Of a stretch of 64,000 bases of DNA, positions 1 through 64,000 are shown piece after piece; position 1 is the stretch's first letter, and each line of letters begins with the position of its first letter. The translations under genes were made by a program, and so were the position numbers. The notes beneath the pieces were generated by a model that made no database searches, had not been told where the DNA came from, and worked only from the letters and a program-made list of their open reading frames with translations. Source of the stretch: Ceratodon purpureus (taxonomy: Eukaryota; Streptophyta; Bryopsida; Pseudoditrichales; Ditrichaceae); contig CM026431.1 in the NCBI GenBank assembly GCA_014871385.1, positions 10,569,594 through 10,633,593 on the forward strand, written 5' to 3'.

Positions 1-6
1 GCTCTT

Positions 7-1141
7 TGTCAATTTGAACTATAGCTTCGATGCATAGCGTATTAATCTGCAGAACTGTAGAATCAGAATGGAGAACTGGAGCAAACTAATTACTGTCTAA
101 TTGATTTGCAAAGCTTACTGTCAAATTGAAACTACAGATCTGCCGAAGAGTGAATTTATATGTAGTCTATGAGAGATAGAATGAATAGTTTGATCCAATG
201 GCTACTGTCTAATTGACAATTGAATTCATATTGCTTGCTGCATAATGTCTAGTTAACACTGGTCAAATGGACAAGATGGTGGTTCGGTATGCATCCATGG
301 GCATGCATACATTGTCAACTTGACTTGCATGGACCATGTCTAATTGACACAGTGGAGAGTTGGTGAGAGTTACAGTGAATGTGGTGACTCACACTGGATA
401 CTGTCTATTTGAAATCGAAGATATTGATGGAGCAAAGTGAACAGTGGATCAGATTGTCTATTTGAACTCAGAACGAAGGAAGAGTTACTGAGTGAATAGA
501 AAATAGAAATTCCAGAAAATAAACACAACAGTTTGTCCAATTGACAATTGCATTGTTGTGAATGGGAATTATGGAGAATGAGAGTTCCATGTGAGTACTG
601 GAACAGTGAAGTGAGTATTACTTGATAGTCTTTTAAATTGGATTGGCCATCTGAAATAGAAGACTGAGAATGACTTAGAGTTTATGGAAGCCAGATTGAG
701 TACATTGATGGATAAAAGTGACATTAATTATTAAGGAGTGATCAGCCTTAGTGATTATTAGTTCTCATTATAATAAAACTTGAATGTATTCAACTGAGCA
801 ATAGTACAGTCATTGTAATTGAGTAATACAATTGAGAAGTATAGTTGTGATGAATGGTAGAGTTGGAGTATGATTGAATGTGAATGAGTAGACAGTGATT
901 ACATGTCTATTTGAAATGCGTTGGATGGGAGGAAAAAGATGAAGACAAGCAAGGAGTTGCTTGAGATAAGTTAATCTATCATAACATATCCCAAAGCATC
1001 ATTCATAGGCATAAATAGGTTGAACACTAGATTCTAACCTAGTAATGAATGAACTTGCATATGCATAATAAATGCATTGTCTAATTGAACTTGGAAGGGA
1101 GTGATGGCAATAAACCGAGAGATGGTACTTGTCAATTTGAA
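7..1141. repeat. Dispersed short repeat field, TGTCnAATTGACA-like, upstream of hAT exon
   Basis: At least 13 copies of a 12-13 bp motif with consensus TGTC(T/A)A(A/T)TTGA(A/C) start at about 7, 94, 119, 206, 246, 313, 337, 402, 455, 534, 904, 1078 and 1130. All are in the same orientation. The best copies (206, 337, 534) read TGTC(T/C)AATTGACA, nearly palindromic. No protein-coding stretch of useful length lies in 1-1360. The field ends about 220 bp before the splice acceptor of the hAT exon, so it is either intron or 5' flank of that gene. Short dispersed motifs bound by the transposase are known near the ends of hAT elements; a binding role here is inference. Confidence 0.75.
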
Positions 1142-1360
1142 CTCCCATTACCCTTGAACCAATTGAGAGTTTGGATTACTTGGGTTTTGTGTGACTTGGG
1201 GTAATTAAAGACATTAGAGTTATAAAGAGATTCTTTTAAGGAAATACTTTGCATTCTATACATTCTTTACTTACTACAGTGACCTTTAGTTACGTTAAAA
1301 GCTAAACGAAAAGACCTATTCCCATGACTTACCACTATTTGTAAATTTTACCAATTACAG

Positions 1361-3654
1361 CTCACATCATGGACCTCTTACTAGAAGATTGGGGGAAGGA
1401 AGCAACCTTCAAAGAGCTGATTGCCTTGGCAAAACGCATACCAAATTTTATACGTCGCCGTCATGTCACCATGGCTTTGTTTCGCCAATTCAGCCCGAAG
1501 TTGTCTCTGTTGTTACCAGCGGAGACAAGATTTGGATGCTCGTACTTGATGATTGTTCGATTGCTTGAACTGAGGGAGGCACTAATCCAGGTGGTAGCCA
1601 GTCCGAAATGGGACGAATATGTGGGTACTTTATTCAATCGGTCAAATGGGTATCGAGCTCACACCTTAGCATGTCAAGTACGGAGTACCATTCTCGATGA
1701 GACATTTTGGTTACGTTGTGAGAATCTTGTGCATGTTATGAAGCTGGCTGTTGTGACCTTGAAGACATTTGATGGACAAACACCGGCAATGGGGAGGGCA
1801 TGGTTGGCCATGAATAATTTGAAGAAGCATGTGTTCCGTCTACGGGGTGATCCTTTTTTCCTAGACCCCGCTATAGCAGATCGCTTTGAGAAACATTTTA
1901 CGAAGAGATGGAAGATGATGTTGACAGATCTCCATTACGCAGGCGCCATTTTGAATCCCTACATTTTCCCGGAGAGCCACGAGCTATTGACTAACAGTGC
2001 TGCGAAGCGTGCACTCCTGCAAGTGCTAATTCATTTGAGTGAGTGCCTTAAACTGGACCACGATACTGTGTTGTTCGAGCTAACACAGTTTGAGGAACGC
2101 ACCGGTCCATTCAGCCCTTTGGAGGCCCCAAACATTCGACAGACTAAGATGCTACCTCATCAATGGTGGCAGCGGGTTGGAGGCGATGCGTTACCGTTGA
2201 TAGCAAAGCGCATCCTTTCGTTAACATGCTCGGCATCATCATGTGAGCGAAATTGGAGCATGTATTCCTTTGTTCACAGTAAGGTTCGCAACCGATTGGC
2301 CGTGAAGAAGGCAGAGGACTTGGTGTACATTTACACGAACAGTAAGCTCCTTCGGGAACGACGTGGAGCGGATCCTGTTCTTTGGTACGAGAACCAACCG
2401 TTCTCCGAAGACTCGGATGAAGAAGTGCCAGCCATGTACGATGAAGACGTATGTGATGATGATGGAGATGAAGGATTCCACGACGGACTTGAAGTTAATG
2501 AAGGCGATGGTGATGACGGTGGAGTTCATTACACTCCTGCTACTATGGATGATGAGTATCCAGAGTTACCCGTGGACAATGGTGATGGTGACATGCCACG
2601 CACTGAACCCGTTAACCAGCCGAATGGAGTTTTTGACTGGGCAGGATTTGATGAAGAGGCAGCTACTTCGCCTCACCACGTTGTCAATGAAATACAAGCT
2701 AGAGGCGAGGTCGCATACGATCGGGCAGACGATGATATTGACGATGAATTTGAAGTCGAAATGACTCAGCATCAAAGCGACGATGGTGGCAATAATGATG
2801 ACATTTACCCCGTTCGTAGCGTTTCGAACAATGACAATGAAGAAGGGGGTAACAACATGGGAGAGCAAATTCCAATTCCAGAAGACGTTGAGGGAGGAGA
2901 AGAAGTTGAACAACTCCAGGCCACTCTGCCAGTAAATGTTGAGGAAACAATCAGGTCTGGAGGTTTGGATGAAAGCCCTCCAAGAAATGAACAATCAGAG
3001 ACAGTCAGAAATGGACAAGAAGATGAAATTCTTATTGGCCGATTGTTTCAAACACCCCTGCCCCAGAGTACACCTTCAATCGGAGCAGTACTTGCAGGGT
3101 TGGGTCGACCCCCCCCACCTCGTTCAAACACTTCTACTGGGCATGGTTCATTAACTCCAACACCGAATACAAGCATTCCACTCACTTCTTCTGGACGAAG
3201 TCTACCGGCTGGACCTTCTACGACGCGTCATGGAGTGATACGGTCACGGAAAGGTCCAATAAACGTTCGCCCTTTTTTTTCAGGATATACTGTTGGAACT
3301 ACCCCGTCTGTACCTGTGGCTGTGGGTAAACGTAGATTACCCGTAATGAATGTGGACGGAATCACCGATAAGACCAAAAGACGGAAGATCAAAAGAATTG
3401 TGACCACAGTGGTGGATGGTACAGTTGACCACGAATTGCGCAACATTCATTCCACGGTGGAGGAGTATGTGCCTAATCAGGGGGGAGATGGAGATGACGA
3501 GGGGTCGAAATCCTCAGAAGGATATTACTCATCAGAAGATAGCCGTAAAGAAGCACCTGATGATGAAGACATTGTTGTAAGAGTACCATTGGGTAAGCCC
3601 GGTACTCGAAGGAATCCAGAGCGGCGCACCGCCAAAAAAAACAAAAAAAAGTGA
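1361..3654 (+). CDS. hAT-family transposase, C-terminal exon (5' part missing from window)
   Basis: The exon opens after a TTACAG acceptor ending at 1360 and first reads H-I-M-D-L-L-L-E-D-W-G-K, the usual hAT core entry (H..DLLLEDigK). The first ATG is at 1369. It runs through the P-x-E-T-R-F block and ends the domain with the hAT dimerisation region: L-x-C-x-A-S-S-C-E-R-N-W-S, then HSKVRNRL and AEDLVYIYTN, at roughly residues 285-330 from the ATG. The BED finger and first catalytic region are absent, so upstream exons must lie outside the window or are lost. After residue ~335 comes a ~425-residue tail, first very acidic (D/E-rich), then P/S/T-rich, with a basic KRRKIKRI patch and a lysine-rich end. 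The tail is unusually long. It looks like a domesticated or element-specific extension, but function beyond transposase origin is unknown. Confidence 0.85.
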
Positions 3655-3741
3655 TACATCTATTAGCATATTACATATAGAAGTTATATAGAGAAAGTAT
3701 AATATATATGTCTCCAAAATAATTTTAAAAAAACACAAAAA

Positions 3742-3774
<33 letters not shown>

Positions 3775-3945
3775 CTAAATTTTATACGTAGATACTTATA
3801 TGTTAACCTTAGTCAATGTCCATAAAACATTAGCTAAGGCTACTGAATGTAATTTTGTTTCGACATGAATTGAAACTTCTCTCATTTATGTCACTATGAA
3901 AAATTCAGTAGTGTCTTAATTTCCTTCAGTGGTTGATTCTTGTTC
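3655..3945. other. 3' flank of hAT gene with AT microsatellite
   Basis: AT-rich 3' flank. A pure (AT)n run lies at about 3746-3774. No gene is seen. Confidence 0.8.
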
Positions 3946-3948
3946 CGA

Positions 3949-4205
3949 GCTCGCGCCCCCCCTTCGCAGGCGCTCGCGCCCCCACCCCAAACCCCTTGCT
4001 CGCGCCCCCCTGCAATCGCAGGCGCTCGCGCCCCCCCCGCCATCGCAGGCGCTCGCGCCCCCCCACCATCGAAGGCGCTCGCGCCCCCCCCCCCCTCGCA
4101 GGCGCCCGCGCCCCTCCCAGTCGCTCGCGCCCCCTCGCTCGCGCCCCCCTTCCCAAGACGCTCGCGCCCCCCCTCTCAGGTGCTCGCGCCCCCCTCACTC
4201 ATGGC
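3949..4205 (+). repeat. GC-rich irregular tandem array, GCTCGCGCCCCC
   Basis: About eleven units of GCTCGCGCCCCCC(C), separated by variable 8-14 bp linkers, many of them (A)TCGCAGGC. The array is extremely C-rich on the plus strand, in sharp contrast to the AT-rich flanks. The open frames across it encode only low-complexity A/R/P peptides on either strand and are not credible genes. A second array of the same core lies at 17669-17845 in the same orientation, about 13.5 kb away, close to the other side of element A. Confidence 0.85.
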
Positions 4206-4747
4206 GTTGGCGCCCTTCCTCTTAGCCACGTCATCCCCCGAGTCAACAATATTTGGTGACATGTCAGACGCGTGGCATCCTAGGTGGCCAAGGTAACTCC
4301 CATTTCACCATTTGGGTGGTCAACCGTAAGTCCTGGTCAAACGGACCTCCCCTGACCCCTAACGGACGGACGAGCGGACCGGACGGACGGACCGGTCCTT
4401 TTGTCCCATGAACAACCCTGGCCGACTAGAGTAACAGTGTCCACCGTAAAAATCACAGGCCATACAATATAGACCTGCCTCACAAAGTCACCGTTCATGA
4501 TGCTTATCTAACATGGTTAGAGGCATCGGCGGACAGCCGACGACCACCGAAGAAGGAAAAGTAAGGTATCAGAACAACAAATAGAAGACAAAGCGTAATA
4601 CATGACTAGTATTGGGTCAATGGTAGAATACAATTCTTATTCGAAGGAATCACAGTGTTTACAATATTCAACTATAACGTTTACAGAGGAAACCATCACT
4701 AGCTACATCTTCTACAGCTAAGATCACAATCGTCGGCGGGCAGCCGA
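4206..4747. other. 3' flank of element A transposase gene, with GGAC repeat and palindromes
   Basis: A GGAC-rich stretch (4363-4398) includes GGACGGACGGACCGGTCC. Its reverse complement core (GACCGGTCCGTCCGTCC) appears at 17996-18024, so the two form a 13.6 kb-spaced inverted pair. Two family A palindromes are here, at 4526-4540 and 4732-4748; the second touches the stop codon of the minus-strand gene. No gene is seen. Confidence 0.7.
4363..4398. repeat. GGACGGAC short repeat, left member of an inverted pair
   Basis: Reads as GGAC tetranucleotide units around GGACCGGTCC. The right member at 17993-18024 has GTCC units next to GACCGGTCC, in inverted orientation. This could be a subterminal inverted repeat of element A. 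No target duplication was found. Confidence 0.5.
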
Positions 4748-7700
4748 CTAGTCTTCCTCCTCGTCATTCCAGTTCATCGAGATTCCATGCGATTCGAAGT
4801 TTGCCATGGCAGCAATCACAACATCTTCGGGTATTAGATGGGACTTTGGGGGCCCCTCATGCGTAGTTTTCTTGGTCCTATGAGTGTATACAACGGATTT
4901 ACACTCCACCCACTCCGCAAGAGTCAACTCCCTTTCCCACCGTCTTGTCCAGCACTCTCTCGCAACCTTCTTCTTACCTTCCTTCTTGCCCTTCATCGGA
5001 GTCCACCATTCAACCTTGAACTTACCGTAATTAGGACCAGGCTCTGTTATAACAGGCTCTATCGCCCTACCCATCCAAATGGGTAGGTGGTCTTCCTTAC
5101 ACGGACGACAGAAAACCCAATCGCCACGTAAAACGTCACGATATGGGTTAAACACAGACTTCGGCCTAGAGTTTTTCGGACCACAGAAAGGATAGGGCTC
5201 CACTTCATCCTCGTCACCGGGACGAATATCCGGATCCGGTATATATTCGTCCTGTGCATCGAATGTGGTGACGTGGTCCCGCTTCCAGTCTGAGATAGGC
5301 CAGAATCCTTCCTGTAAGGTGGCGGAATTGGGGGGCAGTGGCTCGTTGACCTCCTTTAAAATTCGTTCCCAATACAGTACATATGGTAACATGTCTTGTG
5401 CGTATTTCTTATCCCGAGCCATGCCAGTTCTCCAGTACTCAATGTACTTAGATAATCCACTTTTAATGAAATTTCTCTTCTCTGAACACTCCGCTGCCCT
5501 TGCCACCTCTTTATCCGCGTTCTTCTTGCCCTCATCGACTTCAACACTACCCCATAAGTGCTTATGAGGAACCGGTTTGGGATCACCGACGGGCAAACGT
5601 GGTTTACCCTCTTTGTCTGCCCTCCACATTTTCACGGGTTTGCCACGTGGAAGCCATGACGGATCAGTTGCACGCTTCTTGTACCTCATTACGGGCCACC
5701 CCGCATCCTCCCCATCCTCCACCACATAGAACTTAAAAAGATGCATTTCACTGTGACCTTCTATCGCATTACCTCCGTCGTGATGAAAATCAGCAACATA
5801 ACTTTTGAAGTCTGCCACTTCCTGAACAACCTCTGGAATAAAGGCAACTGTCTTCTGAGAATCCATGAATGCCTTCATAAGGTCTGCAAGGCAGTATGTG
5901 TTCTTTCGCTTAATGAGTTTCGATAGGTGACTGAAGTGGGCGTCGATGTCCTCATGTGTGTGTCCCACAATCAGGAAACCAACTGTAACTTCCTTGAATA
6001 TTCGCCTCGCCGTCAGCAACGAGCAGAATGCTAGAAGAAACCGGTTCTTGTTGTCCTTCGCAGAATTGTCAAGCTGGAGATACAACTTCTTCGGCAAAGG
6101 AACAGCAGGCCTACCAGGCAGAGGTGGAGTGAGTGGCTCATCTCTAGAAGGTGGAATTGAGGGGATGCAACGTGACGATCCATGCATTAGCGCTGCAAAG
6201 AATTCATTCTGTGGCGGTGCCTCGAAGAGTGCTTTTGACTCCCGGACAGGTAGTCTCTCCAAGGCACGGAATACCCTGCACAACGAGGAGATTGTGAAAT
6301 TTGGGTCTCCTGGCCACAGGGCAGTTGCATAGTGTGCGTAGGCGCCATCTCCGTGACCGTGAGTCAGCATTCCAGTACAGGAAATCGGAATTTGACCAAG
6401 CCCTGCCGTAGCCTTCGTGATACGTTGCATGCGGGGGATCGCTGTTTTCGATGTGTCCATCTTATCATGTATGATGCATAGGAACTCAGTAGGACTCTGT
6501 ATAGATTGGGTTGTCCATCCGTAATAAATGTTGCGACAAGCTCGCTGATAGTTCAAATGCCTGGTCCTATCCTCTGTCAAGCTCTGCCACTCGTCCGACC
6601 CTCTAGGATACTTGGCAATGAGTTCAACGAGGAAGTCACACTCAGTGCACTTGGAGAAATTACTTCCTACGGCCTTGACCTCAACGTTGCGGAAGTACTC
6701 CTTCCTCATGCGACTAACGGAGGACTGCGAAATCAGCTTCGCGTTGCACTGCTCATTGACCTGAATAGCACAGAGTGAGGTCGATCAGTTGGGAAGTTCG
6801 TCATCCAGTCGGCGGGCAGCCGACGATAGTAATCAGTACAATTCAGTAAACTATCCAAAGTGAAAGAAGATGAGGAGGAACTTACGGCGTTGGCCATTTC
6901 GCGCATGTGATTCCAGTTCATCGCAGACGGGAGTACTTTGAGCGCGGCCACTCTCTTCTTGCCAATCATCCGAAACTCATTGGGCATTTGGTCGGCATTC
7001 TCATTAACGATAGTGGTCAACGTCGCGCGGGCCTGGATTGTGTGAATCTGGGGACGATGTACACCGGAATTTCCGTGACTCCCACTGACACGACCACTTC
7101 GGGCCGCAGCCTTGTAGCTGTAGTACGCGGATTTCGATACTCCGTGAATGATATACCACGCCACTTCACATACGTCAACGTTCGCAAGAGTAACATAGAG
7201 CTTCCGCTTGCCGGGTACAGTATGTAAGTGCCCTTGCACAGCGAAGGACATCTCTCGCCTCGCCTGGAATGTTGTTGCGTAAAATTTACGCCGAATACTC
7301 ACAGTATCTTCCCATCTAAAAGTCTGGCAACATCGGTCCTTGCAACAGCGCTTTGAGCTCACTAAGCGGCATTCAGCAGGGACAACCATTCGACGAAGCT
7401 TAGTGGAAGAGACGTCATCTTTTTCGCGGACTTTCCTCCGCACCGATCGATAGGCATTCTTCGGGACACCATCCAGACCATCGTCCGCGTCGGCGTCTGC
7501 TAAATTCTCGGAGCAGTAAGTAATTATATCAGAGAGAAGGTGACCCCCTTCTAACCGAGTGTGAGTCAGACGCCATCTGAGAGTTGTCATCTGCAGATGA
7601 TCGTCTTCAGAGACGAAGAGAACCCCAACCTCTGTATCCCCTAGGACTTCATCATCACATGCCTCGTCCGGTAAACATACTTGAATCATTGCTCTACCAC

Positions 7701-8658
7701 GGACTGATAGATCATCATAAAGAAGTTCGACATACCGATTTCTCCAGAGGTGGCGGTCAGGATAAGAAGCATCTGGAGTGGAAGGAGTACCCGAGGTCCC
7801 GGAATCCGGACCCCAACAATGATCATCTGTTTCTACGTCGGATTCCCCTTGTTTAGACACATCGTCGTCACTGCTGATATTCATTGGAGACCTAGTCCCC
7901 AGATCCTGCTCAGACGGAGCGGAGTTGCTTTCATCAATTTCTTCATCTTCGTTCCCCAAGTGAGGCTCCGTCGGCGGGCAGCCGACGGGACATGTGCCAG
8001 CCAACGCGCCGTTCACAAGTGGACAGACCTTGTATCCACTCCAAAGTACCAATCGCCCCACAGCACACCCGATCGTTAACACATCCGGTAACTCGCAGAA
8101 AGCAGGTGTTTCAGAGAATTCTGGATTGACGGACGACACTCTCACTATTAGAAAGAAGCTGTGAGGAATCAAGAACCCCTCCCACGTTCCTTTAGGAGAG
8201 CACTCCATAATGACTCCAGCGGCAACACAACGCTTTGAGCCTCCGGATTCCTCGAGGAGCGCAACTTCCATCTGCTCTGCGAGGTCCAGGAATTCTTGAA
8301 CGGGCTTGACATCTTCTTCAACATCCGTCGGCGGGCAGCCGACGGCCTTGATGTCATCGTCTTCCACCTCTCCGAAAGGCCTGAGGTCGGCCGCCTCCCA
8401 CAATATCATTTGTCCTAAGCAGTTGCTCAAGGACTTCGCACCCTCATCCGGAAATGGTATATTCATTTCCATGCTGTCTGAAACCTCAATCACTTTTACC
8501 ACCACCACTATAGGATCAAATTCTACAACACGTTGGATCACTGCCCTGCCTGCATAATAGAGCCCAGAATGAGTAAGGGCCACGACAACGCCCTTTTTAA
8601 CCTTCCACCGCCCTGATCGGCCATTCCTTAGAAACGTCTGGATCGGCTCTACTTCCAT
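4748..8658 (-). CDS. DUF7869-type putative transposase of element A (2 exons)
   Basis: Exon 1 is 8658-6886 (donor GCC|GTAAGT), the intron 6885-6761, exon 2 6760-4748; phases match, giving ~1261 aa. The ATG at 8658 is the first in this frame. The N-terminal third is acidic and poorly conserved. A Cys-rich segment (RCCKDRCC) sits near residue 405, then a block shared with the 57.8 kb gene (SAYYSYKAAARSGR, HGN, LTTI). The core carries conserved acidic motifs: HDKMD (~688), LQLDNS..DNKN (~819) and GHTHEDIDAHF (~853). These are hallmarks of the DUF7869 family; assigning them as a DDE/D catalytic triad is inference. The intron holds one family A palindrome and two more are read in frame in exon 1 as VGCPPT. 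It is divergent from the ParB-like gene at 9668, so both probably use the 8659-9667 region as promoter. No stops or frameshifts are seen. Confidence 0.8.
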
Positions 8659-9667
8659 TGGATAAGAGATGAAGACCTCGTCGGCGGACAGCCGACAGGG
8701 TGGACGGGAAGTGTCCCCGCCGACGGAGTAAAATGTATCCGCCGACAACGAAGACGACTCGGCGGGCAGCCGACGCGGATCCTACGACTCGGAGTGTGCA
8801 CAGAAATAGCATCCGCCGACGATGACGGACACGTCCGCCGACAGAAATTGCAGGGGACCTGAGTTGAGAAGCAGTATGATGTCCCTAACCTGTCCAATCA
8901 GAGACTCCTCTCAACCGTCCAATTAGAAACGATAGACGAAGACAACAGAAACGGCAACAGAAGGTGCGGGACAGTTAAGCACATGCGGGAATAATAACGG
9001 TCCTCTCAGGAAACGTGTGCGTCAGGAGCACTCTCAGAGGGAATCGAAAGTGCAATGACAGAAATAGAATGAAGTATGCGCATCTGACGGGGGGTTAGTT
9101 ATGAATTCCCAGGAGTACAAATTGGCGCCAGAATCGAATTCAATTTTGCGCGCCTTGGACAGATCAAGATCCCATCATGGCGGCGAGATGCCCCCGCCGT
9201 CACAGAACAATGTTGGTTCATTATTACGAATTTGAACGTGGCGATTGGAGCAGCTGTCATATCACATGCCCACGCCATCATGACTGGGTGACGGATTGAA
9301 AAAAAGTCAAAAGACGTCCCATCATCATCCTACGTGGCGTGATGGGACGGATGTTAGGGATGACCATCCATGCATGGATGGTATGTACATAGCCATACGT
9401 CATGACCCATCGGGCGTGACGATTCAGTCTCGGGAGGTGGGGGTCTGTAGGGTATACACCCGCCACTCCCGACATTTCCTCCTCATTTCCAGCCTTCTCT
9501 TTCTCAGCTCTCTTTTGTCCTCTTCTCAGCGCTCCGCAGAGGTCGCGTCGGCTGCTAGGTTTTTCTGCGTCGGCTGCTAGGGTTGAGGGCGTCGGCTCCT
9601 TCACCTGCGCGCGTCGGCTGCTGTTCGAAGGTCATCCGCCGACGGTGAAAGGCCATCCGCCGACGAC
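8659..9667. promoter_or_regulatory. Divergent intergenic region of element A
   Basis: Lies between the start codons of two divergently transcribed genes. It holds full palindromes at 8680 and 8759 and a series of half sites: TCCGCCGAC at about 8717, 8739, 8813, 8833; GTCGGCTGCT at about 9546, 9568, 9611; ATCCGCCGACG at 9634 and 9654. Two other inverted repeats are visible: GTCCCATCA/TGATGGGAC around 9318-9350 and ATCCATGCATGGAT near 9367. Read as a shared bidirectional promoter with operator-like sites; this is inferred from position and repeats only. Confidence 0.5.
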
Positions 9668-12600
9668 ATGGCAGCCTCCGAGAGTGGGTAAGTTGTCCAG
9701 TCGGCTGTCCGCCGACGCTCCCCTTCTTGAGTCCTTCAAGTTTTCCATTTCTCGCCTGGGTTTGTCCCTCCCGTCGGCTGTCCGCCGACGCCACCCCTTC
9801 TTTTGTCCTTCATGTTTCCGTTTTCTCGCATGGGTTTGTTCCTCCCGTCGGCTGTCCGCCGACGCCACCCCTGCTTTTGTCCTTCGTGTTTCTGTTTTCT
9901 CGCATGAGTTTGTCCCTCCCGTCGGCTGTCCGCCGACGCCGTGACCCCTTCTTTTGCCCTTCATGTTTTGTGTTCTGGCGCATGGGGTTGTTCCTCCCGT
10001 CGGCTGTCCGCCGACGCCGTGACCCCTTCTTTTGCCCTTCATGTTTTGTGTTCTGGCGCATGGGGTTGTTCCTCCCGTCGGCTGACCGCCGACGCCACCC
10101 CTTTCTGAGTCCTTCATTTTTCTATTTTCTCACATGGGTTATTCCCCCCGTCGGCTGTCCGCCGATGGGGAGGGCGTGTCCATCCGCCCCGTCGGCTGTC
10201 CGCCGATGGAGTGAGAATCTGATGGTCTAATCTTGTGATTCTAATTTTGCAGGGCGAAGGTCGACTCCACCGCAAAACCGAATGGGTTACGGTGGCTCTG
10301 TGACAAGGTTGTTGATCCTGAAGTAGAAATACTCGCACGGGGCTTGAAACCGAGGGTGACATTCCTCGCTGATTCGAAGATAACGGAGTGGGGCATCACC
10401 TGGCGTGACACTCCCATGTCGCTGGGCTTCGTGACCAAAATAGGTCAGAAGCAAATGGCAGGTGGACCAAGATTTGAGATTATTGGTGCCAGGGAATGCG
10501 ACGATGAGGACAACGTGTGCTTGGTGTTTGCATCGGTTCCTGTCACGGAGGGCACACCAGTGGACTGCTTCGCGGTTGTAATTCCGGTTGAGAAGTGCAT
10601 GGACGGCTTGTGCTCTAAAGAAGTACAGGATGCGGCTACTTGGGGCAGGGGCGAGAACATAGCTGTTGCACAGATACTCGACGTGATTGATACGCTCGGG
10701 GACAAAGTGATGGAAGAGAAGACGAAGAACTTGGTTAAACCTGCAGCAAAGAAAAGAGGCGGCCGCAAGTCTGCTGTAGAAGCGGGCACTCGTACAGTCA
10801 CCCCCGAGACCGGAGAGACACAGACGACAGGGGAGTCATCGAGAAGGAAGAAGGGAAAGGCAGCGGCTGCTGAGGGCGAGGGTGGGAAGAAGAAAGGTGG
10901 GAAGAAGGAAGAGAAGAAGCAGACCGTGGCGGAAGCTCTCATGCTCGCAAACAATCTCACTTCCAAAACAAAGGACACCGACGTCCTTGCCATGTACCAG
11001 ACGTTGGAGGAGGGACTTGGGCACTGCTTCCCCAACGGGCAACGTGCCCTTCCTTGTCAGATTCCATATAACAGGATACACATAGCTCCCGACGAATTCA
11101 AGTACAGAGCGATATTCAGGAAGAGGCAGGATCAGATAAGTCTTTTCTACAAAGGACTTGGAGCAATCCGGAAGAAGCCCGAGCTGTACTGCCTTCCTAT
11201 GAGTGGTGACCCCAGAGTAAAGGATCCAGTGACGGGCGAGATTAAGCTTAAAGGCTTGGAAGGACTTCTTCGACCTTGGATGGCCCTAAATATCAAGTAT
11301 TCACTTACACTGGATGACGGCCAAATTAAGCTGGTACTTTGGTATGAAGATGAGGGCATCCACTGGTACATAATTGGAGGCCAGCACACGTTTGAGGCTT
11401 GTCGAGAACTGGGAGAGAAGGAACCACTGGACTCTCCTATGCGGCAGTATTACCTTAACCACGACATCATTCTTGTATATGCTGAGGACAAGGATACCCT
11501 CATTAAGGTCTCTAACGCCTTAAACATCGAGGTGAAGGATAAAGTCGCCGAAGTAAGTTTCAGGTCCCAGCTGGCGAAGATGCGCGCCAAATGGATCGAG
11601 CGGGGGAGGATCGACAAGAAAGATGACTACAGCGCATGGAAGGTATTTCACATCTTCCTCTTTTCCTGCTGTTTCCATGTAGTTGAAAGTCGTCGGCGGA
11701 CCGCCGACGCTCAAGTGGTTCTCCGTATTGCAGAAGTGGGATTTATTTATCAATGTCATTTTCTTCTTCCTTGCAGGAGTTCTGCAAGGAGTACCTCAGT
11801 CCGATTCTCGGAAAGTCCCCTACGTCCCAAACCTTCAAGTTGCCCTTAGTCTTCGTGTCTGACGAAACATACAACGAGTGGCAACTGGTGTTCGACGCCT
11901 GGGAGGAGGGGAGGATCATCGGGGAGGACGGTCTGAAACCAGGATTTCCCCCAAAGCCAGCCCGCCGGGACATAACATTCAACGACATGCAGTACGTGAT
12001 CGGTCTTCGGGACCACGAATGCAAGAGGCTGGCCAAGGAAATTCTGGACCTTAAAGTGTACGTCAAGGTCACTGGGAAAGAGGTGGTTCAACGGGATGGA
12101 ACATCAGTGGAGAATTGGTGTAAGCGTGTGAAATTCGAGTATATTGTCCGGAACGAGCTCATGTGTATTTACAGGGGCTTTGCACTGAAGAAATCAGGGA
12201 CTGGGAAGCATATTGAGTGGAGCATGGATGATTGGAATTCCCTTGAAGTCGAGAAGGGGTTCAATGATACAATGGTTAGTAATATTCGGGCTGACTTGGA
12301 AGATAGTCCTGAGGGGAAGGAGTGGCTTAAGGGACGGAATCATCCGCTCACGCCGTCGCAAGGGCCAACACCAGAATTCTTCAAAGACATTGTGCAAAAG
12401 TACTGGAAGTCGGATGTGGACCAGTCTTCGCAGTCGTCTGTACAGTTCGATGTTCGGATTGCAGAGGACCTGGGTGAAGTGTGCACAGCTCTTGACGTTC
12501 GCGGAGCATTCTCCTTCAACAAGGCGCAGTATGAGATGTTCGTGGTCTTTGGCTACGATCCAGCGGGAAAGGAGATGCCTAACATGCGACAACAACACAT

Positions 12601-14427
12601 TATAACTGTCGCTGAGAGGATTCACCGTGAGGTGGAGGAGGAGGTCATTCTGGATGGGGAGGTAGATACAATTAAGGTGAATAAGCTTGTCACCCCATCC
12701 TTGTGGCTACTCGATGCTGAGTGTAATCACACTCTTCAAGGCGTGTCAAGGCTGACGAGTAATTCGTGGACGGTTCATACTATGCAGTACTTCCCTGATA
12801 GTTCCGCCGGGTTTCAAAGGAGTTCTCTCATTGACTCTAGACCCAAGGTTCATGTGTCCGTTATGTATCCAAGAACAACGCCCGGGGATGCATGGAATAC
12901 CTTCTCGGACTTCACTGGTTTGAAACGTCCGCTTCCTCCCTATGTGGACGAAGGAGAAGATCATCTTGGGGAGGATTGGTCAAATGGACACTGCCACGCT
13001 AGTTTCTCTTTCCTCCAATCTCTTCTGGAGAAAGCGATGCAGATTGAGGACGTTCGGGTGATCAATTGCTGGAGAGGGGGGAACGTCACGGCCCTCGCTC
13101 TGGTAAGTTACTGCAGTCTCTTCTGGTGCCTTCGCTGTTTGCTCACCGATCGTCGGCTGGCAGCCGACGCTGATTGAATCCTTCGTGTTTCTTGGGCAGA
13201 AGATGTCCTTAACCGTTTCGTCTTGTTCTGCTGCAGAAAAACCATTTGACTGTAATTGAGATCGTGCGTACCGAGGAAGAGAGATACGAAGCGCACTGTC
13301 GGGTTCGGAATATGACGTTCATTCCGGGCGTTTATAACGTGCCCGTCCAAGCTCCAGTTCAGACCACGCAGTCTGGGGCCGGGCCGTCTGTCCCCGCCTC
13401 TGCTAGAGGCAGGACTGGCACTCTCACGGCTGCCGACTTGGGTGTGAATGCGGAGGAGGCCCATTTGGTCGGGAAGGGTGGATGTATGGGTTCGGGGAAG
13501 ACTGCGGGGGTTCGCTCACAGATTTTTTAGGACTCCGACGACGATGTCGACGAGGAGCCACCAGATGTACCCGACCCAGACGTTGAAGATGAAGCTGGAG
13601 ATGGTGAGGAACAGCCAAGAAACGAGGACGACCAAGCTGAGGCTTTCATTGCAACTGGAGATGCAGAGGTAGAGGAGCGAGACAAGGAGGAATTAGACTA
13701 TGAACCAGAACCCGACGAATTACCACTGGAAGAATCGAATCCTCGTTACGTGAACCCACCGATGTCGCAAGTTCTAGGGGAGCAAGGAACTGACTCCCTC
13801 AGCTTCGGTATTATTTCTCCTACATTTCAAGAGCAGGAGACTCCTCTCGCCGAGCCAGAACGTGATTTAGACCAGGCGGGGCGTCCAAAGAAGATGCAGG
13901 TTCCTCTAGCATCGAGGCCTGACGATGAAGTGGTTCTCCGTGTCCAGAAGACAACCCAGGAGCCTGCAGTGAGCATTGAAGGGCATGTTCCTCCTGCTGC
14001 CGTCGGCGGGCAGCCGACGGCAGACGAGCAAACCTCATCTAACCCCTCTGCCAAGACCAAGTTGACAGGGAAGTCAATCGCATTCGTCACTCAAGGTGTG
14101 AAGGGCGCAACTCGGATGATTGGCCCGGATGAGAACCCTCCGGTGAAGACACGATCAATGAAGAGAAGTAAGACCGATGGTACTGCGCAGGATTCCTCTC
14201 TTGTGGGTAACTTATCGCGTGATTCCTCAGGGGTTCAGGAAGGGGAGGAGTCCTCTGGGAAGGGCAAACGGAAGGCTGCTTCGAAGAAGACTTCCTCCAA
14301 GAAGGGCACATCTGGGGATCTGCTCATGAGTCCCAGGAATGTGGACGCTCCAGAGGACGTTCTGTCACCTCCGCGGGCATCCAAACGGGAGCCTAGGCCG
14401 AAGAAGCACAAAGGTGGAGGTCAGTGA
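9668..14427 (+). CDS. ParB-like plus degenerate methyltransferase-like protein of element A
   Basis: Exons: 9668-9687 (MAASES), 10253-11642, 11777-13102, 13237-~13443, 13531-14427; phases agree at each junction. The boundary before 13531 is least certain, because an in-frame TAG at 13528-13530 coincides with the acceptor AG. Predicted ~1280 aa. A Lys/Arg-rich linker (~165-230) precedes a ParB-like box, IIGGQHTFEACREL (~380). Farther on, VINCWRGGNVTALAL followed by VIEIV (~898-920) looks like a worn motif I plus acidic loop of an N4/N6-type DNA methyltransferase. The catalytic Asp and a clear DPPY are missing, so activity is doubtful. The C-terminus is acidic then Ser/Lys-rich, with a palindrome-encoded VGGQPTAD at 14001. 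Intron 1 carries the palindrome array. Exon 5 also has a donor (GGAG|GTCAGT at 14419) in phase with the HAD exon at 14660, so a longer fusion product is possible. Confidence 0.65.
9700..10207 (+). repeat. Tandem ~75 bp repeats in intron 1, each ending in a family A palindrome
   Basis: Seven consecutive units of 72-78 bp plus a short eighth. Each has a T-rich body (TTTTGTCCTTCATGTTT, TCGCATGGG) followed by CCCGTCGGCTGTCCGCCGACG. Palindrome starts are 9700, 9772, 9846, 9920, 9998, 10076, 10149 and 10190. The two units at 9920 and 9998 are nearly identical, suggesting recent unequal exchange. The array fills the 565 bp intron between the 20 bp first exon and exon 2 of the ParB-like gene. Confidence 0.85.
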
Positions 14428-14528
14428 ATCAGGCGGTGGCCCAGTCCATCTTTTAAATGCCTGCATTGATAATTTAGTGTAGTGATCGGGCTCTAGGATT
14501 GTGTTAGATGTTTGTACTGCCAAATATG

Positions 14529-14534
14529 AATAAA
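14529..14534 (+). terminator. Poly(A) signal AATAAA
   Basis: AATAAA about 100 bp after the stop codon at 14427; a likely polyadenylation signal for the short form of the ParB-like gene. Confidence 0.5.
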
Positions 14535-14659
14535 TTTTCGGTAAATGCCAAGTTGTACGCTTTCCCTTTTTTCAAATAATGTTGCTTGCAGGTCGGCTGT
14601 CCGCCGACCGTCATCCTAACCGTCACGTTTGTCCTCTGCTTCGTTTTCTGTCACTCCAG

Positions 14660-15429
14660 AGTCCGCGGACAAGGAAGTCCATGGAAAACTTCACGAAGAT
14701 AGACCCAGTGCAGTTCTGGAGCAGGGACCTCCACCTCTGAATCCACTTCACATAGCCCCGGAACAGGCTGGTACTCAGGTACACGATCCAGTGCTGAAGT
14801 ACTTTCTTGTTCTGGATATTAACGGCCTGCTATTAGTCCAGACGAAGCAGGGTACTAGGTGGAGTACTAAACTTAGACCGGGTTTAGAGAGGTTCCTAGA
14901 GTTCTGCCTGGACAATTTCGAGGTGGTCTTCTGGAGCTGCGTTCAGGAAAAGAGGTTTCAGATTCTGTGGAAAGCGTTGCAGCAGCGCTGTCCTCGTCTA
15001 GATGCCGAAGTGCGCTACAAGTTCGACCAGAGTTTCTGCGAGACTTGCGTACATAAGGCTAGTAGGGAGTTTTATTTGAAGAGACTCCAGACCCTCTTTG
15101 ACCTCGATGACGGGCTGAAGGGGACGGGGGCGTCTTCAATTAACACTCTCTTGGTTGATGATTCCCCTTATAAGAATGTCGCAAACACTCCTTGGAACGC
15201 TGTGCACCCTACACCATATACCTTCGAGTCGAAGGAGTCGGAAAGTAAGAGGAATTATCTGCTTGGAGAATTGATTCCTTGGCTTACCAGTTTGAAAGAA
15301 TCCAAACTCCCCGTGCCCAAGTACTGCCAGAAACATTCCGAATTCGGTCAGCGTCGTCTGTTTCCGGGGGATGAAGCTTATAGTCTCTTCTCTCCACACA
15401 TTGATTGCCCTAAACGAAAGAGAACATAG
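14660..15429 (+). CDS. FCP1/HAD-like exon cassette 1 (pseudophosphatase-like)
   Basis: Begins after acceptor CACTCCAG (ends 14659) and runs in frame to TAG at 15427-15429, about 256 residues. It has a short acidic leader, then a NIF/FCP1-type HAD domain: YFLVLDINGLLL, RPGLERFLEFC, NFEVVFWSC, and near the end NTLLVDDSPYKN. The canonical phosphatase signature DxDxT is D-I-N-G-L here, so the second catalytic Asp is lost. Similar DxNGLL plus DDSPYK proteins occur in plants as a HAD-like family, so this is probably a captured host segment. Its entry phase (two bases of a codon) fits the donor at 14419, so it may be a 3' extension of the ParB-like gene. A family A palindrome lies just upstream (14591) and another just downstream (15470). 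Confidence 0.65.
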
Positions 15430-15517
15430 TAGATGTAGAAACTGTTTTAGAGAGCATGCACATGATTCAGTCGGCTGCCCGCCGATGGGATCTTCATGTA
15501 TTTAGACTTTTTCAGTA

Positions 15518-15523
15518 AATAAA
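15518..15523 (+). terminator. Poly(A) signal AATAAA
   Basis: AATAAA about 90 bp after the stop codon of HAD cassette 1. Confidence 0.5.
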
Positions 15524-15686
15524 GTTTTCCTCCTTTTAAATATATGAGAACGGAACTCAGTGTCGAGACTGTGTATTCTGTCGTGGGTGTCTTATTGTGT
15601 CTCCATTTGTACACTAGAGCAAGTATGAATTGTGAGCATGCGATTGATCACCGGAATTTTCTTGGAATTTGTCCTTCATTTTTCAG

Positions 15687-16784
15687 GAGTCACTGGAGGA
15701 TGACGCTGAAATTAAAGTGCACCAGGGACCTTCCCTTCTTAGTATGCTCTTGGAGGAGTACCCAACATCTCCTGATGGTGATGCTCTCAGAGAAGAGTCT
15801 CCGGGAGCGGAAGCCGAGAATGAAAGTGATGGGGAGGACGAGTACGACTATCCAGTCGGCGGGCCGCCGACGCTGTCTGCTGCACATAGCTCTGGCCGGT
15901 GTGCGATGGCTTCCACCTCGTTCGTCGAGACCAACGTCGCGATCCCGCGCACCGGTTCCCCGCGCGATGATTTCGTCAGTGTCAGCACTGATATTATTGC
16001 GCGTAATATTGAGGTACCTCTCCAACGATACTACCTTGTCCTTGACATTAAGGGATTGCTCATCGCGGAGCACCACGGGTATATCGGTGATGACCAGAAG
16101 ACAAAAATTCATATCCGGGCTAGACCAGGACTTCTTTCATTTCTAGAGTTCTGCACGGCGAATTTCGAGGTAGTCTTTTGGTCCACGGTTTCTGAAAAGA
16201 ATCTCGATCGTCACTTCCAGAAGCTGTTAGCCATTCATCCTTTGCTCAGGAGCAATTACAGACGCCTTCCAGGATTCTGGTGTGATATCTCAACAAGGAC
16301 TAATCCGAATGGGAAACGGGAGTACTTGTTGAAGCGTCTGGATAGACTTTTCTGCGACACTAGGCTACTGGCTCGATCAGGTGCCACTGTCCAGAATACC
16401 CTACTGGTAGACGACCGCCCTTATAGGAATGTACTTAATCATCCATTTAGCGCTGTCCATCCTAATTCTTTTTTCTGGGACTCTGCAGAGTGCAAAGAAC
16501 CTCAACCCATCCCCAATCCCTATTTAACTAGGGTAGTTACACCATTCCTTGCAGGACTTAAGCAGTCTGGATTGGATGTCCAGGAGTATTGTAGGAGGAA
16601 TTCTAGCGTGGGGAAGCCACGTCTTTTTCCAGAATCTCGCGAATACCAGAAGTATAGGGAGGTTATTCCTTCTCATGCATGCGGGTTTGACGTCCCGGGT
16701 AATCCTGGATCTTGGTTTGTGAATTTACCTTGTCCTCCGGAGGCCCCTGGTAGTTCCATCGTCGGCGGGCAGCCGACTGATTAG
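15687..16784 (+). CDS. FCP1/HAD-like exon cassette 2 (pseudophosphatase-like)
   Basis: Starts after acceptor TTTTTCAG (ends 15686) and reads 365 residues to TAG at 16782-16784. An acidic leader with a palindrome-encoded VGGPPT (15855-15871) precedes the HAD core: YYLVLDIKGLLI, RARPGLLSFLEFC, NFEVVFWST, then NTLLVDDRPYRN. The DxDxT position reads D-I-K-G-L, so a catalytic residue is again lost. It is clearly paralogous to cassette 1 but diverged. A last palindrome (16761-16777) encodes VGGQPT immediately before the stop. It requires a phase 0 donor, which I could not place with confidence at the end of cassette 1. It may be spliced from an upstream exon, or be transcribed separately from an in-frame ATG such as 15904. 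Confidence 0.6.
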   Translation, partial: ESLEDDAEIKVHQGPSLLSMLLEEYPTSPDGDALREESPGAEAENESDGEDEYDYPVGGPPTLSAAHSSGRCAMASTSFVETNVAIPRTGSPRDDFVSVSTDIIARNIEVPLQRYYLVLDIKGLLIAEHHGYIGDDQKTKIHIRARPGLLSFLEFCTANFEVVFWSTVSEKNLDRHFQKLLAIHPLLRSNYRRLPGFWCDISTRTNPNGKREYLLKRLDRLFCDTRLLARSGATVQNTLLVDDRPYRNVLNHPFSAVHPNSFFWDSAECKEPQPIPNPYLTRVVTPFLAGLKQSGLDVQEYCRRNSSVGKPRLFPESREYQKYREVIPSHACGFDVPGNPGSWFVNLPCPPEAPGSSIVGGQPTD

Positions 16785-17093
16785 AGCCTACATCAGCGGC
16801 GCCACTAGTTTTAAAAATCACATATGATACTCTGCACTCTTTAGTTTAATACGCTAAGACTGTTCCCTTTCTGAACTTCCCTGCACCGCACAATTGTTTC
16901 CAGTGCTGCAATTCGGTAGTTCTTTTTGTAGATGCATGCATGACATTTCACTTGCTGCACATTTACCTTTGAGGTTTCTTCAATGCATCGTTTTGTCGGC
17001 GGGTCGCCGACGACTTTGAATGTAGTCCATTTCTTTCATATACTTCGTCCTGTTCCTTGATTTCCTTCACTGATTGCATTTCATATTCTTCAG
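16785..17093. other. Spacer between HAD cassettes 2 and 3
   Basis: Non-coding, pyrimidine-rich toward its 3' end, with one family A palindrome at 16995-17011. Probably intron or 3' flank. Confidence 0.6.
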
Positions 17094-17693
17094 GGTTCCT
17101 CGTTTTATTTCAAATGCCTTCACGGTCCACCTCATCATGTCAAGAAATGTATTGTCCTATGCGCCAATGGCCTTCTCTGCTATGTGGATCCGAGGATAGA
17201 GGCTTTGCCATGGGATACGCATCGGAATGTAGTGAAGCGCCCAGGTTTGAAGAAGCTTTTCGACATGCTTTTCTTGCATTTCCATGTTGGTCTGTGGTCG
17301 AAGATGCCCTTGGGAGAACTGAAGCCTTTACTCACACATATTCTGCCGGCCGGTGTAATGGAGAGGTTGTCCTTCGTGTATAGCAGAAGTGACCTTATCG
17401 ACCGGGAGAATTTCCCCTGGAGTTATAAGACGTTAGGTCAAGTTTGCTCCAAGGTACAGTCTAGAAACGTCTGCAAACTAGATCAGGTGCTATTTGTGGA
17501 TGTTGACCCGAGGTCATTGAGGAGGACACCAAACTGTATGTGCTACATTCCTTGGCCTTTTCAGGGTCATCTAAACTTTCCGAACGATGACGGCGTTATA
17601 CCTAACATTGCTACAGATATCCTTCCTCTGGTTTATCCCTTGCACAAGTTCGGATCTGTACCGGAGTATATGGCGGCTCGCGCCCCCCCTTGA
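17094..17693 (+). pseudogene. FCP1/HAD-like exon cassette 3, 3' end overrun by GC-rich array
   Basis: Opens after acceptor ATTCTTCAG (ends 17093). Recognisable HAD landmarks are C-I-V-L-C-A-N-G-L-L (catalytic Asp replaced), RPGLKKLFDM, FHVGLWSK and DQVLFVDVDPRSLRR. It ends as VPEYMAARAPP, where the last residues and the stop come from the first GCTCGCGCCCC units. The homologous end in cassettes 1 and 2 continues about 25-35 residues further (EYCR..., RRLFP or PRLFP), so this copy is truncated by the array. It is the most diverged of the three copies and very unlikely to be an active phosphatase. Confidence 0.6.
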
Positions 17694-17845
17694 ACCCGCT
17701 CGCGCCCCCCCCTGAACCCGCTCGCGCCCCCCCCTGAACCCGCTCGCACCCCCCCTGAACCCGCTCGCGCCCCCCCCCCCTGAACCCGCTCGCGCCCCCC
17801 TGAACCCGCTCGCGCCCCCCCCTGTACCCGCTCTCGCCCCCTACA
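17669..17845 (+). repeat. GC-rich tandem array, ~22 bp units GCTCGCGCCCCCCCCTGAACCC
   Basis: About eight units of ~20-25 bp whose core GCTCGCGCCCCC matches the 3949-4205 array, but with a regular TGAACCC linker. C-run length varies between units. The array begins inside HAD cassette 3. Confidence 0.85.
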
Positions 17846-17992
17846 CATGCTGGCACCCCTTTTGCATATGTGGAATTCCCCGTCATCGTTCGTTGTCCAT
17901 GTCATCAATATGTTTCCCCTATAGGTAAGTTGTAAAAAAAAAAAACTAACTTAGTAATTTTCCTCCTCCCCTCAATGTCCGATTGTGTCCGG

Positions 17993-18024
17993 GGACCGAC
18001 CGGTCCGTCCGTCCGTCCGTCCGT
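17993..18024. repeat. GTCC short repeat, right member of an inverted pair
   Basis: GACCGGTCC followed by five or so GTCC units, the inverted counterpart of 4363-4398. A poly(A) run of twelve lies just upstream (about 17934-17945). Confidence 0.5.
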
Positions 18025-19698
18025 CTATGTCCGGAAATTTTGCCCATGTCCGTCCGAATAGACAACCCATAATGGCGCAGGCGTGTAGGCCGGGGCAAGT
18101 GCACTGGGCAATTGAAGCTGCGAGAAAGTTTGGACGTGCACGAGTGGACTGGACTGAAGTTTGTTGGGACTGAGTTAGGCGGACTTTTTCGCCTCCAATT
18201 TGCACTTCTTCCCTCCTCCTGACCAACAGAACACCTTCCATCGGCTGCCCGCCGACTTGGTCGACCCGTTTGTGCGGCCTTCAAATATATGATTTACTCA
18301 TTGACCTTACGGCTATGCTTTCAGGGAAATAGTTTTCAGAGTAGGTTATAATGTGATAGGATTTACGTGAACTTGGTACATAGTGCTGGGTGTAGACTTA
18401 ACCCCTAAATTTCCTTGTGTTTTTGAGAGCTTGAATCCCCAAAACTGCGATTTTTTACCACTATGCCCTCCCGAAGATATGAAACAAATTGTTTATCTTT
18501 TTTTGGAAATTCAACCGTAAGATCTTGTACCTAACCCTACTAGGAAGAACTGATTCAAATTTCAACCGTTGGATGTTTTTCATTAGTGAGATCGTAGTGT
18601 TCAAAGTTTCAGCAGATATTTTTTTGGGCCTTAGCCGAGAGGCATGGTGCAAATGGGCCAAAGAGAGACTTGATGATTATTACTTCAAACATTTTGGTCA
18701 CATTTTTTTCCATGTAGCTAACTAGGTTAGGTATGCTCATGCAAAAATTTAGGCCAAAAAAACGCTTTTTAGACCTTCATAAAAATTATTTTCTGTAAGA
18801 AGGTATAAAACTGACAAAATAGTAAAACATGCATTACAAAAACAATTTGTGAGCTAAAGAAAAATTGAACGGTGAGTAGATACCTTCATAAATTTGTGAT
18901 TTTCAGAAGAAAACAAAATTTAAAAATTCAAAAATCTCGAATTTTGACAAATTTTTAAAGGAAAAATTCAAAAATTACTAAAAACTTTGAAGCTTGTCTT
19001 TGTAAGTTTTGGAGGCTGCCCTTGTAAAATTGGTAAATTTTTTGACTTGGGTCACTATGGAATTTGTATAGTGATTTGGTTATGAACATATTTCAATTTT
19101 TTTTTTTGTAAAAAGACCTAATTTTAGACTGCCCGTTTTGGACTTGAAACCTAAAATTTCTAGATGAAGGTTCTAAAATTGGAATTTGGCTTCAAAATTT
19201 TTACTACATAGACCTTACCGTAAAGGGAGCATCCAGTAAAAATCTTGAAAAAAAATATTACTTTTAACCCCTCCATCTGGGCTGCCCGAAAGTGCAAAAA
19301 CCCATTTTGGGTTTTAAGGATAGTTAGGGGTTAATGTTGTAGGACTTCAGGACTCAAAGTGCTACGGGACTAGTTAGTTTAGCGTGTTCTATTATCGGCG
19401 GGTCGCCGACTCTGTATTGTACATTTCATTACTTGAATCAACATGATATTCTTTAAAGTATTCATTGTAACTCTTATTCTGCATTATATGTCGCAATCTT
19501 CGGGTTCATATATCCATCACTGGCAAATTCCGCCCATGCACATCTCGATGTCTAGTTTTGCATTCCATATTCTGTGGTATTCATGTACAATGACACTGTT
19601 CATCTGTGGTCTCCATCCATCGGCGGTCCGCTGAGTTCGCATTGGTCATTTTTGAATTCTGGACTTTTTTTTGTCCAGAATTACCTAAATATCCCTTA
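18025..19698. other. Right flank of element A, no gene; possible nested insertion
   Basis: Family A palindromes at 18241, 19395 and 19620 show that element A continues to about 19.63 kb. Between them lies a different, AT-rich segment (about 18393-19345) without palindromes. It is bounded by CTTAACCCCTAAATTTCC on the left and an inverted-looking GTTAGGGGTTAATG on the right. Read as a probable non-autonomous insertion nested in element A; no clear target duplication was seen. Confidence 0.45.
18393..19345. mobile_element. Possible non-autonomous element with TTAACCCCTAA ends
   Basis: An imperfect inverted repeat (about 11 exact bases, TTAACCCCTAA, with partial similarity beyond) encloses ~0.95 kb of AT-rich sequence. 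It is free of the family A palindrome that occurs on both sides. Confidence 0.35.
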
Positions 19699-19785
19699 CC
19701 AACTTATCATAGCAGAAAATTAAAGAACCAACTTATCATAGCAGAAAATTAAAGAACCAACTTATCATAGCAGAAAATTAAAGAT
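19699..19785 (+). repeat. Three 29 bp tandem repeats
   Basis: CCAACTTATCATAGCAGAAA plus ATTAAAGAA occurs three times in succession (19699, 19728, 19757), nearly exact. It marks the gap between the last family A palindrome and the 3' end of the element B gene. Confidence 0.9.
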
Positions 19786-20136
19786 CCACATAGGGAAATA
19801 TGCATATCAAAGTCTTGAAAATTGACAAGTATATCCTAAGGATTGAACTCGTCATCACTTTCTTCAGCAATATCATCTATCAGATACAATACTCTGGGGT
19901 CATAATTTCTCCGAGGGCTAGAAGACGCGCTTGAACTGGCTGAAGATTCCTCTGCATAACGACACGCTGCCTCCTCAGCGTAACATGGAAGTTCAAAATG
20001 CGAGCTGCAAGGTGAAGCATAGGTCCAGCAAGTACTCGCGGTCTTCAGACTGAATGACAAGAAAGTATTTAGTTAAATTACTCAACTGGATTTTAGAAGA
20101 AATGAAATACTGAAGTTACTAGTTACAGAATTCGAC

Positions 20137-23100
20137 TTACTCACATAGATTAACCTCATCTTCATCTGGCAATTCTTCATCTTTGTCTTCATCTTCGTCG
20201 TCGTTGTGAGACTGTTTCTCCAAGACTCTCATTGCACCTTCCTGGAGAGGTTGGAGAACCTCATCAAAAAGTGACGTTTCTAGCTCCAAAGCAACAATGT
20301 GCTTGTTGACCGACCTGGCAGCCCTAATAGAATTCCCTGGAGACAAGCAAACTGAGTATCAAATACTGGAAAATATTTCATGCACGGAAATAAAAAATGT
20401 GGACGATCAATTCCAAAATTCACCTGTGCCAGCAGTCAGGTCTGCGACGATGCCATTCTGCGGACAAACTCCACTGATAAGGAGTTGCAGCAGTGCCTCC
20501 GATTTCTCTTTTGGCCCTCTCCAGAACTTTGCATCTGCCTTCCTCTTTAGTGCCGTCTCAGTTGTTACGACGTTAAGAAGGACATCATCTTTCCTCAGAT
20601 TGACATTCAGAAAGCGAGAATCAGTTGTGATCACTAACTCTGTTGGCTTCCGTTTGGTGGAATCCTCTGATGATCGCACACAAAGCATTGCTTTGAACTT
20701 TAGGGTCTGCAAAGTCAGTCAAGAAGTAAAGTAAGAGATTTTGAACTCATAAATTAAAGGTAGACCTATTCAAGAACTATCAGAAAATAAAGGGTGACTT
20801 ACGTATTCTGAGGGATCCAGTGGGTGAGCAAGATGAAGAGAGTTGATGATGGTCCACTCCCTCTTCAACGTAAGTCTGTTCTTCTTAAAATATTTTGAAA
20901 TCTCCTTGCCAACATTGACACTGTCCGGGTAGAAAATAAGCAGTGCACCATCGTCATGTAGATAACCCCCACAGAAACCCACGGTGTACCGGATGAAGTC
21001 TTGGACAGTTTCATTCCAAGGTGGAACTTCATTTGCTGTTAAGGAGATACCAGGGACATGCAATCCATCTGGAAAGTCGGCAATGACGAGGTCTACTGCA
21101 GGCTTCACAACAAGTTTGCCATCGAAATGGAAGTCCCGATCCGCTCCAACCTGAACTCATTCAACTTTTTTATAAGAAAAACCATTTATAACTGAGATCC
21201 AAATAACAATCTCATAATTACAGGGGAAAAAGTCGAACTTACCCTACTCATGAAAGCAAGCATGGAGTTCCACGAATCTGGAAAACGATTGTGTTTATCC
21301 TTGAACGCCATGATTCCAGGAAACGAATCATTGATAATGAGGATTTCAGAAGTAGAGACATGTGAGGACCCTGAGGCTGCCATTGCCATAGATTTCATCG
21401 AAGGGGGGATAAATGCAACCTTTGGTAAGGGTTGTGGAGGAGGTGCAGCTCCAATAAGACCTGATGGCCGCTTCTCTGTCACAGTGTCTTCGTCCTTCCT
21501 GTTGGTTGCTTTGTCCTTTTCGTTGGTTGTCTTGTCCTTCTTACTGGTTGCCGCCACAAGTGCTACAATATCTTCCTCCTGTTCGTCTTCCACTATCTCG
21601 ATGGCCTTCCTCTTCAACCCTCTGGTTTTCGTGACCTTTCCCTTGCCTTTGGTGTTTGCAGCAACCACTTCGCTCGGTGAATCAGATGCAGGGCCTGATG
21701 GCGCAGGAAGTGGCATCTTTGCTAGCGGTGGCTGCAGGGAGTCACGGAGCTCGATATCGAAAGCTGGAGGCTTCTTCACCGGACAGTCCAGGTACCATCC
21801 GCAACTTTCGTAATGGCAAGAGTCCCATGCCTTTGTAATAGCCGGAGTAAACATACTGTCCTGGTGTGTAGTATCCAGATAATTGGGAAAGAATGCTGGA
21901 ACCTTGCTTACAACTTTTCGCTTTAAAAGAACATACTTAAAGTACCTGTAAAGCGTTCTTCGCAATGCTTGCTAAAATCCAGGCTGCTGTGCAGCTGTCT
22001 TGTTTTTGTGAGCTTGGTCCTCCCCTGTAAACGCACGAAAAAAGGCGGTGTCCCATAGTGAGCAACGCATTTCTTCCACCCAGTCAAATATTGTGGGAAT
22101 CACGGACCCTCCATCAGGTGAATAATCGATAGTCACGTTGAGATCCATCACAACTCCGTTGAATAACTCCTCTGCCTCTGTAGCCAGCTGCAGCAAAAGT
22201 GATAGCGCAGTTAGATAATAAACTTTATAACAATATTAAAGTTCATGAGTTGGACCCTTGACTAGACTGGCCCCATACAAATGGTACTTAACATCCACTC
22301 TGCACTTAAAATCGTACTGCACATCCTACTATCCCAAAGATAATTCCAGCTACAAACCTTCCATTTAGCAATGCCGGCACCGGCATTTGAGTTGCAGCCT
22401 TACAATGTCAAAATCGCAGATATTTCAAAGAGCCGAAACATGTAAACATGACCCTTTTTTAGGTAGAACTTAAACAAATATACACTATCTAACTCTCTTG
22501 CTCATTCAGTCACTCACTCATACACTCACTCATAAACTCTCACGGTCAAATAACCAAAGACTGACACACTCACTTATTAACTCACTCATCCGAATTCAAC
22601 TCGCACATTGCTCACACAACGTGGTTCCCTCTATCTGTCTGTTTTCTAGCTCCAAAATTAGTCAAATCGTTATATCCGCAATTAAATTATACACTCTGAA
22701 ACCGCATGAAGCAATCGCAAATTTTTATCACTGTCCAATGGAACGAAGGCTGGTTGCGGTGCAATGAGCAACCCGTCAAATCTTGCAACCAAACTCTAAG
22801 TAAATTATCTTCAAAAACCATGGAATAGAACGAAGTCCCTCACATTCACTCTAACAAAATATATGTTAATGCAACCCCTCAAAACTACCAACATGATGAG
22901 CCTCAAGCAAAGGAAATAAGGGACACAGAAACTGAAATGTGGGACACAGAAACCAAAGGACCTGAAACACGAAATTAGCACTTGCAATTCGAACTGTCAC
23001 TGACGACATCAGCTCCGTCAACACAGGAATGAACATGGATCCTGACCAACAGAAAACCAACGAAATGCCACGAATGTGATTTCGCATCATCATGGCAAAT

Positions 23101-26100
23101 GGACACATAATAGGGGCGGCATTACAACTGCCGGCACCGGCAGTTCACTTGACCGCGGTGTTCAGTGAAGCTAGAGTAAGACCGTGGTTCTAGAGACATG
23201 GATGATTTCAGGGAAATAAAAACTAAATGAAGATATTTCTCACACTACATTTCGACAGCAGATAGTTTTATCATTAAGTTTGTAAAGAAATAAAGGGTTA
23301 AACGCAAGTGTTTCAGAATCATTAATTAATTCACCAACTCGGTCAAGTTTACACATTAATTAATCCACCAACATCACTGAGATTCATGATACAATCTAAT
23401 GTTCTAGATGTTCACCCCATTCATCATAACCAGAGAATGCCAAGCCATATATTTAACCAAGCAATGTCAACCCCCATGCACATCAATTTCAGTAGCATGC
23501 AAGCCTGCAAACGCACTTCTAGACTCCTTGAATTCAAATCTAAACGTTAAAGATGATAATTTGGGAGTTTGCATCAAGCCTGAGCATGCAAACATCACGC
23601 GGACCTGGTGACCAATTATTTACTTAACAACGACGAAGAAAAAGATTGGTTGATTGTCTAAGACATTGGTTCGAGAACTATATTCGCCGATATCCATTGC
23701 CGGTGCCCTTGCAAGTACTGCCGGTACCGGCAGTTAAAAAGAAGGAACAACATTCAAGAACTATCTTTGTAAGACACAGAAACCCGAGATATATAACATC
23801 GTCATCTGTCACTTACTAAAGCAATCGTTCAACACCTGCCTTAACTTAAATGCAACCAGGTTGGGTTCGAAAGGATAGGTCCAAGAGCACACAACATATT
23901 CTGGTAAAATTAAACTCTTCTAATCCGAATTTAAATTCCTCAGTCAACTCTACAGCAACCTGAGACACAGAACTTTAGACTCTACACTACAACCTCACAA
24001 TCTTACACCACAACCGGAACTGCAAGAACTCACTCTCTCAAGACAGAAAATATGTCCCCCAAGATTGAACCACCCATGTGGTTTATATCAGATGCAATCA
24101 CCATCACCAGACACACGCAAATCCCAGCAACAAGTAATGAAACACATAGACTGACTCATTTCGTGAAATAGCGAGCCTTATATGAATTTAAATGAGTGTA
24201 TATCATTCTACTAGTGCCGGAGCTGGACTTCTAAAGAAGAAGGCATCAAATGGTAAGCCAGAATTGCAAAGTAAACAAGATAGGACATAAAAATCTTGAC
24301 TTACTTGCGCCCACCACGTTGCTCGATGGAGCCAGGGAAGAAATACAGCATCTCCAAATTTCTCCTTCGGGAACTTGTGTCCTTCTCGGATAGACTTCGG
24401 AGAATTCCATCGCTGTAGCCACTTAATCTTCATTTGAGTGGGCATAGCTGATAGGGCGAACATCCAAAGTTTCTCTTGCTGCATCTCCGGCTGCTCATCG
24501 AACTTTTCGTAGTGCTGCTTCACCTGCTCAAGAAACGCAGGCGTGTGAATTGGATCAGCAATGGGTAGCAGTTTTCTGAGCTCGGCCTGTAGAGAAGACT
24601 CGGCCGCCTTAACTGTTTTATTAACCCAATCGTTCACCGATCTGATTGTCCACTGCTCTGCCTGTGGAAACCGCTCATAGAACCTTCGCTCCGCAATGGC
24701 TGCTGCCTCTCCAAGCTCGGTCTGATTGACACTTTACATGGTTATTAGTCCTGACTATATACACGATCTGATTATTGAAATAAATTGAGAACTTAAATCA
24801 TTTGGCACAATTTCGAAGCTCACCTGATAGAGAACTGCATTCAAAGCCTCCAGTGTTAGTGTATACCAAGTTCGTTTAGGCCCAGACTGTTTTTTTTTCG
24901 AACTCTCCATTGCAGCTGGAGAAATAAGCTTTTCAAAGTAGGAAAAGGGCTGCGGTGCGATTCTCTGAATTCGATACAACTTGTGCACAATATTTGTTGC
25001 TACATGTGATTTTTGATTTCTCCTGCAGTGAATAAAAGCACACATTCAGGTCAAGATGTGAAGAGAGTACAAATCAATACGAGCATGCAATTAATATCAA
25101 ACAAAGGTTTCTTACCAATTGACCTCGTGAAGTGCTGTGAGTACTGAAGGAACATCTCCTCTTGGATTAAGAATGACACATTCAACTTTGTAGTGCCAGT
25201 CGATGTCATGGGAATGGTACTCTTGGATTATGGGCATCCAAGCTTGTAGCCTATGGTTCCCATCCCAGACCATAAACATCTTGTTGCAGAAGACACTGAG
25301 ATCTGGATCACTCGCTAGTGTCATCTCAAAGTCATCGTTGACCTCGTGCCAAAGCTCTCCCCACTTTGCACTTATAGATGGTGATACATCCACAGTGTGG
25401 CCATTGTTGTCTTCCATAGCGACATAGAAATAACCGTTCCCCTCCATGTATCCGCAGGTGGTAAAATGGGAAGCTAACTGGGAGACATCGTTCTTCAAAT
25501 ATGGTCTGACCACGGGTAGAGAAATCATTCTGCACAGAGGAATAAAGAGTCGCCCTTTAGATTTAGGCTCCCACTTCAACTGCTCCAGCCTCGATGCCGT
25601 GTTAACTGTCTCTTTTACCACGAGTTCGTGAAGCTTCTGCTTCACTTCGGCGCCTGATAGTGGAGCCTGGGGCTCCTCCGGTTTTTTCCCCTTCAGCGAC
25701 CTTCCTTCACTAAGAGAACTCTCTGCAAAACAATTTAGATCATGTTAGTTCAAATTAGTACGCAAATAACAAGTGCCGGTACCGGCAGTGTAATGGACAA
25801 GCTAAAAGGAATAGCATATGCGAAGAACAATACATTCATATGGAATCAGCTCAAAGAGTACATCCCAGTTTAAGAAACAATTTGGTAAAGATAATATACT
25901 TAACTCCTCATTATGTAATACTACAGAAGGGACTAGCTTTGTTCAAATCACAACCACCATAAAATTTAAGCTACTCAAACACAATGAACACCTGTAAATA
26001 TGAACTACAACATCAACCATACTGTCTAAAAATCATTGTGAATAAACCGTCCTTGTGCAAACAGAGTAACAATTAGTATTCATTTGAGTGAAGAAATATA

Positions 26101-29100
26101 CACAAAATCTAAGTGCCGGCACCGGCATTGCACATTAGGGTCGACTCATTCAGTTTTTACGAACTGAGCAGCGCACTAAATAATTCCACTTGACATCATC
26201 TAACCAGATTTCAAGCAAGCATCTGGTTGCAATGACCGTGACAAATGTAAGAGAATCAAGTGCCGGCACCGGCAGTTCAAAACGGAGTGGGAGAGCATAT
26301 CCGACGCAGGACATATTAGGCTACAATTCACACTGCCGTTGCCGGCAGTTCTCTGCAAGGGTTAAACAGTATAAAAATGACCCAAATATGACCTTGAAGT
26401 TAGCAAGCCAAGAGTAACTTTACTACCTGGCCAAGAGTAAAGCTGAGGTTAAGCTAAAGGTTAAGCACACAAACATAATTATTTTACATGAAAAAAAAAC
26501 CTTGTGATTGACTGCCGGCACCGGCAGTCAATAAACAAGATGAAGTGAACGTCAAGCATCACACACTCTGAGTTTTCCGAAAGAGAAAGTGATGAGAATG
26601 TGAAGGGTATAAGTTGAGTATAATGAAAGTTAACATTACATAATAACGAGTGCCGGCACCGGCACTCAAAATATTCTGAGAAGTTTGCCGAAGTAGAGCT
26701 CCATCTTTCGACAAGAGAGTACAAGAAAATCAGACCAAGCTAGTTCCGAAGCCTCCTAAGCCATGCCTCCTCCACAGTCACATACTCGAGCTCAACAGTC
26801 CACAGTCACGAAAGCCGAATGTCAGAGATGGTTTATTACCTCACTTCGATCTCATCACCTCACAACAGACCCATCATACTAAACAAACCGAGCATCATCA
26901 TTCAGACTGCCGGTGCCGGCAGTTCACTGCATGCGTTCAACAAGGTTCAAATGAACCTAATATGAACTTAAATATAAAAGTTTCAATATAAAAATTACCA
27001 CCTGGCCAAGAGAAAAGTTAAGGTAAAGCTTACAGGTTAAGCACGCAAACACCATTATTTTACATGAATAAAATTGATAAAAAAACCTCGTAATAGACTG
27101 CCGGCACCGGCAGTCATTAAACAAGTTGAAGTGAACGACAAGCACCATACAAAACAACTTTTTTGGACGAGGATTTACTAATATCGTGACGGGTATCATG
27201 TGACTAAAATGATTATAAACATCAAATAATTACAAGTGCCGGCACCGGCAGTCTAAACATCCTGAGAACTTTGCCCAGGTGCGGCTCAATTTAAGAACAA
27301 AAGAGCACAAAGAAATGAGATCAAGGTACACATAGTAATTTCTGGTAAACAAGGCGAACGGACCGAACGGCTCCACTAGGCGATCCTCCTCAAGCATTAG
27401 TAGCTGACCCTCAATATTGAAGACTCAGCTGGCACATCAGACCAAAACGGAGGAACGGCTACATAAGACCAAAACAGCACAAGCGCCGTAACATCGATAT
27501 CTAATTTGATTTTTCCGTCTGCTTAGAACAAATTAGTTTACCGAAATCGTAGTGCCGGCACCGGCAGTTGTAATAGATACTAATACACACTCTGATGGCT
27601 GTGCCGTTGAAAGAGGAATTAATTATTATGACAAGGTGATTATACAAGAAATGTAGCATTCAGAATCCCAACTCTTAAACCTTGAACCTGGCTAATATAC
27701 CGGGTAATAAACATGTAGGTTCAATCACATTCTTTTGGATTGCCAAAGATCACTCGAACCGGTGGAATGGACTCCGGCCGGAGCCACTCAATCACTCCCA
27801 GCAGCAGTGGAACGAACGGCATTGAATTTGGTATTAAGATTAAGTTCGAGAATGGGAAAGAAACTATCAGCTTCTCTCCTTTGCTCCGATGGATGAAGCC
27901 CTTAGCACCTACCCTACTTCATGTTCCAGCTGAATCACACTAAATGGCTCACAACCGTATCTTAACAGATGCTTGAAACAGAATGATCGACTCATGGTAA
28001 GCAACGAAGGTGGTGACCTGATTTGCGTGTTCCTATGAGATCATCACAGGCAGTACAGAATCCTCAGGATCCATTTTCATTAAATCGGCCAATCCAAGGT
28101 AGAGAGGTGATTTGTAGCTGTTGTTCGATTAGGCACACCACATTGAGTCACATGAAAACAGACGACTGTCTACTTCCACATGACTGCTCCAAACAGAGCA
28201 GTAAGGAGATCCTTTCGATTGTAACTTGATATTTTACTCAATGCATTATGCATAAATAAAAAGTTCTGCTCTTGGGATCTGTTGAATTACTGTAATATGT
28301 CGAGTTCTCCTAGATGCGATTAAAAACCTGAATCGATCTCCTACATACGGATCACTACTTGCAGTTTGGGTAATGAAGTGCCACCGACAATCCCAACATT
28401 CTACGAACAGCGGACTTGAGAATAGTTGACTCACAAGAACTGCCGGTACCGGCACATCTACGAGAGGCTGTAAAGGCATAACTTGTACTTACCGACTTAG
28501 TCAATTCAAACCCAAAGAAGCAGCACAGTTCAAAGAGATCCCACAAAGCCTTGCAAGAAAAGGAGAACATACCTTCTTTCTGCTCGCCGTCTTCAGTTGT
28601 CTCGGTGTTGTCTCTTTCCGCCTCCGCCTTCGAGCCCGATTGAGTACATCGCTCCGGCATCTCCTGCGGTTCAGACTCCCTCGACATGATCTCTACTTCG
28701 ACAGTGGCTTGCGATGCCTGCACACCCGCCAGAAGTCAACCACGACTCAGCTCTGGCGCTCTACAAGCATTTGGGTTAACACCCACCAACTCTAAACACT
28801 AGAAAATTGCAGGGACAAGAAAGACCGAAAGAAATTGATGGACCTTCAAAGGTGAGCAGCAGTGTAAACGACTGCAAAGCGACTAAGGATTTCTGGAAAT
28901 GATAACTAGTAGGGGCTGCATACAATGCGAGATATAATGACCTAAGATCCAGGTTGGAATAATGACCTAACTTGTAGTATGAACTGAGGACAAGATGGTG
29001 AGATTGATTCCAAGTACTAATCATTTCAAAGAGGCGGCTGTCACTTACTGCTTTGGCACCAGTATTGTTGGAACAAGATTCCTGAACTACGTGGGTCTTT

Positions 29101-29240
29101 TTCTTACCCCGACGCTCATATTGCCTTGTGCTATCGACATCTTCTTTCTCCATCTGAGAAGTTTCAGCCACTCTATCGAAATCTAATATCTTCGTTACAC
29201 AGGCCATTTCTAACCTAGTCTCCTTCTTCTTCCTTCCCAT
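20137..29240 (-). CDS. ParB-like plus permuted DNA methyltransferase protein of element B (9 exons)
   Basis: Exons: 29240-29049, 28717-28573, 25722-25116, 25022-24824, 24721-24305, 22187-21243, 21150-20803, 20706-20424, 20336-20137. All junctions are GT-AG and phases add up to ~1110 codons. The N-terminus is basic (MGRKKK). A ParB-like domain in exon 3 has MVWDGNHRLQAW (~262) after S-L-P-V-V-R-P-Y and L-A-S-H-F. A charged linker follows, then VDLVIADFPDG (~854; motif IV, DPPY-like but DFPD) and DDGALLIFYP. At ~1040, VADLTAGTGNS and VALELE resemble motif I and the acidic loop. The order IV then I is that of permuted N4/N6 amino-methyltransferases. One in-frame TAG lies at 21972-21974 in exon 6, so this copy may be inactivated. 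A different 3' exon (in 19836-20060, ending DIAEESDDEFNP) may replace the short end. An alternative upstream ATG is at 29318. Palindromes lie only in introns. Confidence 0.65.
21972..21974 (-). other. In-frame TAG within exon 6 of the element B gene
   Basis: The frame reads Q-P-G-F, TAG, Q-A-L-R-R-T-L-Y and stays open for about 70 codons before and 240 after. A single C-to-T change in a CAG codon would explain it. Either the copy is a recent pseudogene or the stop is removed by splicing that I cannot see. Confidence 0.6.
22188..24304 (-). other. Large intron of the element B gene
   Basis: AT-rich, 2.1 kb, GT-AG bounded (donor CAA|GTAAGT, acceptor CTGCAG). It contains three family B palindromes and short CACTCA-rich stretches (22495-22590). 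No coding sequence is recognised. Confidence 0.6.
22372..28454. repeat. Family B dispersed palindrome, TGCCGGCACCGGCA
   Basis: Fourteen copies of a 14 bp palindrome, many extended to ACTGCCGGCACCGGCAGT. Starts: 22372, 23129, 23719, 25774, 26114, 26261, 26334, 26513, 26651, 26908, 27099, 27237, 27553, 28441. The central pair varies (CA, TA, TG). A half-site-like TGCCGGTGCC is at about 23694. Three lie in the 2.1 kb intron (22188-24304) and eleven in the 2.85 kb intron (25723-28572). None lies in an exon, and none outside this gene. The copies keep both arms while surrounding sequence diverges. Confidence 0.9.
25723..28572 (-). other. 2.85 kb palindrome-bearing intron of the element B gene
   Basis: Bounded by AAG|GTATGT on the 28.57 kb side and TTTTGCAG on the 25.72 kb side. 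Phase fits (GAA G|AG AGT). It carries eleven family B palindromes and an internal tandem duplication. No credible coding sequence inside. Confidence 0.65.
26330..27480. repeat. Diverged ~575-586 bp tandem duplication inside the large intron
   Basis: Two direct copies (about 26330-26905 and 26905-27480) share ACCTGGCCAAGAG, GGTTAAGCAC, TTATTTTACATGAA, GAAGTGAACG and the order of three palindromes (26334/26908, 26513/27099, 26651/27237). The palindromes are better preserved than the sequence between them. Confidence 0.8.
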
Positions 29241-29318
29241 CTTACTTGCCTCTAACTGCTTCCTAGTACTGTAATAAAACTTGCCTCTCTTTCTCCCCTT
29301 CCTAAACTGATTTTGCAT

Positions 29319-30241
29319 GTCACATCAAAAAGAGTACTCTCATACAACCCAATAGATTTATGTGCAAGTGATCTAAGTTCTGCAGCTCACTAGCCACGTT
29401 TCATTGGTTTAAGATATCATCATAAGTTCGAACGTGGTGACCATACCAGGCAGTTGCTTTTAAAAGACAAACTAGAAACGGCGTTCAGTTTAAGATTTAA
29501 AAGCAACTAAAAGAACCACCTAGATATAAATAAATCATCAAAGACGGCGGATATCTAACAATCATAATTAAAGTTCCAATGGAATGACAGGCATGATTTA
29601 TTCAGAGTTCAAATTTAAATTCCTAAGAATAAATGACCATGGCAATCTAAAATATTACTAATCACTTTAGTAATAGTACTGATTTGCTAACTAATTTTAC
29701 ATTCACTGACATCTACATAAATGAAATCTTTTTACTCTAAAATCATTTTAAGAGCGTAAGTAATCATCCATCATTCTTTACCTGCTTCATTCGTCAATAA
29801 TGTTTCAAAACTATTCCTACAATCTAGCACAGCACTTAGTTTCTTGAGGTATGTCTGATAGCAAAGCTCGTTACTATCTGCTCTTTCACTGTAGTTATTT
29901 TACCGCAATCTGAAGAGAAATTATCTAACTAAATCACCAAATCTAACTAGAATCTATACAAATGACGGCTACGTCTAATATTAAGTAAACATGTACCATG
30001 ATTCAGATATTAAATATATTCTGGAATGACAGCGTTGCAAAAATAATGACAGCTCCATAAATGATTCATTCTATTTTCCTAGAGTCCTTTTCATCCATGA
30101 ATATCAGGTCCTTAGGATTCAATGTAAACGAATGTATGATTCTCCATAGAATAAATAGAGTAAGCGCAATGTCCAAATCCTCTCATGTTGTGTTTACAAT
30201 TTCCTTTAGCTCCAGTTCATTCTATCAGCACACATTTCAGA
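29319..30241. promoter_or_regulatory. Divergent intergenic region between element B gene and MULE gene
   Basis: About 0.9 kb of AT-rich DNA separates a minus-strand start (29240 or 29318) from a plus-strand start (30242). No palindrome of any family and no recognised motif. It would contain both promoters if the pair belongs to one element. Confidence 0.4.
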
Positions 30242-33200
30242 ATGGCTCACCTCCCTGCAAATAGAGTGGTAGGCATGGCCGTACTCAGAGCTCATGGAGT
30301 TGGTATTCCACTTACAGTACGTGTAGATGAGGATGGCTTGGCTCTTGTGACGGCACAACGCCTTAGCCTCAGATTTCACTTCAGAGAGGAGACTGTCTGT
30401 TTAGAGGAAGAGATTTATGATGATGAGACAAATGAGATTACACATACGCTAGATCAGGTTTCTGAGAAGGATGATGATGATAACAGGTTCTGGAACCTGT
30501 ATCCTGGTAGATACAGAGTTTATGGTCTTACAGAGTCCCAGATGCAGGCGTCTACTGAGATTCTAACTCCTCGTAGATCATCTACTGTTCAGACTCCTCT
30601 GCCTCGTGATGTGAAGGTTAAGGTAGAGCCTGGCTTGGACACTCCTAATGTAACACCAGTCATCTCCCTCTCGTCAGATGAGGAGACTAGTCCCGTCAAG
30701 GCATCACCTGCTTTGCCAAGAGAGACTACAGTATCTAGCACGCCAGCTACACTACCAGAGAAATGTGCCAGTACCTCACAGACATCAAGGGATGAGACTG
30801 TCAATGTACTGCCACTCATTAGGACAATAGCTGAGAGACCCGGGAGGAAAAATATTCTGAAGAGAATAGATTTCTCCACGGTTCGTCAGGAGAAGGTGGA
30901 ATACTTACCTGCAGTCTTCAACAACAATGTGATATTTGAGCTTCCTCCAGTTGGTGACGGGGCTTCCAAGACGCAAGCGAAGGCTATGAAGGGGATGGAC
31001 AAGCGGTACGACGGCCACATTTGGACGAAAACAATCACAACCAACATCACTAACGAATTCGGCATGTCGTTCCGCTATTCCAGCTGCGTTGGTTGGCTGC
31101 GCTGCATCAACAAAGAATGTGAATTTCTCAACCGTCGACCTCGAATCGTTGAGGTAAACGAGACTGAGTTTGAGGGTAGTACCCTTCAAGCTTTTACAGT
31201 GAATCAGCCACCCCCAACGGATGCAACACTTGTCTGCAAGGTATGTAAAGAACCTCCTGCATGCATTGCTACATGCGGAGCCAAGATTTATTACGTTCTA
31301 GGCAAATCCAACCAGACTAGGGCATGTATCCATCAAGGAACACATAATCATCCAGTGAAGGTTGGGGACTATAGAGACACTAAGGAGGAGATCAATAGCT
31401 TGATTGAAGAACAGGTGGAGAATACTCCCCGGGCTACGAAGAGCGCCGTTGTCTTGGAGGCCAGCAAGATTCTGATTGGGAACTACCTCCTACAGCCTGA
31501 GGACGCACCACCGAAGAAGCTCACTATGGAGGAGCTCATTCCTGTACTTGACCGGTGCAAGGACATGGCTTCCCCAAATATCCGCAACAAGGTGATGACG
31601 TTCAAGCGAATTGGAAGGTACGGAGTGATGGACGCCATCACCAAACTCCGTGGGATCAGTTTGTGGGCCTTCGTCCAGGAGAACAAGTTCCCGGGCCAAG
31701 GAGCTGACAGAGAGAAGGTCTTCGTCTTCAAGATGTCAGAAGTTGGGCCGGGTTGCGGTGTCGACTTAGTCACCAGAATGCAACCTGGTGGGGATCTTGA
31801 CAATGCTTGGATTATGTTCGACCACGTGAAGCGGGTACGGGATTGGTCCACGATGGCTTGCCATGTATATGACGCCACCTACTGCCGCGTCATGACGATT
31901 GCAAGTTGCGACATGCAATCCGAGGACACCGAGGCTCAGCTGGTCTTCTGGAAGAACCTAAACAGCGTTATGGAGAGGAATGGCGTTGCAGCGCCAAACT
32001 TCAAGGGCTTCATGGCGGACAATGCACAAGCAAATTGGAATGCGGTGCGTATTCTCTACGGAAACGGCAACAAAGAAGACAAAATGGAGGATCGGGAAAG
32101 GTCATGCTTGTTCCACTGGACCCAGAACATGGTCCAGTACACGGACAAGTACTTCCCCGAAGAGCTCCGGGAACAGCACAAGAAGATGTGCAACCAGTAT
32201 AGGACAGCAACGACTTTGACAGAGGCAGACACTCTTTATCACGCGTTGCAGGCATGGTGGATATCTACTGGAGTCCTGGGAGAGAAGGCCCTAACCAATC
32301 TGGGGACTTGGCTCGCATTCTGGCACCACCGCTATCGTCAATGGGGTGGATTCATGTCTGCGGTATGATGCTACTAAACCCTACTGCTGTACTTGTTTTC
32401 TGTAGAGGTAAATTTACTCGACATCACTTCTATAATTGATCCTAATAATTGTAATTGCTCAAACTGCAGAAATTTACTGAAGAAGAACTCACAGAGATGC
32501 CGACCTGTAACCTCGCCGAAACAGTTCACAATAAGTGGTTACAAGCATCAGGTAACAACGGCAGCGACCTCTATGTTGCGACAGTGGACGATTACGTTCG
32601 GGGCTTTCTGCAGGTTGTAAACTACTACCAGTTCCTGAAAGGAGATGTAGGCGGAACTAGACCTTCAAAGAAAGAACTCAAGCTTCGCATGGCGGAACGC
32701 TTGGCGAAGAAAACAGGAAATCCTAAAGTCCTTAAAGTTCCCATGCTGGATATGCCTGGTGCAGATGAGTTCTGCACCCGTGAGCCTGTCCTGGCCGGAG
32801 CAGAGGTGTTTGGATCACAGAAGCGTAAGGCGGATGTCCCCATCGGAGCTGACGAGGAGTCACACCGACCAGACAAGGTTAACTTCTCACGTCCTAGAGG
32901 TGTTGGACGCAACGTTCGAGCTCGCACTGTCCAGCTGCCCATCATCGTCGAGGACGATTCTGAAGAAGAAGAGGCCCAAGAATCTCCCGCCCAAGAAGCT
33001 TACTCGCCCCCAACGTCTCCTGTGAACGAGGTCGGCGTTCGCCATGTCAACGCTGTTGAAGAAACCAAGGTTGATGTGAAGGAGTGGCACATTGCAAGAC
33101 TTCACAAAGCTTCTGCAAAGTGCTGCTGGGCCCAAAGAGCTGGTACAAAAAAGAAGTGCACTGAGAGAATTGTCAGGGGCCCAAACTTCACTGCTGCACC

Positions 33201-33954
33201 GACCTACACCGGAGTTTGGACAAACTATCGCAGGAATACGGTTGAGAGGACAGAGTTTTTCTTCTGCTCCGATGATATTGAGCGCTGCGTGAAAGGCACG
33301 AGGCGCAAGTGGGTTGCACACTACTCCAAGGACCTCGAAGTGCCGCCGATTCCAGAGGTGTGGCCCGTAAAACTAGGTACTAACCTGAAGCTTAATGAGA
33401 TCCTCGCCCTTGAAGCTGCAGGGTTCCAACTCCCGCCGAAGAAGCCTGTCTCCCCAAGACGTCTCTTCTCGTCTGCTCCGCCTCCTGCAAACCTCGCTTC
33501 GTTGCCGATTCCAGCAGAGGCTGACCGCTACCCTGGTAAGCGAGATGGGAAGATGGTCAAACGCACAGCAACTCGACCTAACCCAGCACAGCGACTCTCC
33601 ATGGGCTCCTCTCAGTCCCTCAAGGCTCGCCTCCGTTCCATCACCATGATACCTCATCCAGGCCATGGTTGCATCATCGGGCTGGATTCGGGCGTTGCTC
33701 CAAACATCACACAGTACAACATCACCATCACCTCTTACCCGAGTTGCACTTGTCCAGCATTCAAGAAGACGATGACTAAGTTTCGAGGTAAGATACAGTT
33801 TTCATACTGTAAACATATTTATTACATCCTTTTAAAGGTCTGCAACCGTAATCCGGAGGCCGAGCTTTTCATCCATGCGCCTACCTTTAGTTTCAACGAA
33901 GTCAAGCTAGTCCTAGAGAGCGGAATCTTGACACACCCCTTGGCCAAAAAATAG
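30242..33954 (+). CDS. MULE (Mutator-like) transposase with GCM1/WRKY-type and SWIM zinc fingers
   Basis: Exon 1 is 30242-32362, the intron 32363-32469, exon 2 32470-33954; phases match, ~1201 aa. The ATG at 30242 gives MAHLPANRV; an upstream in-frame ATG exists at 30185. The N-terminal region is S/T/E-rich. A zinc-binding block C-x2-C, C-x3-C and HQGTHNHPV (~365) resembles the GCM1/WRKY/FAR1 type DNA-binding finger. The MULE core has HVYDATYCRVMTIA (first Asp ~544), an E-rich W region, FKGFMADNAQANW (second Asp ~593) and RSCLFHWTQN. A SWIM finger, C-T-C-P-A-F then YCKHIYYIL, lies near 1130-1160. A long linker with charged and Pro-rich stretches separates core and SWIM. The gene is apparently intact. 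It is divergent from the ParB-methyltransferase gene, but whether it belongs to the same element is not shown. Confidence 0.85.
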
Positions 33955-34207
33955 GAGGCACTATACTATTATGGTCTCAAGTATGCATAGTGGACAGTGG
34001 TACATGCGGATACTTAGGTGATTGAATTTTTCCTTGTACTGAGTCAGCAATACAAATCTCGTATTGCCTATTTCAATATAAAGGTTTTGTCATTCACATT
34101 TATTACGTTGTATTACAATACCATTCATTTCAACAAGTGGCATTTGTTATTTATATCAACCCACAATTGGACTGTACTCACTCCTTGAATACATTCAAAT
34201 ATAGATT
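33955..34207. other. 3' flank of MULE gene
   Basis: Non-coding, AT-rich, with AATATAAAGG at about 34074 as a possible poly(A) context. Confidence 0.4.
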
Positions 34208-34660
34208 TTATTCCTTGAACTTAATGCGTTTAGGTATCCCCTTCGCATTTTCAGCACAATCACGAACTACCTCCTGCACTACAGGACAAGCTACATTGAC
34301 ATTCATTGTTCGTTCCCTAATTGGCACTTGTCGTGGGCGGGGACGTTTCAACAATGGAATAGCTTCACTCTTTCCACGTAATGCCTCCCTAGAATAAGTC
34401 CCCGGTGGAATCTTCCCGACCTTGGAGTATGCATGAGGTGCGAAAGGGACAATCGGTTCTTCCTGGGGAACTACGAGAACGCGTGGCTCTTCTACAGCCA
34501 TTATGTCTCCTATCACATCTATTGTTGCTTGCACGCCATCATTTTCAGAATGCCCTTCATTGCACCCATTCAACTCCTCTTCCCCCTCGACCTCCTCATA
34601 CGGATGAAATGGGCCAAGGACATCACCAAGTGAGATAGTGGTTTCCCCGACAACTTCCAT
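34208..34660 (-). CDS. Hypothetical protein, ~150 aa, acidic then basic
   Basis: Open frame from ATG at 34660 (MEVVGETTISLGD) to a stop at 34208; an earlier in-frame ATG is at 34708. The first half is acidic (EEVEGEEELNG), the middle Pro/Val-rich, the end basic with KRPRPRQVP and KRIKFKE. It is convergent with the MULE gene, about 250 bp from its stop. Composition is protein-like and resembles the charged tails of transposase genes, so it may be a last exon of a lost gene. I do not recognise a family. Confidence 0.4.
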   Translation of the reverse strand: MEVVGETTISLGDVLGPFHPYEEVEGEEELNGCNEGHSENDGVQATIDVIGDIMAVEEPRVLVVPQEEPIVPFAPHAYSKVGKIPPGTYSREALRGKSEAIPLLKRPRPRQVPIRERTMNVNVACPVVQEVVRDCAENAKGIPKRIKFKE

Positions 34661-34708
34661 ATCACAACACGCTCTTCTTGGAACTTGATTCAAGAAGAGC
34701 ACGAACAA

Positions 34709-35019
34709 AGAGGATAAGAGCTTCTACTGCCTCTACTTAAATATTGAGGAGGTAGATGCTCGGCGCCCTTGAATAGTGGGATATATAAGAAGGTTTAAAT
34801 ATTATAACACTCCATGGCATGAGTAGGTTTGTCATCACTGTTTTGATTAATTTGTAGACAAAATACCCTAAACCATCAATGGAGAGTGAACTAGAAGGTC
34901 TTTCAAAAGATAAAAGATAAAAAATGAAGAGGTAAAGACTTAGAAGATAGTAAACTATAGGACGAATGAAAAAAAAAAAAGTGATTAATAAAAGTCGAAA
35001 TGAAAGAAGATAAAAGATG

Positions 35020-35083
<64 letters not shown>

Positions 35084-35726
35084 TATATATATTTATATAT
35101 ATATATATATAAAATTGAAGAAAAAAAAGAAAACAGTGTAAAATAAACTAAAATTAATGATAATAGAAAATAAAAACAATGAAAAGATAAAAGGTATGAA
35201 AGTTGAAAATAATTAAAAATCGATTAAAGATAAAAAGAATAAATGATAAGAAAGAGTTAAAAGATAAAATGTTAAAAAAAATTAAAAATTAAATAAATAT
35301 AAGATAATAAATGCAACTTCTAGATGATGCATTAATAATACCGTAAATAGTATTTAAAATTAAAACCAAGAAGTGAATAACACAAATGAAAAATCAATAT
35401 TATCAGAAATAGTGAATTCCAGTCCACGGTTATAGGGTCATAATTATTACCAAAAATAGTAATATTCTCCGAATATTCTAAAAATATTCTGAGAATGTTC
35501 GAATTTGCTAATAATAGTTTTTATTTTTAGTAATAATATTACTGTTTTTAGATTTAGACCTCTATTTTCTGCTCGTCGCTCACCAAATCTCCGCTCGCCG
35601 CTCTCCGCTCGCCGCTCGCCGCTACCATACAAGCTACCCCCCTCGTCTACTGGGAGCTGCTCGCCTACCTCCGATCACGACGAAGAAGACCTACACACAT
35701 TCGCGGCCAGTACAGAACTGGAGACC
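34709..35726. other. AT-rich spacer with long AT microsatellite and upstream region of En/Spm-like gene
   Basis: A (AT)n run of about 90 bp lies at 35021-35110. A GC-rich patch with repeated GCTCGCCGCT lies at about 35590-35625, just before the predicted start at 35727. No other gene is seen. Confidence 0.7.
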
Positions 35727-38460
35727 ATGGCCTTTCCAGCTCGATTATCAGGTGGACCATGCATCGATGGGCGCTTCACCGACCCCCTCTTGCCGGAGCA
35801 GGTGAGTTAATTCCATTGAATTTGCATTCCGTCAAAGTAATCTGTAGCTGTATATCGACTCAAGTTCCGAGTGCACGGTTTCAATTAGATACTGACGATA
35901 TGTGGCTACATTCTTTTAATATAAAATCGTTCGCAATCATATCTCATGTGAACCGGAATCCGTTGTATTGTGGATACATCACGACATATAGCGAATAAGA
36001 ATCTACATTTCTTAATTTGCTAGAACAATTCACGGAAACGACACCACAGACGTAACTGTTTATTTTTTATCGTCGGCAATTTCTTACTTATACACGATCT
36101 AGTGCAATTCGATGGATGTGCAGCAATACAGGCTCCCACAAGTGCATTCAACTTCCACAGCGTCTGGGAGCCATCACGTTGCAACGGCCATCATCCCCGA
36201 GAGTAGCCACGGTGTAGCGCCCAATCCGTACTCCACACAGATCAGGCCCTCAAATGGCGCACACGCACCATGGATACATTACCAGCAGCAGACACCGGTT
36301 GAGACTAGTGAGGGCCATCGAGGTGGATTCATGACAGCGCCTCCAACATCACCAATGATTTGGCGAGGTCCGACCAACCTCGCAGCGAATGCCCATTCTA
36401 ACGATCCACGGTCCGGTATTACTCCGAATGTGAGCGAAGACAGGGCTGAGGTGAATCGAAAGCGTGCCCAATCACGAGAATTTCAGAAACCCTATCTGAA
36501 GGAGATGGCTTGCGCTCATGCACAGAATCGGGAACCTATCATTGAGATTCCAGTCTGCGAACAAGGTACTGTTCTAGGATTAAAAAGCCCTTGGCATCGT
36601 GCAGCCCGTTTGTCTGCCCGAACTACTCTCAATTTCAAAATTAGGTCTTATAAATCAAAGCATGAATATTGGATGTCGCAAGTTGAATACATTGCAGAGA
36701 AGCTAGCTCAGAAATTTACGTACACGAATCCATTAGACATCAAATACTTAGCGAAGTTCCTCAAGAATTCACTGAAAAATGATAGAAAATCTTGGAAAAA
36801 ATATTTCTTTAAAAATGGTGGTATGAAACATCCTCGATGTCCGGATGAAGCCTTCACGGAATGGAAGAAATACTGGGTGAGTGCAGTAGCCAAAGAGGAG
36901 TCAGAGCAAATGACCGAGATGCGGAAAGGGAAGCAGAAGTCACCAAGAGTGGATAGGACTGCTCATCATGCAGAGGAGCCTAATTACAGAGGAAATGCAA
37001 TCCCTCAAGTAAGTTATCGCCTTCTTGTCTCATAATGCGTCTATATTAGTGTACTGTTTTATGAGTTCATAACTGTCCATGTGCATTGACATGCACAGGA
37101 TTTGCAGAGGACTCCTATCAGACTCGTGAATAGTTCTGTACCTGGTATGCCGATTTACAACACTGATTCCACATCGACGCCCAGTACGGACTTCGCGCAC
37201 AGCACTCCGACTACTGGATTTAACCATGTGACCACATGCGCTTCGACACAAGGACCAAACATGCAAGATACAACGCCCAGTTTTCCACAGGTTCGTGCAC
37301 TTAGCCTCAGTCGTTAGTCCATTTCTTCATTAGTCTCAACTGCCGCATATTTTGAGAGAAGATACGTCAGAACTGTCCCTACTAATCGAGACTATTCTGC
37401 TATGTTCTTTCAGCGGCCATCTACACGGCCTTATGTCATTCGGGAAGTAACTCGAATCAATGCGCTGGAATCCACGGTCCAGCGCATGGCCACCGATTTA
37501 AGCAGTAGCAATGAGCAACTCCGAGAAGTCAAAGCGTTACTCATGAGACTTATTAATCCTGCGTCCATTCCGACTACAACTCCTGCAACCGAGAAGGAGA
37601 CGCCAACAATCACTGATCTAGGGACAGGACCTGAAGCACGTATTGAACAGGTAATTCCGGAATCGCAGCCTCGCACTTCCCCACCTGTCTCCATGCCAGC
37701 GCCTTCTCCAGCCCGCCAAGCTTCAAATCCCCTAGGGCCTGTTAACGATGGATTCAGGTCGAACGTTGCGGCGACAGCCACCATGTCTCGATCATGGGCG
37801 AGCGCAGATACACTGTCTGTGACTCCCAACAGTCTACTTCAGAACTTCCGTAATCGCATGCCTATAGGGGCAGCCATCTCTACGGACGTATCCGGATCCA
37901 TAGGCGCCGCAACTCAATCACCGCGCCCGAGCCCTCAAGTCACGCCCACTTCGAATGCCTCTAACCCAGGCCATGCTGGTAGTCCTGGAAGCCCGTCGAC
38001 AGAGCCAACAGACAGTCTTGAAATTTTGTGTACACAGCCAGGCGTGACAACCAGAGGAATGACGAACGTTGGAGAGGAAGACCCGAATCCACGAACCCCA
38101 CGACTCAGGTTCGAAATGACTTATCTACCGCGCATTACTTCAGATGCTTTAGCGGCAAACTGTCTCTGTTTTATTTTGCATCCAGATTGTCCACTTGTTA
38201 TCGTTGCGGAAGGCAAAACTGGAGGGAGCTGGAAATCTTGTAAGCAGAAGTTCGGATCTCTTTGCAAGGAAGGGGAGCAAATGGTGCAAGTGCACAAGAT
38301 TATTCGTGCCAACCTTCCTCTCATTTTTGTGGAAGACCGTCAGCCCTTCACTCTGCTGGATTATGCCTTAGTTAAGCCTTCTGGCTCCTCTGTATACGTC
38401 AAGTGGCACACAAATCTGTTGATAAAGAAAAATGTTTCGATCCGTGGTAGCAAGCCATAA
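35727..38460 (+). CDS. TNP1/En-Spm-like transposon protein (4 exons)
   Basis: Exons 35727-35801, 36124-37008, 37099-37290 and 37414-38460; all phase 0, GT-AG, ~732 aa. The start MAFPARLSGG was chosen because its exon ends at a perfect CAG|GTGAGT donor. Residues ~210-290 contain KFLKNSLKNDRKSWKKYF and a W..YW ending, similar to the DNA-binding-like region of plant Ptta/En/Spm proteins. A short coiled coil (RINALESTVQRM... EQLREVKALL) opens exon 4. The C-terminal ~110 residues (VIVAEGKTGGSWKSC..., QMVQVHKII, SVYVKWHTNLL) look like the TNP1/En/Spm C-terminal module. No catalytic transposase domain is visible. It would be the accessory protein of a CACTA-type element, and a CACTA-type MITE does occur at 45.8 kb. 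Confidence 0.6.
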
Positions 38461-38611
38461 GAATTCAGTGACCTCTAAAGTCATACAACACAGAGATGAT
38501 AGGGGTAGAAGCTCCTACCAGTTCTTTTCATACCCTTCGGCTTGGATTCAATGGCTTGCAACAAGCCATGAATGATCATTTCCCACAAATTGTAATGACG
38601 CTTTGATTCCA

Positions 38612-38617
38612 AATAAA
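38612..38617 (+). terminator. Poly(A) signal AATAAA
   Basis: AATAAA about 150 bp after the stop of the En/Spm-like gene. Confidence 0.4.
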
Positions 38618-38774
38618 AAGATGATCCATATCTGCATGCGCATGAACCCCCTATTGCTCGCTTTAATGTATTCTTTTGCATGCTTGCTCATGAATACGAT
38701 GACGATCAAAACAGACTGTATGTATCCAATTCCTGCAGGTCCAATTGGAACCGCATGCACGATCTCATCCTATT

Positions 38775-39150
38775 TCCGGATGCATATCCTGGCATAGACA
38801 CGTGGATACCCCGGAAATAAAAACCACCACCTGAAACTATTTTTAGAGTGTTCGCAATTGCATATCATTAGAAGATTCCATTCTCTTCTGCTTCTTACAC
38901 ATGGCAGATGAGAATCATCTATTTAAAATTATGTAACCCTAAACCACCGGGTATGATTGGCCCGGATATGTTCAAGAGTATCATAGATATACACGGAGGT
39001 TGGTTGATATCACCCTGCTACCCGGGTGTATCCCCGTAAAACGGGTATGCACCAACACTAGTGTGGATGTCAACCAATGATCCGGTTATGAGCCTCTCGT
39101 GATACCCGACCGCCAAATGCACTCCAACGTGATCTCAATCCGGACATGCC
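38775..39150. repeat. Cluster of CCCGG/ATACCCGG-like motifs
   Basis: Short related motifs in both orientations: TTTCCGGAT (~38773), GATACCCCGG (38805), ACCGGGTAT (38946), GGCCCGGATAT (38959), TACCCGGGTGTA (39019), ACGGGTATG (39041), ATCCGGTTAT (39080), GATACCCGAC (39101), ATCCGGACAT (~39138). They may be subterminal repeats of the preceding En/Spm-like element. Much less regular than families A-C. Confidence 0.4.
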
Positions 39151-42100
39151 AAGTGACTTACGTGGTGTGGTAAGAACTACGGTAATTCATTCACCCCAGC
39201 AAAGTGATTTCCAAATGGCCGGGCCCGCACATCCTCATCCACCACATCCATGAAGTTATCTGTGGCAGAGGGTTACTTCCCAAATCAAAAGGTTTTCACC
39301 CCCCGCATGACCCACGTGATTCAGCGTGCGAATTTGGAAACCCGCTGGGACCACCTGCGCTCCCGGACTCCAATATTGAGTTTCCGAGTTTGGGCATGTC
39401 AAGAGACCAAGTACACCAGAGAGTTCCAGATGAACACCGGGAGCAGTGAGACCCATTTAGCCTGTTTTTCGGTGTAATGCTCGGTGTATCTGGAGATCAT
39501 TTCCACTAGTGAAGAGTTGGCCAGAATTGGAATTTACATTAGTCTGCGACATATTTGTAGTGTCGTGTGCTGAGGTTGTTGGAAGACGTATTCTATTTGA
39601 TGTATTCTTGTGGCATCATTTGCCATCGAATATTCGAAACAATGATATTTTGACTTCGTATAGAAATGATATTCCCCATACTTCTTTGACAAAAGCCCCA
39701 TGATTATATTTGAAATTGGAATAATACTCCTCCATCTACTCCATCATTCACTTACATTAGGCATTCAACATTTGAAAATCCTCATATTTCAACACTAGGT
39801 AGTTCTTGGAATCAACCAAATTTATATCCTCTACCTTCTACAAACTTGATGCCCTTTTCACTAAGAGAACCATGGTCATGATTTAGATATTTTAATTATA
39901 AATTGTTCAAGTTGAAATTTTTCCGTGCTTGTAATATAAAATATTTTTAATGGTACACATTAATAAGCATGTTCTCATTAACATTATAACATGAATTATA
40001 ATCATTTCAAGTTTATGATCTATTATAATCTATCCATATTGTATGTGGATACTTTGTGATATTAAAATGAAAAATAAATTCAGAAATTCAAAGAACTCTG
40101 AATAAAAAACATCTATTGCAATTCTACTATTTAATCCATTGGAATTTTGGTTTTTTTAATTTTGTAATCTTATTATGTAGATAGGTTAAAAGGATATATC
40201 CCTCCAATAATAGTACCTATTTTAACTATGTTATAAGAAAAATGATATACTTTTGGATGTTGATCTTTTATCATGTTGCCAAAAAATTTATATAGATATT
40301 TTTGTTGAAATATATTTTTATTCAATTGTTTGATACACAATTCATCCACTTCCACTATTTATTTGATGAAAATTGGGAGTTTAAGATATAAATACAACTA
40401 TTATGAAGTCTTTAGAACAATTTGTACATTCGTTTTTATATCATTCAAAAATTAAATTCTCCTACATCTTACTTTCTTCTTCACCTTTGTTGCCTTTAAT
40501 ATTGAATTACAGATTCTAAAGTAACAAAGTTTAGCTATGGTCAATCACTTCATCTAGCATATATATTTAAAATTTATTCAAACTAACTAAAAGGATTTGA
40601 AGTAGTTTACTAAAGCCCCATATTCATCCAAATTTTGGATATAAGATCACAAATTACCTAATTTTTAATACTTCATTCTTTGAATTTGACAATTCCATTA
40701 AAAAAGATGAGGAAAATAGGTTAAATCAAATTAATTTTTGCAACCATTTTTTTTAGATTTCATATCCTTTTGGACATGATTAGTGCCTTTGTAGCAAAGT
40801 CCTTTATACCTAGTATGGTAGAGATAGAAATGTACTCTTGGCTTCATGTACACATGATATATTTTATTAGCAAATTTGATATACATCCACATCAGATGTA
40901 CATCATTACATTGAACACTACTATTACAACCCTCAAAAACGAGTCTTCAAACAACACTTCATATTACTAAGTCACAAGTATCTCGTAGAATTACATCTTA
41001 TTCTATAACAAAGAAGGTTCATATAGAACAATGAACATACTAAAAGTTGACTAGATCAACGCATATACACTTCTTAAGTTTATATGAAAATATCATTGTT
41101 TAAAAACTTGTATAATTATCTCATTCAATTTTATATCCAAATTTAGATTTTGGTGCTCTTGCTCTTGAATATAAAGATAAATTGGTGTAAACAATAGATA
41201 AAAAGTAATTGTAATACAATATCAATGAGATCTTGCAATATGTATCATAAACATCAAATCCATAGAGTAAGAATGAGGCCCAAAGCACATGCATGAGAAT
41301 TTTTTTTTTATAGTACAGAGAAAATCATCCTTGGAAAGTGAACATTTCACTAGATTAAACATCCTTGACACCTTGTGTGTTTGTATCATCTCCTTTTAAG
41401 TCATATGCATACAATTTTTTGATACATAATTAATTGTAACAAATTTAACTTTTTATGGTAAACAAGAAGTGACAATATATAATCAAAATTAAATTGTCCT
41501 TCATTTTGGGTCATCGAAATAAGTATACGAATATACTATGAAAAAATATATAATCTTTATTTTAATACTGAACCCTTTCCAATACAATTTTTTTGCATAA
41601 TCCTTTCTGTATTTAACAGTGTAAAACACATACAATGATGGTATTTCATTCTTGCATCATAATAAACTTATTTAATATAGTTTCTTCAACACAAAGACTC
41701 AAGGACTTTCTAACTTTTTCTTAGCTGACAAATTGTTCTTGAATATTATTATATAATGCTTGTTTATAATATTATTGGATCAAACACATTGAACACTATG
41801 GTACTTCAAGATTTCATTGAGATCTTCATTATTGAGTTAGACTTCATCTCTAACTTGACAAGTGATGTTTTTTCATTTGTTTCATATAGGTGCGATGGAA
41901 ATTGCAAAAAACATACAATTGCAATGTGTTTATTTTTGGAAACAATATGTAAATGTATGACTAACGTGCAATTTTAATCATAAATATGTTGCATGTTTGT
42001 AAAAGAAAAAAATTCATATCATATTAATAGCCTTTCCACTACCCTCCACTTCAAAATTGTTACGTAGATAAGTTTTCTTCATCAATTCTTTCCACACTAT

Positions 42101-44235
42101 GCATCTCTCATAATCAAATGTACCTTTGTACGGAGTATTGACTATAGTAAAATTCAAATTGACATACATTTTTAATACCTCGACTCTAATAGATTTTGGA
42201 AAAAAATAGAGTAAAAATTTAACTTTTTAAATTTTATACATTGGTATAAGGCAATTTTTTAATTGAATGTTTTCTAGAGTAAAGATTACAAATAGATAAA
42301 TAAGAAATGATACATAAAAATAATTATTCTTCAAATTAACTTTATAGTCTATAAAATATCAAATTTAGCTTAAAGTGTTAAGATTTATTCAAAATGAAGA
42401 CACTTGTGACTTAATTCACGTCAATGTCTTTTGGAGACCAAAGTTTCTCTCTCTCTTATTCAAAATGACATAAGATGGAAAATCTCCTATAGTTGAATTG
42501 GATCATTTATATGAAATTCATTAAAATATCATTTCATGTTATTAAAATAAACTATCTAAGACATTTATTCAAGTAAAGATGTTATAATTTAAAGATGTCA
42601 AAGAATACCAATTCAATTTTAAGCCTTTAGGTTAGATGAATATTAATTTGTAAACTAAAAAAAGACATCATATTTGTTTGTACATTTTTATATCAAAATT
42701 TACAATTTCTTTTACTAGATCTATTTTTACTATTGACATATGTTGAATTCTAGTTTCCTACCATAAGACACATTAAACTTGATATTGCACATTGTATGAC
42801 TTGTGATTGTTGCATATTGTTATAAGAAAATATAGTTTAACTTTTCATAGTTTTGAAAGGCAATGAAAAATTGATCATTGTCTTTGAGTTTTTCTTATTT
42901 CAATTCTATTCCAAGGGACATCTAAAATGAATTGATTCATACACATCAATTCATGTAGTAGGGTGTCCTAATTCTCAAATACATAAAAAGAAAAAAGAAA
43001 ATAAACTTAAGACATTGTACAAAGCTATACATGATTTGAACAATTATTTTCTATACAATTGAAATTATGATATTTCATTGACCTAAGGTTGTATGATTCA
43101 ATATTCAATTGTTTGATTATATGGTCCATCTCTAACATGAGTATCATCAATGAAATCATATGAGAAATATAATCAAAATAAAATGAACTTCAAAATATAC
43201 TATTATGATTATATATTAGTAAAAACACTCAACTATTGGAAGATGTGGGGACAAATCTTCAAACAAATTGTAGTGAATTCCGTGCAACGTAATGATATTT
43301 ATGCTTTTGGAAGGCTTGACGTCATGTATATAATATATTAAAATAAACAATACTCACTCACAAACCTGAAAATGATTAGATTCCTTTTGTAAAGCTTGTC
43401 TACTTCCTCAAATCAAAGAATAAATAAAAAGATCAAATTTCAAAAACGCCATTTCATGAAGATATTTTCTAGCGCAAAATATGAAAATTTTGTTGAAAAA
43501 CCGGAATAGTTTCTAAACCTTTGAAACATCATTTCATACTTTGCTGAGAGAATTTTCAAAATCAATACAGGTCATAAGCACAAAGAATACAACAACTAAA
43601 TTGTAATTTTTAAGATTTTAATTAAAGCTGTTACCTTAGGTAGGTAGCTGATTTGTTCAAAGATAATCCTAAATCCAAAACCAAAAGAATGGGAAACTCT
43701 AAGGATAAACAAGGAAAATAGGGAAAATTGCTTCTAGTGATATCTGTTAATTTGAAGTCATTTGAAGCTAATTTTATTAAATGTTTTTGAAAACAAAAAT
43801 AAAATAAAATATAGTTGTAATTGTGAAAGAAATTCTATATTTTCAAAAAATCATTTATTCATGATTCAGATGAGCTCAAACCATCTACCTTGTTATGATA
43901 TTAATCCTACCTTTAGAATATGGAATTTTAAGTTTCTAAAATTTGATTTGCCCACTTTCATGAGTGCTTGGTTACTTTACAAAAATCACATAATGTTTTA
44001 TCTTGAGATCTCTCATAAATCAATTTGTTTGTGTTTTTATTAGTATAATAAATAGATTTGCATTTGTTCAAATATTGCATAGAGGTAATATTGCAGAGTA
44101 TTATAGTCAGATGTACACTAGAGAATCACACTACTAAATTTTGTTTTAAAATATGCCACGATTCAACTTAATATGAACACTAGCCAATTTCCTCATAATC
44201 CAATTTATAAATATTTAACAAATGTAGTAGATTCA
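39151..44235. other. AT-rich region without genes; distal part belongs to a segmental duplication
   Basis: No open frame with recognisable protein and no strong repeat in 39.5-42.0 kb. From about 42.0 kb the sequence is similar, in the same orientation, to DNA from 47.77 kb onward (for example CACTTC..AATTG at 42049/47809 and GAGCTCAAACCATCTACC at 43871/50187). Confidence 0.7.
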
Positions 44236-45964
44236 CTAAATGTGCCTATAAAAGTCCAATACTTTTTCAAACAAACAGTTCGATTTCCTCTTGTGACTCC
44301 CTTCCCCACTTCTTGGTTTGTTGTATGGTGGGGCAATCCAAGGCTCCACCACTATCACGCTCCCGTCGCTCATGCTCACTGCAAACTGACCTGCTTTCCT
44401 AGGATGTGCAGCAATCGCCACGGGAAAGGCTGTTGATCTACAACACAACATCAATCACCATGTCATGAGTACTCGGCAGCCAGTCTGTAGTCCAGTGTAA
44501 CCTATTCCTTGTCTACAAGGGAGACTAGAAACCATTCCAAGAATATTGATGCCCGGATTCCACTGCCGTTACTTCGATGATTGAGGGATTATGAATAGGA
44601 TGCAATGCAACTAAGAAGCTCACACCAATCATCATACTCGTAGATGCCAACAAAAATTGGGTCTAGTGAATGCAGTACATAGATCCAGTCACGATTACAT
44701 ACCCGCTCGATCCCAGAGGAGGGTGAATCGGTGGGACGAATCGATGTAGCGGCCTAAATTGAGCATCAAGATGAGCGACGGAACCATTGGCAAAGCCCAC
44801 AAAAACTCGGTGACAGGTACATGAGTAGGTGGCGTCTGTGATTGCTGCGGTGAATGGACTTTGAGGAACCCACTGCACAAATCCCACCACAATATTACTG
44901 TCAATCTTAGGAAATGTGCTTCGTTCAATAATACAAATCTGCAAGATGCTCCCTTCACCATCCTTCTCAAAATTCTCAAAACTGCCACTAGAAATCTGCA
45001 CGAGATACCATGTGTGGGCATCTGCTACTCTTGACTTCATTCTCAACCGTTTAAATTAGTTGTTTCAGAGCAACCCTGGTCTACTTGGACCAAAAGACTT
45101 TGTACGGCGTACAGACTAGCTGTGATCAAAGGGGCTGACCTCGATAACAGGACGATCCAAATTCAAAGTGTCATAGACAGCCAACTGCGACTTCCCCACA
45201 ACAAGAACTTGGCGTTGGTCGTTGTGGAATTGAACGCGAAGGTCCCCCGCGCACGATGTCCTCTGATCCGGTTGTAATGACCCAAACCTCGACCGACGTT
45301 TGCCCCACTCCTGTGTATTCCACACACACAACTGCAGTAGAAGACGTCTTAGAGCAAAGCTTTTAAAAGAGATTGCTGACAACATCACACCAGGATGTGC
45401 GAAAAACCTTGTGTTTAGGCTCCAAATCAAAGCTAGTGTAATATGAATAAACCCCCTGCTTCCTTCTTTCAAAACACATGACAATTATGCAAACATCAGT
45501 GTAATTGAGTCCCGGCTGCTTCAAATGCAGCTATGGCGTTATCTGAATTAGTTTAGATGATATCGTTGCTATGCTACGACATTGGATTCTCCATCACTCT
45601 CTCAGTAAAGTTGTTGAGAAGCTTGAGTTTGCATCCGTGGTTGAAGGGTGGTGAAAGGCATGTTTACAGTACCTGAGCATCTGCACTTAAGGATACAAGT
45701 ACACTTGTTGAATTGGCGGAATCCTCCGAGAATGCCAACCTAATGACTTTGTTGTCACTAGAAGAAAATGTGTCGTTTTTGATTTGAAAAAGCAATCAAA
45801 CGGCGCTACTCTGACATAAAGCACTCGAATCGGTCACAAGAGACAATTTTGCGGGCCCCTTTCCTCTGCTTGGATTGGTTGATTGCTCAATGTTCCGGGT
45901 TCTCTAGGATCAAAAACAACGGGTTTGCTACTAGTGTGTGATGGCCACCCAATGTGCACATCAC
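44236..45964 (-). pseudogene. Truncated TOPLESS-like WD40 fragment (duplicate of the 51-52.5 kb exons)
   Basis: Four exons match the downstream part of the 50988-56463 gene: 45964-45673 (AGH..KVIGLAFS-like, disrupted), 45331-45140 (LCVWNTQEWGKRRSRF, VQFHNDQRQVLVVGKSQLA), 44872-44703 (WVPQSPFTAAITDATYS) and 44437-44236 (AIAAHPRKAGQFAVSMSDGS, then a diverged tail). TOPLESS proteins have the same strings in the same order. Upstream exons are missing. The first exon is cut by a 181 bp MITE. Several exons remain open, so the copy is young, but it lacks a start and cannot encode the propeller. Confidence 0.8.
45756..45936. mobile_element. 181 bp CACTA-type MITE with 3 bp target duplication
   Basis: Ends are CACTAGAAGAAAA and, read from the other side, CACTAGTAGCAAA; similarity continues inward to GTTTTTGAT on both sides (about 27 bp imperfect TIR). 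TGT at 753-755 is repeated at 937-939 of the 45 kb block. The paralogous exon at 52.5 kb lacks the insert (GTCCTGATGG versus GTTGTGATGG after removal). Empty-site comparison makes this the best-defined mobile element in the window. Confidence 0.92.
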
Positions 45965-46064
45965 CTGCAAAGAGCATGCGAGAGTCATACTAGTTGCACA
46001 TCGATGTCCTCAACCTACGAATAACAATGTAGAAAGCTGCATGTATTGCTTTGATTGAATTTAT

Positions 46065-47770
46065 AGAAAAAGATCCTAACTTCGAAGACACTAAAAATGC
46101 ATGGCCATCTACTTTTATTGTTGATTTTATGACCCCATGAAAAAACCAAAAAAAACAATAAAACTTAAAAGAAATTTGAAGATGTACCTTATTTCTACAG
46201 AGAACTCTTTAAAAGAAGAAAAGAATGAAAGCATTTATTCAACTAGGTAAAATAGATAAGCAAAGTCATCAAAATGCCTCAAAATGGTTCCAATGAAATC
46301 ACTCAATTATTAGAATTATTTATAGAGTCATCTAGTATTCAACTTGTAGACCATGAGTTTTGATCCATTCTTAAGAAACAGTTGTCTCAATGCGGTTATT
46401 TCAAGATTTTGGACATTAAGTTTTACATTTTATAAACTTTAGATGTGAAGATTCTGGAATTCTATTGTTTAAAGTACAAATTTAAAAAATTGCTATGTAA
46501 AAATATTTTTTATTCTTCCACATGTCATCCATATAAAAATTACAATGTGCAAAATTGTTTTAACTACATTGCAAAGAATTACGACAACAATAATAGTTCC
46601 TTCTACTCCCTCTAAAATTATTGAAATTCTTATACAAAATGAATGATTTTTTTGAATTTTTTTTAAAAAAAATGTGAAAATGAAGAATGTCTAATGGAAT
46701 AGAAATTTCAATTCAAGCATAGTCAAATTCCTTGTGCCCTACTAAGCAAGGTGCAAAATTATAAAAAAATAAAACTTTGTCTTGATACAAAAATGTCAAA
46801 GATTCCTTTTATCTTTTTTGTGTTATTGTCTTAAATTAAAGAAACAACATCACTTTTTGATTTAACAATTTTGATTGTAATCTTTGAAAATATATAGAGT
46901 TTCTGGAAATAAAAATAAGTGTGCATAAGCCATTTCATAGAGCTCCTTCTATTCCAAGATTTCATAAAAAATGCAATACATGTTTTTTACTTTTAAAATG
47001 TGTTATACAATTTATTAATATGATATACCATGTAATTGTCAAATAGCTTAACTCCGCGGTGGTAAGTTGAAAGAGTACTTGTAGTAATATTTCAATATCA
47101 CTACAACAATTTGAAAAAAGATTGGATTACCTATTTATTCGTTACTAAATTTAAGTTGGATTTAAGCATGTGTTTATTTGTGAACAATCTAGACTTTTCT
47201 AAAGTGGTGGTGTTTGTTATTTTCAATTTGAAAGTAAATTAGATAGTTGTTAATCTTTAGCAAGTATGATAAGGATTACATAAACATACAATATAACATG
47301 TTTATTTCAAAAATATCATAGAAACAATGTTCAACATTCATTCAATTTTTTTTTTAATTTTCATATATTGTTGTACATTGTAAATAATCACATTTTCATC
47401 ATATGTCTTACCAAAACCTCATCACACTTAAAAAAAACAATGCAGAAACATGACCTGATAAGTTTGAAATAAAGTCCTTGTTGAATAAGTCAAGTACTCT
47501 AGCCTTTGATGTTTACATTTCATGTGCAAAACTTCACAAAGGCAAAGGCCTACAATATAATGAGAAATAGCTACTTGACATAACAACATTTAAAGAGTCA
47601 TAAAAAATGAATCTTAAATTATACCAATCAAAGGCATATGACTTTTTGGGTTTGATTCTTTAAAAAAACAAAGTTCTTTTACAATATTCATCAAGACATG
47701 AATACCTTGAAATGAACAACCTTAGACCTCTAAAATGTAATAGTTATCCATTTATACATATTTGTGACCT
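46065..47770. other. AT-rich spacer between duplicate copies
   Basis: No gene, no clear repeat, about 75% A+T by eye. Copy 2 of the TOPLESS-like region loses similarity at about 46.06 kb, before the next exon. Confidence 0.7.
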
Positions 47771-48470
47771 TACTTCTCAAACATTATATTCTTAGCGCCT
47801 CCACTAACCCCCACTTCATAATTGATATACATTGGTTGAATTTGCTTCATCAATTTTTTCCACACATGGAATCTCTAATAATCAACTATGCCTTTGTATT
47901 GACTATTATAAAGTTCAATTTGACTATAGTAAAATTCCAATTGACTTGCATTTTTAATGCCTCAACTCTTATGGGTTTTGAAAAAAAAATGGATAAAATA
48001 TATCACATTTTAAAATATCGATGTGTTGGTTAAAGGTGGCCTCATCATTAATTTTTTTTTAGAGTAGAGAATAAAAATACATACATAAGAAATAATACAT
48101 AAAAAAAAGAAATTCCTTAAATTCATTTTATAGTGAATATAAATATCAAATTTAGCTTCAAGTGTTAAGATTTATTTAGATGACATAGGATGGATGTTTT
48201 GGCTTAATCCCCTGGAGTTTGATTGGATTATTTACGTAAAATTCATTGAAAAATTAATTAATATTATTTTAATAGAATATCTTAGACATTTGTTCAAGGA
48301 AAGATGTTATAATACAATGATGAAGAATCCAATAAAAATTTAAGCCTATAGGTCAAGAATGAATAATAAATTGTAAAATAGAAAAAGACATCATGTTTGT
48401 TTGTGTATTTTAATATGAAAATTTAGAATTTCTTTTAGATCTTTTTTACTATTGACAAATGTAGAGTTCT

Positions 48471-49228
48471 TTTTGACCCCCAAAGGCCTGAGCCTATGAC
48501 CACAAAAATAGACTTTGACTTTGGATGCTCTTTTTTGCTACTAAAAATAGAAAAAAATAATGTAAAATATGAATTTTTATTCTTACTTAGGTAGATACAT
48601 GTTATCTACGAGCAATATTTTTATTAAAAATAGTGGTTTCATTATGTAATTAATAAAATAAAACAAAGAAAATTCATATTGAATATAGGTTATACTAAAA
48701 AATTACGAATTATTTACCATAAATGTGTATGACAACCACAAATCTTATACTAGTTACCGTGCTAAAAAATTATAATCTAATTCAAAACTATGATGAAAAA
48801 ACCTAAAACCGTGGATAATCAAGTAGTAGCCACGTTTATACCCCTTCATCTTATACCGGCTATAAATTACTCCATTTTAGGTATTTAAAAAAAAAAAATT
48901 GGACTAAAAAAAAGATTTGTCAAACTACATTTCATTAGTTTATCTTAACTGCAAAAAAGATCATCTCAATAGTTGAAATTGTGTTTCAGCAGTTTGTATT
49001 AAGGAATTTTTGAATACACACACGATATTGATGTTTTGGACTTTAAGGAGGCAGCAAAATTCATGAAATTATTATTTTGAGGATTCATTAATGAGATTAG
49101 ATATATTTCTCACAACTTTACAACATGGGAAAAAATGGATGAAAAATTGTCATATAGATGACTGTTATAGAACTTGGAAAAATGAGATCGACTAGTTTTT
49201 GGTTGTTTAGGTGTTTAGGGGTTATTTT
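48471..49228. mobile_element. ~0.76 kb insertion found only in one duplicate
   Basis: The proximal copy reads directly from GAATTCTAG to TTTCC-ATAA-type flank around 42.75 kb. Here ~758 bp intervenes, starting TTTTGACCCCCAAA and ending TTTAGGGGTTATTTT, so the ends are roughly inverted and TTTT may be a target duplication. It has no coding capacity. Ends resemble the AACCCCTAA-bounded segment at 18.4-19.3 kb. Confidence 0.5.
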
Positions 49229-50987
49229 CCATAAAACACATTAAACATGCTGTTGCACATTATATGACATGGTGATTATTGCATATTGCTATTGAAATAT
49301 TTACTTTATATGTTTATAGTTTTGAAAGGTAATAAAAAATTGATCATTGTGATAGATTTTATAAATTTGAATTTATAACATGTAAAACAATTCTTTTAGT
49401 AGGGTATCATAGTTCTCAAATATATAAAAAGATAAAATAAGAAACCTAAGACCTTATGCAAAGCTATATATAATTTGAACAATTATTTTTTGTACAATTC
49501 AAATTATGATATATCATTGACCTAAGGTTGTATGACTACATATTCAATTGTTTGGTTATATGGTCCATCTCCAACATGAGTATCATCAATCAAATCATAA
49601 GAGAAATATAGTCAAAATAAAAAGAATTTTAAAATATACTGCTTCGATTAAATATTAGTAAAAATACTCAATCATAAAAAGATGGGGGGGCAAATTTTCA
49701 AACAAACCGTAATGAATTCGGTTCTGCAGAATGATGTTTATGATTTGGGAAGGCTTGACGTAATATATGTATGTAATATATTAACATAAACAACAGAGAC
49801 CGTGGTCCGTCTGCACCTGCTCACTCACAAACCTGAAAACCTTTGGATACCATTTATGATACTTGTCCACTTCCTCGTATCAAAGAACAAATAAAAATTA
49901 TGACCAAATTTCAAAATGGCTTTTATTGAAGATGTTTTATAGCCCAAAATATTGATGTATTGTTGAAAAAACGGGAGTTTTGTTTACATACATTTAACAC
50001 ATTAATTTATTGTTTGTACAGAGAATTCACGAAATCAATACAGGTCAGAAGCATTAGGAATACCAAAATCAAATAGTAATTTACTTTTATTAAATTTTTT
50101 GAAAACAAAAAAATCAATAAATCCAGAGAGTTAAAAAATAGAAATCTAATGTTTTTTTTGAAATGGATTTATCCATGATTTTGAAGAGCTCAAACCATCT
50201 ACCTAATTTTGATAATTAATGTTTTCTTTAAAAAATAGAATTTGATCTTTTTAAAATTTATGTGCGAACTCTCATTAGTGCTTATTTATTTGACAAACAA
50301 TTACATTTTGTTCCATGTTCAGGTCACTCTCATATACAAAGAAATTGGTTTTTTTTTTCCCATAATTGGAATAAATGAATTTGTAATAATTGGAATATTA
50401 CACACATGTATTGTAGTATTAATTAGTATTATTATTTTTAAAGTCCACTAGAAAGCCACACTTCTAAATTTGGTTAAAACGAACCAACAATTTAACTTAA
50501 TATGAACTTGTAAACAATCATTTAAATGCTAAAAAAGACCATGATTCTAAATAGAATACAAAAACCTTGTAGTTTTTTTTTTTTCTAAAATCCATTTCCT
50601 AAAATGTAAACAAATACAGTGAGTACTCGGAATTAGCTTGTAAAAGTTCCATACTTTTTCCATTTTAAAAACATCATTACTTTTATGTACAAAAAATGTA
50701 AGTGGAAGCAAAATATATAAACCTCAAGCACCTACTCTTGAAATAGACCTATTGAAAACAATGTGGACTAAATTTGAACTCCAAACTCCTCCTAGATTGG
50801 AAGAACATCATCTTTTGATATCAAGAAATGCTATGAAAATTTCAATAGTTTGGCAAACTAAAAGTGAAATGCTAAAACATAATCGCACATCATTAAACTT
50901 TCAACTCCAAATTAAATTATCCCTTATCATTTTAAAAATACCTCAATACTCTAAAATCATGAAAACCCATTGATGTGTTCCACTAAA
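49229..50987. other. AT-rich 3' flank of the NLR-TOPLESS gene
   Basis: Duplicated DNA, no gene recognised. Confidence 0.7.
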
Positions 50988-53900
50988 TTACAGCCTTGCA
51001 ATGCCCAATGCTTGCTCACATTTTACAAAGCTAAAAGCGTCCACAAACTTGTATGGCAACACAGAGCCTCCTTGGTTCCCATTCAGCCTCCTCACATCTT
51101 GACTCCCTTCCCCACTTCCTGGTTCGTTGTCTGCTGGGGCCTCCCATGGCTCCACCACTATCACGCTCCCGTCGCTCATGCCCATTGCAAACTGACCTCG
51201 AATCCTAGGATGTGCAGCAATCGCCACTGGGTAGGCTGTTGATCTACCACACAACAATCACCATGTCATGAGTACTCGGCAGCCAGTCTGGAATCTGTGA
51301 CCTATTCCTTGCCTACAAGAGAGACTAGAAACCATTCCACGAATATTGATGCCCGGATTCCACTGACTGAGGGTTGATGAAAAGGATGCAATCCAACTCT
51401 CAAGCTCACACCGTAGATGCCAACAACAAATTGGGTTCAGCGAATGCTCATACATCCAGTAACGATTCCATACCCGCTCGCTCCCAGATGAGGTGGGTGA
51501 ATTGGTGGGACTAATCGACGAAGTGGCCGAAATTGAGCATCAATAATACCGACAGAACCATCCGCGAAGCCCACGTAAACAAATAGGCCGTCACATGAGT
51601 AGGTGGCGTCTGTAATTGCTGCCGTGAATGCACTTTGAGGAACCCACTGCACAAACCCCACCACGATACTCTCAATCTTAGGAAACGTGCTTCGTTATCT
51701 GCAAGATGCTCCAGCAATTTGACACCATACTTCTCAAAACTGCCACTAGAAATCTGCACAAGAAACCATGTGTGGGCATCTGCTGCTCCAGACTTCATCC
51801 TCAACCATTTAAATCAGTTGTTTCAGAGCAACCCTGGTCTACGGCATACAGATCATTAGTTTTCAAAGGAGCTGACCTCGATATAAGGACGATCCGCATA
51901 CAAAGTGTCGTAGACAGCCAACTGCGACTTCCCCACAACAAGAACGTGGCGTTGGTCGTTGTAGAATTGAACGCGAAGGTCCCCCGCGCACGCTGTCGTC
52001 TGATCCGGTTGTAATAACGCAAACCTCGACTGACGTTTGCCCCACTCCTCTGTTTTCCATACGCACAACTGCAGTAGGGGATGTCTTAGAACAATTTAGC
52101 TTTTGGAAGAGATTGCTGACAACAGCACACCAGGATGTGGAAAAAACTTGTAACTTACTCCACTTTATCAATTTAGCTACTTTAGTATGAGGAAACCGTA
52201 CTTCCTCCTTTAAAATCACAAAAACAATAATGCCAACATTAGTGTAATTGAGTCCCGGCAGCTTCAAATGCAGCTATGGTTTTGACTAAATATATTTAAA
52301 TGATATCTTTGCTATGTAGCTACAACAATGGATTCTCGATCACTCTCTAAAAAATGTTAGTCGAGATGCTTGAGTTTGCATCCTTGATTGAAGGGTGGTG
52401 AAAGGCATGTTTACAATACCTGAGCATCTGCACTTAAGGATACAAGTACACTTGTAGAATTTGCAAAATCCTTCGAGAATGCCAACCCAATGACTTTGTC
52501 CTGATGGCCAGCCAATGTGCACACCACCTGCAAAGAACATGCGAGAGTCACACTAGTTGCACATTGGTGTCCTCAACCTACCCAAGAAAAACAAACGTGG
52601 AAACTGCATGTAGAAGTTGCATTGAATCACAATGGGCAATGGGGCCATGCCACGATTACTAACCACTTGCTCGGATGTATTTAAGATTTGAATTGTTGAA
52701 TCCGCCATTCCTATGGCCACAATATTGTTGTCATGGGGATAGAATGCAATTGATGTTGGTGTTGGAGGTGGATACATAATTGTATCCATCCTCTAAATCC
52801 AAATTTGCATCATTTACACAACAAATGTTGTCAATAACCACATAATTTCAAGTTCAAATTTGAACCCAGTGTTGAGAAAAAGGGTTGGGTGTCGTTTATC
52901 TATATAGATAGATATCTTCTCAAGCTATCAACTCACTAATATTGTAGCTAGAGAATTTATAATCTAAAGCCTTTATGACAAAACAATGTTAGCTTTGAGG
53001 TTTTTAATTTACCCACTCTAGCTATTTAGGCGTTTTAAAGCAAATATACACTAGAAAATATGGATTAAACTTGATCAAAATGTGTTTACACTATGAATAT
53101 TTTCAAGATTTAGAGATAATGGAAAATAATTATCATAATAGAATATTACCACATAATTATAAAATTCTCACACTACCAACTATTCTATTAAAATACGTGA
53201 GAGTACTATACCTCGCTAGTGCGGATATCATACTCACAAACCGATCTTCCCGACGCTGATATCACACGAAGGCCATTGTGGCTAAGTGTAAAACAATGCA
53301 CCACTTGTTCCGAATTGACGTCATTCATATCGTTGACCATCAACCTTCCACTTGCATGTAGCCATAATTGTGGAGCAATACTTACAGTAGCCTAGGAAAA
53401 TTTATTTGGAAGACGGGATTAGTCACTAATATATTTAGAAAATCAATATATAAATCCTCATAGATTTAGATGAATATAGATAAAACTTCCACAAATACTA
53501 TAAATTGGACCATTACTAGCTTTGTTAAACACAAAATTTCTATGACTCATGAAGAAAAGAAACACCTAAACCAACATCTTAACTCACACTTTGAGCTAAT
53601 TATATATTTCACATTTATACCTTCATTCACCTTCTTCAATGATCTTTAGTTTGAATAGACTTATACCTTCACGATATCTATGTTCAAGATTACGCAAGAC
53701 TATAAAGCATAGGCCATTTAAAAGCCTCAAGTCACATAAACTTTAGTTCAATCAGTAACCACATCCTCAAAATCACATCCATGACCATTGATTCTTTTCA
53801 TTCAATGTCACAAAAAGTGTACAATACCACTAATTGAAGTCCACTTGTAGAACCCTAGCATAGCATATTACATAACATCTTACAATAGCAATATGATAAA

Positions 53901-56463
53901 ATCTCTAGCACACTCTACTTTGGAGCCCTACATACCCCACAATTATCATGTAGAAAATCAAAATTAAGATGAAAAAAGAGTTTAAAAATCTCTCAAGTCT
54001 CATTGATTTCACAACTCCATACACAATGCTAGAATCACCAAAAGACCATGAATATAATCAGAGAGATTCTGACCTTATAAAGAGATACCATGTTACCTAC
54101 ATTCATACCATCATCATTGTCACACCTGCCAAGATCCCCTTGCTTCTCATGAAAACAAAATCATAGAATCAAGTTTAGAGGGTTACGAAAGACTTTACCA
54201 GATTACAAACATTCAGTGACACTTCATCATACCAAGTGCACAGAAGGTTACCTGGCATTCGGGGTCATCAAATACCAGTCCCCAGTTCCAAACTTTGAGT
54301 ATCCCAGTCGTTGTCAGCGCCAAAAGGCCACCTCCAGCCCAGGTGTACATTAGCCTTGCAATCTGTGCCCACCAGAAAAACCACATTCACTAAACAACCC
54401 AATTGCACCCTACAAAGTTGCCAAAAAATACAAACAAACACAGAGAGTTCATCCAGGTTTCCATACTATCCGAGAAACAATTATTGTGCAATAGCCTAAA
54501 ACAACACCCAACTGCCAAGTTCATGCGCTTACATAGTCGTCTCACATCAAGAAATTCATTCAGCGGGAAATCCAAGACATCTCCCTGCGAAACAGTTCGC
54601 AACTTTCGACTGCTGATGCACGTAATTAACATGAATGTCATATATAAGGATATGATATAGCACCTTCTCTCGGGGTAAACTTTCTGGTAATCTTCTAGAT
54701 CGACATCCATTCTGCGCGTTGCTAACTTCGAGGTCATCCACTTCCATCTCCCTATTGCTCGAACCATAAGCTGATGAACACAAGGATTCCAAACCGCCAT
54801 ACACGGATCGAGCAGAGCTGGGAAACACCACAAGCCTTCTACAACATGCCTTCAGTTCCGTGATCTCATCTTCATGCAACACTATTCCGCTCTTCTGCAG
54901 ACGGATCTGTTCCAGCTCCACCGACCCACTCAGATGATCTGGTAGGGCACTCAACTTGCTGCATCCTTCCAAGTCAAGACCCAAGAGTGCACGCAAGGGT
55001 GCGCCACTGGTCAAGGTCATCAGGCCTGTGCAACCGCCCAGAGAAAGCCATTTCAACTGGGGAAAGTTGCTCAAATCCGGCATTTCTTCCAGACTACTGC
55101 AACCAGTGAGGATGATCTCTACCACAGCACGCAAGGGTGTAGTGCAGGTCAATCTCTTCAAGGCACTGCACCCTACACATTTCAATATTCTCAGCTTTGA
55201 GAGCTTCCGCAGATCAGGCAACACTTCAAGAGCAGTGCAACCCCCGGCCCAAAGCTCCTCCAAAGCGACGAGGTCGCTCAGTCCCGGCACTGCTCTCAGC
55301 AGCTGGCAATCCTCTATGACCAGTCTCCTCAATCTTGTCAGCATCCGTAGACAGGGCACATCCTTCAGCTGCCCACAAAAACCTAAATTAAGCTCCACCA
55401 AGGCATACAAGTCACCCACACCAGGGCACTGTTGCAAACTGTAGCAAGATCGTAGACTTAAGAACTCGATGTTGGTCAGCTTCGAACCTAGGCCACTTAT
55501 GGTCTTAACTGCCATACATCCTCTGAAAGAAACGAGTCGCAATGACGTCAGCATGCTCAAATCTGGTAGCTTGTCAACCTTGAAACCTTGCAGGATAAGA
55601 ACCTGGAGCTTTGTCAGACTCCCGATCTCTTCAACATCTGGCGGAGGGGTATGGCCATTCTCCCACCTCAGATATGCAAGCTTGCTCAAGGATCCAAGTC
55701 CCGCACATTTGACATAATTTAACATTAGCGTCTTCAACTCCAAGCTCTTCAAGTGCCTCAGTCCCTTCACATCCAGCTCCAACGACCCGCCAAGCGAAAA
55801 TGATCCACTCTCCACCTTCAGCAGCAACAGATTCGCAAATTGATCCACCTGCACTCCATCCAAACATCTCCATCCCTCGTTCAAAAAGCACATCCTCTTC
55901 ATGTTTCTCCAACAACCACCGGGACCTGGGCTGGTCTCCGCAAGCTTGCTGCTCTCCTCTTCCACAAATAAGCACCGACCATCTTCGAACTTTCCAATCG
56001 TCGCTTCCGCCACACAAAACTCGCGCCACAGATCATGCATCACCATTCTGGTCCGTCCATCGCCCAAGGACTCGAGCAGCGACCTCCGCTTTAGATACTC
56101 CAACTGCACACCAGCACAAGTACAACTCAGCATCACCGCATATCACATGTAACTGCACTACCTATTCAGCACAAAGTTGGGAGAGTGTCACAGGCAATAA
56201 CTTTGCAATACGAATGCTTAAAACCGAAAATTGATCTTTCAATCCCCGTATAAGACATTCAGGCCTAGAAAATAGTGAGATTTTTCTAGCTACAACTTTT
56301 GGCCACACCAGGTAGATAGCAGCCAAACCCTCACCTTTTTCATCACCTCGTCCACACTTGTTCCATGCACCGTGCTCAGCCAGTCAAATAAGTTCGACTT
56401 GTATAAATCCTTGAAGTGAAACTGGTGCGCAGGTAGAAAAAGAGCAGTATCCATGAACAGCAT
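50988..56463 (-). CDS. NLR remnant (ARC2/MHD-LRR) joined to a TOPLESS-type WD40 propeller
   Basis: Nine exons: 56463-56335, 56103-54664, 54362-54252, 53391-53212, 52792-52664, 52527-52420, 52068-51877, 51646-51474, 51243-50988. All GT-AG, phases consistent, no stop in ~905 codons. Residues 1-43 (ALFLPAHQFHFKDLY, FDWLSTVHG) and the start of exon 2 (RRSLLE, RMVMHDLWREF ~64) are the end of an NB-ARC domain with its MHD motif. About 130-440 are some 12-13 LRRs. From ~524 on: RLMYTWAGGGLLAL, VSIAPQLW, AFYPHDNNIVAIGM, GHQDKVIGLAFS, LCVWKTEEW, WVPQSAF..ITDATYSC and AAHPRIRGQFAMGMSDG, which match the second WD40 propeller of plant TOPLESS corepressors in order. The P-loop part of NB-ARC and the N-terminal domain are missing; a MITE-like repeat abuts exon 1. 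A functional start is therefore doubtful: ATG 56463 is usable but lies at a splice acceptor. Confidence 0.75.
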
Positions 56464-56478
56464 CTAACACCATATTCG

Positions 56479-56586
56479 TTATATTGAGACAATTGGAAGT
56501 CTCAATATAATGGTGCCACTAAAAATAGTAAAATTTTCCATTCACTAAAATGAGACTATCCATTATATTGAGACTCTCAATATTAA
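56479..56586. mobile_element. Short MITE-like inverted repeats at the NLR truncation point
   Basis: GTCTCAATATAATGG at 56499-56513 is exactly inverted at 56560-56574, enclosing a 76 bp unit. TTATATTGAGAC at 56479 and a mirrored ATTGAGACTCTCAAT at 56567 form further hairpins. The sequence type resembles small Stowaway-like MITEs. It begins 16 bp upstream of the first recognisable NLR exon. Confidence 0.6.
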
Positions 56587-57761
56587 ATTCCTTCTAAACA
56601 TGTGATCGAAAATTTGGAAATATAGAACTTGGTGTAGTATTGCAGATGTCATGTAGATTAAAAATGCAACTTTGTTGTACTTTTAGAATAAGGAATGCAG
56701 AACTCACTATTCTAGTAGGCAAGGAAGTGTTTGTTTCTAGAAAATTGTCTCAAATACATGTCATCGACGGAGATAAGCACAATCAATTGGATGAAGAAAT
56801 TGCTGAGGTAATTACAGTTTTTAGCCCTTTCGCAGAGATTGAACAAAAGTGATGGAAGTATATTTTTTGGGTTTATAGGGATTCTCAACTTGTTTTCCTA
56901 CAACTCGGAGAAGTTTTGTGCAAAGTAGATCATTTAAAGTTATTGCATGAAGGCTTTAAATTGCAGAGAAGTGATTGTTGTCATTTGAAAAAGTGAATAT
57001 AAAAGAAGAGAAAATGTCAAAAACTCACCTTTCAAGAAGTAGTGCATGGTGTATGTGTAAGAGATTTTTTAAAATAGCCTATTCATATACCCACTAATTG
57101 TATTACCGTTCCAAATGTACTGATGTTTTTTAAGAAGATCACTCTCGTGGTATATTCTGTGAGTTTTTTTCCCCAAAACATTATTTAGGGATATGAAAAA
57201 GACATTTTCTAAAGGCAATTGCAGGCACCAATTGAATAGACTTAGACTTTACGATATTTCATGTTCATGTTCCAAAAGTCGGACTCAAATTTAGTTTCAA
57301 TTGAAGATGTTCCTTTTATGGAGATGAGTGTAATATACCCTATAAGACCCTAGAAAGTGACTAAACTGCTCAAGAACTACACTGAACTGCTTAAAATCAG
57401 ATTTGATGTTTATAAAAAAGCACTGTTTTTATTCACTTCTTAGAAATCACATTTTCCACTTGTTAGTCCACTTTATTGTCCTATCCTTATCACCTTGTCC
57501 TTTGCATTGACTTGTAAAATAAACAAGAAATGCATAACTATAATGTCTGACTTAAACTAACAACTCAACTTATGGTACCATGCAATCTTCTTTATCATAT
57601 AGAAAATATTCATATTCTTAATAAGAATGGTAACAGAAAGATACATGTATTGTACTATCTTTATGTATCTAATCCTCCCATCATTACGCTATAGTAAATG
57701 ATAGTACATCCCGTCATCTCGTGAAATATATCGGCTGCCAACTACATCTAAATACTCAATT
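56587..57761. other. AT-rich spacer, no recognised gene
   Basis: A 70-codon open frame at 56640-56852 has no recognisable similarity. No NB-ARC sequence is found here, so the missing NLR part is not simply in a nearby exon. Confidence 0.6.
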
Positions 57762-60608
57762 TCACTCAGAAGATGAACCCTCATCATCTTCTGCTTGGTA
57801 ACGATCAATGGAAGCTTTAATAATTCCGATCTGTAAAACTGGAATACGCATCCGTGGATTCAAAGATCCCTCTTTAATACGAGACTGCCATGAAGCCATG
57901 ATACAATCTGTATGGACCCAAGTTGGGTCAAATGCAGGATCTTCACGCCAAGTATTACCATTGTTGGAGTCCCATCCCTCGTAAGTTTCTGCGTCCACGT
58001 GAAGAGTTGTGGCTGGAGTCCAATATTGTACTGAAATTTCATTCGGATGGTTACGATCTGAATTTGGATTAGTCAGAGCTCTCCCTATCCAAACAGGTGC
58101 TCGATTGTCTTCATCAGGTGGTCGGATAGCGAGAAAGTACCCTGCATAAACATCTCTTCCAACACGAAATGACTCTCGAGGACGATCTCGCCTACGACCA
58201 ACATGAGGTGCATCTCGTTCAAATTCTTCTCGCAAAGTTCCATCTGCTTGGAACCGATCAATCTCCGATGGCGCGATCCTTGTATTTGGCCAAAATCCGT
58301 CCCGAAGATGGTCTACTTCGGGGAGTGGAATATCTAGAGCTGCTTTCACACCCATCCAGTAGTACTTGACGGGTTCGATTGATCTTCGAAACTCTCCAGA
58401 CAAGTCATCATCTGCCATTGCACTCCATAAATTGATAAATGACTCGATACCTTTGCAAACCTCGTCATGTCCACGCATTTGCCGAGGTATTACAGGGTTT
58501 GGATCACCACGAGGCACGTTTGGGGATCCACTCTGAGTCTCCTTCCAAAGTTGAATTCCACCGCCTTCTCTTGGCAACCATTCATTATCAGTACAGACGA
58601 GCTTGTATTGCATCAAAGGCCAACCATTGTTATCCAAGTAGAACTTGAATTGTTGAGCGTTGCTATGGCCTTCCAAAGCATCACGCCCAGTGCACAAAAT
58701 ACCATCTACAAAAGACTTGAAATCAGGGACTTCTTCAATGAGATGTGGAATAACCGGACGAGACTCGGCATCCATGAAAGACTTCATGAGCAATGGTAAG
58801 GTGGGGTAGTCTGTTCCCCGAAGCTTGTAGCTCCATCTCCCAAAAAGAGCATCAATGTCATCGTGTGTATGCCCAACAATCAAGAAGTTAATGTAGACCT
58901 CCTTGAATACACCATGGAATGTTAGAAGTGAGCAAAAGGCAAACACATATCGGTTCTTGTTATCGCCAGATGCATTGTCAAGTTGGAGATTTAGCATCGG
59001 CGGCAGAGGTTTTGCCTCAACCACTTCATTGGAGATGGGGGCCAGAGATGATTCACACATCTCAGCACCATCAAGCAATGCGGAAAACAACGGAGCTGAT
59101 CTTCCTCCATTGAAAAGCTCCCGAGATGAATGTTTCGGTGGCTGTTCCAAATCCCGGAGCAACTTCGCAATGGAGCCAATGGTGTGGTTGGAATCACTAG
59201 GATAAACATCTAGTCCATAATGTGCATATCTCACGTCTCCGTGACCATGAGCAATCATCCCCGTAACAGAAACGGGGAGCTTCATGAAGGAATCCATATT
59301 CTTACTTTTATGAGAGAAATGGGGAGAAGAAGTCTTCGAATGATCCATCTTATCATGAATGATAGTGACACTCTTCTCTGGTTCTTTCTCTGAAATAAAG
59401 CGGTTCGCATAATACACTTCGCGATGTGCTTTCTGACCTGCAAGATGCATGTCTAATCTCTTCTGGCACACGTCAAAGGGTCCCGTACCCCTAGTGCATG
59501 CTGCTCGTTGCCGCTTCAGCTCATCACAGCCTCCACATCGAGCAAAGTTGTCTCCCCGTTTCTTAGGAGAGAATTCCGAGAAGGATTCCTTCCTAATTTT
59601 GCTCAGACCACTAGGTGAGATATCTTTTAGCCCCTGTTGCTGATTACCTGCGTTTATCTCTGAAAGAGTGCTACTCCAATGAAATGAAGATGGAAGGGAC
59701 ATGGCCACAACTTTCTCTCCATCGTCCCTTGTTCTTGACTTGTGCGGCATATGATCCGCAGTCGTCTCTAGAATTGTCCTCAGTATGGCCGTTGCTTGCA
59801 GAGTGTGAGATCGCGGTTTCTTAGTACCGAGATTCCCATGCGGTTCTGCACGCTTTCCACTGGAGGCTGCCGCCTTATATCGATAATAAGACGATCTGTG
59901 CAAACCCATTATAGTAGTCCACGCTTTAGGACAAACCTCCAAACCTTCAAAGGTAATCTTCTCTTTTCCAGTAGAGTCCATATGAATTTGTTTATGCACA
60001 TCGAGTAGTCTGTGCTTCCTATGATAAACCCCACCCTCAACGTATAGTTCAGATCTCAGAGCAGCAATAATATCTCGAGGAAATGGTTGAAGACAGTTAC
60101 TTGAGCAACATGACTGTGTCGATACATGAGTAATGGATTCATTACTCAGTAGAGCTTCTTTTCTAGGAATCTTCTCTGGATTACTCCGCTCTCGTGAACT
60201 ATCGTACGCACGGGATCCTACACGAGGACGCTGACTTGCCTGAGCAATCTGAAGATTGAAGTTGTACATTTGGTCGTGGTCATGCAAATTGGCTCCGTTG
60301 AGGAAGGCACGAGATGTTGGCCACCCTCTCAATTGCCATAACCAGTCCAGAGGAACATCTTCTGGGAGAAAGGATTCAACAATGAGAATTGCGACATGGT
60401 CATCACCGAGAGGTTGATTGTTACTATTAATGACCAGAGTAGGGTCAACGTTATGGCAAATCCCTCTTGCCACATCTGTACCTGCCTCATTTCTGAGGAT
60501 AACACATTTCGTCATCCAGTCTTTTCTAGAGAGGCCTTCGCAGTCAGCAATTCCAACAGGTCGGGCAACATTCTCCGGTCCAACTCCAAGTCCATCGGAC
60601 TCAGCCAT
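57762..60608 (-). CDS. DUF7869-type putative transposase of element C
   Basis: A single open frame of ~948 aa from ATG 60608 (MAESDGLGVG) to stop at 57762; an in-frame ATG at 60701 would add 31 residues. It is homologous along its length to the element A gene at 4748-8658: CCSSNCLQPF (~168), VCPKAWTTIMGLHRSSYYRYKAAA, HGNLG, then HDKMDHSKT (~414), GMIAHGHGDV, LQLDNASGDNKNR (~541) and NFLIVGHTHDDIDALFG (~578), ending in a charged C-terminus. The element A gene has an intron after M-A-N-A; here the frame runs on through the equivalent point (INAGNQQQ). A Cys-rich segment C-x2-C with further Cys near ~370 may bind zinc. A CTATAG just before the ATG might be a 3' splice site of an upstream non-coding exon. 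Probably an intact mobile-element gene. Confidence 0.8.
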   Translation of the reverse strand: MAESDGLGVGPENVARPVGIADCEGLSRKDWMTKCVILRNEAGTDVARGICHNVDPTLVINSNNQPLGDDHVAILIVESFLPEDVPLDWLWQLRGWPTSRAFLNGANLHDHDQMYNFNLQIAQASQRPRVGSRAYDSSRERSNPEKIPRKEALLSNESITHVSTQSCCSSNCLQPFPRDIIAALRSELYVEGGVYHRKHRLLDVHKQIHMDSTGKEKITFEGLEVCPKAWTTIMGLHRSSYYRYKAAASSGKRAEPHGNLGTKKPRSHTLQATAILRTILETTADHMPHKSRTRDDGEKVVAMSLPSSFHWSSTLSEINAGNQQQGLKDISPSGLSKIRKESFSEFSPKKRGDNFARCGGCDELKRQRAACTRGTGPFDVCQKRLDMHLAGQKAHREVYYANRFISEKEPEKSVTIIHDKMDHSKTSSPHFSHKSKNMDSFMKLPVSVTGMIAHGHGDVRYAHYGLDVYPSDSNHTIGSIAKLLRDLEQPPKHSSRELFNGGRSAPLFSALLDGAEMCESSLAPISNEVVEAKPLPPMLNLQLDNASGDNKNRYVFAFCSLLTFHGVFKEVYINFLIVGHTHDDIDALFGRWSYKLRGTDYPTLPLLMKSFMDAESRPVIPHLIEEVPDFKSFVDGILCTGRDALEGHSNAQQFKFYLDNNGWPLMQYKLVCTDNEWLPREGGGIQLWKETQSGSPNVPRGDPNPVIPRQMRGHDEVCKGIESFINLWSAMADDDLSGEFRRSIEPVKYYWMGVKAALDIPLPEVDHLRDGFWPNTRIAPSEIDRFQADGTLREEFERDAPHVGRRRDRPRESFRVGRDVYAGYFLAIRPPDEDNRAPVWIGRALTNPNSDRNHPNEISVQYWTPATTLHVDAETYEGWDSNNGNTWREDPAFDPTWVHTDCIMASWQSRIKEGSLNPRMRIPVLQIGIIKASIDRYQAEDDEGSSSE

Positions 60609-60746
60609 CCTATAGTATGATGAACAGATTGTTAGCGATGATTTAACATAATTCGATACATGCGAACACGATAGCACGCAATTTCTATACACTTCAAACA
60701 TTACAAACGAATTCTCAAATTTTGCAGAATAAGAACGACCACATTA

Positions 60747-61743
60747 TTATCTTCGAGTCGAGGATAATATAATAAAGAAAAAATATACCAAGTGGCAGCA
60801 ATATTTACACTCCAGTAAAAACTAATGTTACATATGAACGATCATGACTGTCAATCACGTCTCTGTCGCGAGAAGGCAGTAATTCGTAAATGTTTTAATC
60901 CTGCGTAATACAAAAACCTCATATTCCTCTAAGATCGATCCAAAAAGAGGAGTCTTTATCCTTGACTCGAGGATACATCTCTAAATGCTCAATCAGTTCA
61001 CATATTAGGATGTTTGTTAAGAAGGCGATTTTTACCTAGCTAATGAATATGTCAATATTCTTCTTTATATAGTATTGATGCATAAGATGTACGATTATAT
61101 GTCATGGAGGGAAGTTTTTCTTCTCCTTTCCGTAGAAACTCAGTTCCTTTAAAATATGATTAAAGAGTGGACGGTCCTTGCTGAAGAACTGCGAATCAAC
61201 AATATTTAATGCAATGAGTTCTCAGGACCGAGTGCTTTTATCCTCGACTCGAGGATAATTTCCTACTTTCTGGAGCACGAAGTGCACTTCTAAGCCTCTA
61301 CAAACAACCTATTTTATTAGGTCTCCATAATGAATTCAAAGGTATAAAACTGTATAGTAGGAGGTATCCCGTATTCTCGACTCGAGGATAATGCTCTGTA
61401 CACATCAATGACCGAGAATCATTATCCTCGACTCAAGGATAATGCCTTCTACACATCAATGACCGATAATCGTTATCCTCGACTCGAGGATAATGACAAC
61501 TAAACATCAAGGATCGATAATTGTTATCCTCGACTCGAGGATACTGATTAGTTATCATCAATGATCAATAATCCTTATCCTCGACTCAAGGATAATCATT
61601 TGTAAACATCAATGATCGATAATCGTTATCCTCGACTGGAGGATAAAGTATTCGTATATGAAAATATAGGAGCTCCCTCATATGTTTCGTATTAAAGGAG
61701 CACACTTTCCAAATCCATCAGATTATCCTCGAGTCGAGGATAA
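60747..61743. repeat. Family C palindrome array, TATCCTCGACTCGAGGATA
   Basis: Ten copies with arms TTATCCTCGA and TCGAGGATAA around a CTCGA/GTCGA centre. Starts: 60747, 60956, 61238, 61372, 61421, 61472, 61523, 61575, 61626 and 61723. Six copies from 61372 to 61646 form a tandem array of ~51 bp units that also share ACATCAATGA(C/T)CGATAAT. All lie 140-1140 bp upstream of the element C start codon, on the promoter side. None occurs elsewhere in the window. Confidence 0.92.
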
Positions 61744-62695
61744 TCCTACTATGTCCTTTGAAGCTAATCCCATAACTTACTAAAAATAGAAAGTTAAGTA
61801 ATTTATTAATTCCAAAGCCATTTCTGTCAATGTTGTACAAATCTCAGGTCGAACATCACGACTGATACTGGACTCAAACGTACTACACACTTCAGCATCA
61901 AAACTCCTCACAGAATGAAAGAAAAGCACGAACAACATTATTCAGTGAGCTAATAATGAGTCCTGCGTACTCTATACAAACTTCAGCCAATGAAGAGTTC
62001 AGTGAACTAATGCATAGTACAGTCTACTGAATACAACGACCTTACATAAGATGGAAGCAATCAAGCAGGCAAGCAAGCAAACATGAGATTGTAGAGAGTG
62101 ATGCAGCAAACATACGTGCACGGTGACCGCAAGTGAGCACTAAGGTGTGCGTGCTGAAAATGAAGGAGAAAAAGACCGAACGCATCGACCGACGGAGAGG
62201 TATGGTACGAGTTCCTTCACAGAATAGGATCCCTAATCGGAGCAGCCACCGAGCCGAAATATCAGCCGCCACATTAATGGAACTTTGTCTTCCCTTCACA
62301 TAGTCCAATTCCCATGAGGTGGAAAAGTCAATGAAGATTCCCGTCCCATTCTTTATAGGATATATATGGATTCACGTATTCATAGTTTTTGTCCTATCTT
62401 CGAGATATTCTACCGTACGGAAAAATCGTCAACGAAGGAATGTCCTCTTCAACCGAATAGTGCAAAGAAAATAATTTCGATACTAAGAATGCAAAACCTA
62501 TATACATGCATTATACTAAATATCTATAGATAATAGGGTTTTAGTAAAAATGTTCAAGTGGTAAACGTGTTTGATTTCATTTATTGAGGTAAATTTGTTC
62601 TACTTTTAGTTTCAGACCTTTTAGTGCAATTATCTTATGTGCGACATACAAAATTCTTACAAAATAATCTTAATTAAGGCATAATATAGGATAAC
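61744..62695. other. Flank of element C, no gene assigned
   Basis: A minus-strand frame at 62042-62308 contains DYVKGRQSSINVAADISARW, faintly like the end of a retroelement RNase H, but too short and isolated to call. Confidence 0.4.
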
Positions 62696-62751
62696 TTTGA
62701 TTACAAAAAATAATATCATTTTAGGATCAAAATACACGACCTATTCCAAAA

Positions 62752-62801
62752 AATATATATATTTATTTATAAATTTATATATATATATATATTTATATAT
62801 T

Positions 62802-62833
<32 letters not shown>

Positions 62834-62958
62834 CATATATATATATATTTTTATATTTATTTATAAATTTATATGTATACATTTATATATTTATTTATAT
62901 ATTTATATATTTATTTATATATTTATATATTTATTTATTTATTTATTTATTTATTTTT
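62752..62958. repeat. TA/TTTA microsatellite
   Basis: Interrupted (TA)n and (TTTA)n tracts, ~200 bp. The open frame across it is a low-complexity Tyr/Ile peptide and not a gene. Confidence 0.95.
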
Positions 62959-64000
62959 TGGTTATAGAAATGGAGCTGAAAAAGGAATTTACACTACAAG
63001 ATCGAATTTTGATGTCTCAATATACAAAAAAGAAAAGTAAAAAAACGACGTAGATTTTTAAACTATAAAATTATAAGAATAAAATGAAGAAGAACTCTAA
63101 TGGAAGCATTCAAATTTATAAATATAGTGTATAAATACCTCCGTTATCCCCGTTATCAAATGCATCATTGGAGAAACTACATTCATGAGGGATTCCAACC
63201 ATATATAGATATATATATATATGCACATGGAAAATAAATAAAATGGATTTAAAGAAAAAAGTTTAATATAATATAGAATTTGGATGATTCAATAAACTAA
63301 GTACGTAAATGCATAATGAATGTAGATTATAATGAAAAAATAAAGGTAAAATTTAAATATAAATAAAAGGAATGTAAGCATTTAAAATTTGAGATGGAGT
63401 ATACAAGGTAGAAGAAATAAACATTAAATATTTTTTAAATATTTAAAGAATTATTACTTGAATGTTTTTAGTACTGCGTAAAGGTAAGTAATTTGAGATT
63501 CATGCTAGAATTAAAAAGGGAGCAAAAAAAAAATATTGGAAAAAATTATATATCATAAAATGGGGAACAACTGTAAAATTAATTGAAGAAATGATAACTT
63601 TCCAAAAAATTGAAGCATTTTAAAATATTACTGTAAACAACTAAATCTATCAAGGTTTTTTTCATTCTACCTGTCTCCAAACAACCTTTCTTCAAAAAGA
63701 TGGTGGATTTTGAGAAGATGGGTTTTTTTTTAATACATCTAACTCCGTAACTAAGTAAATGTTTTTCACTATCTTAAAAAAACTAAAAATAAGAATGCTA
63801 ATACACAAATTTCTAAAAAATACATATCTACAATATTCTTAAAAAAGATTGAAGATTTAAATTGGAACTTTATGAACCTAACCATATTTTTAAAAAATCC
63901 CTTTTCATAACAATTAAATTGAAGACGTCCATCACATGTTTAAAAAAATTAAAATTTGAAAATATGGAATATGTATGAAATCCTTCTCAATTAAAAATAT
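62959..64000. other. AT-rich region without recognised features
   Basis: No gene, structured repeat or RNA gene recognised. Confidence 0.6.

Follow-up and report, generated by a model that had tools for sequence, protein, structure and literature searches.

The closest described systems are the VANDAL elements, a transposon of the alga Ectocarpus and the ParB-methylases of bacteria and phages. In VANDAL elements, VANC proteins carry DUF1985 and VANC21 binds the motif YAGTATTAY (PMC5735166, PMC10398659). The account of this motif describes high-density arrays in the introns of VANC21 and VANB21 and upstream of VANA21, spread by tandem repeats and rare in other VANDAL families (PMC5735166). ParB-methyltransferase genes are already known in algal transposons: the description of Sola1-1_Ec32 from Ectocarpus places a gene with ParB and methyltransferase parts on the strand opposite the transposase, and its authors suggest that proteins of this kind may both bind and modify the transposon that encodes them (PMC12477816). 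In the ParB-methylases described from bacteria and phages, a ParB domain is fused to a DNA methylase (PMC5512222).

We analysed a stretch of 64,000 nucleotides of the moss Ceratodon purpureus (the window; C11:10569594-10633593 of a 362-Mb genome in 151 contigs), which looks like plant nuclear DNA. Two mobile elements in it, A and B, are likened to the VANDAL/VANC arrangement (PMC5735166, PMC10398659) by short family-specific motifs that are dense in introns and upstream and come from tandem repeats, by related element proteins with different predicted targets and by a transposase-type gene alongside. They differ from it in that the moss protein is ParB-like and its candidate sites are palindromic, and in the methyltransferase-like domain of element B. 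As DUF1985 gave no match in Pfam-type domain searches of the window proteins, the moss protein is not a VANC and is likened to one only in its working. Element B shares with Sola1-1_Ec32 a ParB-like and N4/N6 methyltransferase-type gene opposite the transposase strand in a large mobile element; it differs in its moss host, in having other transposase-type genes, in the altered motif IV of the window copy and, mainly, in its candidate sites, none being named in the account of the Ectocarpus element (PMC12477816). Compared with the bacterial and phage ParB-methylases (PMC5512222), which combine the same two kinds of domain, the moss gene is eukaryotic, split by introns, very divergent and accompanied by dyad arrays in cis.

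Palindrome families in the window

A dyad scan of the window made without a prior motif returned palindromes A, B and C as the top families, the leading recurrent 6-bp arms being GTCGGC (18), TGCCGG (13) and TATCCT (8) once shifted registers of the same sites were set aside. Each family is confined to one unit, without mixing. Palindrome A (consensus GTCGGCNGNCNGCCGAC) has 25 sites with at most one mismatch at 4525-19410, where 0.03 were expected, and 5 of these 25 lie in predicted exons. Palindrome B (ASTGCCGGYRCCGGCAST) occupies 14 positions at 22372-28454 (0.11 rows expected), all 14 within the two largest introns of the pB gene model. Palindrome C (TTATCCTCGASTCGAGGATAA) occupies 10 positions at 60748-61742, against 0 expected, partly as a 51-bp tandem array located 5' of a DUF7869 gene. 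The fourth motif, TGTCNAATTGAMA-like, forms an array of 14 positions at 1-1142, in a putative intron before the C-terminal exon of a hAT transposase (1345-3651, + strand; Dimer_Tnp_hAT, PF05699, E 9.2e-7; acceptor read from the sequence at about 1368). It is degenerate, enriched at the window start and a weaker family than A, B and C: where 21 rows were expected the window holds 47, of which 24 (the 14 positions) fall within the first 1.15 kb and 23 are scattered over the other 62.9 kb. A sequence-only reading had proposed four palindromes, each with its own unit and placed in introns or upstream; this picture is borne out for the confinement of A, B and C and for the placement of B and C, and has to be softened for the hAT motif and for the A sites in exons.

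All families are inverted repeats and many copies lie in transcribed introns, where RNA hairpins could act in splicing or in small RNA. This explanation is scarcely credible: the spacers are 5 bp in A, 2 in B, 1 in C and 0 in two further groups described below (II and III), leaving several dyads with no room for a loop; the central asymmetry of palindrome A occurs in both directions, and the C array lies upstream of its gene.

Palindromes had also been said to outlast the DNA between them. Within the window duplications this was confirmed, in pairwise counts that are not independent: palindromes versus linkers were identical at 250/255 versus 691/891 positions for A, 41/42 versus 276/387 for B and 180/190 versus 238/320 for C, with the limit that 62/394, 5/389 and 10/389 other windows were conserved as well, per site, as the B sites. 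Between copies the claim held in part. Against L150, a close copy, the sites of the window showed turnover and were conserved no better than the remaining sequence (85/98 versus 1309/1462), whereas at the larger distance of L151 they were better conserved (73/98 versus 654/1622).

Elements A and B are mobile units

Genome-wide, palindrome A occurs 2858 times, compared with 3 times for a control in which the pattern is read backwards, and its sites are clustered among the genome matches listed. Three clusters on C1, chosen by their clustering, were retrieved as stretches of 30 kb each, a single site at C1:2805555 being left out. In their main blocks they are 97-100% identical to element A of the window (4421-19697) and contain full copies of 15,622, 15,748 and 15,761 bp, whose 25-bp ends pair as inverted repeats (TIR 22/25) and which are flanked by 4-bp target duplications (ATAA, TTAT and ATGT). 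Element A is thus a DNA transposon, with dispersed near-identical copies, TIR and target duplication. The window itself gave no convincing TIR, the ends of elements being recognised by comparing copies; its copy of element A retains the right end (...AAATATCCCTT), has lost the left end within a palindrome and has received two later insertions. Sola superfamily transposons have a 4-bp target duplication, a likeness to element A. A second likeness to this superfamily is the ParB-methyltransferase accessory gene of its Ectocarpus member (PMC12477816).

The three copies carry 14, 18 and 18 exact A sites, and none was found outside the element in any of the 30-kb stretches. Host regulator sites exploited by the elements as promoters or enhancers would suit the position of the palindromes, since promoters and early introns typically harbour regulatory sites; this confinement (50/50 exact sites inside elements, in stretches picked by clusters) and the six distinct sites found within a single protein family (see below), which would call for many host factors, make it very improbable.

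Element A carries a transposase-type DUF7869 gene (4748-8781, - strand; PF25273, E 5.1e-44; two ORFs taken as exons) and, divergent from it, the ParB-like gene pA (9668-13530, + strand; four exons in our model). Intron 1 of pA contains a 74-bp tandem array with 8 palindrome A sites. Downstream of pA lie three NIF/FCP1-phosphatase-like modules (14660-17693, + strand; PF03031, E 1.8e-13, 7.2e-10 and 2.2e-5); by eye, the second Asp of the DxDx motif is absent in each, and they are possibly pseudo-phosphatases.

Several minor features of element A were noted. Solo half-sites of the palindrome crowd the divergent promoter, at 8697-8840 and 9545-9665; the element has 15 of them against 5 expected (maximum of 300 simulations: 15). 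A 929-bp insertion at 18402-19330, missing from the three other copies, has TTAA flanks and ends CCCCTAA...TTAGGGG and resembles a non-autonomous element of the piggyBac type. Arrays rich in GC (GCTCGCGCCCCCC), bounded by CGGACGGACCGG-type edges, occur at 17676-18071, as an insertion absent from the three other copies, and at 3949-4420, adjoining the breakpoint of the window copy. In viral contigs, palindrome A was found as one site each in 80 contigs among the matches listed, with no arrays.

Element B extends from about 19.70-19.75 kb to 35643 (19698-35643). A copy on C3, the one against which its ends were seen, has a ParB exon identical to that of the window and matches element B at 98.8% over 19744-20422, 98.7% over 28821-34772 and 94.5% over 34773-35643; between 20422 and 28821 the comparison covers the ParB exon with 1.5 kb of flank. 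As the match includes both gene regions, pB travels as one unit with the transposase-type gene. Neither TIR nor TSD was recognised in this comparison with a single copy. The multi-exon gene pB (20212-29240, - strand) contains a ParB-like exon at 25116-25722 and a methyltransferase-like domain at 21150-20212. The divergent transposase-type gene (30240-33951, + strand) looks MULE-like: its predicted product resembles MULE/SWIM proteins, with a SWIM match (E 0.053) below the cut-off.

ParB-like and methyltransferase-like parts of the predicted proteins

We call pA and pB ParB-like by motif, GGQHT in pA and DGNHR in pB, the latter nearly invariant in 38 aligned pB-family sequences (A2). Neither family matched a ParB profile in Pfam, PDB sequence profiles or PHROGs, nor did the B family in NCBIfam; the closest hit in the ParB profile searches was DndB (best E 0.085, 2/38 sequences). 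The extension of the self-recognition idea to ParB-like genes, part of the sequence-only reading, is retained for the arrays that lie at pA and pB, while the ParB label itself is one of motif. No relatives were found in viral contigs (A2, A3) or in bacterial and archaeal genomes (A2 only).

The C-terminal part of pB matched phrog_3008 (E 1.1e-7) and, under the Pfam cut-off of 26.7, PF01555 (E 7.8e-5, 23.2 bits), and it was aligned with a phage methyltransferase over 235 residues in the motif order IV-X-I. At motif IV, the window copy reads DFPDG where the phage enzyme has DPPYG, so that the catalytic motif [DNS]PP[YFW] is absent, with DFPD at the DPPY position. Judged from these alignments, pB carries a beta-class N4/N6 methyltransferase-like domain whose activity is doubtful in this copy, and we say methyltransferase-like because of the altered catalytic motif. 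The gene model is matched by the Ceratodon protein P0173, which spans the exon 3/4 junction in the same way. An in-frame TAG at 21972-21974 of the model stands beside an acceptor-like TTTTAG, and would reflect either a missed short intron or a disabled copy. A first impression that pA is also a beta-class methyltransferase found no support in profile searches or in a direct pairwise test.

Palindromes and ParB-like proteins co-vary in the pB family

The ParB exon of pB gave 1878 first-look candidates genome-wide; the 150 that were scored are 62-100% identical. In the genome, palindrome B was counted 556 times, against 19 for the control read backwards. On C1, where the B sites are taken as fully listed, 2/2 scored paralogs of at least 82% identity sit in B clusters compared with 0/5 of those at 65-72%, and one of the three clusters has no scored paralog. 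On C2, whose sites are listed in part, 1/4 B clusters has a scored paralog (97%) and three paralogs at 65-72% lie outside clusters. Over these listed sites of C1 and C2, 4/7 B clusters contain none of the 150 ParB copies that were scored out of the 1878 candidates. The paralogs at 65-72% outside B clusters were therefore predicted to have palindromes of their own. L146, L147 and L148 indeed carry AGTGCCGTTAACGGCACT or TACTGCCGTTAACGGCAGTA 10, 8 and 13 times, whereas in simulated controls, 20 for each, no family of arm and loop occurred more than once.

A further 20 paralogs, hand-picked across the identity range rather than drawn at random, were retrieved along with the 1.5 kb lying 5' of the exon. 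Adding the window and L146-L148 gives a sample of 24 members with 62-100% identity, and a recurrent palindrome was present in the 1.5-kb 5' flanks of 24/24, the top family having 3-20 copies; among equally long background pieces, taken from nine 10-kb stretches chosen arbitrarily, 0/54 had at least 3 copies. The palindromes fall into six groups: TGCCGGYRCCGGCA (I), AGCAGTGCCGTTAACGGCACTGCT (II), ATGTACTGCCGTTAACGGCAGTACAT (III), GCCGGTACCGGC with CGAC/GTCG-like flanks (IV), ATGCCGN4CGGCAT (V) and GGTACTGCCGTTGCCGGCAGTACC (VI). The groups have a GCCG-type core in common, and the flanks and centre change alike in both arms; the consensus sites of II and III are perfect dyads of 24 and 26 bp. Such symmetric changes around a constant core are what a dimeric binding protein would enforce. 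Spread of the palindromes independently of these genes had been set beforehand as the refuting outcome for their link to them. It was looked for with A and B, and the link was not refuted: the genome matches listed are clustered, the three A clusters retrieved are element copies and an array is present at 24/24 of the pB relatives examined.

Placed on the ParB tree, the six groups, labelled by the analyst, require 5 changes, which is the minimum, while shuffled labels require a mean of 14.2, with 0/200 as low; groups IV, V and the assignment of L161 are based on 3-4 sites each, and group V is a single long-branch row. Group III is placed twice in the tree, and a single site of a different class occurs in each of L161, L162 and L167. 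Because the flank travels with the gene, some agreement between tree and motif is expected without any function. The introns, however, turn over while the sites persist, so that the agreement amounts to more than linkage: when ten representative flanks are compared between groups, the best alignment covers 23-44 bp or there is none, and the flank of L153 (group I, protein 81% identical) matches that of the window over a single 26-bp stretch, yet has 8 sites of the window's type. Combined, these results show that site and ParB-like protein co-vary in the B family, and that motif arrays specific to a family and changing with the protein, a trait of VANC, are present there.

Micro-repeats that are neutral or spread by themselves, homogenised by tandem duplication and gene conversion and bound by no protein, would account for the tandem arrays, for the sites in exons and for the turnover between close copies. 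They are quite improbable, given the same placement in every one of the 24 paralogs examined, the lack of 3 or more copies in any of the 54 background pieces and the retention of a GCCG-type core with symmetric arm changes despite replaced introns.

The sites might also be bound by the transposase (DUF7869 or MULE-like) and serve transposition in the manner of subterminal or enhancer sites. Palindrome A also surrounds the DUF7869 gene of element A, element C carries a DUF7869 gene beside which no ParB-like gene was seen, and the hAT motif adjoins the hAT gene. Yet the introns of the ParB-like gene contain every B site, with 0 between 28455 and 35643, the stretch holding the transposase-type gene, and the motif groups track the tree of the ParB-like protein, the one tree built. 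Binding by the transposase is on this account unlikely. The proposal that each transposon-type gene has its own palindrome thus survives in part, with the mobile element as the unit and with the ParB-like protein (on the ParB tree), not the transposase-type gene as such, as what the palindrome could be shown to follow.

A proposed self-recognition model for the ParB-like proteins

The probable reading is that a ParB-like protein borne by the element binds the palindromes of that element, with a VANC-like role in self-marking or anti-silencing. The layout like that of VANC21 and the type of protein found in Ectocarpus lead us to favour such self-recognition; the case is strong for the pB family and good for A. 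Elements A and B are large mobile DNAs in which a transposase-type gene faces a ParB-like gene on the other strand, and the palindromes would be cis sites for the product of the latter. This protein would bind, probably as a dimer, densely near its own promoter and in its own introns. As the protein diverged, its sites would change alongside, through symmetric changes in the two arms and tandem amplification, until each lineage recognised only itself. The likely effect would be to set the chromatin or DNA-modification state of the element, in the simplest case by keeping its genes from silencing as VANC does for VANDAL. Since window pB has no DPPY motif, its methyltransferase-like part more likely acts without catalysis, by binding or exclusion, than by methylating the sites.

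For the two remaining units, this logic is only suggestive. The DUF7869 gene of element C (57765-60743, - strand; PF25273, E 4e-43) has 60 relatives among the matches listed, and no mention of DUF7869 was found in the literature searched. No ParB-like gene was seen beside the C or hAT arrays among the window ORFs (read for C by eye rather than by profile). A second C-type array with 4 perfect sites was observed on C11, 6.5 kb past the window end (L136:6528-7120), and that 10-kb stretch gave no match to the C protein. The prediction that each element recognises its own palindrome is thus favoured by the arrays of A and B and by co-variation in the B family, and weakened by this C array and by the faint hAT motif.

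In the literature on ParB-type genes in transposons, we found no report of co-varying sites of this kind. Quite possibly, though we hold to this tentatively, mosses have a large, fast-diversifying family of transposon ParB-like/methyltransferase-like proteins that act in self-recognition with co-evolving, parS-like palindromic addresses, many copies of which are carried by each lineage, a system for self-marking or anti-silencing that arose independently of VANDAL. If so, transposons would provide a second, independent example of anti-silencing or self-marking guided by sequence, and the paralogs would offer naturally occurring pairs of protein and site in which to follow how ParB-like specificity evolves. 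With candidate sites spelled out for six paralog groups, self-binding is directly testable.

Two observations concern the distribution of the family. Many of the 150 scored pB relatives are on C6, a contig of 110.5 Mb (30% of the genome) that is taken to be the V sex chromosome, its proteins being named KC19_VG... In the B cluster at C2:5384081-5385469, 4/4 sites are of a variant with a TA centre (TGCCGGTACCGGCA), which may mark a separate sub-lineage.

Base composition

Element introns have a CpG content of 0.68-1.06 (sites masked in B and C), compared with 0.28-0.35 in the neighbouring AT-rich DNA (39.9-51 kb); exceptions are the hAT intron (0.26) and an AT-rich stretch outside the elements at 62400-64000 (1.01). 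The higher values would fit weak methylation, but also youth, and the substitution spectra of the window duplicates do not discriminate past methylation. The AT-rich segments 39900-44250 and 46200-51050 are strongly depleted in both CpG (0.28 and 0.35) and CHG (0.34 and 0.46), and are part of a duplication with genes read as WD40-like.
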